DNA from: Agelas oroides
Taxonomy: Eukaryota > Porifera > Demospongiae > Agelasida > Agelasidae
NCBI GenBank assembly: GCA_949130485.1
Contig: OX422190.1
Span: forward strand, 7,656,167 to 7,720,166
Length of the DNA: 64,000 nt
Direction: 5' to 3'
The notes below the pieces were generated by a model that was not told where the DNA came from, ran no database searches, and was given only the letters and a program-made list of their open reading frames with translations. This document shows positions 1 through 64,000 of the stretch, one piece after another. The translations under genes and the position numbers were made by a program. Numbering within the stretch: the stretch's first letter is position 1; each line of letters starts with the position of its first letter.

Positions 1-317
1 GTGGGTCATTTGTCTGCTTTCTTGCACAAACGGGCGTAGAAAACGCTCCTTTCACCTTGTAGGGACTCCATTTCTGGCATTTTAGGCAGCTTTTAGTCCG
101 GAGGAGCGTTCTCTGGTCGGAGGGCCCTAACTATCGAACGCTCGCTAATGAGTGGGTGTGGCCAAGGACATGAACCCACAGAGAATGTGTCGATAAAGCT
201 TTGACTCAAGTTTCCAGTGCTAGCTCCAAGCAGAAGTGGAAATACGGACCAAGGAAGGTATCCATAGCCTAATAAAGACTTCCAGTAAATAGCCTACGGT
301 TGTGTTAAAGAGTTAAC
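1..317 (+). repeat. Dispersed element, truncated by window start
   Basis: This stretch matches the right two thirds of the element at 26405-26919, base for base over long blocks (for example the shared CACTCATTACCGAGCG-type block and the stretch ending in TCAAGTTTCCAG). It ends in a degenerate version of the same terminal sequence (GTTAAAGAGTTAACT). It is a non-autonomous DNA element with no coding capacity visible. The left end lies outside the window. Confidence 0.75.
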
Positions 318-1300
318 TGACGTGTTCCGCTTGTTAACTGACCACTTTTATACATATATTAGAGATCTTGGTCATTAAGCTCACTTTGCTGTGTTAAGCA
401 CATGCTTCTTTCCTGGCAAGTGGCATCATTTATTAAGCATGTTGGTCCTATATTTCACATTTTGAGATGTAATTAGAACATATCTTTTATTAGACACAAT
501 CATGCACATGTATCAAATTGGTAAGTTAGAGCCCTTGCAACTATATGGTCAAGTAGTCACCTGAGTGACTGCAAATAAAATTGTAGACAAAAGGAGTAGA
601 GCTTTTGTAACTAAGCTGATTGGAATCATGACTGATACTGGCCCAGTCATAGGCAGTCAGTTTGCAGGAGTGTACATGGTTGCTGGCTTGACTCATATTC
701 ATGTGTTTCGCGAAAGTATACTATTGCTTACTATTTATGACATGTACATAATTAAACGTTCAGTGTGGCATCTCAAATATTGTATATAGTTACATGCCAC
801 TAATATTGCATTATATAGTTACTCTGGTTAATGAGCGCATGTGCTTGTGTCTCTGAGTAGTAAACAAATGTGCTGGATTGCTTTCCACACTAAAACTAGC
901 AAATGACGTAATCTCTGCATCCATTGTGCACTGAATTCGAAATGAATTAGCCACAGTGGCTAGAAGTTTGTCAACCATAGTGCATAAGCCAAGTGCTGAA
1001 TACTGTCAAAAAAACTTGTGTGAATTTACTAGCCTGCCTGCTCAGTCCAAAACTTTGATTAGTTATAAGTTCGTATCTGATGCAGTGAAGCTTATCAAGT
1101 TGTGATGGCAACTTCACTAAAATAGCTGGATCCCTCAATCACTACTCTCATTGACCTGGCCAGCAGTCCTATGCTACTAGTTCGAATTCATGTTCTTGAA
1201 TGAGGTTTTCGGTGACACTCAGAGTAGAGTTAAGCGTGTAATTATTTTTTGGCAATTTATGGTCAATTTAGCTGGTGATGTTCTTGTCTGTTCACTAATT
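318..1300. other. Intergenic, nothing recognised
   Basis: AT-rich sequence downstream of the methyltransferase gene. I searched it on the minus strand for a further C-terminal methyltransferase exon (the family often continues with a Phe/Tyr-Trp motif) and saw no convincing one. The short open frames here show no familiar protein. Confidence 0.5.
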
Positions 1301-4300
1301 CTACTTGGAAGAGACTGGATGCATCACTAGAGACAAATGTATAATGTACCTATCACCACTTCTCCACTCCTGCCGGAAAGGCCCCTGCTTGTCATACAGC
1401 ACCTCCGGTTTAACATGAGTTTTGGTGGTAAGACTGAGGGCAGGGCCAATTCTGAACCCAGACTCCTGCATCAGCCTTTGCACCTCAGTTTGGGAAGGAT
1501 GCCTGCAGAATAGGGATGATTGTCACTCATGCCTTTGCTAAGGTTACAGTAGAAGTTTGAATGTCAAGACATGTTAATGAAAAATTTCAGAAGGTAAACC
1601 CAGAGTTTGATACTAAACTCAAACTTATACTTGGAATGAAGAGCACTGAAGTGCTTAACTCTCGGCACGTAGTATTAACGGGAGTCACAGGGCATAGCTA
1701 AGTAGGCGAAGGAAATTCATGTGGTATGATGGTACACTAGATAGCTAGCTGAAAGTCGTACAGGATAACAGTGTCCCAAGTTATCCTAGTATCCCTTTAT
1801 CTTCCCCCAACAAACCCCTCCCTAATGTAGTGAGCATGTGTAGTGAGTAGGGAATCTGTGGGACATTCCCCGATATGTACCATGCCTGTACATACATATT
1901 GTACTATGCCTGTTACATACATATTGTACTATGCCTGTTACATACATATTGTAGCAGTATATATTGAACATGTATGTACATACATATTGTAGCAGTATTG
2001 ACCATATATGCTTCAAACCGAACGAGGACCGATTTCGCTAAGAACGTTTCGTTCAAGAGTTATGCTGCAATTTGTTTGCCACGGCGAGCGCTAGTCGGCC
2101 ATATTCTGAGAATGAGTTCATGTGCCGTGGTCTAGTCTGGGATCCCGGGAGTACTGCGGCGCTGCGCTGTACTCCCGGGATCCCAGACCAGGGTGCGTGA
2201 ACTCGTTCTCAGACTAGAATATGGTCGACTAGCGCTCGCCGTGGCAAACGAATCGCAGCATAACTCTTGAACAAAACGTTCTTGGCGAAATCGGCTCAAT
2301 TTAAACACATCCTCGTTAAGTTTGAAGCCTATCTGTGTCCAAACTTCTGAGATTTAGCCGCCAGGTGAGCCAAGCTAGTTGTAACAGACAGACACACAGA
2401 CAGACAGACAAACGAAGTACTGTAACCCTCGCTGCGCATGCGCGCCGAGGGTTAATTATTATGTATGTAGCAGACATTCTGGTGCATACAAAACCATATA
2501 TCAATGCACAACTGTAAAGCCTTCTCTCAAAACTATAGTATTAGTGGAGGTAGGTTATGTAATCCAGTTTCCAAAACTGGATTTGAGGGCTTATATTAAA
2601 CACTCTCTCATTGACTTTGCTAACTTGATGCATTCTTATGGTCAAACATGGCACAAAAGTTTTTGAAAGAATGATACACACACAATTTAATGCATGAACA
2701 ATCAATGAACCACACCTCCCTGAATAAAAAGGCAGGTTGAGGTGCATGCAGTTCTAGAATTGCATCAATTTTCTCATCAGATTGTATATCAGTAAGTTGT
2801 ATGAATGCCGCACCTTGGGCAAAGCTCCTTTCGGAGGATCTCAGAGTTTAGTTGAAGGAACCAGTAGCCTGTGGCACACTGCTCTGGGGTGCAGGTGTTA
2901 ATGATGAGGGCTCCTTTGGGTTTGAGGACGCGGTATACCTCCCTAAAACACTGAGCTATGTTTTTAAACCCAGAACATCCCTTTGGCTCAAGGTGATGGA
3001 GTACCTGTTACACAGTAGAGATGAGCAATAACATCCGTACAAGTGGCAAAACACGTTTAGATTTGTTGTCAGTCTGTATACATACTAGATAGCATAATTA
3101 TAGGGGTTATTCATGTGGGCTATTAATTTGCATCACTTTCACGATTAACGCAAGTGTGTTGATATTTTCCACCTACAACATTTACCACCTTGTTGTGAAC
3201 TGCCTGGCTACATAAATCCAACTATTACTAAGGATGGCTCTGTTTCCCTGCCTGCACACTGTTGACAATGCTCTAGAGCCACAAGGTCTTCTTTCTCAAG
3301 TTGTCATGTGTGTGGTGATTGACAGAAACAAACAAGTGAAGAAGTCAGAGTCATAAGTGAAGCCAGTACCTCTCGTTTGCTACGGAAGAGAAGTCTCACT
3401 AGCTCAAACTTGAGTTGGTGCTAAAGTGCTCCACATATCCAATTGTCAAACGAGAATTGTACCACATGCTCTCAGTTAAATATCGCACTATAAAATTTAT
3501 AACTACTTCAGGAGGTCTTCTTGAGCTTTTCATGAAATCTCTGCCCACTTACATAACCTGCTATACAGTAATACATCTATACCAGTATAGCATCTCACCT
3601 TTACATCAGGGGCACTAAAGGTTCACAGGCCTTGATTTGGGCATTGCATCATATGTTGCCGTTGGAGGAACAGTATATTGAAGTGCATTACATATACCAA
3701 TTTTCACGAAAATGGGTAATAATCACCATCGAATTGCTGGTCAGGAAAGGAGAGGGAGAGAATATTCCCATGGTGAAGGTCCACATTAGCTAGGTGGGCT
3801 GTCTTTTGCTTGGCCTGCATCAGCATGCCTTCATTCACCTCAACACCTGTCACTCTTCCCACAAAGTCACTCATAGCAATCAGGTAATTTCCTGTACCAC
3901 ACCCTGTAGATATTGCAGCAAGATTCAACGGATATTGCCTATACTGCATATACATAAATGTACTGCATATAGCAATTCCTATGTGTACATACCAAAGGTG
4001 GCAGTACAGGTACATTACTGGGAGGAAGTGTCACTGTGTAGTTGTATAATAGAGGGCAGAATCTGATTCTTAGTTTCTTAAACAGCTGTACAAGGTTCTT
4101 TGTATGCCATTATTGTTGAGGGTGAGCAGAACTAGATGGCTCCTATGCATTCCATGCCAACAGAATACATTTTGCCACATTACATAGCCTATGTCCATGT
4201 ATGCAAAGTCACTTTTTAATAATGCCTCGTAAAGTACAAGGATTCAGATGTACCATATGTTTTCTAGAGTAACCAAAAGACCACAAAAGGCATATCAGAA

Positions 4301-6643
4301 GGCCAAAGTATTGTGTTATTGATCTATGAGACATACGTGGTATGCAATATCCAACATTGCATGCTGATATCAACTCAAAACTATAACACTACAACTCCAA
4401 AGAGAGGGGTTATGTGAAGTTGAAGAAAGTATTGCTAGGACCAATTTGGTCAGATAGCACTTTACTGAGACCTGTGTTCCAGCTGTCTTTGTACATGTTG
4501 TTGTACTATCATTTTCCACTATAAACAGATGGGCCATTATCCATGCCTTCTTGCAATGTCTCAAGCTAAGTAAGTGGCGTGCTTATAAACACCTACTCTG
4601 TGAGAAACTGTTTCAAAAGAATCCCAAAACATTTTGCCCACCAAAACTTTTCTGCCTATATAGTACATGTTCTATTTAAAACATGCAGGAACACAAATTC
4701 CATGGCCCAACCATTGAAGGCTTGGGGTACTGGCACAGCAGGATTCAGTGGGATAGTAAGGATTCAAATGGCAACTTTTCGCAAACTCAGGATGTGATGG
4801 TAAGTGACTGTTGTACACGCACAACTGGATTTCAGCTGCTGCTGCAATGCTCTTCCTTCTTTCTGTTGAACTGTCACTTACAGTATGTAGGGATGGAAGA
4901 AGGCCTGTGGTATCTTAGCAAATACTTTGCACTTGACATCACAGGGTTTAGGTACAGAGACATACAGTGAAGCTGAGAGGCTGGTCACATACCAGAATAA
5001 TAACTGCTGAAAAGTGGCAGTAATTCGATTCTAAAAGTACCGTTTATAGCACAAGTTATGTGTATTCTCAGGCATGCTTCATTTGCTGGATATGGCCCTT
5101 TGCATGGTTATACAGGAGACAAAATGATTTGTGACACCTGTACAGCAGATCACATGGTAAATATTACCCCTCTGTTTTTGCATACTGTAAGCAACCAAAA
5201 AGGTGAGCGTGACCTGGAAATGAAGCCAACTGCAGGTGCATGTCAAGGCTTGGAAATGAGGCTATGGTATGATAAGAAACTCATACCTGCATCGAGAATG
5301 TGGATGTCCTTGAGTGACTTTTTTGTAGCAACACTGAGTGCTCCTAGGATAATCTCAATCCCAACAGCCTGGCGACCTGCAGCAGATATTGATCAATGCT
5401 GAAAAGAGGCAGGAAATCGTATATGCAACTAAACTTGGACACAAAATTTGTAGACATACTGATCAGTTGTGTACAGCTTGCTGCCTTTGTGTACCATGTA
5501 TACTGCCACAGTGCAGAATTGGCATGCAAGTTGCTTCAATGCCTCTCAGCTTAGTATCAACCCAAGCGCCGCTGATTTTCCGTAGTACATGTTCAGTGAA
5601 GCTGCTGTCCTTTCGGAAGTGGGAAACTGGTAATCCAACCAAGTGCGCAACGGACTTCAACCGTTACTAGTCCTGCAGGCCAGACTCTCACATGGGGAGG
5701 AGAGAGTCCGGTCAAATTCCCATCAGGCTTTTGTATTGAACATAATTGGGACGTGTTCTGAAAAGGCAGGGCTTCCGTTATCTCCAAGTAACATGCCAAA
5801 AAAGGCAACTGGGTGCCCCATTTGCCACTAAGTCAATTAACACGGCTAGAAATTCTTGGCATGTTAGAAATGAGATGATGATGATGGAATTTGACTATAT
5901 AGGGTTGGGCGGATTATGCTCAATTTTCTTTTACCATTATGCTATTCCAATATGCTCAAAATTGTACAAATTATGCCTAAAATTATGCCTGAAATTTGGC
6001 TATTATGCTCAAACTATGGCCATTATTTCTGGAAGGAGCAAAGTTGTAATTATTTTACACTGTACAGAAAAAGTAAAGATTGAAACAGGATGGCAGTTCA
6101 TCGACCATTCAACTGTAACATCATGGAAAGTTCAATGTAGTCTACCAGACTGCGATTGCTGATCATTGCTCCCTTACTTCGCCGCTTACCAACAGGGCAT
6201 GGGACAAGATACTTCACGGTCTGGGACCAGCATAATCCGCCCAACCCTAAATTTGATCAGACTCTCCTCCCCGCGTAAGAGTCTGTCCCGCGAGACTAAA
6301 CCGTTACTGATGAGAGTATAAACGCGATCAGCAACTTACACGGAAGAACGGCATATCAGATTTGGCATATCCATTAATGTGTAAGACTACCCAAAGGAAC
6401 AATATATAATTGGTTACCTAGGCAAAATCACCAGGGATTGAGAAAATTTGCTCTAGACAGAACATAAAGGTGGGGCTGGCACTCTGAGAGCTTAAAAACA
6501 CCCAGTAAGCGTTAGCAACATTCATCGTAGTGGGAAGAAGTCGCGCTGTAGTCCTCGTAATCCTTCACCTGTTGGGCCATCATGACGGCACTGCCCGCCA
6601 CAACCCGTTCCGCTAAGGAGGGAAGGGGTCTGGTAGCTTCCAT
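1301..6643 (-). CDS. Class I SAM-dependent methyltransferase gene (whole)
   Basis: Gene model: exons 6520-6643, 5287-5376, 3727-3903, one unplaced short exon, 2814-3004, 1350-1502 (or to the stop at 1301). The product is about 245 residues and belongs to the Methyltransf_11/UbiE-like class, which transfers a methyl group from S-adenosylmethionine; the substrate cannot be told from sequence. All recognised joins keep frame. Motifs in order: N-terminal DYSATSSHYD, LGALS, ILDAGCGTGNYL, VTGVEVNEGML, VLHHLEPKG, YRVLKPKGALII, GPFRQEWRSGD. No signal peptide or membrane segment is seen, so it is probably cytosolic. It lies in the same orientation as the NLR and just past its 3' end. A 24-bp-arm hairpin sits 75 bp upstream of the start. 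The two genes have no evident functional link. The family call is firm; the terminal exons are less so. Confidence 0.85.
1350..1502 (-). CDS. Methyltransferase, last recognised exon
   Basis: Acceptor CTATTCTGCAG at 1503-1513 and possible donor GATAG|GTACAT at 1350. The exon starts with one base that completes the Arg codon of the previous exon, giving ...LCPR-HPSQTEVQRLMQESGF. It carries the C-terminal motif GPFRQEWRSGD typical of this methyltransferase family. If the donor is not used, the frame runs on to a TAG at 1301-1303 (ending SLVMHPVSSK). Which ending is real cannot be decided here. Confidence 0.8.
1876..2003. repeat. Minisatellite, about 26-bp unit
   Basis: Several tandem copies of a unit containing CTGTTACATACATATTG, diverging towards the right end (GTATGTACATACATATTGTAG). 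It lies immediately left of the fold-back element at 2009. Confidence 0.7.
2009..2327. repeat. Long fold-back (inverted repeat) element
   Basis: The outer arms, about 110-130 bp, are imperfect reverse complements (left arm from GCTTCAAACCGAACGAGG, right arm ending CCTCGTTAAGTTTGAAGC). Inside them is a second, nearly perfect pair, TCTGGGATCCCGGGAGTAC with its complement, closed by a GC-rich loop near 2160. No coding capacity. It lies within the methyltransferase gene region, between its last two exons. Confidence 0.85.
2385..2458. repeat. Repeat terminus: (GACA)n then CCCTCG/CGAGGG palindrome
   Basis: A run of CAGACAGACA units, then ACTGTAACCCTCG, a GCGCATGCGC core and CGAGGGTTAAT. The same order of parts recurs at 57576-57655 with an (AC)n run. 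This marks a repeat family terminus, probably of a retroelement or SINE. Confidence 0.65.
2814..3004 (-). CDS. Methyltransferase, motif III exon
   Basis: Acceptor GTGTAACAG|GTACTC and donor CCCAAG|GTGCGG. It encodes VLHHLEPKGC, then CFREVYRVLKPKGALIINTC, the beta-4/beta-5 core of class I methyltransferases (HHL and LKPGG-like motif). It starts in phase 0 and ends with two bases (AG) that pair with the G opening the next exon to form Arg. Without the splice a TGA follows 23 bases further on, so the splice is needed for a full-length family member. Confidence 0.88.
3727..3903 (-). CDS. Methyltransferase, SAM-binding exon
   Basis: Acceptor ATATCTACAG and donor TTCGATG|GTGATT. It encodes the glycine-rich motif I (GCGTGNYL, with the first Gly split over the intron), the acidic end of beta-2 (VTGVEVNEGML), and the motif II region ending SFPDQQFDG. 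It ends in phase 1 while the next recognised exon starts in phase 0. A small exon of 3n+2 bases encoding the usual residues before VLHHL (in relatives roughly A-V-x-x-x-Q) must therefore lie between 3726 and 3005. I could not place it with confidence. Confidence 0.88.
5287..5376 (-). CDS. Methyltransferase, exon before motif I
   Basis: Acceptor ATCTGCTGCAG and donor CGATGCAG|GTATGA. It encodes RQAVGIEIILGALSVATK and then DIHILDA, so across the next intron the protein reads ILDA-GCGTGNYL, the classic start of a SAM-binding fold. The length of 90 nt and the phases (2 bases in, 1 base out) match both neighbours exactly. Confidence 0.88.
5900..6249. mobile_element. MITE with 21-bp perfect terminal inverted repeats
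   Basis: The left end TAGGGTTGGGCGGATTATGC and the right end GCATAATCCGCCCAACCCTA are exact complements, about 350 bp apart, in the first intron of the methyltransferase gene. No transposase is visible, so it would be mobilised in trans. The superfamily is not certain (hAT-like ends). Confidence 0.85.
6520..6643 (-). CDS. Methyltransferase, first coding exon
   Basis: ATG at 6643 is the only Met downstream of an in-frame TAG near 6700. The exon encodes MEATRPLPSLAERVV and ends VKDYEDYSATSSHYDE with a split Cys. 'DYSxTSxxYD' is the usual N-terminal motif of this methyltransferase family. The donor is GAAT|GTTGCT, a weak site, but it gives a perfect phase join (T + GT) to the exon at 5287-5376. 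Alternative start: the Met-Met 18 codons later. Confidence 0.78.
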
Positions 6644-6717
6644 TACAGCCGCTGGTTGCACAGGAATTTCATCTACACTGTAGTCTACTTGCAAGCACTA
6701 AGAATGCATGTGCGAAT

Positions 6718-6772
6718 ACTAGTCTCGCGTGGCCACACCCCGTGGAACGGGGTGTGGCCACGCGAGACTAGT
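6718..6772. repeat. Perfect 24-bp-arm hairpin
   Basis: The arms ACTAGTCTCGCGTGGCCACACCCC and complement are perfect around a 7-base loop (6742-6748). It sits about 75 bp upstream of the methyltransferase start. The outer ten bases (ACTAGTCTCG) are shared with the hairpin at 39643-39680, so it is a small mobile hairpin family rather than a one-off regulatory structure. Confidence 0.85.
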
Positions 6773-7291
6773 GCGGATACATACTGCACTAATTTGTTGT
6801 CAGAAGAAAACTGAGCACGGACATCTGGGGTTAATTAATGTCTTTTGAAGAAACCATAAATACGACTGTCGCCTATGAAGCTCGGCATTAATTGCCAGGT
6901 CTATCAACAAAGTGGTAACTATTTTTCCCTCATGTTCCACACCCATACCAGACTTTCAGAAATTGAGGTTCGGTGACACTTGCCATATGCATATTCCAGA
7001 CCCACACTTAGCTATTAGGGAGAAGACAAATCTTGCAAACACTTTGGGATCTCAGAGAGCACAAAGATACTACTTGGAGCTACTAAAAAAATTACTGTTG
7101 ATTTTCTACCTATCTGAATGAAATAAGAAACATTAGAAATAGCTACTATTAAGAAATTTGTTCAATCTACATAGCTAGCTGTGTGGTTAACATGACCAGT
7201 CGTTAATGTATGTAACATCTACACAGTCACACGCACAAAGTTGGTTCTAATGTATGTGTCTGATCTTGTAAACATCAGTCATTCTCTCAAA

Positions 7292-7297
7292 TTTAAT
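7292..7297 (-). promoter_or_regulatory. Possible polyadenylation signal ATTAAA for the NLR
   Basis: The minus-strand ATTAAA lies about 120 bases past the last recognised LRR exon (7417), which would end in an immediate stop if its donor is not used. A weak variant signal; supported only by position. Confidence 0.3.
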
Positions 7298-7416
7298 ATT
7301 CATATTATGTACACCCAGGTTCAAGGATTGTAGGGTGAGAGCAGGAAACAGGTTTTAGTCATGCAGTCACTCAGGCTCATTTGCGCAAAATGCCCTGCAG
7401 TTATCTAGTTAGTTAC

Positions 7417-7500
7417 TTCAGTGTTTCCAAGCTCTGGGTTACTCTCAGACAGTCACCCAGTGCAGTGGCTTCTTCAACTCCAATTGCATTCCTTCCAAGA
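7417..7500 (-). CDS. LRR exon, type A (last in array)
   Basis: 84 nt, phase 2-2, starts LGRNAIGVEEATALGD. The donor reads AA|GTAACT; read-through gives an immediate TAA, which may be the gene's real stop since no further LRR exon lies to the left. Confidence 0.8.
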
Positions 7501-10500
7501 CTGTATGAATTGTATGTGTGCATGCATTGATCAACCCTCACATGGCTAGATAGCTACGTATTAGAAACTGGTAAAAGAGTTTTCAGCTTACTTCAATTCT
7601 TCCAGTGACTTGTTTAGTTGTAGTGCATTGGCCAGAGCTATGGCTCCAGTATCATTGTGTCTAAGTCTGTAGTGAAGTACACACAGACATGAACCCCTTC
7701 AGTCATAGTTCCGCATCAACAAGCTTCATATAATGCACTTCCCCACACAAAACATTGAGTATGGTAAGTGAACCAACTGTGTTCTAGTCCTTTCTGTTGT
7801 CAAAGCAACAGCATAATTATGGTTTGCAAATACACTTGCATTTCTGGTATAACCATATACGTTCCAGCAACTGTACTCATGCAACAGTCATCTTCTGTTA
7901 GCTCAGACGCTTCTCAGTTCTAGCTTTAGGGTATATCCTATAAAGGCTTGTTCCATGCCTGTAACCCCTCTACAACTCCAGATACAGTTACTCATAGCAA
8001 AAAGATCGATTTGAACCCCCAACCATGTGATTTGCTACTGAAAGGTGGAGCCACTTCCATGATTATGGAGTCCACTTCATGCAGTCTGGTAGTTGAGAAG
8101 TGCAATGTTTGATATTTGAAATAAGACTGTTATTTTTTATATCACAAACAAGTATGCTCCTCCCAAATTGAAGTAAAATTATTTTCACATACTCATGCAA
8201 TGGACACATACTGTGCCACCCTCCCTAATGTGCATGCACACAGATGCACACACATACACATGCACTCACACACACTGACTAATTTAAACTTTTCCCTCAT
8301 CCTCTCTTTAGTCATTATAGCAAGAGGTCACAAGATCATTTGACCCCACTCAGATCCCTCAGAAATGAGTTACATAGCCCATCTGCTGGAACTAGAATAT
8401 GGTGTTTGACTCCCCAAGAAGAGAGTTAGTTACATAGTCCTTTTGTTCGACTTCCCTCCTCTAGGACAAGATCATGTGCACAATATATTTTGTGAACATG
8501 ATCTTGTCCTACGTTGTCTGTTATTAAGCTGATCGAAACCATGGTGAAACACTGATAAGGAACACTTGGCCAGCCAAATTATCTGCCATGCATAATGTGT
8601 GTTAGATAGGTAATCATCTCAAGTGACTATATCACAGTCATCACATACATGCAATACCATGGGTTCCATGTAGCGAGGTAGCCATTAGGTACTCCTGTAT
8701 TTGCCTCAACTTGAACCATGTGCTGTAATAGCTATATACCACATTCAGGGCTATTATTGCAGCTAACGTTCAAGATAAACACAAGTTTACTGCCTTAATA
8801 AAGAGATGAGATAGGGATACAGAACCCGTGCCATACTCTGCTCCATTCCTCGCTCTCTTGTCAGTTGCACAAGAAACTTAAGAGGTCTTTATTGAGTGAA
8901 TCACTGATGTGTTTACATGACCAGACATGCACAAAAAACCAACACTGTGTATGAGAATGTGTGCATGTATATTGTAACATGATATGTTTGTCATGCATGT
9001 ATGTATAAAGCTATGTAGAGTTTTACAGGTAATCAAATATCACAACAATGAAACGGTTAGGATCTAAAACTAACAACAATCCTTCCACTGGCTGTGAGTA
9101 GCCGTCTTGTGGTCTCTTGGATTCTTCGCAGACCTCCAAGTCTAAAATGCAGAATACAAATGATCAGTTCTGCTGTCTACATAATATAATTGAGTGCCAC
9201 ACACTTTTCTTCAATTATTAAACTTGAACTTGAGCTTTTTGGGTAACCACTGCAAATGCATCCATACACCAGTGCCACATGGTAATCTGACACACATGGC
9301 ATAGATTACATATCAGATTCTCTAAGTGGTCTTCATTATCTCCACAGCGAAGATTCTATGTATAGGAATATTGAACATGTGACGTCACGTAAGCAAGGAA
9401 ATCCAGGCTGGAGTCGTCAGGAGGAGTGAGGTGTAGTAAAGCTGGTGAACGGAGGCTTGGTGATGAAATTTATACTCTTGGGGTAAGTGCACCATGGCAT
9501 TAATATTTCTTTGAATAGACGCCACCCTCGAATAGTCGCCACACAATTGAAGTTCTGAATGAAACAAACACCACCCTCAAATTGTAGCTGCGGCTAGTAT
9601 ATTCAGCAGGTGCACACATGTGCAAATAATTTCTTATGCCGCTCATCACACTAGCGCTAGGGCTATTTGTGTGGTAGGAGGTGTTTCCACGGCTGACAGC
9701 AGCACTGAGAGGCTTTCAGAGTGTGGATACCTTCTTTGATGTGGAAGTCTGCTAGCACATCAAAATGGATTGTGCCAACTGATAGCATGTGAACAAATTT
9801 GTATGATGACACTGGTTGTCAGTGATTAAAGTGTAAATAGAAAGACTGTATTACATATTCATGATTCCATTCTGGGTGCAATCATAGTGGTCTCAGAATT
9901 GTGCAAGACATGTTTATTTAGGTACATACCGTATTCTCTCTAAAATAGTGGGCAGCAAAAAATAATTCAAAATTGGAGCGTCAGGAAAGTTTTAGAGAGT
10001 TATTAATTTCTAAACGAAGTGTCCGGTGTGAATTAGAGAGGTCTTTAGTGCTAGCTTTGTCATCCTTTATGCGAATTATCAGCCACGCTTTTGTTCCGAG
10101 TTACCATGTGAATTTACTGCTGCTATCTGTGTGCATGGGCTACCGTCAGTACCGATGAACAGACCTGCTGAGTATCACCCTTGGACTCAAGAGGCGAAGC
10201 ATAGTGAATGAAGCCTGGATCATTGTCGATTGCTTTGATCGTAAACTTATTGGCATCGATTTCTTCACAATGCCTCCAAGCAGAAATATAACAATTGTGA
10301 GCTTTTTAAATGTTAAGACAGTTTTGGAGCTGCACCTTCCTATCAACGAGAAAAGCCAAAGACAGTACCCAGTACACACAACATGCAGCATGTAAGCGTT
10401 CTCCATAATCTCCAGAATAACATACCTAGGCTGAAAATAACTTCATAGAGCCTTTCTCTATTCATTGATTCACTCAGCGGAGCTTCGTTTGACTAGCCAA

Positions 10501-13500
10501 CACTCCTAAATAAACTTTGACCTCGCATGTGTCCATTTGAATTAGAGAGGGGAAATTCCTTAAATTTTCTGCTGTCCGGTTTAATTAGAACGACGAAAAA
10601 TTCACATTTGAGGTGTCTGGACAATTACAGTGTCTGTTATTTTAGAGAGAATATGGTAACACTTAACAGTTTCCTTTAAGGAAATCTTTAAGTGAATGGT
10701 GAGGTCTAGGCATGCTGATCCCACCTAGCAGCACACTTTTGGTGAATGAATGTTTCATTCATGTGGTAAGTGCACCATGGTACTATCCACTACGCACTCG
10801 AATGTGATGTACAACGCTTCTTTTGGCCTGTGTATTGCATTATATTTGACTAGATTGATCCTTTATTTTGCATCTTGGGGTGTATGTAAATGTCAATCTC
10901 AAAGTGGAATACTTCGCAGCTAGGTGTGTGTATGTAACTAGTTAAAAGCTTTTGTGAGTAATTTTATGTGGAATTAGCTACTTAGTAGTTACTTACTTCA
11001 ATCTTTTCAAGGTCTGGTTCACTCTCAGAGCATTAGACAACTCAGTGGCTCCAGAGTCATCAATTACTATTCTTCCAAGTACATTTTGCTCTAGACTGTG
11101 GAAGAGAGTGGTCCAGAATTAGTGCAAGTAAAAGTAATGAGGAATGAGTCTCACTTAGTAGACTTATATTATCACTAAGAGTCAGTGCAGTAGGAAGGAG
11201 TATACACCAAAGAAATATCTCCTACCACAGCCAATTGTTTTCATGCATGTATATATTTCCATATAGCTCAGTTTACAACTCACTCCACTTCTTCCAGTGA
11301 CTTGTTATGTTGCAGTGCTATGGCCAAAGCTTTGACTCCAGTAGGAGTCAGAACATTGTATCCAAGGCTGCAGTGGAGTATAGTATAATCAGAGATGAAC
11401 ATACTTAGTTCAATACAAATTTCATGCTTCTGTTGCTATGGCAATGATAACTTTCTAACCGCCAGAGGAGCCAGTGATAGCTGTATGGACTTACATTGAA
11501 AATTATACATTTGATAAGGCCATAACTGAAAACTTGTACATCAAATTCCCCATACAGCAAAAGAGCATGGTGTCTAGTCATTTGTCATTGTTTTTGAAAT
11601 AGCAATAGGAAACGTGTTCACTGCTAGGTTTGTACTTGAACACAGAAATTTCATGTTTCTGTTCCCACTGTACCTTACCAACAATATGACTTCAATTAAT
11701 TGATTTACATGTGTCCATACTGAGAATACACAAAGTTAATTTCCTGTTTCTGGTCAGCGTGCTGGTCAATTTCACTGAGGTACCTGATGTATGTAATCTG
11801 ATGAAATCAGTATGTAGCATGCAACTTAGTCTAGTCCCCAAAGCCTACTCCCTCATGAGTAAAAACAATCTGGTGTTGAATTTCTTGCGCTTAGCGCACA
11901 CTCTTGCAACAGTGTAACCTAGCAATGTTCAAAACATTTTGTGTCAAACCCACTGAAAAAAGGTATGGATACCCGAGTGGAGATAAAAGATAAGTCCTAT
12001 CTGGTAATTAACGATCTTGCAATCTCATTGATCCTTACCACTTTTTGGAAATAGGCCCCCAAAATTTGACTTTGTTCACCACACAATTCCTCACTGGGAG
12101 GAATGCACAAGCTGGGCACAAGACTATAAGCAACAATAGTGTTTACACAACCTGCACTCAGTGGCTCACCATCCATACTTCTAAGCATTGGCTGTGTAGA
12201 TTTGTGACACCATTTTGTTTCCGCTTGGGTTTTTCAACAAAAAAAAATACACCCCAGAAGAATGATAGTGAAGAATAAAAGAGAAACCACAAAAGTGCAT
12301 GTGCATGCCCAATGTTCTAGGCATTTCTTTCCCAGCCTGAGAATACTTACTGAAGTTTGACACCACAGCTTGAGACAGTTATCATTGAAGTATCTACTGT
12401 GCATGTGCTAAGGCCGAGAGCTAATTCACGGCGATTGGACAGGGCCATACATTTGCCATCAATGAATTGGATCTTAACATGAAGGTGCTAAAGATGAGAA
12501 AATGTGATTTTTTTAAACCACTGCTAACCTGAGTTGTTATCACAAATGTTGACACTTCAGTGACCAGGTATCTACATTGTTAACAAGCTAGGACTGTTAG
12601 CTACAACATTCTGGTAGCAGACTACCAATACAGCATGGCCACACTGAGCTACAAGTCATGCACTTTGATACTTCAGTGAAGTGTGCACTTAGCTACTGGT
12701 TTGCTACACTACAGCCCATCCTGTCTGTCCACAGCGCTTTTGATGGCAACAGCACTTCTTTACAACACCGACCGACATCTCTCAAACGGCTTTGTGCGAT
12801 GTTTTTAGCTCTTACACAACTCAGATACTGGTACACAACTTGGGAGTGGGGCCATCTTCCGCCCAGCCAGTGAATACTAAATGGGGCCTGCGCCATAGAC
12901 ATAATTATAGAGAAGCTGGTTGGCTTTGTTTACCATCTCGCCTGTACATGGCTTCAATTACCACCAAGTAGCACCCAATGGAATACTTAGACCATAGATA
13001 GTGACATACAGTGTACATGCAATAGCAAGCCAAGTTAGCTTCACTTCACTCTACACAAAATAGGTATGCTTATTATTAGGAGCTGGATTGTGCACCTAAC
13101 GCCGATTCCCTGTTTCACTTTTGCCCGAATCTAGCTAGGCTTCCACATTATGTGTACCTAGTGGGTTAGCATTTATGGCAGGAAAAGCTGATTTGTTCAC
13201 CTTCATTCAAGCCACCTGCATTCAAGTCACCGTTTTCTTTGGTGCTGGATTGTAATTCATACCTCAGGATTGACAAGCATACATGTGTGTACACACTACT
13301 GTGCATGGGACCTGTCACATGCTCAGTGTACACCTGAGCTCCATATGCAGTTTTAATACCCAGCTAGTGTATATCACAATAAATGTGAAAAACACATTTA
13401 GCACAATTTGCACCACTTGTAGCTCAAAACATTCCCTTTCATTTGGTGTAATTATCAAGTATATCCCATAAAGTTTGGGTCAATGGTCATCATTAGCGTC

Positions 13501-16500
13501 CATTGACATTTGCTCTCTCAAAAACTGATGTTTTGATTTGGATAAATTTTTACTACTTGCTCTTTGAGGCCTTTTCTTTAAGTGCAGTAAAACTGGTTTT
13601 GAGACTGCCATGGGATTCGGAGATACTTGACAGAATGTAATGGCAGTTAGAGAGTTTTGTGGTATGCATAGTTGCATGACAAAATGACACAAGATGCAGG
13701 GATGGCGTGAAGGTATTGTGGTGTCATTATATTGTTTGGCTGGTTTTTGAAGGTTAAATCCCTACATGCGCTTGTTTTTGTTCAGAAAACGTTTTTGTGA
13801 CTTGCTCTTGTTTTTTTTTTTCTGTTTTTTTTCGAGCCAAACCGTACTCCAAGTGGAAAGAAAATGGTAACTGGGGTGCAGGTGGTAACTGCATCTCAAG
13901 TGAAAAGTATCGGGTGTAGGTGGCAGGCCATTTCATCCTGCACATAACAGACTGTTAAGCAGATCCACTAGAGGCACACACTTCCAGGTGGTGAGCAAGC
14001 AGCAAGAGCACAAACTTTGAATAAGAGAAAGGCCATAGGTATGAAGGATGTGGTAAGCAAGGGTGAAAGACAGAGGATTAAATGAAGACATCGTCCTACT
14101 GACAACAAAGGTTGTGCGAACTGGTGAAATCAGCCGCTGAGCTGGTACAGTACGTTAGCTGTTATCTAGTAACAAGTGGTTAGGTTAATCGTACTCAAAG
14201 TTATGGTTGATTAAATACCAAGGGGTAAGCCAAAATTTGGCGAAAAGTTGACTTTTGACTGGCTCTAACTCTGAAGCCATACGACATAGAACGTTGAAAC
14301 TGACTATGGGTGAATGTCTCAACAGACGCCATGTAAGAACCAAATTTCGTCCAAATCCATGTGGGTCAGGTATTTTTTGTGTTGATTTGACATGGAATGA
14401 CCCTTATCATAAAAGTATAGGACGTTCAATCTGAAGCGTTTTTTCTTAATTCCCACTATAGTAGAGCTACCATACACATACCAGTTACATTAGTAATAGT
14501 TATATCCCTCCCTGGGGGGTGGTCGTTTTACACATTGGTGTCGGGCGTAGGGAGGGATATAACTATTATATAACCTGTTACCTAGGCAACATCACTGTAG
14601 AAGAGAGATATGAGCAACATTCTTATATGTTGCCTAGGTAACAGGTTATATGTTTTAGTATAGCCAAGTGGATTCGAAATAGTCGAATGCAGGCTAGCGT
14701 ATGTGCGCCATAGTATGCATTAGAATATACTTACTAGTCGTAGGTAATGGAAGGGGGATAGACTAATCATATCCCAGCTGTGTGGTAATGCTATGTGCAT
14801 GTGCGCTTGCACTTACACATACGAGTTTGTTAGTTTTCATATAGCCAAGCAGATTCAAAATAGTCGAATGCAGGCTAGGATATGTGTGCCACAGTATGCA
14901 TTAGCACTTACCAGTTGTGAATAGGTAATAGAAGGGGGATAGACTACTCATTGATAATTTTGCCACTGTTGTCAAGTACTCCGTGATGTGAATATGGAGA
15001 CTGAGAGTTACTGCATTAGTAACAATGCACATTGGCTCTAATGTCCGTAAGGTGGAACTAGAAAAGGTACTGAACTTTATCATTCTTGCTAGTCTTGTAC
15101 CCAGACTTCATGGGCATGAGACTACAATCCATCCATGCTTAATGCATACTTGCTCTTCCTTTAATCAAATTTGTGTGCTTGTTGCTTGCTCCCCACTTGA
15201 AGTATATGGATATGAACAGCATGCTTAGTAAGAAACAGATTTCATGGATAAATTAATATGTACATACACGGGAAATTTTATAGCCTGACCTCACTCTATA
15301 TGCAAGGAATATGTTTAACCCTTAGGGTCTATAGTGCCAAAAGTCACACTTTTGACGGCACACATTTTTATGGCATCTATATCTGAATGTTGTTCACTCA
15401 TGAAATGATTGCTGCTAGTTTGCTAGTGTTTCCACCTGTAAGACTGTAGAACAGTGTGAGCAGCTCTTTAGATGGAGACTGCCTGATAGAAATAACATAG
15501 CTGAACAGTGCAAGTAGACAGGCTTGTTTTCCCTTCGTTTACACTTCCCTAGAGTAATGCTCCCATTGTGAGTTACTGTGGACCCTTCCTCACGAGCAGC
15601 AAAGCAACTAACAGCAGCCAACCAGACAACAGGAATGGATTAGCCACCACCTATTCAATTCCTGTTCCACAAGTAACTCTTTTTGTAGCTATACTTTCAA
15701 TAATAGCTACATGCTGCTGACTGGCTATACTAAGGTAATGTGTTCTGGTAAGACAAACTGGGCTATCAAACTGCAATCAAGTCTCTAATTTTTAGATTTC
15801 TTTCCACTTGAGGAGCAGTTATGGTTAAAAAAAACAACAACAAAAATTAAAAAGCCCAGTTGCCTGGTCAGGGAAATAACTTTGCGTGGCCTGAGTAGAA
15901 AGTGACAGCTAGTACTTCTGAAATCAAACTCGCTACACCAAGGAGATCACCTCTTCAAGGCCATCACTTTTTAGTTGTGAATGGGGCTGGGATAGTTACT
16001 TACTTCAGTGTTTTCAAGCTCTGGTTCATTTGCAGAACATCAGCAAGTGCAATGGCTCCCTCAGATCCAATTCTGTTCCATCCAAGACTGTGGAAAAGAG
16101 TAATCCATAATTAGTGCAAATTAATTAATGGGACAGTGAGTCTGACTTAACACAGTCTGACTTAACATAGTTATGTCATCATAGTGTTTTTGGAATAGAT
16201 TCTAGCCTCGGTCCCAGGCCTCCCCTGTTTTACCTTCCGTTTGCGTTCACAATAATACACGGGAGCGGAAGGTCGGCGAAAAACGGGGAAGGCCTGGGAG
16301 CATTCATCACGTGAATGACGTCAGGTGGACGCGAGGTGGACGTAGGGGGGGAGGGGCCGATATTCAAATATATACGTACTAAACTTGAAAGCGAGTTTCT
16401 TACCGGTCAAGATGAGTATAGTTTCAATCACGCTATTAAAGGTCTGGAGTCCGAAAACACGGTAGAGCGCTTGAACGGATGGTCCTGTGCGTTGTTTTGG

Positions 16501-19500
16501 CAGTTGGGCCGCTCCCCCCCTACGTCCACCTCGCGTCCACCGACGTCATTCACGTGATGAATACTCCCAGGCATTCCCCGTTTTTCGCCGGCCTTCCGCT
16601 CCCGTGTATTATTGTGAACGCAAACGGAAGGTAAAATGGGGGAGGCCTGGGACTGAGGCTAGAATAGATAGGATATGCATGGCAAAAATTACCAACTACC
16701 ACCATTTCTAAATGTATATAAGTATGAGCCTCTCAGCAAAATCAACCACTCGGCATACTTTGTCAAAAATGACACCAGCTGAGAATGTTGACTATAATGA
16801 TACTTTTATTTTAAATCTGCTGTATGGTTCCATCTAAATGCTATCAATAAGCAAGTATATTTTGATTGTATGCGAGGTTTCAAACATACAAATCTCAAGT
16901 GCATAAGGCTTCTGTTCTACTGCGTTCTGCTGCATGAAATAGCAATACCACACAAGTATGCCTTTATATCCCAAGTTACAAAGTGGATGTCCTATGCATT
17001 CAACGTTCACATTTCCTGATAGCAAGACACTCAGTTTAAAACTTACTTCAGTTCTTCAAGTGAATGGCTACATTGCAGTGCTCTGGCCAAAGCTATGGCT
17101 CCAGTGTTAGACAGACCATTACTTCTTAGGCTGCAGTGAAATGAACACAGGGAGTATTTTAGGGTGTGGTTTAGACTTGAATAAAAATCCCAACTTTCCG
17201 TTGTTGTTGTACTGACAAATTTTTACAGCTGATGATGTTCGTATGCATTCAGTTAATCAACTTTTGTGATTTTTCAAGTGTACACATTTGAGGAGTAGTT
17301 ACTATCATCAGCCTCCTTGGTCCAAGGAGATGTAACAGGATTGATTCCACACACGCAAACTTTCATATGCGTAGCTTTGATTTCTAGGCCAGTATAAGGT
17401 CACGATAGTTACTTTAGTGTTCTGAAGCTCTTGTTCACTCTCATGATATCAGCCAGTTCAGTAGCTCCAGAATCTCCAACCCCATTCCGTTCAAGACTGT
17501 GTGAAGGAAGAAGTAGTGCAAATAGTGAAATATATTAATGGGACATTGAGTGTGGAGTGTGACTTAACACAGACTATGCCATCAATAAAATTCATGCAGT
17601 GGAGTAATCATATCACTGTGCCGTAGCCTCCAGTCCGGTTGGTCCAGTTTTAACTGGACCACTTTGTTCCTTACTCTTTGCTTATTAGCGCATGGTTCAG
17701 ATTGGCAAACGTCCCACAAGCGTACAACATGTGTGTTGGCAGGTCAGATTCAAGTCTCAAAACTTGAGAGATGGCTGCAACCAGTGTGAAAGAGCCTCAG
17801 TCAGTCTCTTCCAAGTCTTCCCGATGAGCCCCATCCTCCCAGTCATCAAGCGATTGATTGGGAAGCCAAAACTAGAGCCGTGTGGTGCATATTATGTGTA
17901 GGAAAGGTAGATATTAATGCAGTCCCACGTCTGTTGTCTGTCTGCTATTCTGGTCCACAAATGGTATGAGAAGTGATCTCAGATCATCTAAATTCAAGGG
18001 GGGTGGGCGCCGAGCACAAAGCGTGAGGCGTAGCTGAGCATAGAATGCGAGGTGGAGAGATGCTCCCAACTAGTAACCTGATCTCTTCAAATCTGATGGC
18101 TACGGACCTGTATCAGTTAAAACCCAGGTCCAGTAAAGAATTGCAGCATTGCAAGAAATTCAAGGTAGCTAGCTTTGCAGAGGATGATGATTACTGTTGT
18201 GTGTGCCTGTGCATGTTCCTTGTGGTCAGCATTGCATAGCAGCACAAGACATATTACAATTGCAACTTTCTCACAAATATCTGCTGAACCATCACATTTC
18301 CTATCTTAACTTCACTGAGGTGCTGGGCTTCTAGATCAAATCAAGTAAAAGAATTTGCATATAGGAATAGATCTCCAAAAACGAACCAAACAAGACACCA
18401 AAATACCTGACACCATCCCTACATCTTGTGTCATTTATCCTACCATGTTATGTGGTGTTTGTTACATGGTTTTAGTTCAATGCAATTCTGATGTGTGTTT
18501 CTTTTGCTTATGGATACACTTTTGTATGTAGTGTAAGCTCTCGAAAATACACCCACCTATTTTGCACACCACTTTGAGGCCAAAGTGGGGAGGGTGCGTT
18601 TGCTCAAATATTTCATTAGTCCCGTCCATACGCCCCCTGGTTCCTTGCGATGTTAAATGTGAGGCTGACAATCACGATAACTTCCGCTGCTTTCTGGAAG
18701 AACGGCAGTTTCGCTGAGGGAAATCAGTGGCGTTTGTGTTGATAGTAAGTCAAAAGGCACCAAAGCAACTTCCGGCGTCAGTGGTGACAGGGGACGACTT
18801 CACGTAAGTTTGTACTGTGAGCAACGTAAACCTTGGTGATGGCCAGCAAACAAGGCTAGAGTGATTTCGTATGTTTGTGTCTATGACACAATCGACAATG
18901 GAGCTAATCCAAAAGCTTGTTAAGAATGCCCAGAAGATGTTAGCTACGGGGTGTTTACACGAGGGAGAAATTCCTATGAATGAAATTGGGGGTCAAAGAG
19001 GGGGAGGGCATTTGCTTGAAGGGGATGTATTTTTGGAAGCTTATGGTAAATGGTTAGTTTATCATACAGACACTGCACTCTGCTACATTCTACATTTACC
19101 TATCCACAGACAATAAATGATTGCAGCCATTTCACTAAATATAAATCCACAACATATAAGTCATCTCATCCGAGTGTTTCCTAAGTTCTACATTGCAGTT
19201 TTAGTGGTAACCAGTGAGACAAAGGCTATTTATTGTGAACAGCTGCAATTGTTGTTGGTTATTTGCATATCAGATTTGGATGGTCTTGTATGTGGAAGGC
19301 CATAGAGTGAGCACTATGTTGTTGGGCGTGAGGGATGAGTTATGTTGTGAGTTTTTATAGTGGAAGTTTTGCAATGTTTGTGTGTGAATATAGGCTAATG
19401 TGGCATGTAGCAGATGTTGTGCGTGGTTCGAAAATGGCACAAGATGTAGGGATGGTGTACAAGCATTGTGGTGTTGTTCCTACCTTGTTTGGTTTTTTGT

Positions 19501-22500
19501 AGAGATTCCATCTCCAAGCATGTGCCCAGTTGAGCTTCTGGTGACATAATTGCTATGAATAATATTCTGCTAACAAATGGCATATAGTGGCAAGCATAAG
19601 CATGGGAGTGCCTGAGAATCATTGAGTTCTTTGAAAATGACAAGTGGTGAGTACAATACCGCTGCTTTTTCATGCTTGAGTTGTTGTAATATGTTTCAGT
19701 GTTATTGCCCTAGCCTGGTTGAAGAAAGAATGAAGTCAGGCAAAAGATAAACAGTTCTGCCACGACTTGCTTGGCTAGTGCTTTAGCAATGCTCTCCAGC
19801 AAAGTACTTTTGCTCATGAAAACACCTGATATGGATCATATAGAGGCCCTTGACTAATCTACACTGTTATGTGTGTTTTTAACGTGTAGGGCATTTGATT
19901 TCTGGGCCATCACAGAGTATCCGTGGGTGTCACTGTTACTCTGACTATCCATTGACCATGCATGGATAGGCAGCTTGCCAGAACCCTTCTGTCAGAGTAC
20001 CATGGATACCACAGTTGTTATCTCGATTGATGGAACATCCATTTTGAGCACAGTTACAGTAGCATCCACAGATGATCCGACAGAGGGAGGCAGGCAAGGT
20101 GTCCATCCATAATAGTGAATGGATTGGAACAGTAACTGTGCATCCATGGATACTTAGACACAGGGGTACATGATAAATCCATGGAGAGTTTATGGATGGT
20201 CTGACATACACGGAAATTCTGACAGAGGGAGGCAGGCAAGATGCTTAGAGGTCAGGAAAGGTAGCTATCTATGAATGATATCCATAGTTTCCATGGTTAC
20301 TCAGAGGGGGCAGGAAACATGTGTGGATGGTTGCTGGATTGGCATGAATATTTTGAAAAAGCAGTGCAGACATGGTATTAATCCATGAATGAGCCATGGA
20401 ATGGATCTCCAACTTGGCACCTTCATATACTGCCAGGGGGCAATTTTTTATCTGACACACCGTTTTTCGACTAAATCTGTGCACAAAAGTAGTTTTACCA
20501 ATGTGCGCATGAACAAACGGGCAGACTTGTACCATAAACCATGCAAAATACTGCAGATGATTGGAGCCAGTTAAATTGGGCAGCCAGATATAGTAGCTAT
20601 GTGTTTACATATATATATATATATATGTCAAAACGGTAAGCAATTGTCACGCACTATTCAGTTAGCTTGCCATAATGACTGAACTATACATGTATAGTAT
20701 AGATGTCTAGTGGTTGACACAGAACAACACTTTGTCAACTATTAAAATCTTGTGACCAGCATATCATACTCTCAGCTAAGAGCAAGGTCACAGCAAAAAC
20801 CAGGGTCAAAAATTTCGACACATTTAGGTGCTTGATAGCTTGACTGCACTGCAAATGAGAACTACGCAGTAATTAACCTTTTGATTCCTTGACTTTGAAT
20901 GTGCACTGTAGCTACTTGATTGAGCACAAAGCAAGGTAAACTTCAAGCAGTCATAACAATACTGAATACCCAGACAAGCTAGTAAGCAGTTTCTACTTGC
21001 TTGGAGCCATTCTTTGTTGGCTATACATCATAATTTACTAGCAATTTGAAATAGTGCCAATTTTAATCCTACTCATACCACATGTAAAATCTGGAGGCTT
21101 TTCCCCCCCCAAAAAATGTGCATGAAAGGTGGCACCTACATGAATCTAAAATGATTCATAAACTAGAATCGCCCCTAATTCCTGTCATCCCAGCAAGATG
21201 ATGTCAAAAGATGTGGACTAGCTTTAATATTAATCTACAAGTCTCAGTCGGCTTCTTAGCTTCACACAATAAGTGCACATAGTGCTTTGCAGGACACTAA
21301 ACTTGGCTCTTGGGTGCAGTGAGTTAAATCCCTTTTGATTCAGTAATTACTGTTGCTATTGAAATGAAGTTACAACGGAAGTATAGATCATCCTCTGACA
21401 AGCATTTTGTTGTTTAGTATATGACTACTTCTCTAGAAAGTCAGCTACATGGTGAAGCATTACTTTGCTTGGATCATAGCAGTTTCTTACTGGACTCAGG
21501 CTTTTAACTAACCTGAGTAGGAGAGAGTACACATGGGTTATGTAATTATTACCTACCACAGCCAATGGTTTCAATGTATACAAATATGCATTGTTCAATC
21601 GTCACATTTCCTGATATGCAAGACACTCAGTTCACAACTCACTTCAGTTCTTCTAGTGAATTGATTTGTTGCAGTGCTTTTGCCAGAGCTATGGCTCCTG
21701 TGGCAGTCAGACCATTATTTCTGAGACTGCAGTGAGGTATGAACATACTCATGTTAAATCTACATTAAATGTTTCCGTTGGAATGGGAGCTAGTCATAAG
21801 TCCTCCCACCAGAGGAGCCAATGATAGAAGTACACTAACTTCAAATGGACATTTCATGAGATCACAACTATAAAACCCCTCAATTAGATGTTACAAAAAG
21901 CATCTCAGTATGGTGGCTAGTCAATTAGACTTTGTGAGTTTACCACTACATTTGCTTCTGTACTGACACTCACAGCTGGTATAACTTCAACTTGGATCAT
22001 TACACCCAAAAATGCGAAATAAAGGGTTCACATAATATAAGTTAATACATAGATATTCACTATCGCCATAGTGCACTCATCCCAGGAATGAGTGTTCACC
22101 AGCAGGTTTCCCTACCAGCTATACCACCATCACCCCTCATAGCACCGCTAGAAGGGATTCTACCTTACGTGATTCACACGTTCAATATGTCTACGTACAG
22201 AATCATTGCCATGTGCCAGAAGAGGGAAGACATAACAGCACATCGTAGCAACAATTAGTGTGCTCTGATGATATTCCAAGGGCATGAATCATGGATGCAA
22301 GTCACAAGGATTGCTCTATGACGACTCACATTGCAGACTATAGCTTGTAGATTGCTAGTTCAATGCAAGGTGAGGCAAAGTAGGCCATTTTAACTGCCAA
22401 ACACCTTCAGCTTTGTCACAAACCATGCACACACATTGCGCCTGTTGTGACTTCGTCCATACATGCATTCGTTTGGCTTGCATCCACACTACTTGGCTTT

Positions 22501-25500
22501 GAATTGTCACTGTCATGTGATCATGTCGTACCTCCTCTGACTACGCATGCTCAGGATAATAATACATGCATACCATGTGAGTATAGTGGGTGAAGGCACC
22601 CCTTGCTACTCACTATAGATATATGGATGTCTGTCTCCTCCATCAAGGATAAAGCTTTTGTTGAAAAAGCCTTACACCATAGTCTTGCGAAAGAGCACCC
22701 ACTCATGAAAGAGCGCCCACCCCTAACTTCCTGTGGAGGGTCAAAGTTTACTCAAATGAGTGCCCACCCTGGAGCGAGTTTTGCGTGGAGTTTGAGCCTC
22801 AAGCACTATGCATATCTGGGGTAAGAAACTTCATGTAATAATTCAACGAAGGTTACTACTGGGCATCTTTGTGTAGATGGATGTAGCTAATTATGCTACT
22901 ATGCAAGCTGCACCATGCTCACGGTGATATGGTGCGCTGTTCGGAGTGTTGGGTGCTGTCAGGACTCAACTTCGAAGCCACTGGTGGTTCTGTTGTACAT
23001 TATTGTTTGTCCAGTTATTTGCTTCGAGTTAATTGAGTCGCTGTAAACATGGTCACACTTTCGTGGTTAAATGTGAAACACTCAAGAGAGTGCCCACGCC
23101 CCCTTTGGCAGATTTGTAAGACTTACCTATTCATGAATTCGACAATCAACAAACCACATCTCTCTAGATGTTATGCAAAGTCACCTACTGCACAGGGCGT
23201 TTTTCACCCAATACTAGGGTGATCTGGAGATGGGGACGGCTATCTCATGCACAAAGTGCAGTCAGGTGGCTGGCCTTATCCAAAAGCTCAGTAGAAGCTC
23301 TTCAAAGGCATCACTCTTCGTGCAGCTGTCCTTTGTGCAGCTTTCTATCATTTGAAGATCATAGCAATCATAATCGTCGCAAGTTATCGATGCTCATGAT
23401 GAATAAATTGATGTCTTGCTCCTCTTTTGCAGGTAAAACTTGTTTTGAAGAAGCCTTCTAAGGGGCAGTGAACTTCTTTTTGACATACTAAATCTGTAAC
23501 ACTAAGCTCTAGTTCTGTAAGCATCTTGGTGTGTGGTTTAGGTTCGTACAAAAAACATAATTAATGCAGCGGCCAGAGGAAACATTGGACATCCAATCTG
23601 AGTAGATATTAATTAGTTTCCTAGTGCACTTTACCACAGGATTGAAAATTTGGTTCACCTACGATCGTCCCTTCACCAGTACACCACCCTCATCCCTAAT
23701 AGCAGTGCAAAAAGGGATTTTCCTGCTTATATGATGCCACACATTCAATACTCGAATGTATAAAATCCTAACTACGTTTATTGAGCATGGTACCTTCTGG
23801 AGTCGCAGTGAGGGGTGAGGGTGGTGTAGCTGGTGAAGGGAGGCTTGTTGGTAAATGAAGGCTTATTCCTGGGGTAAGTGCATCATGGCATTAATGAACA
23901 TGCACTCGGGTTGGATGTCTGCTGCCTGGCATATTACATCACGATTTACTCATTATGTGGAGCCTTTATCTTGAATCTTTGGGTGTAACATACTGTGAGG
24001 AAAGCGGCAGTGGTTGCTACAAACAGTTTCCAATGAGATCATGCATGCATGAGGAGGTAAATCCACATGAAGTGATTCTTTTGGTATGGGAGTCATATAT
24101 CTTCAAGACCAGAGGGATCAACGAAAGATAAAGGAACTTTGAATGAAATTATACCCTTTGTAACACCATAACTAAAACACTGAGCATCAGATGTCACACG
24201 AACGTTCCATAGCAACAGAACATGAGTTTACCACTACTTTTTGGACAACAAGGCTGTTATGACTTCAACTTCACACTTATGGGTTTTTCTGGTCCAAGGA
24301 GATCACACAGGCAACAATAGCATTCACAACAACTGTATCATGTGTATGTAGTTTGGTTTTCAGGTTTCTATGGCACCAGGATAATTACATACTTCAATGT
24401 TCTCAAGCTCTTGTTCACTCTCAGAGCATCAGCCAGTGCAGTTGCTCCAGAATCTCCAATTCGATTCCCTTCAAGACTATGAAAGAGAGTACTCTAGAAT
24501 TACTACAAGTTGTGAAAACAAATGACTTAACTTAGGCTTAGTATTCTTTCTCCCAGATCCATTTGAAAAATCAGAGAAAAGTGCCTGGTATCCACTGTGC
24601 ACAACTGTTGCATGCAAGCATTAATGAAATGATCTATATCATATGCTCATGAACAATGATATCTACATATACTAGCTTATGATACAGTTTCCCAAGGTGG
24701 TACTGCACCTTTCCTAGCCTCTTGCCCAGGCTTTCTGACCCCCTCTGAACTGCGCTGTCAATACAGGGCCCAAAAATGAAGGGTGAAACTTCATAACGCA
24801 AACTATCATTGGCTGAAACCTGTAGGCAGTCACATTGCATTTGTATAAATGCTTTACAAATGCTTTCTGCTTCATTTTGAGTACAATTGCTTTATCACTG
24901 CAAGACATGACATGGCAGAATCCAGGTTTCACATTCACTTTACGATTAGTGTATGATTAATGTGTAGTAATATACATGTATGCACACAAAGATGACACAG
25001 TATTATCCCAGAATGTTGGGAATTTAGTTTAAGCGTTTGCACAAGCAGTGGATACTAGGCCCTTCTCTCCAATTTTTAGGCCTGAAAATGAGGCTATAAA
25101 AGTCATTCGGCGAAGTTTGCCTGGGAGAACTTTACAACTCACTTCAGTTCTTCCAGTGAGTTGATATGTTGTAGTGCTCTGATCAGAACAATAGCTCCTG
25201 TGGTAGTCATATCACTGTCTCTGAGACTGCAGTGGGGTATGATCAGACATGAACACACCTGAGAATCACATTCAACAAATTCCATGTTTTGTTGCTGTAC
25301 AACAAGTCCTCACTACCTGAGGAGCCAATGATACTGGTACCTTGGAGTATGTATCGAATGCATTAAGTGCTCAAACAAAAGATGGACATAGGTGCTAGGT
25401 ATGTAAACTGTATAGGTATGTAGAATCTGCTCATCTATGATGTAGACTGCTCAAGCTGCGATATGTTCATTGTCCTAATGGAGGAGGCAGACATCATTTT

Positions 25501-28500
25501 ATCTATCGTGGAGAGCAAGGCATGCCTTCACCTGTTTCACACTTGCTGACCCGCATGCATTATTAGCTCATAGCACTGCACCACTGCAGCGTGCATAATA
25601 AATGTAGCAGTGGTTTTATATGCAGGCGTAGTAAATGCATGACATCACGTGAGCAGAAAAATTTGTTCTGGAGTCACTATGAAGGGTGAGCCTGGTGTAG
25701 CTGGTGAAAGGAGGCTTGTGGGTACATATTCCTGGGTTAAGTGCACTAAGACACTAATGGACATCCATTCAGTTGGATGTACATTGTTTCCTCTGGCCTG
25801 CGTGTTACATTGCAATACATCACATTGCATTGGTCCTTAAATTCACATCTTGTGCTGTAACTATAATTAAGTCAATACAAAGGCCAGAAGTGAATGACAT
25901 CAAATCTAAGTGGATATCCACCACGGTGTACTTACCCCAGGCATGAACTTCGATTTACCAACAAGCTTCCATTTGCCAGAGGTGTACATAATATCATTCC
26001 CAGGGTCCTCCCCCACCCCCCCCCCCCTCTCCAACATTATGTAACAAAACCTCGGATAGCCTCGGAATGAGACTTGGTTTGCATAAATCACATTTGTCTC
26101 ATTCCCAGGCTTCCCTGGCCTCCAGCATTCTTGGGAGGCCCCTGGGAACAAGGCTAGGTGCTAGTATTCTAACCCCTTACAACAACTCTATAAGGGATTC
26201 CCTCCTTTCATGCCCTCACATGACATGTATTGAGTGTTCTGTGGTACTTGGAACTAATGACACCTTTATGCATTAGTGTAAAGCAGGTGAAGGTATGCTG
26301 TGCTGTTCATGATGGATGAACTAATTCTGGCTTCTCCTTTGAGGATAAAACTTGTTTTGATAAAGCCTAATGATACAGTTTTTAGCTAAGTAACAATAAA
26401 TACTTTAACCCTTTAACTACTAATGATGACTATAGTTGTCATCGAAATTCGGCCGCATGTTATCAGTTGGCGCATTCAGTTTTGAAGATAGGTTCTGCGC
26501 TAGCAGAAAGGGTGGGACGAGGGGAGGTGGGTGGGTGTCAACCGGAGGGTGACAGTGCATGGCGATTGTTGCAGCTGGATGTTGAAAAGCCCTGGTCAAT
26601 GCCAGGTTGGCCATTGTTCTGCTTTCTTGCACAAACAGGCCTAGAAAACACTCCTTTCACCTTGTAGGGGCTCCATTTCTGACATTTCAGGCAGCTTTCA
26701 GTCCGGAGGAACACTCTCTGGTCAGAGGGCCCTGACTATTGAACGCTCGGTAATGAGTGGGTGTGGTCAAGGTCATGAACTTGTAAAAGACATGTGAAAG
26801 AAGCTGTGGCTCAAGTTTCCAGGGCTAACTCACAGCAGAAGTGGAAATACAGGTGGAAAAAGGTGTGACTAGTCTAAACAAGACCTCCAGAAAATAAAAT
26901 TCAGTAGTTAAAGGGTTTTAATCAAGGAAAATCTGCATTAAATTATAGGTTCTGTGAGAATCTTGGGGTTTGGTTTAGACTAATCAGAGACAAATAAATG
27001 TAGCCATTATGTTTGCACTACATTGTACCTGCATAGGTAGACCCTTATTACATCACTGCTTAACCTGTACAAGACCTCAAGTGAAAATAGAGGGTGGGCC
27101 CTTGTTAAGTGGTGGGGATTTGTTACTATTCCATAGCATACTGTGCATGTGGCAACTTACATTTTTAAATCCACAACTACATCAGATGCCACACAAAGTG
27201 TGGTGGCTAGTCAGTTGTTGATAAAAGAACATAGGCTTACCACTACAATAAGTTGCACATTTCTACTGCTACAGCCGTACATGACAATTCCTTACCAGTC
27301 TCATGAACTGTTTGGAAATTCTTGAAAGGATACTGTGGAACCACCATACTTTCCCTCCAAACTGTCTCCCAATCCCCATAGTGTCCCCACTACTACCATT
27401 ACACATGCATACTAGAAAATGTAGAACATTGTGGGGGCGAGCCTGAGCAAGCTGCTACTATGGCTACATGCACATGAATAGACTAAGCTTCATCTGAATC
27501 GCTAGCGTTTATGAGTGTCGTTATGCACGATCCTTACCTGAGGCGATCTCAACCTGGCGTGTATAATTTTGTACGGTCTGTGAGCAGTCTGCCGTTGATG
27601 GTCGGTCCGTAGCTGCTGCGACAAACAAGAAGTTAGGTGCTGTGCGTGCTTAAACTTGAGCCGTCTCGACTATGGTTGCCAACGCTGCACTCTGGCAGTA
27701 GCCCAGCATTACCCTTCACCTGTTGAGGCTACCTACTAAGTGCATGAGGACGTTTCAATTTTCGGGAAATATTTAAATGTGCATTTAAAATTTACGGTAT
27801 ATGGCCGCAAGCAAGCACGTACGTACGTAAACACACTTCCGCAATGCAGTCCCGCTAGTGTGGGGCTCGCTCAGGCTCGTCCCAATAATAAATATTGCAT
27901 GGTTATGTAGAGCCTAAAAGTTACTTACTTCAACACTTTAAAGTTCTTTATAACTCTCAAATCAGCCAGTGCGGTGGCTCCTCTATCGCCAATTCTAGTC
28001 CACTGGTATCTATTCCAATCAAGGCTATAAATAAGGAATATATAAGAAAGAAAATGAAACACAGGTAGTTAAAATGTATACTCTTGTTAGTACAGTAATT
28101 CATTCTATATAAACATTCAGCATCCAGCTCTGTATACACATGTAGCAATTAGGGAAATGTAGACCATTGTGGGGGAAAGCAGAGTGAGCAATGCAGATCA
28201 GCAAAGCTTCACCAGTGCATTACCAGATCACAGCATGCATCTGACCATGTATGTCTCTACTGTTTGTGAGTAACTCATGTACAAGCTTAGAAACAGCTTA
28301 GAGGAAGTGTCATGAATGAATGCAGAATAGCTTGAAATCAAGGGGTCCCACAAGATGGAGCCACTTGTTTTGCATAGGCAGCTACTCTAGAGTACATTGT
28401 ACACACAGAGTCAGACCTCCTGTTGCCTGTGAACACGCAATAGTAGAGGCAAACTACAGAAGAATCCTTCGATCTGTCACTCCACTCAAGTGCTACCTCA

Positions 28501-31500
28501 CATAAAGTAGATCCTAACACTCCAGCTATCTCTCCTAAATGTCTCTTGTACTTGTACCCACTTACACCGAAACACTTGAGCTCTAGTGGCTGCACACCAT
28601 CAAGTCAATGGTAGCAGTACAAATTGCAGCATGTTTTGAGGCAATGTGGAGAGGGAGCGTTTAGTCGAATGTTCAATTTGTCTCAAGCATATGCAAGGTT
28701 GAAAATCACAATGACTGCAGCGGCTATCCAGAAGAATGGCAGCTTTGCTGAATGTGTACTATGAGAAATCAGCGGCACTTGTGCTGATATTAAGCTGAGA
28801 GGCATCACAGCAACTTGCACCATCAGTGATGACAAGAGACAACCCTGCGTGAGCTCATACCATGACCAATGAAAACCTATAGGCAGTGGCCAGTAAATGA
28901 GACTAGTGCTTTCATGCGTACATGTTTACAAAAACATTCGACGACAGAGCTAAACCAAAGCATGCCCAGAAGAATAGGGAATTTATATGAGTGAAAATTA
29001 GATCTACCTATGTAAGAACCTGGGGGTACATATAATGAGTGGGGAAGGCGTTTGCTCGAAGGGGATCTATTATTGGGAGCTTACACAATAATATATTTGT
29101 CGTATGTCATTTCATATATTGGTTGTAGTACAACATAATCTGGTAAAGTGAGACAGCCTGAACTTGCAGCACCTTTACATCAGTCAGGTTACAACTCACT
29201 TCAGTTCTTCCAGTGACTTGTTTTGTTGCAATGCCTTGGCCAGATTTATGGCTGCAATGGCATTCAGATCATTGTCCTTGAGGCTGCAGAGAGTATAATC
29301 TGACATGAGTTAGTTCCATAAAACAGTTTCTGTTACTATAGCAATGACAACTCTGCATCACCAAAAGACCAATGATATTGGCTATAACTCAAACTTTGTA
29401 CATCATAGAAAGATTCTGAGTGACGTAGCTAACCAATTGGGCTTCAAATGTTGTTTATGGCTAAGGAATTGCTGTTGTCATGGTAGCAGATCATGGGTTT
29501 ACCAATGCATAATTGCATTTAAAAAACTCCACGTTTCTGTGCTGACAACATTCAAATTCTTAGAAAGAAAAAGTCCAATTATTCAGACATTTCTGCATTG
29601 CTGTTACCATAGCAACATAATATGGGTTCATCTCTAATAACGGCATTTCCTAGATCAGTTGCCACAGATAATATTTGTTTCACTGTTCAATAAAGTCCAT
29701 CTGTACTCAACGATGCTCACTTAACAAGTTGCAGTGTATCTCTTCTTTAGTAATTAACATTCCAACACAGCACAAATGGAGGGTAGGCACTTAGTGGTTT
29801 AATTGCCACACTGAGTCTCTCAGGTCTCAATACTGCCCCTTCTTTGGCAGTTAAATTACCTTAAGCAGCAGGGCAGAACTCCAATCCGAGATAAAACCAG
29901 GTGTTAAAGTAAACTCCTGGTATTGAGCTGAGTGACTGTGTGTATCGTGTAACACTTGCTAAACAAGTAGTTTATACTCCCCTTGAAGGATGGAAGATAC
30001 CCATAACTGGCTAGGTACCTATGTACCAACTGTTAGGCCTACTGTTATAAAATTATGATACTGTTGGTTAGATACTTTACTTTCCTACAGTTAGATACAT
30101 TTACAAAGAGGCTGGCAGTAGTATGTACAGCCTAGAAAACAGCGATGACTACAAGCTATAGAACAAAAGCAGTCCCTAGCAGTAGTTTAAGGAATGTTGT
30201 TAGGAATCAGCTGCAGATGTGCTCATCTATATTGTTTGTTTACATTATATTTCCTCATATGGTAGCTGCAAGAAGGAGTTTATTTTGATCAGCGCTTATG
30301 TATATGTAGCTCCTATTTGTAGGTGGCAACTGTTCATGGGTAGTGTCTAATACCTGAAATACAAGTAACTGTTGGCTGTGATGCAAAGAATGAGCTCAAC
30401 AGCTTTCACAAAACTAAGATTTCAGCCTTTTTCTGATGTCTATTTAGTAGTTACTTCAATGTTTTCAAGCTCTTGTTCACTCTCAGAGCATCAGCCAGTG
30501 CAGAGGCTCCCTGATATTGAATTCCATTTGATTCAAGTCTGTGGAAGAAAGTACTCCAGGGTTAGTGCATGTAGTGGAACTATTACTTTTAAACATTTGG
30601 CACCTATTAATTTTCTGCACCCCTTCGTCGAAGTAAATAAAATTACTTCCAATTTCAGAAATTTGTTTCTAGTTTTGTGAAATTCATCATAGTGAGGCAA
30701 ACACCACTTCTCAAATCAAGCACATCAGTTGGCACATAGGAAGTCCCAAAGTGACATTTTTAGAAAGCTAAACTTGTGAATCATACACACTTTCTTACGG
30801 ATCTGCTGGACCTATTCCTACAGCCCTGACAGAATTTACAACTCACTTTAATTCCTTCAGTGACTTGTTATGTTGCAGCGCTCTTGCCAAAGCTATAGCT
30901 CCAGTGTCAGTCAGATCATTGTCTCTGAGGCTGCATTGGGGTATAATCAGAGGCACTGTGTTACAACCTATGTTGATTTCAGAGCAACAGGTCATTAGTT
31001 TACTGTTAGGTTCTAATAGTAGACATCAAGAAACTCATTACTATCTTTGTGGATTCAGGGCTCTCCAAGGGCACACAAATTAAAGCAAGTTGATTCCCAA
31101 GCCATTTTAGAGGTTACCCAGGTATATTAAGGAATGGGAACTCTGACCAAGACCTTACAAAATACTAAATTGCTCACAGATGCCTAAGGCACAGAGGTAA
31201 TGTATGTAAGTTGGTGAGAATGTTTTATGCACCACACTTGGTATCCTTAATGCCATGCCCACACCAATGAAATGTTGCGTAAACAACAACATGTGTGAAA
31301 TTTTTGGTGGCAAAATGCAGATGACTTCCAACTCACTGAACGATGTACAGCCCACACACTAAGAAAAAGGAACCAATGTACTTTGAAATGACGAAGGTAG
31401 AAGTTACTACTGTCTTTACAATTGCTCTCAGAACTATTTTAAGATGAGTTGTGCTCTAAATGCACCTTTTCAATATAATAACATAAATCACAGCATAACA

Positions 31501-34500
31501 TTTGATCCAAGCTACTGCTATTATTCCACCTGGGCCAATAGTTGATTCTACGCCTACCATCACATTTTAAAGTGGAGATACTTTTAAGCAATAAGTACAA
31601 TTCATAAACTTTGCAATAAGTCTTTTTCCGATGCTTTAAGCATGTGTACTCATACTCAAACTGCAAATTAGCATCAGAATAGGAATTGGATGTCGCACTG
31701 CAAATACAATTGGCCAGTTTTCCTGTGAAATGGAGTCTGGGCAACTTAGCACTTCCAGTAGGTGGACATGCCTTAATGTACCTGACAAGCTTTGCAACTA
31801 CAAGATGGCTGCAATACCTTAAGAAAGCAAACTTACTTTCAACCCCACCAGACTCTTGGCTTAGAAAAAGGCACAGTAGAGGTAAACAAGTGCATGGCAA
31901 GACCAATAGAGTAATTAACTTTTCTTGAGCTGTATAATTTAATGTAATAAATCTTTGCTCTAACTTGTCAGATGATTGATCATTGTGGGGCGAGCTTGAG
32001 TAAGCAGCACACTGCCCTTTTCATGGCACACAAAAAGATTTGTCACCATCTACTATAAGCCAAACTGTGTACGTAGCTAGCTAATCTAAGTCCTCACCAG
32101 AGATAGTTATATAGGTATCACGTATGGAAATTGCAGTTATTTCTCTAGCCATGGCAGACACTGTGGCTATATAAGCACAGACTAAGCTTCACGCTCAAAT
32201 CATGAGCTGAGTCTTGGCCTTTATGAGTGCCGTTCATGCATAGCGCTTACTTAAAGCACCTCAACCACCGTCAATAATTCACACCATTGTGAGCAGCCTA
32301 CCATTGAACCATAGCTGTACAAACCACAAGTAAGTTGCCATGCGTACTTCAACTTCAGTTGTCTTCGCTTCAGGTCGCCTATAACTCTGGATGTAGCCTT
32401 CACCTACTGAGTACACAAGGATGTTCAAGCGTCATAAAATATTTAAATTCGTTAATTTAAAATTTATGGTATATGGCTGCAAGCAAACCAACAGACAGAC
32501 ATACACACGTATCTTTGCAATGCAGTCCCGCTACAGTAGTGTGGGCCTCGTTCATGCAGGCTCGCCTGAATTAAACTACTTCTTGTCATGTGTATCGCAA
32601 GTAGCAATTCATCTGTATAAGGGTTACTTTAACTAATTTTCTGTGTCTCATCTCAGGACCTCCTATGTGGGTACCTACATGCCTTTATAGGTTTTGTTGA
32701 AGTAAATAATCAAGGAAGGCTGTTGGTAAGTTCTTAAAATGTGTTAATATGTACTCACCCCTACCCCCAGCTGAGTGCCGGCAAACTATAGCAGCAACCA
32801 CCACAGTTTCCCCCCTACTGTCTCCGCCACTACTATCCAATATTATATGCATACAACAACTACTGAATGATTATGTGGAGCCTAAAAGTTACTCACTTCA
32901 ACGTTTTGAAGTTCTTTATCACTCTCAGATCAGCCAGTGCAGTGGCACCTTCATCCCCAATTCCAGTCCAGTGGTAATCAATGGAATCAAGACTAAACAA
33001 AAATGCAAAACCAAACACATTATATTTGAATGGAGCTATACTAGGTTCTAGTACAATATTCTGGTAAAATAGGCAAACTGAACATAATTATAGTACTGAC
33101 AGACCTCTTCAGATCATCAATCAATTTAGAACTTACTTCAGTTCTTCCAGTGACTTGCTGTATTGCAGTGCTCTTGCCAGAGCCATTACTCCAGTGGCAG
33201 TCAGACCATTGCCTCTGAGGCTACAGTTGGGTATAATCAGCATGAAGCACTTCAGATTAAACAAATTCTATGTGTGTGGTACTATGGCAATGACAACTTG
33301 AACCCACTTCCATGGGTGGCAACAGCATTTCATGTGACCATAACTGAAGATTGGGTGTATCACAAGCAATTTTATAGGATTTACTATCACGGTACATACA
33401 TGCCTTCGTATAATAAAATATTCAGGGCAGGACAAGTGAAACAGGTGGGTAGTTGAGGGGAGAAACCTGGGCAAGGTAGGCACATGAAGCACCTCCCGAT
33501 ACAGGGGTTACTCCCAGAAAAGTTTTTAGATTTGCATGCTCTAAAACTGAGATTGAAGATGTTCGAGCCATTCTGAATCCAAGTATTCACATCAGTGAAG
33601 TTGAGTAACCCACTAGTGCTTGAGCAATCGGTATTTCATTACAATGGTACAGATCGTGCAGGGAATTCAAATTATAAATCAGAGATGAATGTTGACGGAA
33701 TACGTTGGAAGTGGTCGCGTGGTTGGAAGCAGCTGTTAGGTTGTTAGGATTTACTCTATGATAAGTATTTGATTTACTGATTTGGTATTTATGACCAATA
33801 ACATACATCGGTCATCTTTCACCCACTGCATACTTTGGGAGTACAACTGGTGCACCCCCTGCTCCGCTGCCTCTGTCCAAGGAAGGCAGTTTGGAAATTC
33901 TTGTATGAAAAATGTACTCCTACAAATGAGTACCTGCAAACTCGGGGGCAGTAACCACCATACTCTCTGCACACTGTTTTCCAACCCCCAACTACCTACC
34001 AACACATATGCAGACAATAACTATTGCATGGTCACGTGGAACCTAAAGGTCACTTACTTCAACTTAGTAAAATTTGTTATAACTCTGAGGTCAGACAGTG
34101 CAGTGGCTCCGTCATCCCCAATTCCAATCCACTGGTAACCAATGCAATCCAGACTACATAACAAAAAGACAAACACATAAATATAGTATATACTGTTACA
34201 GTACTCTATTCTCTGCATCTAACCTTCACGTAATTGAATGTAACTATAATTCGTCTTAGTACAACATACCACAGCAAAATGAGGCGACTTGAAACTACAG
34301 TATTGACATTTCGTTTGAGACCATCAATCGCTTTATAACTCACTTGAGCTCTTGCAGTGACTTGTTACGTTGTAGTGCTCTGGCCAGAGCTAAAACTCCA
34401 TTGCCAGTCAGATCATTATTTTTGAGGCTGCAGTGGGGTACAATCAGATATGAACACAGTTGAGTTAGATCCTCAGTAAACAAATTCCATGTTTCTGTTG

Positions 34501-37500
34501 TTATGGCAATGACAATTCCATACCACTGGAGGAGGTAAATTGTGCAATCATAATCTCAGTACGGTGGCTAGCCAATTTGGTTCAAGGCATTGTTTTACTA
34601 AGACATTGTTGTTGCCATAGAAATAGATCATTGATACATTTGCACTACTGAAATGAAGAAATTTCCACATTGGCATTCCTACTGTGCTGATAACAATCTA
34701 ATTTCCAAATTAAGATGGTCATATGTTAGGAGATTACTTTTGCTGCTAATACAACATAATGTGGTGGTAGTCTAGTCTACTTCCTTAATCAGATGCCACA
34801 GATACCACAGATACTATTCAAGGTAGCATCTATTCAAGGGTGGTGTCTATTCCTTTCAAAAGGTCATAGATACCAAGTAGATGGCAAGCTACCTACGTAT
34901 ATGCCAACTATGCAGCTAGGCCTAGTGCTAGATGCTGTTGGGTAATTCTCGGCAGCTAGAAACAATGCAAAAAAGCTGGCAGTATAGTGTGCACATCCTT
35001 GCAGTCCCACTGTCAGTGGTGTCAACCAGTTGTAGAACACAAACAGCATTAGTGGCAGCTTGGTGACTATTACTGGCAACTATTTGCACACATGTTCATG
35101 TGTTTGTTCATATCCTATAGCCTCATATGCTAGCTACAACTACTGTCAAGAAGGGGGAGTTTATTTCACTCAGCATTTACAATTTGTGGCTACCATTCGA
35201 GGGTGACGGTATCAAATACCAGAAATGAGTTGGCTGTAATATAAGCTATAAGCTCAACAGCTCTTATTAAACTAAAATTCCAGCCTTTCACTTTCGATAT
35301 TTACTTCAATGGAAAGAATCTTCTCTGTTATCAGCTTGAACTTCGAAAACTTTTTGCCAATGTTTTGACTGAATGCTTCAGTTGTCATCAGGGTGAAAGT
35401 GATGAAGTGTGAACATACACTACTCTTGATAGTCATGCAATACTAAGGATACATTTCATTGGAGTTCAAAGGTCAGATGGGAAGTCTGGGGTTGCTTGGC
35501 TGCAGTGATGTGGAGGAAGGAAAGGAAGAGCAATTCTTAACGTCATTCGACCTCGAATGACATATCCTTTGTAGTGCGTGGTTATAAATAGTAGTGTATT
35601 TCACACTTGTTCACTTTCACCCTGATGACAACTGGAACATTCATGTCGAAACGTTGAAAAAAACTTCCGATTTGAAGTTGATAACAGAGAATTTCTTTCC
35701 ATTATGCAGGAGTCAACTGAGAAGCCACTGAAAGTTTACTTCAATGTTTTCACGCTGTTGTTCACTCTCAGAGCATCAGCCAGTGCGGAGGCTCCTTCAC
35801 ACTGAATTCCATTTGATTCAAGACTGCGGAAGAGAATACCCCAGAATTAGTGCTAGTAGTGAATATCACTAAGAGTCACATTTGGACAAGCAAATAATTA
35901 TGCATGAGAGAAACAATTTACCTATATATGACAGCTAATGGTTTCCATACTACGTATTGTTTAATTCTCATGTTTTCTGATGTACTTTAACCCTTTAATA
36001 CCGAAAACAAAATTCTCATTCAACCAGCTTCCAAGTATATGGTGATACACTGTGCTAAGCGCTTTCCGTGGTCAACTAAAACTTGGGGGACTTCCCCCAC
36101 AGTTATCAGCAATCCCGAACGTGCAGTTATCTAAACAGGAAAGGGTGGGAATGAATGAAGCGGGACCAATTACGGACCAAGCCGCACGCGAGGACGCCAT
36201 TCGAACAGCTGTACAAAAGCACTCATTCTCTCAAAGGATACAAAAGTTTGTTGATTTTACTTGGCTGACGGAGAGAGGGGACCAACAGGGACTCGTAACT
36301 GAAGCGCTATTTCATGTAAGCTTAGAACGAAGGTAGCAAAAACCTTTTAAGTCATACTGTTCGAATGGCCAGCAATGGCAGACTCGTTGCTGCCCAAAGA
36401 GCTACCTGCCGTGCTGCTTAGCAACATAGCCCACCATAGTTATAGGATGTGGGGACACTTACCTACCACCTCCAACAACTGAAAGGAGTGAGGGACTGTG
36501 TGTGGGTTTTCATTTCAACCTAACAATAGCTGTTCCTGGATTAACAGTGGTAAATATAGAGGGAAACACTGGTCAGACACTATACTTCTCCACAGTAAGC
36601 TAAAATCAAAAGATGCTTCGACTGGAAACTAGATGTAGTACTTGTGGGTTGTATGTGTCCATTTTCAAGCAGTAGCGGTGTTGAGGAAGGACAGAGAATG
36701 GCACTAGGTCTATCTATAAGTGCAAATCAATCTGCTAGTCCAGCCCTGATGGTTTCGTAGCATTGCATGATGCTACACCCCAGTTGCACAATCTCGATAT
36801 GTGAGTGGTTCAAGTAAAATTCAAACCTTATGTCACATGACTCAAGTTCTAATAAAATTGAGGTTTACAGCAATGGAAAGACTCACAGGTTATTAAAGTT
36901 GGTTTTCTTCGTCTACAAATGTGCAGGTATATTACTAACTAGTATATATATTACCCAGTGGGTGTTAGCCACACTCACCTTAATTGGCACGTGATTCTAT
37001 GAATATCATTAATATTTGAATTTTACTTGAACCACTCACATATGCAATAGTTTCAAGTCATAGTCTTCAAAACTAAACTATATGGCTCAACAGCTCTCAC
37101 TGAAAATCTCAACATTTCACTTATAACTATTCAGTACTTACATAAATGTTTTCAAGCTCTTGTTCACTCTTAGAGCATCAGCCAGTGCAGAGGCTCCCTC
37201 ACATTGAATTCCATTCCGTTCAAGACTGTGGAAGTGAGTACTCCAGGATTAGGATTAGTGCAAGTAGAGAGAAAGGACTAATAAAACATTAACGGATTTG
37301 TGTCATCACTAAAGGTCAATAAAGTAAATGGGACTATGTATGCATGGAAGAAAATAATTATTATATACCAGGCCCGTAGGCAGGGGGAGTTCGAGGGGGT
37401 TCACTCGAACCCCTCTTTTGGCCTCCAAATAATTTTATACACCGCTTAGCTATACGTGCCCTACCGTTTGAAAGTGGTCCATCTACTAGTCTCGCTGCCA

Positions 37501-40500
37501 TTGAGAATCACCGCTGTCCAAACATGTTTGGTTGAAGCTATGCACCCTGCTGAGACGTGCGCGTAAGCGGTTTACGCTCCTATGATGAAAGGATGTACGT
37601 AAATACTTGCGCAAATAAATCACTATTTAAGGCACTTGAGAGTTCACCAGTCATCCTTATAGTGGGTCACCGCCAACAATGAAGTGGCAACTGAACAACC
37701 TAGAGTCATACCACCTTTCTGAAAATGTATGGAAAGACATGGTATATTCCGTAGTACCTTTTCTCTTGGAAATTCATTGTCACCTAGCACATATGGACAG
37801 CTAAAAATTGGATGCAATACTCTGCGAGCCATGTAGCTACTACCTGGGGAACATGCCTCCCGACCTCCCAAGTCTTGCATGCTTATGCATACATACATGC
37901 ACACATCTATGTAACCCCCCTTCTGAAAATCCTGGCTACGGGCCTGCATACAACTGCGAATAGTTTTCATGTTTATTGTTTTAAATCTTCACACTTTCCA
38001 ATACCAAAATGCTTAGTTTCCAACTCACTTCAGTTCTTCTAGTGAACTGTTTAGTGGCAGTGCTCTGGCCAGAGCTATGGCTCCAGTGGCCATCAGATCA
38101 TTTCCCCTGAGGCTGCAGTGGGATGAAGACATGAATGCACTTGAACTAGATCCAAATTCCAAGTTTCTGTTGCTATGGCTAAAAACATTTCACCACAAGA
38201 TGTGCCAATGATATTGACATGTTGAAGTCAATTGGAAATGATACATTTTTATAGAGCAACAACAGATATTGGTTTTTGCTATCCAGTTATACTAGCCTTA
38301 ATACATTAAGATATCTACTAGATTGATTATATAACACTCTACAACAGCGCAGACCTGCGAAGCCAAACTCTTATGACCTTGCAAGACTATGCAAATCTCA
38401 AGCTACAAACTCAAAGATCTTGGCAGCAGCACAATAAGCTCGTTAATGAACTTTGCTTTAGATACCTTGAGTGGTCGGCAAGTTGCTTTTACTCTTCAGC
38501 ATGCTTTGCACAGCATGATATGACTCAGTAGCTAGTTGTCTCGCATCAGGAAGCTGTTGGAACACAACTTATAGGGCAATCTTTGCACGTCCCTTTCATC
38601 CTCCAAAATGACCATTAGTGTTTCTAAAAAAATCCCATTCATGGCAAGTTGTGTGGCAACACCGACTCAAGTTTTGTACATGCACAAAACTTGTATCTGC
38701 TAGGCACAGAAAGCAAATCCAGACACTATCATCAGAGATGGATATCCGGATAACAAGGATATTAGTTTCAGACTTAATTGTATGTGTTTAAAACTCTAAC
38801 TTTGTATATACATCAACTTCCTTTAAAAAGCATCAGAGCATTGTGGCAAGTTAATCGGCATTGTTATTGCCATAGCATCAGAACACGCGTTTACCACAAC
38901 ATTTGAATTATTGGAATAAATAAACTCAGAACGGTTAAGGTGGCTTTAAATGTACTATTCGTGATACAGAGGTATGCAGTGGAAGTTTTACTACAATTTA
39001 CAGAAGTTCATTGGCTGCTGTGTTTAGGCTTCATAGGTTTGCTATCAATATTCTGGCCACTAGTCTGATTGTGTAGCTTTGTTCTCACTGCTTGTGAAGT
39101 AGGTGTGTCTGACTTATAGAACAGATACCATTGAGATCAAGATCTGGACATTTCTGGGAACAGGAAGCAAGAGTAAGGCTCAAGTCACTGTGAGCGATGA
39201 TGACCTATCACCTTTGGCAGTGATTCCAGAACACTCATTGGTCTTAAGTCAAAGATCTGATGGCATAAAGTGTGATCTCCAGGTGGTGTGTTTGCTGTTG
39301 TGCCTTGATAATCTGGATGGTGTATGAGTCAATAACCTACTGCATGACTCTGCCATAATTTTACTCTGTTTAGTTTCGACATCAAACCTCAAGTTTCATG
39401 CAACACAGTACCTGACAGTTCATCATCGATCAGAACTGTGGATGCAGTGGCTTACAGCTCAGGGATGGCTTAACTTCTGGAATTGCTGTTTTCTTGCTTT
39501 AATTAGTTGCCATGACAACAAATTGTTTGGTTTCAGGATCGAGAAGCCTTATTGCTATCCTTGCTACAAACCAAGTTGCCAGGTTGTGTCTAATTGCTGG
39601 ACTGGATTACTGGATGATCTTTGAATGTAAATTGTGTGTACCACTAGTCTCGTGCCCAGCCAGCTGGGCACGAGACTAGTGTACCACACGACCTGAATTT
39701 GGTCACATGTTTGACGCTTAGCGGCTAGATTGCCTTACTTTTTACATGGTTGCAAGACTATGGGTAATAGCCTGGTAAGCACTAACACCAGCATTTTCTG
39801 TGGCACAGTAGATTCTTTAGCGAAGTGGCCTTTGCAGTACTTTTTGGTGCTCTTTTAAATACTTGCTACGTATAGCCAGAGGGTGCTGTGAGGTCACTGC
39901 ATGTACACCATGAACTCATTATACACATCCATCCTAGCCTCGTTCCCAGGCTCTCCCCGCTAAGAAAGGGGAAAGCCTGGTACATTTTATCACGTGCGTG
40001 ACGTCAAGGGTAGACACGACTTAATTACACGTGGGTGGACTAAGCTGGGCACCCACGCACATTCAAGCACAAGCGATTTCAAGACTACTACAGTCTTCTT
40101 TTCAGGTAAATATGACTTTAGTATGTTACCTTCGTCTTTGCACTAGCGATATATAGTTGTTCACGTAGAACTACTCGATTTCTTGAGTCAGTGACGACAA
40201 CCGGAACAACAACGACGCTAGCTTACAACACACAACAAATCACAAAATTTCTTGCCACTTAGCCCATCTGGTGCCGTGTCTGACACTCTGAGAATCTACT
40301 ACATGGGTCTACCTTGTAATTTATGGCTGCTGTAGGCAGCGGTTTTTGTGCCATCGTAGCTACATGTGTACTTGCCTCGATCACGAGCTCCGAACGACAT
40401 GGGCGGGATTCCGTCAATTTCCGTGCATGCCCATGCGCAATTAAGTTGTGTCTACCTCGCGTCTACCCTTGACGTCACGCACATGATAAAATGTACCATG

Positions 40501-43500
40501 TACCAGGCTCTCCCCCTCCTTAGTGGGGAGAGCCTGGGAACAAGGCTACATCCATCCATGTAGCTTGTGCATTGTGCACTCATGTACGATCACTAGCATG
40601 CAGTGGGATGATGAGGTGCAGCTTATAACTACATAAGGCGGTTAATATAACCAAATTCAGCACATTTGATTGGATGGAAGTCATGTGATATGAACCAATT
40701 AATTTCAGTAATCCAGTCCAGCAATCCAGTCCAGTGATCAGATACAACCAAATTGCCGTGGGTTCAATAAAGAAAGTTACCATACCAAAAGTTGATTTCT
40801 GTGAAGATAAGCCGCTTTGATTTTCTGAGAATTTTTACACTTTGCTATTTAAGTCTGTATGGACTAGAATAGTAACTTACTTTAGTGTTTTCAAACTTTG
40901 GTTCACTTTCAGAGTATTAGCCAGTGCAGTGGCTCCCTCAGATGTAAGTACATTCCATTCAAGACTGCGAAAGAGAGAGTTGTAGCTACATGTATGCTAT
41001 CAAGAATTAGTGTAAGCATTGAATGGGATACGTAGCAAGATGGTTTGCTCTCTCACTTTAATTCTTCCAATGACTTGTTAAGCTGCAGGGCTATGGCCAG
41101 AGATATAGTTCCAGTGTCAGTGAGACCATTGTTTCTGAGGCTGTAATGAATAAACTTGAGTTACAACCACATAGATTACATATTTCTGTTGCTATGGTAA
41201 TGACAGCTTCACAACCAGAAGCACCACATAATTCAAATCTCAAACATCAGATTCACACAAAACACATCTAAGTACAGAGGCTAGTCAATTGGTTTGCAGG
41301 CACTGTTGAGATTAAAGCCATAGCAACAAATAATGCTAAGTTCTAATGCTAGACATCTTGCATGTGGAATATATATGAACAAGATGACCTCTCTAGGGCG
41401 CATGAATTAAATTCTCCAATACATTCAACTGATAGCATTACAAATTAATATACATGTACTTCAAGTACTTCAGTGCACTTTTGGTTAAGTTACACCGCAC
41501 AGTGCAAGCAGATTTTGTGCAAGAAGAAAGGGTAGGAAAAGGGGGCCACCCAAAGGGTGATATACATATGGATGCTGCTGCGTTGGTTGGCTTTGGGACA
41601 ATTCTCAATATGCTTGCACAAATGGGCTTAGCAATACTACTCACACCCTGTAGGGGCTTCACTTCTGGTGACACTAGGATGAAAAAAAGCAACTGTCATT
41701 TCATCGAATAGACACTGCCCTGAAACAGTAGCCGTAAAATCGGTAGCAGTCTGAGCAAAACAAACGCCACCTTCGAGCAGTAGCCGCAGCTAGTATACGG
41801 TGCACAAGCACATGTGTTTCTGATGGCAGTCACCAAGTTAGCATGGCTTTTCCAGAGATATAAGCACTGCCCTCAAATAGTAGCCGCCCAGAAAAATGAG
41901 CAGTGAAAAAATAATAGCCATGACATCTGATCGATGAAATATAGTAACCGCTGCCACACTTGGAATCTTATTGTCTCATTCCCAGACCAATGAAACCAAC
42001 AAAAAGGAATTATGGGATGGAAACAAGCCTGAATATGCTAGTGTTGGTAGTTCGTAAGTAAGCACAGTACAACAGCGTAAAACATGGCTAGGCTATGGAC
42101 ATACACTGCAAGAACTAGAGAAGATAAAAATTTCTGATGCTCTTGGTGTTTTGTCGTGCTCTGTGAGTGTACTTGCATTGCCTTTCCAACTAAAGGGGTG
42201 GACTTGTCACATAGCTATGTACCTCAAATTTTTTCGTTTGGAGTAACATATCTCAAATACCCTTTACTTTTAGGAAAGAACTACTATTGCAAGAATGGGT
42301 GTGCTTAGGGTACTGAGTCTGTTCACTGTGCTGCAGGTGCACTTGAGTTTAGTTTTGAAGCCAAAGCTCCAATAGAAGTGAAAATATAGTGCATTGAATT
42401 CCAACCCCACAAGACAATAATGGGCTTGGGGAAGAAGTCACAGTAGAGTCAAGTAAGTTCATAGCCTCATCCCCAGGACCCTCTCCCCCCAGGAGAGGCC
42501 TGGTACTCAATGTTTGCACATGCACGAAATATTCCTTTATATTTTCCGTACAAAGCTTTGTGCACTTACCTTGTCCATATGCAGAAGATTATACTAACAA
42601 AGAATACAGAGCTTTCTTTGAAATGGAGTCCAGCGGAAATTAACTTGCAGAGTCCTGATAGAAGATACTTTCAGATGAAAACTTACAGTCAAACAGAAGG
42701 TAGCAAATCGATTTGCCGAAAATGCCCATCGGTAGCCACAGAAACACTTATCTTCCTTCATACACGGCTTGTAGCAGCTCCGTCTCAAACATGATCGGCC
42801 TTTACAACAGAAATGGCAGCGATAAAGCCTTAGCAAACAGCAACTTGTCCAGAGAAGCAGCAACTTATGTGAAACGAATATTCATGGTTCATATACATAA
42901 TAAGTACCTAGTGTATGGTAAGTATTCATTATTTTACAAAGCCCCCCAAAACTTGGGATATTGATATTTCACACATGTGTAAACAGTGCATACCAGGTCT
43001 CTCCTCAGGGGGAGGGGCCTGAGGACAAGGCTAGTTAGTGCATGGCAAAATCGTGAAACAAGACCAATAAAGCAAAAAACTCTATAGCTCTACAATTTAA
43101 ATCATTATTATAATTACACTACTGATCTATTCCATAAAGCATTTTTGTGTTGTCATTTTACAGATTAGTGTTAATTGGGCATAGCCTGACACTAATGTCC
43201 AAGATCACTCCTGTATGATGATTATACAATGTGTTATCTAGGTAACACTGCTACCTGGTACAGTTATTTTGGAAACAAACTCGTTCATCAACAAGTTGGA
43301 AAAGTGTTGATTGACAGCAGAATGGTAATGGAATCCACACACCATTCTTGTAACGATACAGTACATACCCATACCCTCAGATGAGTGCCTGCATACCTGG
43401 GCAGCAACCGCCATCATCTTCCCCACTGCCTCCCAACTCCAATCATCCCCAGAACTGCCACCATCATACATGCATACAATAACTATTGCATGGTAATGTG

Positions 43501-46500
43501 CAGTCTGAGAGTTACTTACTTCAAAGTTTTGAAGTTTTTTATTACTCTCATATCAGCCAGTGCAGTGGCTCCCTCATCCCCAATTCCAGTCCACTGGTAA
43601 TCAGTGCAATCAAGACTAAGTAAGAATTATATCAGAAAGTGAAACAAATGAACATACAGCACATACTATTCTAAACATCCAGAATCCACCTCCCACATTC
43701 CTGCATGTAGCTTTATAGTTGGCCCTGTCAAACTATTCACATGAAACAATGTAGTTAATATGTAGCCTGATCAACAAGCACTGACACTTTTCGTCAGAGC
43801 CCCAAATCAGCATACAACTCACTTCAGTTCTTCCACAGACTTGTTTAGTAGCAGTGCTCTGGCTAGAGCTATGGCTCCAGTAGCAGTCAGATTATTGTCT
43901 CTTAGGCTGTGGGGAGTATAATCAGACACAAATGCACTTGATCAACATTACACTGGTTTCATGTTTCTGCTGCTGTGGCAATGATAACTTCTCACCACCA
44001 TGGGACCCAATGATATCAGTGTGGGGTTCAAATGGAATATTGTATAAATTTCCCCGCAATAAGGAAGGAAGGAATTACAATGGGGGTGTTGCCACACTGG
44101 CTGTTCCCATTGAACCCCTTTTTTGCCAAGCTGGTTATAAATGATTCACATTACACACATTACTAAGTTTACACTTGAGGGCTAATTAGTTGTTTTTATT
44201 GGTAGGGTTTTATAGACCGAGAGGACTAAAACACAACAAGATGCTATGAGAATATTTCCTGACAGCTGAAAACAATAATAAATTTCTTTTATGCTAAATG
44301 ATCAGCTCCTTCATCGTATGAGTTCACACTTGGGCAAGGGTTAGCTATGTATTTTCATTTTCATACTCTGCAGCTCTCATCTTATAGCTGAATGGCACTA
44401 AATTACACCAAGTAGGAAATCTCCACTCAGCTACCACAGTGTATTTAATTGCGAGAGGAAAGACAGCTGTAGTCAAAAGACACCGTCTTGATCCACCTCC
44501 ACATATCTACACATGTCTAAAGCCCTTACCCTAACCCTAACCCTGAACCCTAACTCCGAAACACCCTTTTGAGTGCTACTAAGTTACAAAAACCAGTTAA
44601 CTAACTCACATCCTTGCCACTTCGTTTCGTTGTCACAACATTCAATTGTGAGTGAGCCTCACACCCATGACATAACTGTGAGTGAGCCTCACACCTGTAA
44701 CATAACCGTGAGTGAGCCTCACATTAGTAACTCAAGTGTGAGTGAGCCTCACACCCGTAGCGTAACTTTGAATGAGTCTCACAGTAGTAGCTCAAGTGTG
44801 AGTGAGCCTCACACTCGTAATGTAAATGTGAATGAGCCTCACATTCGTAGTGTAACTGTGATAGGGCCTCACAGTGGTAACCAAAGTGTGAGTAAGCCTC
44901 ACACCTGTAGCATAACTGTGAGTGAGCCTCACACCCGTAGCATAACTGTGAGGGAGCCTCACACCCATAGCATAACTGTGAGGGAGCCTCACACCCATAG
45001 CATAACTCTGAGGGAGCCTCACACCCGTAGCATAACTGTGAGGGAGCCTCACAGTGGTAACTCAAGTGTGGATAAGCCTCACACCTGTAACTCACACCTA
45101 TAGTGCAACTGTGAGTGAGCCTCACGGATCACACTGAACAGCCCAAGTGCAGCCCTGGTCCTAGCTCAGCCTTATGGAACTAACTATACCCGAGGCGTAC
45201 CACTACCATAGCAAAGCATACGCAATAACTTGCATAAGCATGCTGTTACTAGGATAGGTATGCCATTAATAAGAGAAGCACGCTTCCATTTAAAGTCCGT
45301 TTCCATTTAAAGTCCGTCGACAGCATCTCAAAATGGACTTTGCCAAGTGATCACATGCAGCCAAAGTGACATGACAGATAATCAGGGTGAAGGCTCCAAA
45401 ACAGTGTAAATAGTGAACGAGATAGCAAGACACTCAGTTTACAACTCACGCTACGGTGTGATGCTCACTCATACTTACCACTGTGAGGCTCCCTCACAGT
45501 TATGCTATGGGTATGAGGCTCCCTCACAGTTAGGCTTCACATTTACATTATGAGTGTGAGACTCACTCACATATTAACTGTGAGGCTCATTCAAAGTTAC
45601 TTAGTATATATACTTTCAGTGGCTTGTTTGACTTGTAACTTACTTTATTACTTTTAAGCTCTGGTTCACTCTCAGAGTATCAGCCAGTGAAGATGCTCCA
45701 ATATCTTCAATTCTATTCCCTTTTAGACTGTGAAAGAGAGCACATGTACGTAATCTCCTGAAAATAGTCCCACCCTTAAAAATAAGCCCACCCCTCTTTG
45801 TTGAAAGGAGATATTGCAAGGAGTGCTTTTCTCTCCATCTATTTATGCTGTAGTACATGCAGTTATGTTAAGCAAAAAGCACTGAAGGAGCAGCACTGTA
45901 CAAGAGGAGTGACTAAAAAATGAAGGCAGACACCATTTGGTGTTATTGTATAAGCAAGTGCATGACAAATGAGGCATTGAAGATATTGGAGCATCTTCAC
46001 TGCATACATGTAGTCACTGCATACATACATAAATAGGGAGACTAATTGTGACCTGCTGAGCGAAAACCCAACAGATTGTAAATCGAGATAAGGCCGGAAA
46101 TCGGTATACCAATGTGTAATTGTGCAGCAGAAAAAAATGGAAGCAATCGGTTGCTTGGTTCCCATGCTTCAGAGAGAAATGCGTAGCGGATGCGGAACGC
46201 AACTTTTTGAGAAAACACAATGTTTTTACAGTAAAATTTTAATGTCTCCATTACTATTGTGTTACGAAAATTTACACGTGTTCTTGTAAAAAGCAACTTG
46301 AAAGTCAGCAAAGACAGTTGGGAAAGACAGCGGTTATAAAAGCGGGGGCTTACATTGTGTCTAAGGACAGAAAGACAACTGTATACGGACTAGAAGCTGG
46401 TAAAATCGTTTGTTTTGAAAACGCGTACAAGCTGTCCATAGCAACGCGCTCCCGTATTTCACTGGCCTGCCTGTGAGTTCGAGCTTATATCATCTTTATA

Positions 46501-49500
46501 GTAGCAGAACTGGGTTTCATAATTCAGTATGATACACTCCAAGCCCACTGTGACACGTTGGTGTAATAATCTGAGTTTAGCTGGGAAACGACTTGTACGG
46601 ACAAAATTGCCTCTAACTCAAATTCAATATTTGCACGAAGTGCCGGGTTTTCGCTCAGCGGGTCACAATTGCTTGTGAGATGGGCTTATTTTCGAGTGAA
46701 GTATCACAACTCCTGAAAATACACCCAACCCACACTTCGAGGAGCCACTTAAGTTCATTGCCCAAGGGTGTATTTTCGAGAGATTAGTGCAAGTAATGAA
46801 TAGGACAGCAAGACACTCATTTCACAACTCACTTAAGTCTTTCCAGTGACTTGCCAGGCTTGTATGCAACTTACTTTAGTGTTTTCAAGCTCTGGTTCAC
46901 TCTCAGAGAATCAGCCAGTGCAGAGGCTGCGGAGTCTTCAATTCTATTCCCTTCAAGACTGTGAAAGAGAGCACATGTCTTCTAACAATTAGTGCAATGG
47001 GTTGCAAGACATTCAGTTTACAACTCACTTCAGTTCTTTCAGTGACTGGTTATGCTGTAGTGCTCTGGCCAAAGCTTTGGCTCCAGTGGAAGGCAGACCA
47101 TTGCCTCTTAGACTGCAGTGGGGTATATGATCACACATGAACACAATCGAGTTTTAGATCCAAATTATAAAATGTACATGCTTCTGTTGCCATGACAATA
47201 ATTGTCCCCACAGAAGTCAGTGTTGGTTTCAATTGGAAATTATACATTTCCTGTGATCTTAGCTTAAACCTCGCTCATCACATTTCCACATACAAGCATC
47301 TCAGTATGGTGGCTACTCAACATTAATGTTGCCATAGCAACAGAACATGGGTTTACCAGTGCATTTCAAATACAGTAGACTGTCACTAATCTGAACTGTG
47401 GTAATCCACTAATCCCAATAAATTGTAGCTCATTATTTTACATAATTATAAGTTTACTTGTACATATTACAAACTATTAATCAAATTCTAGAGCTGCTTG
47501 ACCACATTTTGAAAAATTTATCCATGAATTGCCACATTGAAGCGAGCTACGTTATAAATAATGAAACTGTCAGTAATTTCAACAAACACAACAATCCAAA
47601 CAATTGTTGCAGTTATTGATACAAGGCTGTTTGGATCAGTGAGGGTCAACTTGTTTACTTGCTTACTTTAGTTTGCATTCGACAGTTACTTACTTCAGTG
47701 TTTTCAAGATCTGGTTCACTCTCAGAGTATCAGCCAGTGCAGAGGCTCCAGACTCTTCAATTGCATTCCCTCCAAGACTGTGAAAGAAAGTGTACAAGAA
47801 TTGCAGGATTATAGTGCAAGTAGTGAATGTGATAGAAAGACGCTCAGTTTACAACTTACTTCAATTCTTCAAGTGACTTGTTTTGCTGTAGTGCTCTGGC
47901 CAGAACTATTGTTCCAGTGGCAGTCAGACCGCTGTCTCTGAGGCTGCAGTTGGATATAATCAAGCAGGAACACAGATCCAAATGTGGCAGTCCATGGTTA
48001 GAAATCAAGAATTATTACAGTGGTCCAAACTTTCTGCAGAGCTTAACACACACATCAAATATGTTTACAAAGTAAATGAAAGGAAAGATTCAACACTTGT
48101 CATGCTTCCCCTAAATTAATTGCCACGTGATGTCTCCTCATCAATATGGCTGCCAACAATCACCCCATTCAGAAAAAGCCTGCTTCTTGAGTTAATTGTC
48201 CAGATGCGGTGTGAAAGTAGTCTTTACTTGGAGGTTTATTACTAGGGTAGTCAACAGGCTTCACTCCCAAGCATTGTCAGATAAATCCATAAGAGCTGAT
48301 TTTTGAGGTGCAAAAATATTTACATAGCATAGTATAGCTACAAATCACCAATTTAACTGGAAAGATAGCTTTGAAATTACAGTTTTATTTCGAGTACTTT
48401 TCTTTCAGCTATTTTAGTGAAGTATCATGGGTGGGCGTTCCTTTCATGATGTCATTAATCATAGTGTGCGACTAGGTGAACAGTATGGCTGCTGTCTTTG
48501 TGTGATTCACGTTCACTGGCTGTAGGAGCAGAGTATGAACTCTTACAGTTTCTCGGGTAGAAAGCATGTTACTGGCATTGCGCAGTGCTTGTAATTGATA
48601 TCCATGCCCACATTTGTGGTTTCCATACTAACATGCATATAACGTATATATAAATCTTGTTTCATGTCGTTGTTTAGATCTACACAATATTGACTTTTTG
48701 TGAACCTGTGCATCAAGTGCAAAAACTATACATGTCCCATGCTTGAGCTGAAAACTAACCATTCATATGCAGAAGCAGCAGATAATGTTATGGTGCTTTG
48801 TGAATGCATGTATATTTTAAGAAAGTGACCTGTCCGAATAAATTGATAATCGGATGAATTAATTTTATTATTTGCCTTCCCTGAAGTTGTTTTTGGAGAC
48901 ATTTCTGCATCAATACAATGCCTCAAGACTCCTCCATTCCACAACTGATTATGGTTGCCAGAGTTACTGTGAGAGCACTTTGGGGCACTGCTGGGCATTG
49001 ACCGGGTTATAGATCAATAATTCGCTAGGGAGAAAGTAATGATATTTCGCCTTCATTGCTGTGTTGCTGCTACACAAGTTGATGTCCTTGTGATATTGGT
49101 ATCATTGGAATCCATAGGTCATTAGCAATACTCTGGTACAAGTCTGGTGTTTGTACATTGCATAATTCTCAAGCTACATCTGCTAAGCAAATTGTTTGGA
49201 GATTTCAGATAGGTGACTTTTGGAGATACTTTGCAACATCTCCAGAACTACACAACCTATAAACACCAGACTATACTACACCACATTTACTCCACTTATA
49301 TTTCCAGAATGTTTTTAGCAATCTCAGATTGTAAGCATCTCTTTCAATCCATAACTGATTGTTTCGTTTAGCGTTCTTCTGTTCCACCCTGACACAAACA
49401 AGTTTTCACACTCATGATTGGAAGTGCAAAGTGCAAAGCTCACTTGAAGTTGAAGCGTTCAACTGCTGAAAGAGGCGTATTGACCACGCTTGCATGACCT

Positions 49501-52500
49501 ACGTACTATTAACTGAATGATGAACTCATTCCTGGGAATTGGGAATTTAGTTGTAGAGTGCCATGTAGAACCCTACGTTACCTCACTCACATTTTATGGT
49601 TACGTTATGGTTTTGCTAGTCACATGACCATTATGTTGCATTTCATGAAAATTGAATTCCATGCTTTAATTGCCCTGGGAGAGCCATGATCTCTTCACGT
49701 GACATTCTAGCCAAAGTATCAAATGAAGAATGATAACATGATGATGTGATTATTATTAACAGATAAATTCCTAATTTATACCACAACATGTTCTATCATC
49801 AACAGGTGTGGATCCAGAGATAAGTAATGCAAGGCACCTACCAGGTTGTTAACAGTGGTATACTACAGTGTGAGAAGGTCACTTTCACCGCAAAATTATG
49901 GATAAATGAGTCTGATTTGTTAGGCATTATGTGACCTTCCAGGAACTTGGAATGTGTATGGAGAAATGCACATCTCAATTTAATAATGAGAAATTAGTGT
50001 TATCAGTCTAATGATAAGCATCGCTTAGCAAGCCCATTGCAATACCAGCGGCCTAATTCATGTAGATAGTGTGTAACTAGCTGGAATAGTTGAAGGGCTC
50101 AGTGGAAAAAGGGGATAACCGTTTTCGATGACCCCAAAAGGTCAAAGGTCAACAAAACATTTTCATTGTCAAACAAATCATCAAGGCTGAAGTTTAACAG
50201 TTGAAACTGTGTACTGTTGAAATTCAGCCTTGTTATCTTGCTAGACAATAAAAATTCTTTGTTGACCTTTGACCTTTTGAGGTTATCGAAAACGGTTATC
50301 CCCTTTTTCCACTGGGCCCTTCAGTTGATCAAAAAGGCGGATCACTGCTAGGTAAGCTATTTGTACATCCTGGAAGCCATTGTCAGTGACAATACAGCAC
50401 AGTTTACCAACAGTTCGAAATGGTGCCGATTTTTTCACTTGTTATTTACAGTGGGTGGTCATAAACGTGATGTGGTAGTTGTAATCAAAATAGGTGCCTA
50501 TATTCATGGGGTGCTTATTTCGTATGGGTGCTTATTATCCTGATTTTACGGTATATCAACAATTTGGAAGCTTTAATGTCCATAATAGCGAGAAATTATT
50601 TATTCGCATAGTTGATTTGCTATAAGCTTTTCCCAAGTGTCTAACTGCAACTTACACACCCTCAGGTGTCTAACTGCAGCTTAGATCCCTCCTTAACCTT
50701 GGAGTATACGAATACTGTACTTGAAGTATACATGCAGTAGTACAAGAGCAATTAGCCAGCAAATCTCAGTCTGTATTACAATTGAAGTAGAATGTAGATA
50801 AAGTTTATGCACAGATTATGGTTTATGCACATGTGTAGAGGACACAGGCTGTTCTAAGAAGCAAAAGCAAAAGCGCGTGTGCTAGCTGCATGACTGCTTG
50901 TTATGTTGTGTATCTCCGTAGTTATCAGGTCCTTGGTCAGACACGCCCCATGATGCTGAAGCAGCTACGACACCTGATGCCCATAGCTGTAGCTTTATGC
51001 TTCCACTTAGATTACAAATGACATGGGAAGTGATTCAGCACTTTTTGGCAGTAGAATGCTTCATAGTTATTAACCACACCCTGTAGTTCTATGCGGTTAA
51101 GAGTCTAAATTGTGTAGATCCTTTGGTCTACGCTACTAATCTACACACAACTAGCAATGTCATAACCGTATTCAGTTTTATGCACCACACAGAACGTATT
51201 AGTACCAACTCACTTCAGTGCCTTCAGTGAATGGTTAGTCTTCAAGGCCATGGCTATTGCTATGACAGCTTTATCTGCTATGACAGCTTTATCTGATATT
51301 CCAGCCAAACTATCAAATGAGAAAGATAAAAAAAACAGTGATGGCATAAATATCAACAGGCAAATCACTCATTTCAAACACAGTGATATCACCAACAAAG
51401 GTGGACGTAGAAATACACATAGTAAGGTAGCTGTATCATTCTGTGAAGTACCTTTGTCTGATACTATATATCATGTATTACCAGATGATTGTCATCATAG
51501 GCATTGCGTAAAATGAATCTTTCAAGGAAGTTTGGCAGTGGGCACAACCATGGAATACTAACCAAATGAGAGTGACTTGTCATTGTTAGGCATCATGCGA
51601 AACAATACTTAAAAATGTTTATGGAAAAAATATTAACAATGCAAAACCAGTAATGCCATAACAGTATCCAGTCTCATTCTCAAAGCACCATACAAAGCTT
51701 GTTAGTACAAACTCACTTCAGTGTTTTCAGTGACTGGTTAGTCTTCAAGACCACAGCTATTGCAATGACAGCTTCATCTGATATTTCAGCCAAACTAGGA
51801 TAAAAAATAATTATTATCAACAGGCAAAACACCCATTTCAAACACACTATTAAGACGAACAAAGGTATTGACAAGGCCACATTCCCACTACACAAACATG
51901 AATAATCTATACCAGACAAGTCTGACTTGTCATTACTAGGCATTGTGTGAAATGAATCCTTCCTGAAACTTTGCTAGTGGAATATGTGGGAACCTGTGTA
52001 ACTAACAATCCCAGAACAATATCCAGTTTCACTCTCAATATACCATACAAAGCATGTAACTACCAGCTGATATATTCATGAACTCACCTCAGTGTCTGCA
52101 GTGAATGATTGGTCTTCAGGGCAACAGCTATTGCAGTAACTGCTTCATCTAATACTCCAGTCAAACTGAGGGTTATCAGCAAGAATAACAACTTCATTTG
52201 AAACACTGTACCAGGAGGGAAGGGCAAAGCTTACAACTTTGTATCAGTGCAGAAGTACTCCAAAATACTAACTGTTGAAGCAGTCCTCAATTACCGCTGG
52301 TAGTTATAGCACAAGGAATGAGCACTAACAGTAGCATGCAGCACACTTATTGTGAGGCAAGACTAAACAAAAGCATGCAATTATCTGTGAGAACTGCTAT
52401 TCTAACCTACAGAGTTACCATAAGCTAAAATACAAGAAGTTATCATTAGCTATTAAGTCTACTCATGGTAGATCATACATGGAGGCTGAAAGATTACTGA

Positions 52501-55500
52501 GAACTTACCACAGATGTGTAATGCCACTGTAGTCATTAGTCCAAGAGTCTGTAGCAAGAAATCGTGACAGTTCTCTCACAGCTTGTGTTCCCAGGAAGCA
52601 TCTGTTGAACACCAAGATATGGGGATCTTGCATGTATGGAAGACAATGAAGAATATTGTGGATGTCACGTGTGGTAACAATTGTCCTGCCAACTTCAGCT
52701 GTTAGGCAAGAAGGATCTGCTCGGTGCTTAGCCGTCACATATTCAGTTTTAGACACACATTTTGTTATCTTTAAAATCCTTCGTCTGTAGTACTCTTCTA
52801 ACAGTTGTTTACTGGCAATTTCATCTCCAAATCCTCCAAGAAAATACCAAAAGTATACAAATGCATACCCTTTTATCGATGCCTTGTCTATTTTCTTGTA
52901 ATGGGGATTGAGAACACTTTCGAAAGACGACAAAAAGTACTCTAGATATGGCATAGCAGAGTTATGATCTGGTAGTTCATGGTCACACTCGTCAGCATCA
53001 TGAATGAGTAATGTGCCAATTGTTGCAATCGAGTCTCCCGGGTACTTAATGACTTTCCTGCCACTTTCCAGTAAAGTACGCTTGAACTGAGACTGCAATG
53101 AATCAGTACCAAAATGTTCGCCGAGTTTTCTTTTGTGCCATTTACTGATTAACACTACCAGTGAGGTGTACAATTGGGTCCATGTCATAGGAAGGTCATC
53201 ATATGAAATGTGAGCATATAAGTAAATGGTTCCAATTAGGTGGCTAGGTGATGAAACAAGTCCTTTTATTTCCAGGTTTTCAGAAAGGTAGTTCAAGAAG
53301 TCAATTGCTTCCTTCCTGTCAAAATGTCGAATGACTTGCCTTCCAATCTGTTCATCTGAAAGTCCAAGAACCTCAAACTGGATGTAGTTGTGACAAGTGG
53401 GTATAACAAAGTCTGAACATGTGGTGACAATGACCACTGTGGAGTTGGAGTAACATCCGCAGCCAGAGAAAATGTTGTATAGTATACTTCCTTTTTGGAG
53501 TGGTGATTTGTATAGGTATTGATAGCAAAAACCATCCAGTATGAAAAGAACTCCATTTCCATTTTCTTCTTCAATCCACTGACAAATCTTTGCATGTAAA
53601 GTAGAACTACCTTTAAACTGTCTGTCAATCAAGTCCTGTAGAGAGCAACTGTGGTGCAGATCCCAGATGTTAACGTACAGAACTAGAGAAAACGCTCGCA
53701 GTGCATATTGCCTGGCCCAGTAACTGCATAATCTGGACAAGAGTTCTGATTTACCACATCCTGGAGGCCCTTTGAAAATGAAAACACGGCTTTCTCTTTG
53801 AGTTATCTTATTCAGCATGGACTTCATAGATAGTTCCCGAATCTTTGAAGGAAACTGGTCCATCATCTCATGGCATAAAGTATAGTCTACCTCGGACAAG
53901 AGAGGAGCGTTTTGAACAATTCCAAATTTTCGATTAAATTTTGGTAGTTTGGGAGCTCCAAACCACAGCTTCCTCTTGGAGAATGAATCCTTCAGGAATC
54001 TCTGTCGTAAAATGTCCTGGGCTTTCTTGATTTCAGAACCTGCATGTAGGGGAAACATATATATCATAAAGAGTGATACAAAGTTACAGACTAATGCTGC
54101 TGACCTTGAAAATATAGCAGTACTTCTTTAGCATCATCAATGTGTCCATATGTCAACAAATCCTCGACAAGTCTCTCATAAGTAGCAGCAGAGTTTACAT
54201 CAATTGTCTTCCAATTTAGCAGGGCCACATACTTTTGCTCATCTTCATCCCCTGGATACATTTCTGCTAGATCATCCAGGTCCCACTGATTGATCCCAAA
54301 ACATGGAGCCAAGTCTTTCCAGCTTCTCATCTTCTTTGCAAATTCTTTCAGGAAATGATTTGAACATGTCTCCTGTAGCTTGCCTGTAGAGGTACTTGTG
54401 ATGAGATCATTCAAGTAACTGAGTTCCTCTTTGCTCATTGGTCCTACCACATCTTCTAGAATCAAGTGTTTAAGTCCAAAACCCTTGGTCCTCAATCTAC
54501 TGTCTTCTCTATCAGGTGCTACTGCCTGTGGAAGATTGTTGTACAGCTCCTGAATATGGCTTGCAACTGTGTCATAGTCAACCTCTAACCTTTGGACTCC
54601 TTTCCCAGCTAAGATGGTCAGATCTTCCTCACAGAGTTCCCCAAATATTCCAGAGATAGACTTTGGAATCAGGAATGTGAACTGGTGAGTGGTAAATCCT
54701 CCTTCCCAGTAGGCATAAATGATAAAGTATTGGTCAATTCCTGTGGCCCTTTCTACTGCTTCTCTCACCGCTTGTACATCCCCTAGTGTCCACTGAATTC
54801 CACTACCACCACCACACGTCACTCGCAGCTTCTGAAATCTTTCGAACTCTGAAATCTCTTCCTCAGACAGAGGGTCTGGGAGATTTGAGAGGAGTGTGTG
54901 AGGGGGAAACCTACTTTTGTACAACTGAAATACAGATGGTATCTCAATGCCGTAAGCATCAACAGCCTTCCAAACAATACCCCAGTTCAGGAAGTTTATT
55001 ACCTGGGGTTGCAAAGTGAAGAAAATTTGGGGGATGGACTCTGCATGTTTCAGAACCCTGGGATCAATATACTGAGCTTCTGGGTATAAAATGTGGCCGA
55101 AACTTTGCAGAAATTGCTTCAGCTCACTAGTTTCTACAGATGATGCTAGTGATGTCCCTACTTCAAATATGAGCTGCTGGAATTCTGAGTTGTAGGGACT
55201 TATTTTTGGCAGGTCAAGAGTTAAGGGAACACGTTTCATTCCAGATTTAGTGTATGTGGATGTATCAGTCTTTGTGTCTGGCTGTGGTGTATCAATCATG
55301 GCATATGCCTGTGATGAATCACTCATGGTTTCTACTTGTGAAGTATCAGTTTTGGTCTCTCTATCAGCCTTGGTCTCTCTATCAGCCTTGGTCTCTCTAT
55401 CAGCCTTGGTCTCTCTATCAGCCTTGGTCTCTCTATCAGCCTTGGTCTCTCTATCAGCCTTGGTCTCTCTGTCAGCCTTGGTCTCTCTATCAGCCTTGGT

Positions 55501-55928
55501 CTCTCTATCAGCCTTGGTCTCTCTATCAGCCTTGGTCTCTCTATGAGCCTTGGTCTCTCTATCAGCCTTGGTCTCTCTATCAGCCTTGGTCCCTCTATCA
55601 GCCTTGGTCTTTGAATGCACGGTTTGGACATGTGTACTTGAATGCTTGTTTGCTATCATCTCTGCTAAGGCATTATCATTTCCTCCAGCAGGATCACCCA
55701 CAGCTTCCACCAGCATCCTCCAGGTAGGACGACCATGTCTCTGGTAGTCGTAACCTTTCTGCAGCCACTTGAGAATAACTGCTTGAAGACAATCGTGAGG
55801 GTTTCCAGGATGAGCAGCTGCAATTGCACTCTGGTCAGAAGGTAGTAGTCCCAAAGCGAGGCACATACTGGACCACCTCCTGGCTAGACCATTCACTTCA
55901 TGGTATACATGACAGGTATCCTTCCCAG
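7417..55928 (-). CDS. Giant Death-NACHT-LRR receptor (NLR), 5' exon missing
   Basis: Gene model: 54105-55928 (two Death-like domains), 52509-54039 (NACHT), then 33 LRR exons down to 7417. Every join tested keeps frame: the large exons join in phase 1, the NACHT-to-LRR join and all LRR joins are phase 2. All 33 LRR exons lack in-frame stops. Without exon skipping the product would exceed 2,000 residues with about 33 LRRs, far more than a usual NLR. By family knowledge it would be a cytosolic sensor: LRRs fold back on the NACHT ATPase until a ligand or disturbance is sensed, then NACHT oligomerises and the Death domains recruit signalling partners. The terminal exon is unclear; reading through the last donor gives AAG-TAA, a stop at once. 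It could instead be several transcripts sharing one head. The first exon (start codon plus one base) lies right of 55928 and was not recognised. Confidence 0.75.
7592..7666 (-). CDS. LRR exon, type B, 9 nt short
   Basis: 75 nt, starts LRHNDTGAIALANALQ. Compared with other B exons three residues between Asn and the Thr-Gly are gone, so the repeat is shortened but in frame. Acceptor TTCACTACAG, donor GTAAGC. Confidence 0.8.
7667..9364. other. LRR intron, left part, mostly unrecognised
   Basis: Besides the palindrome at 8462-8511 I see only CA-rich low-complexity sequence near 8230-8275 and no gene. A tRNA-like B box (GGTTCAAATCG, minus strand, near 7998-8010) lacks matching stems. Confidence 0.5.
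8462..8511. repeat. 50-bp palindrome
   Basis: Perfect 16-bp outer arms (TAGGACAAGATCATGT and complement), continuing with a near-complementary GCACAA/TTGTGA around TATATT. Isolated hairpin in an LRR intron. Confidence 0.75.
9365..9512 (+). repeat. Dispersed repeat carrying TGACGTCA (family R1)
   Basis: Contains GTGACGTCACGTAAG, then GGAGTCG..GTGAGG, GTAGTAAAGCTGGTGAA and GGGGTAAGTGCACCATGGC, in the order seen in copies near 23790, 25615, 63340 and 63890. No coding capacity seen. Confidence 0.7.
9513..9720 (+). repeat. Dispersed repeat, second copy at 41700
   Basis: Shares the pattern GAATAGACGCCACCCTCGAA, then CAAACACCACCCTC, GCGGCTAGTATA and GGTGCACA with 41700-41830. Contiguous with the R1 copy on its left. 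Confidence 0.6.
9927..10658. mobile_element. 732-bp TIR element
   Basis: The ends TACCGTATTCTCTCTAAAAT and its complement (one mismatch in 21) bound a 732-bp segment. Internal copies of the motif GAATTAGAGAGG recur in the subterminal regions at both sides. No transposase is recognisable, so it is non-autonomous. Confidence 0.82.
10757..10885 (+). repeat. R1 repeat, right part only
   Basis: Carries the GGTAAGTGCACCATGG block and the downstream TCTTTTGGCCTGTGTATTGC and GCATCTTGGGGTGTA blocks of family R1. The left part, with the TGACGTCA site, is absent. Confidence 0.65.
10997..11095 (-). CDS. LRR exon, type A, 15 nt long
   Basis: 99 nt, in frame, starts LEQNVLGRIVIDDSGA. It has five extra residues near the acceptor compared with other A exons; the acceptor CTTCCACAG is the usual A acceptor, so the addition is inside the exon. 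Confidence 0.78.
11284..11367 (-). CDS. LRR exon, type B
   Basis: 84 nt, starts LGYNVLTPTGVKALAI, ends with the B hallmark KSLEEV. Donor GTGAGT. The intron past the donor keeps the B-type block TTGTAAACTGAG. Confidence 0.85.
11368..12289. other. LRR intron, nothing coding recognised
   Basis: The B-acceptor flank shared with other units (GTTGCTATGGCAATGATAAC, 11432-11451) is present. The rest shows no repeat or gene I recognise. Confidence 0.45.
12290..13262 (+). repeat. Long dispersed repeat (family R2)
   Basis: Reverse-complement copy at 61640-62460 and a partial direct copy at 58885-59320. Shared blocks include CAGTTATCATTGAAGTATCT (12376-12395), GGTAGCAGACTACC (12612-12625) and CACCGACCGACATCTCTCAA (12765-12784). 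The right end has degenerate TTTCTTT-GGTGC sequence. No intact protein is seen; origin unknown. Confidence 0.75.
13795..14100 (+). repeat. Dispersed repeat (family R3)
   Basis: Begins with a T-rich run and CTCCAAGTGGAAAGAAAATGG, followed by AGTATCGGGTGTAGGTGGC, CACTTCCAGGTGGTGAGCAA and AGAGAAAGGCCATAGGTATG. Two tandem copies occur at 61180-61440 and 61447-61640. Confidence 0.75.
14494..14568. repeat. Inverted repeat, 19-bp arms
   Basis: Arms TAATAGTTATATCCCTCCC (14494-14512) and its exact complement (14550-14568) enclose a 37-base loop. Confidence 0.8.
14570..14649. repeat. Inverted repeat, 22-bp arms
   Basis: Arms ATAACCTGTTACCTAGGCAA plus CA, with the perfect complement at 14628-14649. 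Directly adjoins the previous inverted repeat; the two probably form one compound small element. Confidence 0.8.
14653..14945 (+). repeat. Direct duplication, about 175-bp period
   Basis: TATAGCCAAG.GGATTCGAAA and AATAGTCGAATGCAGGCTAG..TATGTG.GCCA, followed by GGTAAT.GAAGGGGGATAGAC, occur at 14653-14765 and again at 14832-14945. Confidence 0.75.
14950..16003. other. LRR intron, nothing firm
   Basis: An R3-like end (TTTCTTTCCACTTGAGGAGC) sits at 15798-15817 next to an A-rich run. A weak tRNA-like B box lies near 15920-15935 on the minus strand. No gene seen. Confidence 0.4.
16004..16087 (-). CDS. LRR exon, type A
   Basis: 84 nt, starts LGWNRIGSEGAIALAD, ends NQSLKTLK. Acceptor TTTTCCACAG, donor GTAAGT. 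Confidence 0.88.
16201..16661. mobile_element. Fold-back element with 8-bp target duplication
   Basis: The long arms, about 150 bp each, are near-perfect complements: left starts TCTAGCCTCGGTCCCAGGCC, right ends GGCCTGGGACTGAGGCTA. It is flanked by GAATAGAT on both sides (16193-16200 and 16662-16669), an 8-bp duplication as made by hAT-type transposases. The arms contain CACGTGAATGACGTCA. No transposase. Confidence 0.88.
17047..17130 (-). CDS. LRR exon, type B
   Basis: 84 nt, starts LRSNGLSNTGAIALAR, ends HSLEELK. Acceptor CACTGCAG, donor GTAAGT. Confidence 0.88.
17413..17496 (-). CDS. LRR exon, type A
   Basis: 84 nt, starts LERNGVGDSGATELAD, ends NKSFRTLK. Acceptor TTCACACAG, donor GTAACT. 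Only 282 bases separate it from the B exon at 17047, so these two form a compact A/B pair. Confidence 0.87.
17497..18535. other. LRR intron, nothing coding recognised
   Basis: No gene or clear repeat. A short GGTCCAGTTTTAACTGGACC palindrome is at 17640-17659. Confidence 0.5.
18536..19060 (+). repeat. Dispersed repeat (family R4)
   Basis: Opens with CTCTCGAAAATACACCCACC and closes near GGGGATGTATTTTTGGAAGC, so its ends look inverted. The interior (CTGGAAGAACGGCAGTTTCG, TCAGTGGTGACAGGGGACGA) recurs in diverged form at 28640-29080. Confidence 0.7.
19061..21642. other. LRR intron with degenerate internal repeats, no gene
   Basis: At 20080-20100 and 20221-20240 the stretch GACAGAGGGAGGCAGGCAAG is repeated, within a zone rich in ATCCATGGAT-type sequence (19950-20400). 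An (AT)n run lies at 20608-20628. The remainder shows nothing I recognise. Confidence 0.5.
21643..21726 (-). CDS. LRR exon, type B
   Basis: 84 nt, starts LRNNGLTATGAIALAK, ends NSLEELK. Acceptor CACTGCAG, donor GTGAGT followed by the conserved B intron block (TTGTGAACTGAGTGTCTTGC). Confidence 0.88.
22072..22196 (-). repeat. R1 repeat, reverse orientation
   Basis: Complement of the R1 blocks: CTCATCCCAGGAATG, ACCAGCTATACCACCATCAC, TTACGTGATTCACACGTTCA. The TGACGTCA site is decayed here. Confidence 0.65.
22197..23630. other. LRR intron, no gene recognised
   Basis: R4-like fragments (AAAGAGCACCCACTCATGAA, 22688-22710) are present. Otherwise nothing convincing is visible. Confidence 0.4.
23631..23998. 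repeat. Two R1 copies, head to head
   Basis: A reverse R1 copy (23631-23765) meets a forward copy (23790-23998) that includes GTGTAGCTGGTGAAGGGAGG and TGGGGTAAGTGCATCATGGC. Together they form an imperfect inverted pair. Confidence 0.65.
24393..24476 (-). CDS. LRR exon, type A
   Basis: 84 nt, starts LEGNRIGDSGATALAD, ends NKSLRTLK. Acceptor CTTTCATAG, donor GTATGT. Confidence 0.87.
24477..25142. other. LRR intron, nothing recognised
   Basis: The A-exon acceptor flank is conserved just upstream. The rest is unrecognised. Confidence 0.4.
25143..25226 (-). CDS. LRR exon, type B
   Basis: 84 nt, starts LRDSDMTTTGAIVLIR, ends NSLEELK. More diverged than most B exons (Asp-Ser in place of Asp-Asn, Ile-Arg for Ala-Arg) but open. 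Confidence 0.85.
25615..25870 (+). repeat. R1 repeat, nearly full
   Basis: Contains the decayed site TGACATCACGTGAGC, then GGTGTAGCTGGTGAAAGGAG, TTCCTGGGTTAAGTGCACTA, TTCCTCTGGCCTGCGTG and CATCTTGTGCTGTAAC. Forward copy. Confidence 0.72.
26055..26156. repeat. Fragments of the TAGCCTCG fold-back family
   Basis: TAGCCTCGGAATGAGAC is complementary to GTCTCATTCCCAGGC nearby, followed by CCTGGGAACAAGGCTAG, the family's right end. A rearranged or internally deleted copy. Confidence 0.6.
26405..26919. mobile_element. Non-autonomous element with 15-bp TIRs
   Basis: The ends AACCCTTTAACTACT and AGTAGTTAAAGGGTT are exact complements. The same element, without its left part, opens the window at 1-317. 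No transposase. Confidence 0.8.
27428..27888. mobile_element. TIR element (family R5) inserted next to LRR exon
   Basis: The ends ATTGTGGGGGCGAGCCTGAG and CTCAGGCTCGTCCCAAT are near complements. In the sister introns at 34010 and 43480 the flanks run together as CATGCATACAATAACTATTG, so this copy interrupts a formerly continuous intron. Confidence 0.8.
27929..28024 (-). CDS. LRR exon, subtype A' (96 nt)
   Basis: 96 nt, starts LDWNRYQWTRIGDRGA, then ATALADLRV. A' differs from A by seven inserted residues containing YQW near the start and a shortened second half. Acceptor ATTTATAG, donor GTAAGT. Confidence 0.85.
28640..29085 (+). repeat. R4 repeat, diverged copy
   Basis: Matches 18580-19040 in scattered blocks (GGAGAGGGAGCGTTTAGTCG, CCAGAAGAATGGCAGCTTTG, GATGACAAGAGACAACC). 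Confidence 0.65.
29200..29283 (-). CDS. LRR exon, type B
   Basis: 84 nt, starts LKDNDLNAIAAINLAK, ends NKSLEELK. Acceptor CTCTGCAG, donor GTGAGT. Confidence 0.87.
29284..30454. other. LRR intron, no gene recognised
   Basis: Holds the conserved B-acceptor flank with X-box-like sequence and an X-box match at 29603. The rest is AT-rich and unrecognised. Confidence 0.45.
29603..29616. promoter_or_regulatory. X-box (RFX-site) match
   Basis: GTTACCATAGCAAC fits the RFX consensus GTNRCC-AT-RGYAAC at every position. It lies in an LRR intron. The function is inferred only from the motif. Confidence 0.35.
30455..30538 (-). CDS. LRR exon, type A
   Basis: 84 nt, starts LESNGIQYQGASALAD, ends NKSLKTLK. 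Nearly identical in protein to the exons at 35740 and 37142. Acceptor TTCCACAG, donor GTAACT. Confidence 0.88.
30847..30930 (-). CDS. LRR exon, type B
   Basis: 84 nt, starts LRDNDLTDTGAIALAR, ends NKSLKELK. Acceptor AATGCAG, donor GTGAGT. Confidence 0.88.
31370..31970. repeat. Dispersed repeat (family R6)
   Basis: Shares blocks with 42380-42463 plus 43034-43100, for example the CAACCCCAC..GACT, CACAGTAGAG and GCATGGCAAGACCAATAGAG blocks. A 155-codon open frame on the minus strand (31439-31906) has no recognisable domain and lies wholly inside this repeat. Confidence 0.6.
31981..32570. mobile_element. TIR element (family R5), second copy
   Basis: Left end CATTGTGGGGCGAGCTTGAG, right end GGGCCTCGTTCATGCAGGC-CTCGCC. 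The interior matches 27428-27888 (TTTATGAGTGCCGTTCATGC; TTTAAAATTTATGGTATATG). Again it lies a few hundred bases from an A' exon. Confidence 0.78.
32897..32992 (-). CDS. LRR exon, subtype A' (96 nt)
   Basis: 96 nt, starts LDSIDYHWTGIGDEGA, then ATALADLRV and NFKTLK. Donor GTGAGT, acceptor TTTAG. Confidence 0.86.
33137..33220 (-). CDS. LRR exon, type B
   Basis: 84 nt, starts LRGNGLTATGVMALAR, ends SKSLEELK. Donor GTAAGT. Confidence 0.88.
33221..34057. other. LRR intron, no gene recognised
   Basis: The conserved B-acceptor flank (33240-33300) and the A'-donor flank (33930-34050) are copies of those in sister introns. The middle is unrecognised. Confidence 0.45.
34058..34153 (-). CDS. LRR exon, subtype A' (96 nt)
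   Basis: 96 nt, starts LDCIGYQWIGIGDDGA, then ATALSDLRV. Donor GTAAGT. Confidence 0.86.
34344..34427 (-). CDS. LRR exon, type B
   Basis: 84 nt, starts LKNNDLTGNGVLALAR, ends NKSLQELK. Donor GTGAGT. Confidence 0.88.
34428..35308. other. LRR intron, no gene recognised
   Basis: Sister sequence to the intron right of 29283 (shared blocks around ATTCAAGGGTGGTGTCTATT and GAAATGAGTTGGCTGT), which supports block duplication of whole exon-intron units. Confidence 0.5.
35309..35702. mobile_element. Fold-back element with TCGAAACGTTGA motif
   Basis: ATGGAAAGAATCTTCTCTGT and the complement of TAACAGAGAATTTCTTTCCAT form the ends. The interior right part reads CACCCTGATGACAACTGGAA, then GTCGAAACGTTGA, a motif shared by ends of many animal retroelements. 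Inserted just upstream of the acceptor side of an A exon. Confidence 0.75.
35740..35823 (-). CDS. LRR exon, type A
   Basis: 84 nt, starts LESNGIQCEGASALAD. Followed on the minus strand by a B exon at 34344; preceded by another A exon (37142) with no B exon between, breaking the alternation. Confidence 0.87.
35824..37141. other. Intron between two A exons, no gene recognised
   Basis: An element-like stretch begins TTTAACCCTTTAATACC (35988). A 94-codon plus-strand frame at 36052-36336 has no known domain. No type B exon is present where one would be expected. Confidence 0.45.
37142..37225 (-). CDS. LRR exon, type A
   Basis: 84 nt, starts LERNGIQCEGASALAD. It ends in AACATTTAT before GTAAGT, unlike the usual CTGAA, so the last residue differs from Lys. 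Confidence 0.85.
37369..37946. mobile_element. TIR element, CAGGCCCGTAG ends
   Basis: Left end CAGGCCCGTAGGCAGGGGG, right end CCTGGCTACGGGCCTG, complementary over about 15 bases with one or two mismatches. About 580 bp, non-coding. Confidence 0.75.
38029..38112 (-). CDS. LRR exon, type B
   Basis: 84 nt, starts LRGNDLMATGAIALAR, ends NSSLEELK. Donor GTGAGT. Confidence 0.88.
39119..39285 (+). CDS. Candidate plus-strand exon, unknown protein
   Basis: Acceptor TCTGACTTATAG, donor CTCCAG|GTGGTG. The open frame reads TDTIEIKIWTFLGTGSKSKA, then QVTVSDDDLSPLAVIPEHSL and VLSQRSDGIKCDLQ, which looks like real coding. Its frame joins the exon at 39537. I do not recognise the family. It lies inside an NLR intron on the opposite strand: a nested gene's 3' end or a transposed gene fragment. 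Confidence 0.4.
39537..39596 (+). CDS. Candidate terminal exon, partner of 39119
   Basis: Acceptor TTGTTTGGTTTCAG. In the phase set by the previous exon it reads DREALLLSLLQTKLPGCV and then TAA. A hairpin follows 47 bases later. The upstream part of this gene was not found. Confidence 0.38.
39643..39680. repeat. Perfect 18-bp-arm hairpin
   Basis: ACTAGTCTCGTGCCCAGC and its exact complement around a 2-base loop. The outer ten bases equal those of the hairpin at 6718-6772. Confidence 0.85.
39934..40548. mobile_element. Fold-back element with 8-bp target duplication
   Basis: The left end CTAGCCTCGTTCCCAGGC and the right end GCCTGGGAACAAGGCTA are near complements. CATCCATC flanks both sides (39926-39933 and 40549-40556). 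The long inner arms include TGACGTCA at 39999 and 40470. Same family as 16201-16661. Confidence 0.87.
40881..40964 (-). CDS. LRR exon, type A
   Basis: 84 nt, starts LEWNVLTSEGATALAN, ends NQSLKTLK. Donor GTAAGT. Confidence 0.87.
41057..41140 (-). CDS. LRR exon, type B
   Basis: 84 nt, starts LRNNGLTDTGTISLAI, ends NKSLEELK. It is only 92 bases from the A exon at 40881, one of the two tightest A/B pairs in the array. Confidence 0.88.
41141..42463. other. LRR intron with two dispersed-repeat pieces
   Basis: 41700-41830 is a copy of the 9513-9720 repeat (GACACTGCCCTGAAACAGTA, GCAGCTAGTATA). 42380-42463 is the left half of an R6 copy. The rest is unrecognised. Confidence 0.55.
42464..43033. mobile_element. 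TAGCCTC-family element nested in an R6 repeat
   Basis: Ends TAGCCTCATCCCCAGG and CCTGAGGACAAGGCTA. R6 sequence continues on both sides (compare 31880-31920), so this element inserted into an R6 copy. Internal frames on both strands show no known domain. Confidence 0.75.
43520..43615 (-). CDS. LRR exon, subtype A' (96 nt)
   Basis: 96 nt, starts LDCTDYQWTGIGDEGA, then ATALADMRV and NFKTLK. Confidence 0.86.
43823..43906 (-). CDS. LRR exon, type B
   Basis: 84 nt, starts LRDNNLTATGAIALAR, ends NKSVEELK. Donor GTGAGT. Confidence 0.88.
44524..44555 (-). repeat. Interstitial telomere-like repeat
   Basis: CCTTACCCTAACCCTAACCC then TGAACCCTAA: about five (CCCTAA) units with small changes, the complement of TTAGGG. 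It lies 77 bases left of the 30-bp satellite. Confidence 0.8.
44632..45125 (+). repeat. 30-bp satellite array, about 16 units
   Basis: Unit of the form TAACTGTGAGTGAGCCTCAC plus ACC-x-GTAGCA. Each unit contains the inverted pair GTGAG/CTCAC, so every unit can form a small stem. Because 30 is a multiple of 3, long open frames exist in several frames and both strands (for example a 10-residue SEPHT-type repeat). This is not good evidence for coding. Confidence 0.88.
45477..45600 (-). repeat. Satellite, inverted block
   Basis: GTGAGGCTCCCTCACAGTTA units here are the reverse complement of the main array, 350 bp away. The block is set inside a former type B exon unit: intron sequence typical of B donors (GACACTCAGTTTACAACTCAC) ends at about 45449 and B-exon-like sequence resumes at about 45613. 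Confidence 0.75.
45612..45632 (-). pseudogene. Type B LRR exon remnant
   Basis: Only CTTTCAGTGGCTTGTTTG of the B exon's 3' part remains, directly fused to the donor flank of the A exon at 45644. The break point resembles that of the remnant at 46833. Confidence 0.5.
45644..45727 (-). CDS. LRR exon, type A
   Basis: 84 nt, starts LKGNRIEDIGASSLAD, ends NQSLKVIK. Acceptor TTTCACAG, donor GTAAGT. Confidence 0.86.
45753..46787. mobile_element. About 1-kb insertion with inverted ends
   Basis: Left end CTCCTGAAAATAGTCCCACC, right end GGGTGTATTTTCGAGAGA. The sister intron right of 46958 reads AGAGAGCACATGT..ATTAGTGCAA without a break, so this copy was interrupted. Internal sequence non-coding. The ends resemble family R4. 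Confidence 0.7.
46833..46857 (-). pseudogene. Type B LRR exon remnant
   Basis: After a normal B donor (ACTCAC), TTAAGTCTTTCCAGTGACTT is the last 20 or so bases of a B exon. It then jumps to the donor flank of the A exon at 46875. Not splice-competent. Confidence 0.65.
46875..46958 (-). CDS. LRR exon, type A
   Basis: 84 nt, starts LEGNRIEDSAASALAD, ends NQSLKTLK. Closest relative is the exon at 45644, consistent with duplication of the block. Confidence 0.87.
47029..47112 (-). CDS. LRR exon, type B
   Basis: 84 nt, starts LRGNGLPSTGAKALAR, ends NQSLKELK. Donor GTGAGT. Confidence 0.88.
47328..47341. promoter_or_regulatory. X-box (RFX-site) match
   Basis: GTTGCCATAGCAAC is a full match to the RFX X-box. 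Close variants recur at the same place in other B-exon flanks. Confidence 0.35.
47373..47655. mobile_element. Pogo/Tigger-like short element
   Basis: Left end CAGTAGACTGTCACTAATCT resembles pogo-group ends. The right side, GGATCAGTGAGGGTCAACTT, is only partly complementary. About 280 bp, non-coding. Confidence 0.45.
47694..47777 (-). CDS. LRR exon, type A
   Basis: 84 nt, starts LGGNAIEESGASALAD, ends NQILKTLK. Pairs with the B exon at 47860, 82 bases away, the tightest pair of the array. Confidence 0.87.
47860..47943 (-). CDS. LRR exon, type B (first of the A/B array)
   Basis: 84 nt, starts LRDSGLTATGTIVLAR, ends NKSLEELK. It is the first A/B-type exon read after the three C exons, 3.3 kb downstream of them on the minus strand. 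Confidence 0.87.
47944..50090. other. Large intron between C and A/B exons
   Basis: No LRR exon, repeat or gene recognised in this 2.1-kb part. The intron as a whole (47944-51213) separates the two LRR exon classes. Confidence 0.5.
50091..50323. mobile_element. MITE with long, nearly perfect arms
   Basis: The left arm from TGAAGGGCTCAGTGGAAAAA and the right arm ending TTTTTCCACTGGGCCCTTCA are complementary over about 100 bases with few mismatches. A 233-bp hairpin. Confidence 0.88.
50324..51213. other. Intron, nothing recognised
   Basis: A GGTGCTTATTTC..GGGTGCTTATTATCC stretch (50510-50540) resembles repeat ends. No gene seen. Confidence 0.45.
51214..51309 (-). CDS. LRR exon, type C, with internal 18-bp duplication
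   Basis: 96 nt against 78 in the other two C exons. The stretch GATAAAGCTGTCATAGCA occurs twice in tandem, giving LAGISDKAVIADKAVIAI. Phase and splice sites are unchanged, so the LRR gains six residues in frame. Confidence 0.85.
51717..51794 (-). CDS. LRR exon, type C
   Basis: 78 nt, starts LAEISDEAVIAIAVVL, ends NQSLKTLK. Acceptor TTTATCCTAG, donor GTGAGT. Confidence 0.87.
52088..52165 (-). CDS. LRR exon, type C (first LRR after NACHT)
   Basis: 78 nt, starts LTGVLDEAVTAIAVAL, ends NHSLQTL. It joins the NACHT exon in phase 2. C exons lack the four-residue segment around Asn that A and B exons have near the start. Confidence 0.87.
52509..54039 (-). CDS. NACHT ATPase exon of the NLR
   Basis: One exon of 510 codons, acceptor CCCCTACATGCAG, donor ATCTGTG|GTAAGT. 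It opens GSEIKKAQDILRQRF. Walker A is GPPGCGKS (exon residues 91-98), Walker B VLFILDGF (164-171), and the sensor-1 strand VVIVTTC is near 202-208; these bind and split the nucleotide that drives oligomerisation. Downstream about 300 residues match the helical region of NLRs (VLGLSDEQIGRQVIRHF, then LPMTWTQLYTSLV). It ends SGITHL, which leads straight into the LRR exons. No stops or missing key residues, so the domain looks functional. The intron separating it from the Death exon is only 65 bp, in contrast to the multi-kilobase LRR introns. Confidence 0.93.
54105..55928 (-). CDS. Death-domain exon of the NLR
   Basis: 608 codons, acceptor TTGTGTACTCAG after a long T-rich tract, donor TTTCAAG|GTCAGC. 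Order: Death domain at residues 8-95 (LARRWSSMCLALGL, ending RPTWRMLVEAVGDPAGG); a charged tandem repeat at about 105-195 (TKADRE units); a Ser/Thr-rich link; about 270 residues I cannot assign (includes FLNWGIVWKAVDAYGI, IIYAYWEGGFTTHQFTFLIP and LCEEDLTILAGKGVQ); and a second Death-like domain at about 500-605 (WKDLAPCFGINQWDLDDLAE, ending LLTYGHIDDAKEVL). Death domains pair with Death domains of adaptors, so this part should signal. The exon starts with two bases of a codon, so a start-codon exon lies to the right; an in-frame GTG in the intron is not a credible start. Confidence 0.9.
55347..55612 (-). repeat. Coding minisatellite, 18-bp unit
   Basis: About 14 tandem copies of an 18-bp unit encode TKADRE, with only a few variants (TKADRG, TKAHRE). 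Units are nearly identical at DNA level, so the copy number probably varies between alleles. The frame is kept whatever the number. The repeat is a highly charged linker right after the first Death domain. Open frames on the other strand here are by-products of the 18-bp period. Confidence 0.92.
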
Positions 55929-56532
55929 CTGAGTACACAACAACAACAACAGCAAAAATAGCAACAAATAAAATTAATGTTAAACTATTTACAGGTAACC
56001 AATTAGTTTGTTTCCAAGTTCAGTTGACTGTACCATATACAGCACAGCTGACAGTACCATATCCAGTTGGTAATTAGATATTGCGAGGCCACCTAAGGTT
56101 TGTAATAAGCAAATTATAATTTAGTGCACCCCAACTCCTTTTGACAATGTCATTTTAGTGAAGGTTTTAATTTAGTTGGGGTACAAACTTCGAAAAAATC
56201 AATTAAACAAATTATTTAGCAGTCATGTAAATCACAGCAATGGAGTCAAGTTACAATAAACTCTGATTATTAAGCCCACCTTATTAAGCCCACCTTGTTA
56301 TATTATTTATTAGGCTCATGCATCGTTCCTGGTAGCTACATAGCATCATTCAGACCTTCCAACTTCGGTCACCTTCAAATTTAGGGATTTCCAAATCAAC
56401 AGGGAAAAAACTCGGAACTTGTACCTAAATCCAGGGGATGTATTTTTTTAGGAACAGTAATTGTAAAAAATCTAACCAAAAAAAAATGCACAAGCATTAC
56501 AAATGACAACAAATAGCTAAGTAATACATGAG
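55929..56532. other. NLR 5' intron region, first exon not found
   Basis: AT-rich. Minus-strand ATG codons followed by donors were looked for; none gives a convincing exon with one leftover base. The promoter was not identified. Confidence 0.5.
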
Positions 56533-56625
56533 ATGTATCCACAGAGTGCGTTAGGTGTTTCCATCTCTGGCGGTTGAGGGTCAATTGCCAGAAGTGGAAA
56601 CCCCTAACACACTCAGTGGATACAT
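56533..56625. repeat. Inverted repeat, about 38-bp arms
   Basis: ATGTATCCACAGAGTGCGTT..GGTGTTTCCA pairs with TGGAAACCCCTAACACACTC..GGATACAT, about 85 percent complementary. Short hairpin element near the NLR 5' end. Confidence 0.8.
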
Positions 56626-56662
56626 GCTCATCGAGTTCGCCTACTGCTTCAATCGAAAGTTT

Positions 56663-56693
56663 GACTAGGGAGAGCCTGGGAATGAGGCTAATG
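56663..56693. repeat. Right end of the TAGCCTCG fold-back family
   Basis: GGGAGAGCCTGGGAATGAGG-CTA matches the right end at 40525-40548. No partner end is visible nearby. Confidence 0.55.
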
Positions 56694-56859
56694 TATCATG
56701 TATCTCCACACAAGTCGATTATGTATGTGCAAGGTGTAGGTGCATAATTCACTCTTGGGTACAATGTGTCCCACAATGCATGTTAAAGGCTGTGTCCACA
56801 ACATTTTTGACAAATATACACAAGTCATACCAAATTGGGCAATCCAGTGTTACTAGTGA

Positions 56860-57290
56860 GCTGTCCACTAAAAGAATGAACAGCACTGAAGTGCAGAACC
56901 CTCGGCGCAAGCTAGATGATAAGTGTTTATGCTTGCCATATGTGTTTGGTTCTGTTCTTACCTGTGCAATTCAGGAGCTCTCTTACTCACTTCGCGGACT
57001 TTGTCTCCCTCTTTCCTCACTAAATTATAACTCTTCCTCAGACAGTAAGGCTTTCCTACGTTTCATTGCGTTCTCAGGCTCCCCAACAGCAGTACACCGT
57101 GCTTTCCTTTTCTTTAATGCGAAGGCATGGCCACAGTCACAAATTGACCTCTTCACTGTGACGTGCACCATGGCATTACACTGTGGGCATATCTTTCTCA
57201 GACGCATAGACCTATTGCACTCCGTTGCATGCACTACAGTATTACACTGTGGGCATACCTTTCTGAACCTCTTGTAAAAGACAGTCACAA
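56860..57290 (-). pseudogene. Broken zinc-ribbon protein (UPF0547-like)
   Basis: An open frame without ATG (57025-57288) encodes two zinc-ribbon-like units: KVCPQCNTVVHATEC (incomplete) and KICPQCNAMVHV..ICDCGHAF, then a basic tail KRRKALLSEEEL. It stops there; shifted by a base the reading continues as LVRKEGDKVREVSKRAPELH and, after a stop, EQNQTHMAS. This layout (zinc ribbon then repeated basic 'KRA-E' units) is familiar from sponge repeat-encoded proteins, some linked to Helitron-type elements. At least one frameshift and one stop make it a relic. Confidence 0.55.
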
Positions 57291-57575
57291 GCGTCTAACA
57301 GGTCTAAGTTCGATGGAAAAACTACAGTACCGCGTGCTCCAAGTTACGTGATCACACATTACCGTTACGTATGTGTTACGGAGAGGTACACGGAAACATT
57401 GCATGTGAAGAAAATGGCTGGCTTAGTCGCGGTATACGTAAGTTTATAACGCTTCTAACTTTTGAACTAAGCAATTTTAGAGAAAACGGCTTTTAGTTTT
57501 ACTGCATTTTCCGCGCTGTACCCGCTGATACTCTCGTTGGACGCCTAAAGGCGCGAGAAGGCAGAATAGAGAAAA

Positions 57576-57655
57576 CGGACACACACACACACACACACAC
57601 ACAGACACACAGGACAACTACTGTAACCCTCGTGCATGTGCGCCGAGGGTTAATA
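57576..57655. repeat. (AC)n and CCCTCG/CGAGGG repeat terminus
   Basis: A (CA)n run at 57579-57614 followed by ACTGTAACCCTCGTGCATGT and GCGCCGAGGGTTAAT, the same end structure as at 2385-2458. Confidence 0.65.
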
Positions 57656-57675
57656 ATATTTACAACTACACATCA

Positions 57676-58690
57676 CTACATGTTGTAAATTCCACAATGG
57701 GCAATGCAGCGTTGACAGTCCTCAGCAGTGATGCTACTGAATGCTGCTAGTACTATGTCCTCTAAGTCCAGGTGCTCCATCTCGAGTTCCGTTTCATACA
57801 CTTTGATTAATGCCTTTAACTTTGAGAAAACTTCCTCAATAGGGTTGAAGTCGGGAGAGTACGGAGGAAGAAACAAAACTAGTGCCCCTACTTCATTAAT
57901 CATTTCAACAATGCCATGTACATGGTGTATAGAAGCATTATCCAGTATAACAATGCTGTGAGGGTTCACACCATTGAAAGGCATGAGATGTGGCAGGAGG
58001 GCACTTTGCACAACATCATAAAATAAATCGCCATCTACTGTACCCTTTACTACTTTTCAATCCAATATGCCCTCAACACTCATAAATGCGATCGAATTTA
58101 GGTGCTGACCTCTTACTAACAGTTTGTGTGTTCTGGCAGGCTGCCCTCGCCAGCTGGAGGCATAACGCCTCATAGCATTTCGCCTGTCGCACCCAGTTTC
58201 GTCTAGGAATATAAACATGTCTGCTTTGTAAACTGTTAATTCTGTAACAAATCTGCAACATTCAAATTCATCTCTCTGCTTGGCTACAATTTGCATCTTT
58301 TGACGAGTAAATCCCTGTGAATGAAGAAATTTACAAATTGTCGATTCTTCCACCTCGATCCTGAGCACACGACATCCTTCAGCTTTTATTTCCCGCAGCA
58401 GCTAGTATTCCTGGGCGTTGTAACACCAACTGCAGTATGAAAAACTGTACAACATCTGTTAGCTTACGTATCAAACCAGATTTGTCGTACTTCTTCTTCG
58501 AGACACTTCCTGTGTCATTGAAGAGTTTGGCGGTCCTCCTTACTGTAGAGGGGTCGATACTAAGATTCGCAGCAATCCTTTCCTACGAAAGCCCCAGCCC
58601 TTCACACTGATACACAATCCGCCAACACAAGTCTTCGGAGTAGGCACTTGAATGCTTGGACTCGCACCTTGTACTATTAACACTAGCCAT
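57676..58690 (-). pseudogene. IS630/Tc1-like transposase, inactivated
   Basis: From ATG at 58690: helix-turn-helix region (ERIAANLSIDPSTVRRTAKLF), then a DDE nuclease with FLDETGCDRR (first Asp), VILDNASIHHVHG (second Asp) and PPYSPDFNPIEEVF (Glu). The second Asp and the Glu are 34 residues apart (DD34E spacing). Breaks: TAG at 58583-58585 in the helix-turn-helix part, a frameshift near 58390-58410, and TGA at 58057-58059 between the first two catalytic blocks. The three catalytic residues survive, so decay is recent. It catalysed cut-and-paste transposition before its inactivation. Closely adjoins the repeat terminus at 57655. Confidence 0.88.
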
Positions 58691-58884
58691 CACTGCCATG
58701 GATGCCAGTCAGAACTTTCACTGGGTGCACGGTCTAGGCATGTGGGGCAAAGAGCTACGGTTAATGAGCCCGGCCCGAGGTCATAGGCTGAGTCAATCAA
58801 AAATGTCAAAGGACAGTTTATGGGTCACGGATTACGAATGACAATTTACGCTACTTAAAATATGGCAAGAAGTTGCAAAAGCCC

Positions 58885-59320
58885 TGGAACACCGACCGAC
58901 ATCTCTCAAAGGTTTTGCGCGGTGTTCTTAGCTCCTACACAACTCAGATAGAGACAGCAGTAACACATCAATCTTCTGCCCAGCCAGTCAAATCTCAGCT
59001 CTAGCCATATATAGAAGTTGGCTGGTTTTGTTATCATCTAACCTCTATGTGGCTTCAATTATCACCAATTAGCATCCCCAAAGGCATCCTGAGTAGGCAT
59101 TTAGCATCACTCTACATGCAATGGCCATTCCCTGCACATTCCCCTGTGTAGTTACAGCCAAACACACACACACACTAGCTGATCACCTGCATTTGATTTC
59201 TTGCTCCACAATTGTCCTATTGTAGCTAGGCTTCCACATTAGTATGTGTAACAAGCCAGAACAAGCTGGTTTGTCTACCCGCATTCAAGTCACTGTTTTC
59301 TTTCCACTTGGGGTGCAGTT
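58885..59320 (+). repeat. R2 repeat, partial direct copy
   Basis: Starts ACACCGACCGACATCTCTCA and follows the R2 order to TTTCTTTCCACTTGGGGTGC at the right end. The left half of R2 is missing. Confidence 0.7.
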
Positions 59321-60240
59321 AGTCTTCTCATGGGCATTAAGGACTGGGTCTGTGGCTTTTGAGGTTATATTTATTATGGCAAAATTTGGATCAACTTCAT
59401 GACAAATGAAGAAGCTTTCCGTAATTGTTTACTGTTGTTACGTGTAGCCCCACCCGTAATGTTTACTGTGACGTCATTTCAGGCCACGCCGATAAACAGC
59501 TTAGCTGTACCAAGCCCCTCCCTCGGGGTATAGCAGTACAATAAACTTGATATGAGTTTTTGCGAGCAAAATTTCACGATTGTTTCTACACCAGTATGTT
59601 CTATTTCATCTGGCTCAACTTTTTATCCGTGGGAATAGTGGATATATCTTTCCAAAGCGCTGGAACTGGCAAATATGCCACACCCACCAGGCATTTAAAC
59701 TTCCACTTCACACCTTTAGTGGTAAGCTACAAACGTTTCCCACGGTGAAATCAAAGACAATTGGATTTCTTCTCAATCAAACCTAACAGTATACTCCAGT
59801 TCTCTTCGTAAAAACTCCTCGTGAGTTACTTCCGGAAAAAGAGCTGTTAAGTGGCCATTATGCAGCTTATTCAGAGGTAGCTGGCACATGCTACACTACA
59901 CAGTGCACATGACTCCACTATGTGCGCTTTGAAAGTTGCTGAAAGCGCTTGGCGGAACGACTTCTAGTGTTACAGACGTGCGTCTCACATCACGCTTTAG
60001 TCGAAAAACTTAAGGACAAGACAAAGCATTGTTGTAAGGACTAGTAGAAGCCGAAGCTGGTCCCTCGGTACCATGATAGCCAAGGTGCATAATTGCATTC
60101 CAAGGTCCCGCATTGTTTACATAGATACCATCGGCTTCCTGTTTATGGTGTGATAACGCCCGCCCCAGGGGTAATTTAGGCAGCTCACGCAAAACAGCTG
60201 GACCCAGTCCTTAATGTGCCTGAGTTGTAAAAAAAAAGTG
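59321..60240. other. Unassigned, one open frame on the minus strand
   Basis: The minus-strand frame 60010-60192 reads LPKLPLGRALSHHKQEADGI, then YVNNAGPWNAIMHLGYHGTE, and looks amino-acid-balanced, but I recognise no family and it lacks clear splice sites. A TGACGTCA site lies at 59469-59476. Confidence 0.35.
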
Positions 60241-60244
60241 TAAC

Positions 60245-60440
60245 ATTATTAACTAACTTAATTATAAACACATTATTGGATGCCAATGCCGACAGGAAGC
60301 TGGGAAAATCTCCAATTATAGTGAAACACCCCCGAAACTGAGTATTCATTAACAGATTATGAAGGCGAAGAAGTCTATCAGCTTGGATTCCAGGTCTGTC
60401 GACCTTGAAAATACAGGGTTCCATGCCACCTTAACTAATG
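60245..60440 (-). repeat. Dispersed repeat R7, copy 1
   Basis: Direct copy at 62532-62738. Shared blocks include TTAACTAACTTAATTATAAA, GATGCC.ATGCCGACAGGAA and ATCAGCTTGGATTCCAGGT. On the minus strand copy 1 has an open frame (CFTIIGDFPSFLSALASNN) of unknown kind; copy 2 is more broken. Confidence 0.7.
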
Positions 60441-61179
60441 CTACCTTAAGGTGGCAGCAGAAGTCACTCAGCAGAGGTTAACGAAAACATAAACCTGGGT
60501 TACAGTCAGGACCAGTGTTACACCTAGTTTCAGGGTTAGGGTTTGGTTTAAGGCAATCTTGCTTTGCCTAATTTTATAAAAGGCTTTTAGTAGCTTATTA
60601 ATATATTCGTGACCCAAAATTTTCACTGGATGGACGCATCTACATGTTCACTGTAGGTAGCATCCTAACCACCAATGTATCTCAAATCAGTCTGTGCCAG
60701 CTTTTGTTCAGAGCTACTCTCAAAGTCAGGCTACACTCATGTTTGTCACTACTCTTGGAATGGACAACTTTGACTGCACCAAAATGAATGCACATTTCAA
60801 AAAATTCACAGCTTGTCTACGGGAGGGGCTCATTCACGAGTGGAAGCAAGCATTACTAGCCCCACCTCTCCCCCTTATGTCGCTAAACAACTCACGGCTC
60901 TGTTCCACACACAACCACTCTTCAGCTTTCTTGTCTACTGCAGCGTAGTGCCAACGATATATTGTGCATTCTAGTTAAAGCCCAGCCCGGCACTCGAAGC
61001 ACCGGGCCACGGTCACCTACTAGGCTTGGCATACGATCGCAAGACCTGAACCTACCCAATGAGTACAGTCTTGGCCACTGTGACCTTTCGGCTGCTTCTA
61101 GACACCAGCTTGCTTTCACAAGCAGGCATTACGCACTACTCACAGCTACTGACACTACAGCACTCTACTAAACTCCCTT
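60441..61179. other. Unassigned, weak tRNA-type promoter sequence
   Basis: A degenerate telomere-like CAGGGTTAGGGTTTGG is at 60531-60546. On the minus strand GTGGCCAAGACTG (61072-61084) and GGTTCAGGTCT (about 61043-61053) resemble A and B boxes of a tRNA-derived SINE; the match is imperfect and no tail is seen. Confidence 0.35.
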
Positions 61180-61640
61180 TTTTTTTTTTTCGAGCATAAC
61201 CGCACCCCAAGTGGAAAGAAAAGGGTGACTGGGGTGCAGGCGGTAACTGCATCCGAAGTGCAAAATATCGGGTGTTGGTGGTAGGCCATTTCGTCTTGTG
61301 CATAACAGGAGATCCAATAGAGGCACACACTTCCAGGTGGTGAGCAAGCAGCAAGAGCACACCCTTTGACTATAAGAGAAAGGCCATAGGTATGAAGGGT
61401 GTGGTAAGCAAGGGTAAAGACAGAGGGTTAAATGAAGGCAGGTCCTAGTGGAAAGAAAACGGTGACTGGAGTGCAGGTGGTAACTGCATCCCAAGTACAA
61501 AGTATCGGGTGTAGGTGGCAGGCCATTTCGATCGTCCTACCCATAACAGACTGTTGAGCAGATCCGCTACGTAGAGGTACACACTTCCAGGTGCATGGTG
61601 AACAAGCAGCAAGGGCACAAACTTTGACTAAGAGAAACCC
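61180..61640 (+). repeat. R3 repeat, two tandem copies
   Basis: 61180-61440 and 61447-61640 both run from CAAGTGGAAAGAAA or similar to the GGTGGTGAGCAAGCAGCAAG / GTGAACAAGCAGCAAGGGCA block. Same family as 13795-14100. Confidence 0.75.
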
Positions 61641-62460
61641 ACTAACTACACATAGTGTGGAAGCCTGGCTAGATTAGGGCAAAAGTGGAACAGGGATTGG
61701 AGTTAGGTGCACAATCCAGCTTCTAATAGTCATTGGGTATAGAGTGAGGTGAAGCTTACTTGGTATTGCATATGAAGCCATATAGAAGAGGGGTGCTAAT
61801 AGGTGGTAGTTGAAGCCCTGTAGAGGCAAGATGATACAAAGGCAGCCAACTTGCTGGGCAGAAGATGGCCATGCTACTGTTGTATGCATCTATATCTAAA
61901 CTGTATAGAAAATAAGAACACCACACAAATGCTACTGAGAGACATCAGTTGGTGTTGTAAAGAAGCGCCATTGCTATCAAAAGCACTGTGGAGGCATGGG
62001 ATGTGCTGTAGTGCAGCAAGCCTGTAGTGAAGTGACTTGTAGCTGAGTGTGGCTGTGCTGTATCGGTAGTCTGCTACCAGAAAGTTGTAGCTAATATACC
62101 TCAACCTTAGATATTGTACAAGGCTCCAGAGTTGCAAGTCAGGATGAAGTTTAGTCTGGTCACTGAAGTGTCAACATTTTTGATCATAACTCAGGTTAGC
62201 AGTGGTTTAAAAAATTCTCATCTTTAGCAAATGTAACTACCTCCATGTTAAGATAGCTAGTTTGGGCACTGTAAAATCCTGTGTCACCATAGGTCCCATT
62301 TCGTGATGGCAAATGTATGGCCCCGTGCAATAGCTGTTTAGCTCTCAACCTTAGCGCTTGCACAGTAGATACTTCAATGATAACTGTTTCAAGCTGTGGT
62401 GGCATGCATATGCACTTTGGAGGCTTTCATTCATCACTATATTTTTGTTTTTCTTTCCAC
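61641..62460 (-). repeat. R2 repeat, reverse orientation
   Basis: Complement of 12290-13262 over several blocks (GTAGATACTTCAATGATAAC, GGTAGTCTGCTACCAGAA, TGAGAGACATCAGTTGGTGT). Confidence 0.75.
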
Positions 62461-62531
62461 TGTGTAATTAAAGTCAATTTAAGGTTATCTTCAAAGTTCC
62501 GACCACCACATGAGGGGTTCTGCCAGGCCAC

Positions 62532-62738
62532 ATCTTAACTAACTTAATTATAAACTGATTATAGGATGCCGATGCCGACAGGAAATGGGGAAAATCCCCA
62601 ATTTTACAGACAGTGAACGGTTTAAGACTCCCAAAACTGAGTGTTCATTAAAAGTTTAAGAGGACAAAGAATTCCATCAGCTTGGATTCCAGGTTTGTCG
62701 ACCTTGAAAATATAGGAGTCTCTGCCACCTTAAAGTGT
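62532..62738 (-). repeat. Dispersed repeat R7, copy 2
   Basis: See copy 1 at 60245. This copy is more diverged and its reading frame is interrupted. Confidence 0.68.
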
Positions 62739-62963
62739 CGGCATGCTTAGTGAATGGAGACATCTGTTTTTCACTGCATAAATCTTTGAACTCTACCAGT
62801 GGCACATGCAGTGAACTCACAAAGACTTTCCAGAACATTAACAAATATGTAATGGGAGAATATTTTTGTAATGAATATCCAATGATGCAGAAAAAGATAT
62901 GTAACCATACTGGGTCAAAATAGTGTAATAACACTTCATTTTTGTAAACTTTAAACTTTATCG

Positions 62964-64000
62964 AGCAAAGTAACTGCACCCCAAGATGCTCACGGAAGGT
63001 TAGTGGTGCAGGTTTACCTTGGCTCGAACACTTTAGAGTTCAGTGCTATATGTAGGTAAAATCTTTGTTAGTAGTAGGCTTTAGGAAAAAAAAAAGTTGA
63101 CTGCTACTTAGCTACAAGACCTGAAGTAGAAGGCTTAAGAGATCAGGGTTTTGTGCTTCAAATTTAGCTGTAGTAGGAAGACTTAGAGTTCAGAGTTTTG
63201 TGGCTTCTTAAAAAAAGCTTTACCCTCAAGGGAGGAGCCAGACATCAAATCGTGAATAGCGAGGCACCCCTTCACCTGCTTTATACTTGCGCAATACATG
63301 CGTAATATCGGCCGAAGCACGGTAGCGCGCTAAATACACGTAATTATTTTATACGTAGTATATTGAACGTGTGACGTCACGTAAGGGGAAAATCGCTTCG
63401 GGAGTCGCTGTGAGGGGTGACAGTGGTGTAGCTGGTGAAGGGAGAGTCGTTGGTGTACCAAAGTTTCATTCCTGGGGTAAGTGCACCATGCCATTAACGA
63501 ATATCAACTCAGATTGGATGTCCAACGCTTCCTCTGGCCTGTGTATTATATTGGTTATATGAGCAAAGTAATCGCACCCCAAGATGCTTACGGAAGGTTA
63601 GTGCTGCAGGTTTACCTTGGCTCAAACACTTTAGAGTTCAGTGCTATACATAGGTGAAATCTTTGTTAGTAGGCTTTAGGAAAACAAAGTTCACTGCTAC
63701 TTAGCTACAAGACCTGAAGTAGAAAGCCTTAGAGTTCAGAGTTTTGTGGTTTCTTAAAAAAAGCTTTACCCTCAAGGGAGGAGCCAGACATCAGTTTATC
63801 AATCGCTTATAGCAAGGCACGCCTTCACCTGCTTTATACTCGCGCGCATTACATGCGTAATATTAGCCCTAGCGCGCTCAATACACTTACAATGATTTTA
63901 TACGTAGGTATATTGAACGTGTGACGTCACGTAGGCGGAAAAATCGCTTCGGGAGTCGCTGTGAGGGCTGACGGTAGTGTAGCTGGTGAAGGGAGAGTTG
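62964..64000 (+). repeat. Tandem duplication, about 600-bp period, runs off the window
   Basis: GCAAAGTAACTGCACCCCAAG.. at 62964 and GCAAAGTAATCGCACCCCAAG.. at 63563 begin two copies, with a shared interior (CTTTACCCTCAAGGGAGGAG; TATTGAACGTGTGACGTCAC). Each copy includes an R1 repeat with TGACGTCA (63372 and 63922). The second copy is cut by the window end. Confidence 0.85.

Follow-up and report, generated by a model that had tools for sequence, protein, structure and literature searches.

The Death-NACHT head

The window, which is the whole 64-kb stretch of sponge DNA analysed here, carries on its minus strand a head with Death and NACHT domains followed by an array of LRR exons. The head opens with a long reading frame (54105..56019, minus strand), the Death ORF, made up of N-terminal, repeat, middle and Death parts. 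The N-terminal domain (55606..55923) is Death-like by eye only and has no Pfam match up to E 1; a copy that is 68% identical to it is present in one paralog head. The middle domain (54582..55236) belongs to no Pfam family and, together with the Death part, is shared with 20 of the 21 paralogs described below (56-75% conserved along 341 aa or more). The Death domain (54124..54333) matches Pfam PF00531 (E 2e-4) with 21.9 bits, 0.7 bits below the cut-off of 22.6, and in all five paralogs scanned (of the 21) the match lies above the cut-off (26.4-32.2 bits). The N-terminal Death domain that characterises the NLRD type is counted as present on the basis of the window match and these five paralogs.

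A 65-nt intron separates the end of the Death ORF at 54105 from the NACHT exon (52509..54039, minus strand), which has splice sites in the form of a phase-1 acceptor and a phase-2 donor. Its NACHT domain (53321..53788) was recognised by Pfam PF05729 at E 1.1e-12, with 48.5 bits against a cut-off of 26.7, as in animal NLRs. An earlier note on this DNA had placed one Death-NACHT head ahead of the array, and that is what lies here. The C-terminal LRR part of an animal NLR is likewise present, with the spliced LRR model matching Pfam LRR_6 in 21 stretches (E 4e-117); among its solved relatives are NLRP proteins, NLRX1 and, at E 1.6e-33, ribonuclease inhibitors. The joined model is free of stops over 2058 aa, counted from 55923; the exon with the start codon was not found, and the start codon is predicted. 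The NACHT exon had no PDB sequence match and no confirmed relatives in viral_contigs or genome_contigs (viral and prokaryote sequence), and the middle and Death parts had none in viral_contigs. Structure models of two head pieces reached a mean pLDDT of 44 and 35, the single-sequence model of the N-terminal domain being of poor quality.

Organisation of the LRR exon array

Thirty-three LRR exons were located at 52165..7417 on the minus strand with an exon finder that required a length divisible by three. As the earlier note had it, all 33 are open, are preceded by AG and followed by GT, and are in phase 2, starting one base before a codon and ending two bases into one. Asn is the junction residue in 27 of them. 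Twenty-four exons are of 84 nt, five of 96 nt, two of 78 nt, and one each of 75 and 99 nt. The border falls at a split codon just before the exon-opening Leu (LxxLxL, LRR numbering), which we take to be the same border as that at position 6 in NLRC5.

The exons fall into four types, N, B, A and C, and not the three recognised previously, in the order NNN BABAABCBABAABCBCBABCBABABABABA. The three N exons come first (exon 1, 52088..52165, 78 nt; exon 2, 51717..51794, 78 nt; exon 3, 51214..51309, 96 nt). The 14 B exons are exons 4 (47860..47943), 6 (47029..47112), 9 (43823..43906), 11 (41057..41140), 13 (38029..38112), 16 (34344..34427), 18 (33137..33220), 20 (30847..30930), 22 (29200..29283), 24 (25143..25226), 26 (21643..21726), 28 (17047..17130), 30 (11284..11367) and 32 (7592..7666, 75 nt). 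The 12 A exons are exons 5 (47694..47777), 7 (46875..46958), 8 (45644..45727), 12 (40881..40964), 14 (37142..37225), 15 (35740..35823), 21 (30455..30538), 25 (24393..24476), 27 (17413..17496), 29 (16004..16087), 31 (10997..11095, 99 nt) and 33 (7417..7500). The four C exons, marked by a YQW/YHW insertion and each of 96 nt, are exons 10 (43520..43615), 17 (34058..34153), 19 (32897..32992) and 23 (27929..28024).

Nucleotide HMMs for each type, which do not demand an open frame, match the array exons at E 1e-23 to 1e-38, values that are optimistic as the HMMs were built from the same exons. A search of the window with nucleotide HMMs gave no further full-length copy on either strand up to E 1, and hence there is no full-length copy with a stop. 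The description of the array as intact thus applies to its 33 full-length exons; a truncated B-exon relic of 34 nt, comprising the 3' tail and donor only, is also present (46824..46857, minus strand; nhmmer E 0.001, compared with the B consensus) and lies exactly where a B exon is missing between the A exons 7 and 8. A weak, inverted A-like piece of 29 nt was observed at 45974-46002 on the plus strand (E 0.03).

GTRAGT donors are found in 26 of the 33 exons. The introns reach 4.6 kb, the two longest preceding exons 30 and 27, and those within B-A and B-C pairs are shorter than those leading from A or C to B (p = 0.001). Since all exons are in phase 2, any of them could be skipped in frame, and since 32 of the 33 donors are followed by an immediate stop, read-through into nearly every intron would terminate the protein behind a complete LRR. 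Exon 33, with a stop at once past its donor and one ATTAAA at 7297, is predicted and may be the last coding exon. The next gene on the same strand has a methyltransferase exon at 4030-3707, and the array ends before it.

Related genes in the genome

A search of the genome (259 Mb, 141 contigs) identified at least 21 related heads, the NACHT exons of which are 58-72% identical. The three paralogs read lie on two contigs, and each consists of a head followed by an array, with 22 (P1), 36 (P2) and 14 full LRR exons. The family is newly described here: at least 21 heads in one genome, the four genes read having 14, 22, 33 and 36 array exons. In the paralogs, only exon hits on the coding strand with an E of 0.001 or lower were kept. 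Of the exons counted, 3 in P1 and 8 in P2 belong to a more divergent kind of LRR exon (16-28 bits), and one P2 B exon (10056174) without the usual acceptor AG was counted with an AG 18 nt upstream. All 72 full-span hits are open with AG/GT, a result that is informative only as no full-span hit failed, the paralog exon finder having demanded a length divisible by three. Short exon fragments are present in two of the paralogs (5 and 9). Pattern searches across the genome gave 380 A-type and 208 B-type matches and none for a reversed-pattern control; these matches lie downstream of the four Death-NACHT heads that were read and near other NACHT matches.

Selection and duplication of the exons

Selection on the whole array had been proposed in the earlier note from the lack of stops. 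Neutral simulation on the exon trees predicts 3.75 stopped copies among 11 A exons, 4.27 among 13 B exons and 1.56 among four C exons, about 10 of 28 overall, and none was seen (P of zero stops 0.039, 0.012 and 0.152, respectively). The product of the three simulation P values puts the combined neutral chance for the 28 exons at about 7e-5. The window and pooled codon tests place omega at scaffold sites at 0.4-0.6, which indicates purifying selection on the scaffold, whereas the mean dN/dS of the A exons in the window is 0.95 (p = 0.85 against 1), the very value near 1 that had been named as counting against selection. A reading of this mean as absence of constraint was rejected, as codons of the scaffold differ from the remaining sites (window p = 1.4e-4, pooled p = 3.7e-9). 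Thus, the data support selection holding the frame and scaffold of the array, and the claim stands in this form. The window codon tests left out the three N exons, the C exons, the A exon of 99 nt and the B exon of 75 nt; the pooled tests left out exons that are not of 84 nt, match at 60 bits or less, or are identical to another.

The A-exon mean combines a conserved scaffold with sites on the concave face and in loops that change fast, and for the latter positive selection is suggested with caution. In the window alone, M2a is weakly preferred over M1a for A exons (p = 0.03) and not preferred for B exons (p = 0.39). Pooling over the four genes gives scaffold omega values of 0.56 (p = 0.023) for 44 distinct A exons and 0.47 (p = 0.0012) for 31 distinct B exons, with mean omega of 1.36 (p = 0.08 against 1) and 0.81 (p = 0.19), and M2a is then preferred for A (p = 1e-8; sites 3, 5 and 8) as well as B (p = 3e-4; sites 3, 5, 8 and 20). 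The signal weakens once the synonymous rate is allowed to vary. As the fast sites have an elevated pS too, and pN in the pooled B exons (0.34 at positions 2, 3 and 5) is not above pS (0.37), it may partly represent local rate variation or gene conversion. The comparison of M8 with M8a in the window (A p = 0.003, B 0.06) was not relied on because M8a fitted worse than M1a.

Seven block duplicates have exon identities of 0.74-0.91, hardly above the 0.72-0.87 of their internal introns, a closeness that speaks against selection on the exons. B-A and B-C blocks align together with their introns. Distances of B exons and of the A or C exons paired with them are uncorrelated (Mantel r = 0.07, p = 0.30). 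The pairs have therefore been duplicated not only as fixed units, and the B-A pair as the only duplication unit was rejected.

Comparison with known LRR gene systems

In human NLRC5, 33 LRRs fit the consensus and 36 are predicted from 43 exons analysed, the likely number being 33-43; the LRRs are of two alternating types and the exons begin at consensus position 6 (PMC3848420). The window gene resembles NLRC5, as described there, in joining NACHT to a very long ribonuclease-inhibitor-like LRR part of alternating types, and differs from it in carrying a Death domain in place of an N-terminal atypical CARD, in having a C type in addition to A and B, and in an array length that varies from 14 to 36 among paralogs of one genome. 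Most NOD and NLRC genes are reported to have one 28-aa LRR per frame-preserving exon (PMC6642158), an arrangement shared by the window array, where all 33 exons preserve the frame and 24 are exactly 84 nt long. Unlike NLRP genes, in which two alternating LRRs share a 171-bp exon (PMC6642158), each LRR here has its own exon despite the alternation, and none exceeds 99 nt.

In the sponge Dysidea avara, 126 NLRs have been reported, 25 of them NLRD, the same Death-NACHT-LRR class as the window gene, along with NLRX clusters, one with 15-30 LRRs, and gene duplication has been proposed (PMC12909245). The words 'exon' and 'intron' do not occur in the main text of that paper, and the LRR exon structure is thus not described there. 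The suggestion that more than 30 LRRs lie well beyond the usual NLR size does not hold, and array size was rejected as a novelty in view of human NLRC5, demosponge NLRX with up to 30 LRRs and the paralog with 36 LRR exons. Brown-algal ROCO genes also have one LRR per exon, all in phase 2, with exon shuffling, positively selected concave-face sites and alternative splicing documented (PMC11378527); they differ in having 72-bp exons, 23-aa LRRs and ROC-COR instead of NACHT, and in belonging to an unrelated lineage.

Probable function and alternative explanations

The locus is very probably a single gene for a Death-NACHT-LRR receptor of the NLRD type, in which splicing joins the NACHT exon to some 33 LRR exons and the array changes in length through in-phase exon duplication; the use of the individual exons is predicted. 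Together, these exons would encode one long ribonuclease-inhibitor-like solenoid, the concave face of which may sense a ligand, with nucleotide binding by NACHT driving assembly and Death recruiting a signalling partner. In-phase exons, or B-A (B-C) exon pairs, would be duplicated or lost, making the array longer or shorter, while selection would keep the frame and scaffold and residues beside the conserved Asn would change fast.

Most transcripts are expected to join most exons, and regulated exon skipping or alternative splicing is a possible, putative addition. That transcripts or cells instead choose different subsets of the LRR exons, in a Dscam-like or brown-algal ROCO-like manner, the product being a repertoire, appears rather unlikely. 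The precondition of a common phase is present, with one LRR per exon and donors that end the protein cleanly if unspliced; splice variants have been reported for the similarly laid out ROCO genes (PMC11378527), and the LRR exons of human NLRs are reported to be frame-preserving, with alternative splicing clearest for NLRP3 (PMC6642158). However, a common phase is also an expected by-product of exon duplication, and the prevalence of GTRAGT donors suggests constitutive use of most exons. A genome-wide library of splice-compatible LRR exons, from which animals or cells make many receptors through phase-2 exon skipping and transcripts ending in immediate-stop introns, is unlikely; if true, it would give an animal that lacks adaptive immunity a combinatorial recognition system.

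The array might also be used only in its 5' part (the N and some B and A exons), the distal exons then forming a decaying tail that youth and gene conversion have kept open. The A-exon mean of 0.95, the similar exon and intron identities of the block duplicates, the B relic, the exon fragments of the two paralogs and the long introns before exons 30 and 27 are compatible with such a tail, but the absence of stops from all 33 exons (with the neutral chance calculated for 28), the AG/GT and open frame retained by exons 30-33 and the 72 open paralog hits make it quite improbable. Division of the window into two or more genes, such as one with Death and NACHT and another with LRRs only, is highly improbable: introns of up to 4.6 kb could hide a promoter, but a second NACHT ORF is absent from the window, the phase and mostly the junction residue are continuous along the array, and the three paralogs on two contigs repeat the order of head and array.

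The single-gene receptor suggests that the vertebrate NOD/NLRC layout, with one LRR per exon and alternating types, occurs also in an invertebrate sponge lineage, within a large and changeable family. As human NLRC5 already shows this layout, the interest lies in the extent to which the arrays of sister genes vary. With every exon skippable in frame, diversity generated by splicing becomes a concrete question, and the range of 14 to 36 LRR exons among four sister genes makes intragenic exon turnover directly measurable.

Gene architecture

The minus-strand gene is a real and probably functional Death-NLR gene with an NLRC-like array of LRR exons. Its head ORF comprises, in order, an N-terminal domain (55606-55923), a coding minisatellite of KADRET repeats (55605 to ~55360), a middle domain (54582-55236) and a Death domain. 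The N-terminal and middle domains are without Pfam matches and the Death domain match (E 2e-4) lies 0.7 bits below the Pfam cut-off; the Death domain exceeds the cut-off in all five paralogs scanned. A phase-1 intron of 65 nt separates the head ORF from a NACHT exon (Pfam E 1.1e-12), which has a phase-2 donor. In the predicted model, the head and the 33 LRR exons join into 2058 aa without a stop, counted from 55923; no exon carrying the start codon was found. The LRR solenoid would sense a ligand, the NACHT domain would drive assembly and the Death domain would signal.

A DDE_3-type transposase in two ORFs (57679-58401, minus strand; DDE part E 1.8e-18) lies upstream. Downstream, the neighbouring gene on this strand has a Methyltransf_25 methyltransferase exon (3707-4030, E 1.2e-12) and the gene under study therefore ends between 7417 and that exon. 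Reading past the donor of exon 33 leads to a stop straight after Leu-Lys, and one copy of ATTAAA is present beyond the exon, at 7297.

Organisation of the LRR exon array

The minus strand was scanned for the phase-2 pattern AG/N Leu...Leu NN/GT, complemented by protein and nucleotide HMMs. These methods recovered 33 LRR exons from 52165 to 7417, in the number and at the coordinates proposed in the earlier note; each of them is open, as had been claimed, with AG before and GT after it. Most are of 84 nt (n=24), the others being of 96 (n=5), 78 (n=2), 75 (n=1) and 99 nt (n=1). The exons begin with T or C in 31 cases and most donors have AA, so that the residue at the junction is Asn in 27 of the 33. 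Nucleotide HMM searches of both strands of the window, independent of an open frame and with matches up to E 1, detected no full-length exon copies besides the 33 and, thus, no stop-carrying copy in the window.

Four exon types were distinguished: N (n=3, at the start of the array), B (n=14), A (n=12) and C (n=4). The order after the N exons is BABAABCBABAABCBCBABCBABABABABA, an alternation of B with A or C that is interrupted at two AA sites. At one of these, between exons A7 and A8, a truncated 34-nt B-exon tail (46857-46824, minus strand; nucleotide HMM E 0.001) occupies the spot of the absent B exon and is a fossil of exon loss. A weak inverted piece of 29 nt resembling A exon 8 (45974-46002, plus strand; E 0.03) was also observed, as were a minisatellite in the intron that separates exon 8 from exon 9 (44642-45125) and MITE-like inverted repeats of 73-95% identity within introns (16199-16665, 35308-35703 and 50091-50323).

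Self-comparison of the window aligned B-A and B-C blocks with their introns included (for example, 79% over 289 nt and 67% over 656 nt). Introns are shorter within the B-A/C pairs (n=14; 70-4146 nt) than between an A/C exon and the B exon after it (n=13; 282-4636 nt; p = 0.001). In seven comparisons of block duplicates the identity was 0.74-0.91 for exons and 0.72-0.87 for intron cores, with numerous gaps in the introns. Across the 14 pairs, the distances of the B exons do not correlate with those of their A/C partners (r = 0.07, p = 0.30); gene conversion, events affecting single exons or subsequent shuffling must therefore have acted.

A stop is the first intron codon after 32 of the 33 exons, and after 104 of 105 over the four genes including the paralogs P1-P3. 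Such stops result from the consensus, AA/GTRAGT-like donors in phase 2 and are not by themselves a designed feature; if an intron were retained, or poly(A) added within one, the resulting receptor would nevertheless end with a complete LRR. Such truncated receptors, or exon skipping, may be in use.

Paralogs and the genome-wide exon repertoire

The genome (259 Mb, 141 contigs) has at least 105 NACHT matches above the cut-off, scored among 314 candidates. At least 21 loci on seven contigs (L010-L030, with L031-L038 being second pieces of some of them) are paralogs of the NACHT exon, with 58-72% identity over the best piece. In 20 of these 21 loci at least 341 aa of the middle and Death domains are conserved (56-75%), and the remaining locus holds only 73 aa of them; the N-terminal domain is present in one paralog head, most of the loci compared being too short to hold it. 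The head of P2 has a second, diverged middle domain (L043:5556-6164, 28% identity).

The downstream arrays were read for three of the 21 paralogs. P1 (C8:10.006 Mb) has 22 full LRR exons and 5 short pieces, P2 (C8:10.054 Mb) 36 and 9, counted up to a point 4 kb short of the NACHT exon that follows, and P3 (C4:5.175 Mb) 14 and none. A more divergent LRR kind (16-28 bits) accounts for 3 of the 22 in P1 and 8 of the 36 in P2. All 72 full-span matches are open with AG/GT. The usual acceptor AG of the first P2 B exon (L044, C8:10056174) is lost, an AG 18 nt upstream preserving the frame. Nearly the same truncated A-exon head lies ~83 nt ahead of full A exons in 5 of 5 short pieces in P1 and 8 of 9 in P2 (loci L039-L042 and L044-L048); the duplicated unit carries this dead exon fragment along. 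The anatomy, frame, phase and homology of the gene, and the differences in array length between paralogs, are established, and the range of 14 to 36 exons within one genome is the part for specialists to follow.

Allowing up to 3 mismatches, the A pattern (34 bases) has 380 matches genome-wide and the B pattern (35 bases) 208, the reversed-pattern control giving 0. Among the matches listed, those of A at C8:9.43-9.45 Mb, near more distant NACHT matches, are ~580 bases apart, a spacing as expected of tandem unit duplication in young arrays.

Selection on the LRR exons

The earlier note had taken the intactness of the exons as a sign of selection on the whole array, with dN/dS near 1 as evidence against it. 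Neutral simulation on the exon trees predicts stops in 3.75 of 11 A, 4.27 of 13 B and 1.56 of 4 C exons; the observed number is zero, the chance of which under neutrality is 0.039, 0.012 and 0.152, respectively. Pooled Nei-Gojobori dN/dS values are 0.96 for A (11 of 12 exons), 0.46 for B (13 of 14) and 0.36 for C (4 of 4), and the maximum likelihood omega on a fixed tree is 0.95 for A (p = 0.85 against 1) and 0.65 for B (p = 0.03). The claim is partly supported, by the absence of stops and by constraint on the scaffold; the A exons, on average, show the value near 1 that the note had named as refuting it. Scaffold codons (positions 1, 4, 6, 10, 11, 14, 15, 18, 21, 24 and 27) were picked after inspection of the exons, on what we take to be the LRR structure and consensus; their omega is 0.41 in A exons against 1.30 elsewhere (two omegas over one, p = 1.4e-4) and 0.41 against 0.78 in B exons (p = 0.016). 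Frame and scaffold are thus more constrained than overall identity.

When the exons of P1-P3 are included (44 distinct A and 31 distinct B exons), mean omega does not differ from 1 for A (1.36, p = 0.08) or B (0.81, p = 0.19). Scaffold omega is below 1 in both (A 0.56, p = 0.023; B 0.47, p = 0.0012); at the remaining positions it exceeds 1 in A (1.86, p = 4e-4) and is 0.98 in B. The site model M2a is preferred over M1a for pooled A (p = 1e-8; selected positions 3, 5 and 8) and B exons (p = 3e-4; positions 3, 5, 8 and 20), and for the window exons alone in A (p = 0.03) and not in B (p = 0.39), in tests of our own implementation that take branch lengths from a fixed tree and in which paralogous exons may recombine. 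Positions 3 and 5 presumably lie on either side of the conserved Asn on the concave face. Local rates in pooled A exons are pN 0.41 and pS 0.33 at positions 2, 3 and 5, pN 0.36 and pS 0.17 at positions 7-9, and pN 0.05 and pS 0.10 in the scaffold; at positions 2, 3 and 5 of B, pN (0.34) is below pS (0.37). Since pS is high at the fast positions, local rate variation or gene conversion may inflate the site test. Over A codons 2-9 of the four genes pS is also raised at the fast codons, a pattern that is not accounted for by simple diversifying selection.

Comparison with known LRR proteins

A survey of the open-access literature, mostly by title and abstract and outside the Amphimedon NLR study cited by PMC12909245, found no paper on the LRR exon organisation of sponge NLRs. 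PMC6642158 describes one 28-aa LRR per frame-preserving exon in most human NOD and NLRC genes, with exon boundaries that fall at a constant point of the beta strand, and two LRRs per 171 bp in NLRP genes; the array described here is NLRC-like. One LRR per phase-2 exon, with positive selection at concave sites and splice variants, is reported for brown-algal ROCO genes (PMC11378527). Human NLRC5 likely has 33-43 LRRs, with exons starting at position 6 and two alternating types (PMC3848420), and PMC12909245 lists 126 NLRs of a sponge, 25 of them of the Death type, together with NLRX clusters of which one has 15-30 LRRs. Each of the three features, architecture, phase and number, is thus already known, and the size beyond usual NLRs that had been ascribed to this gene is not supported, given the LRR numbers of NLRC5 and sponge NLRX and the 36 exons of P2.
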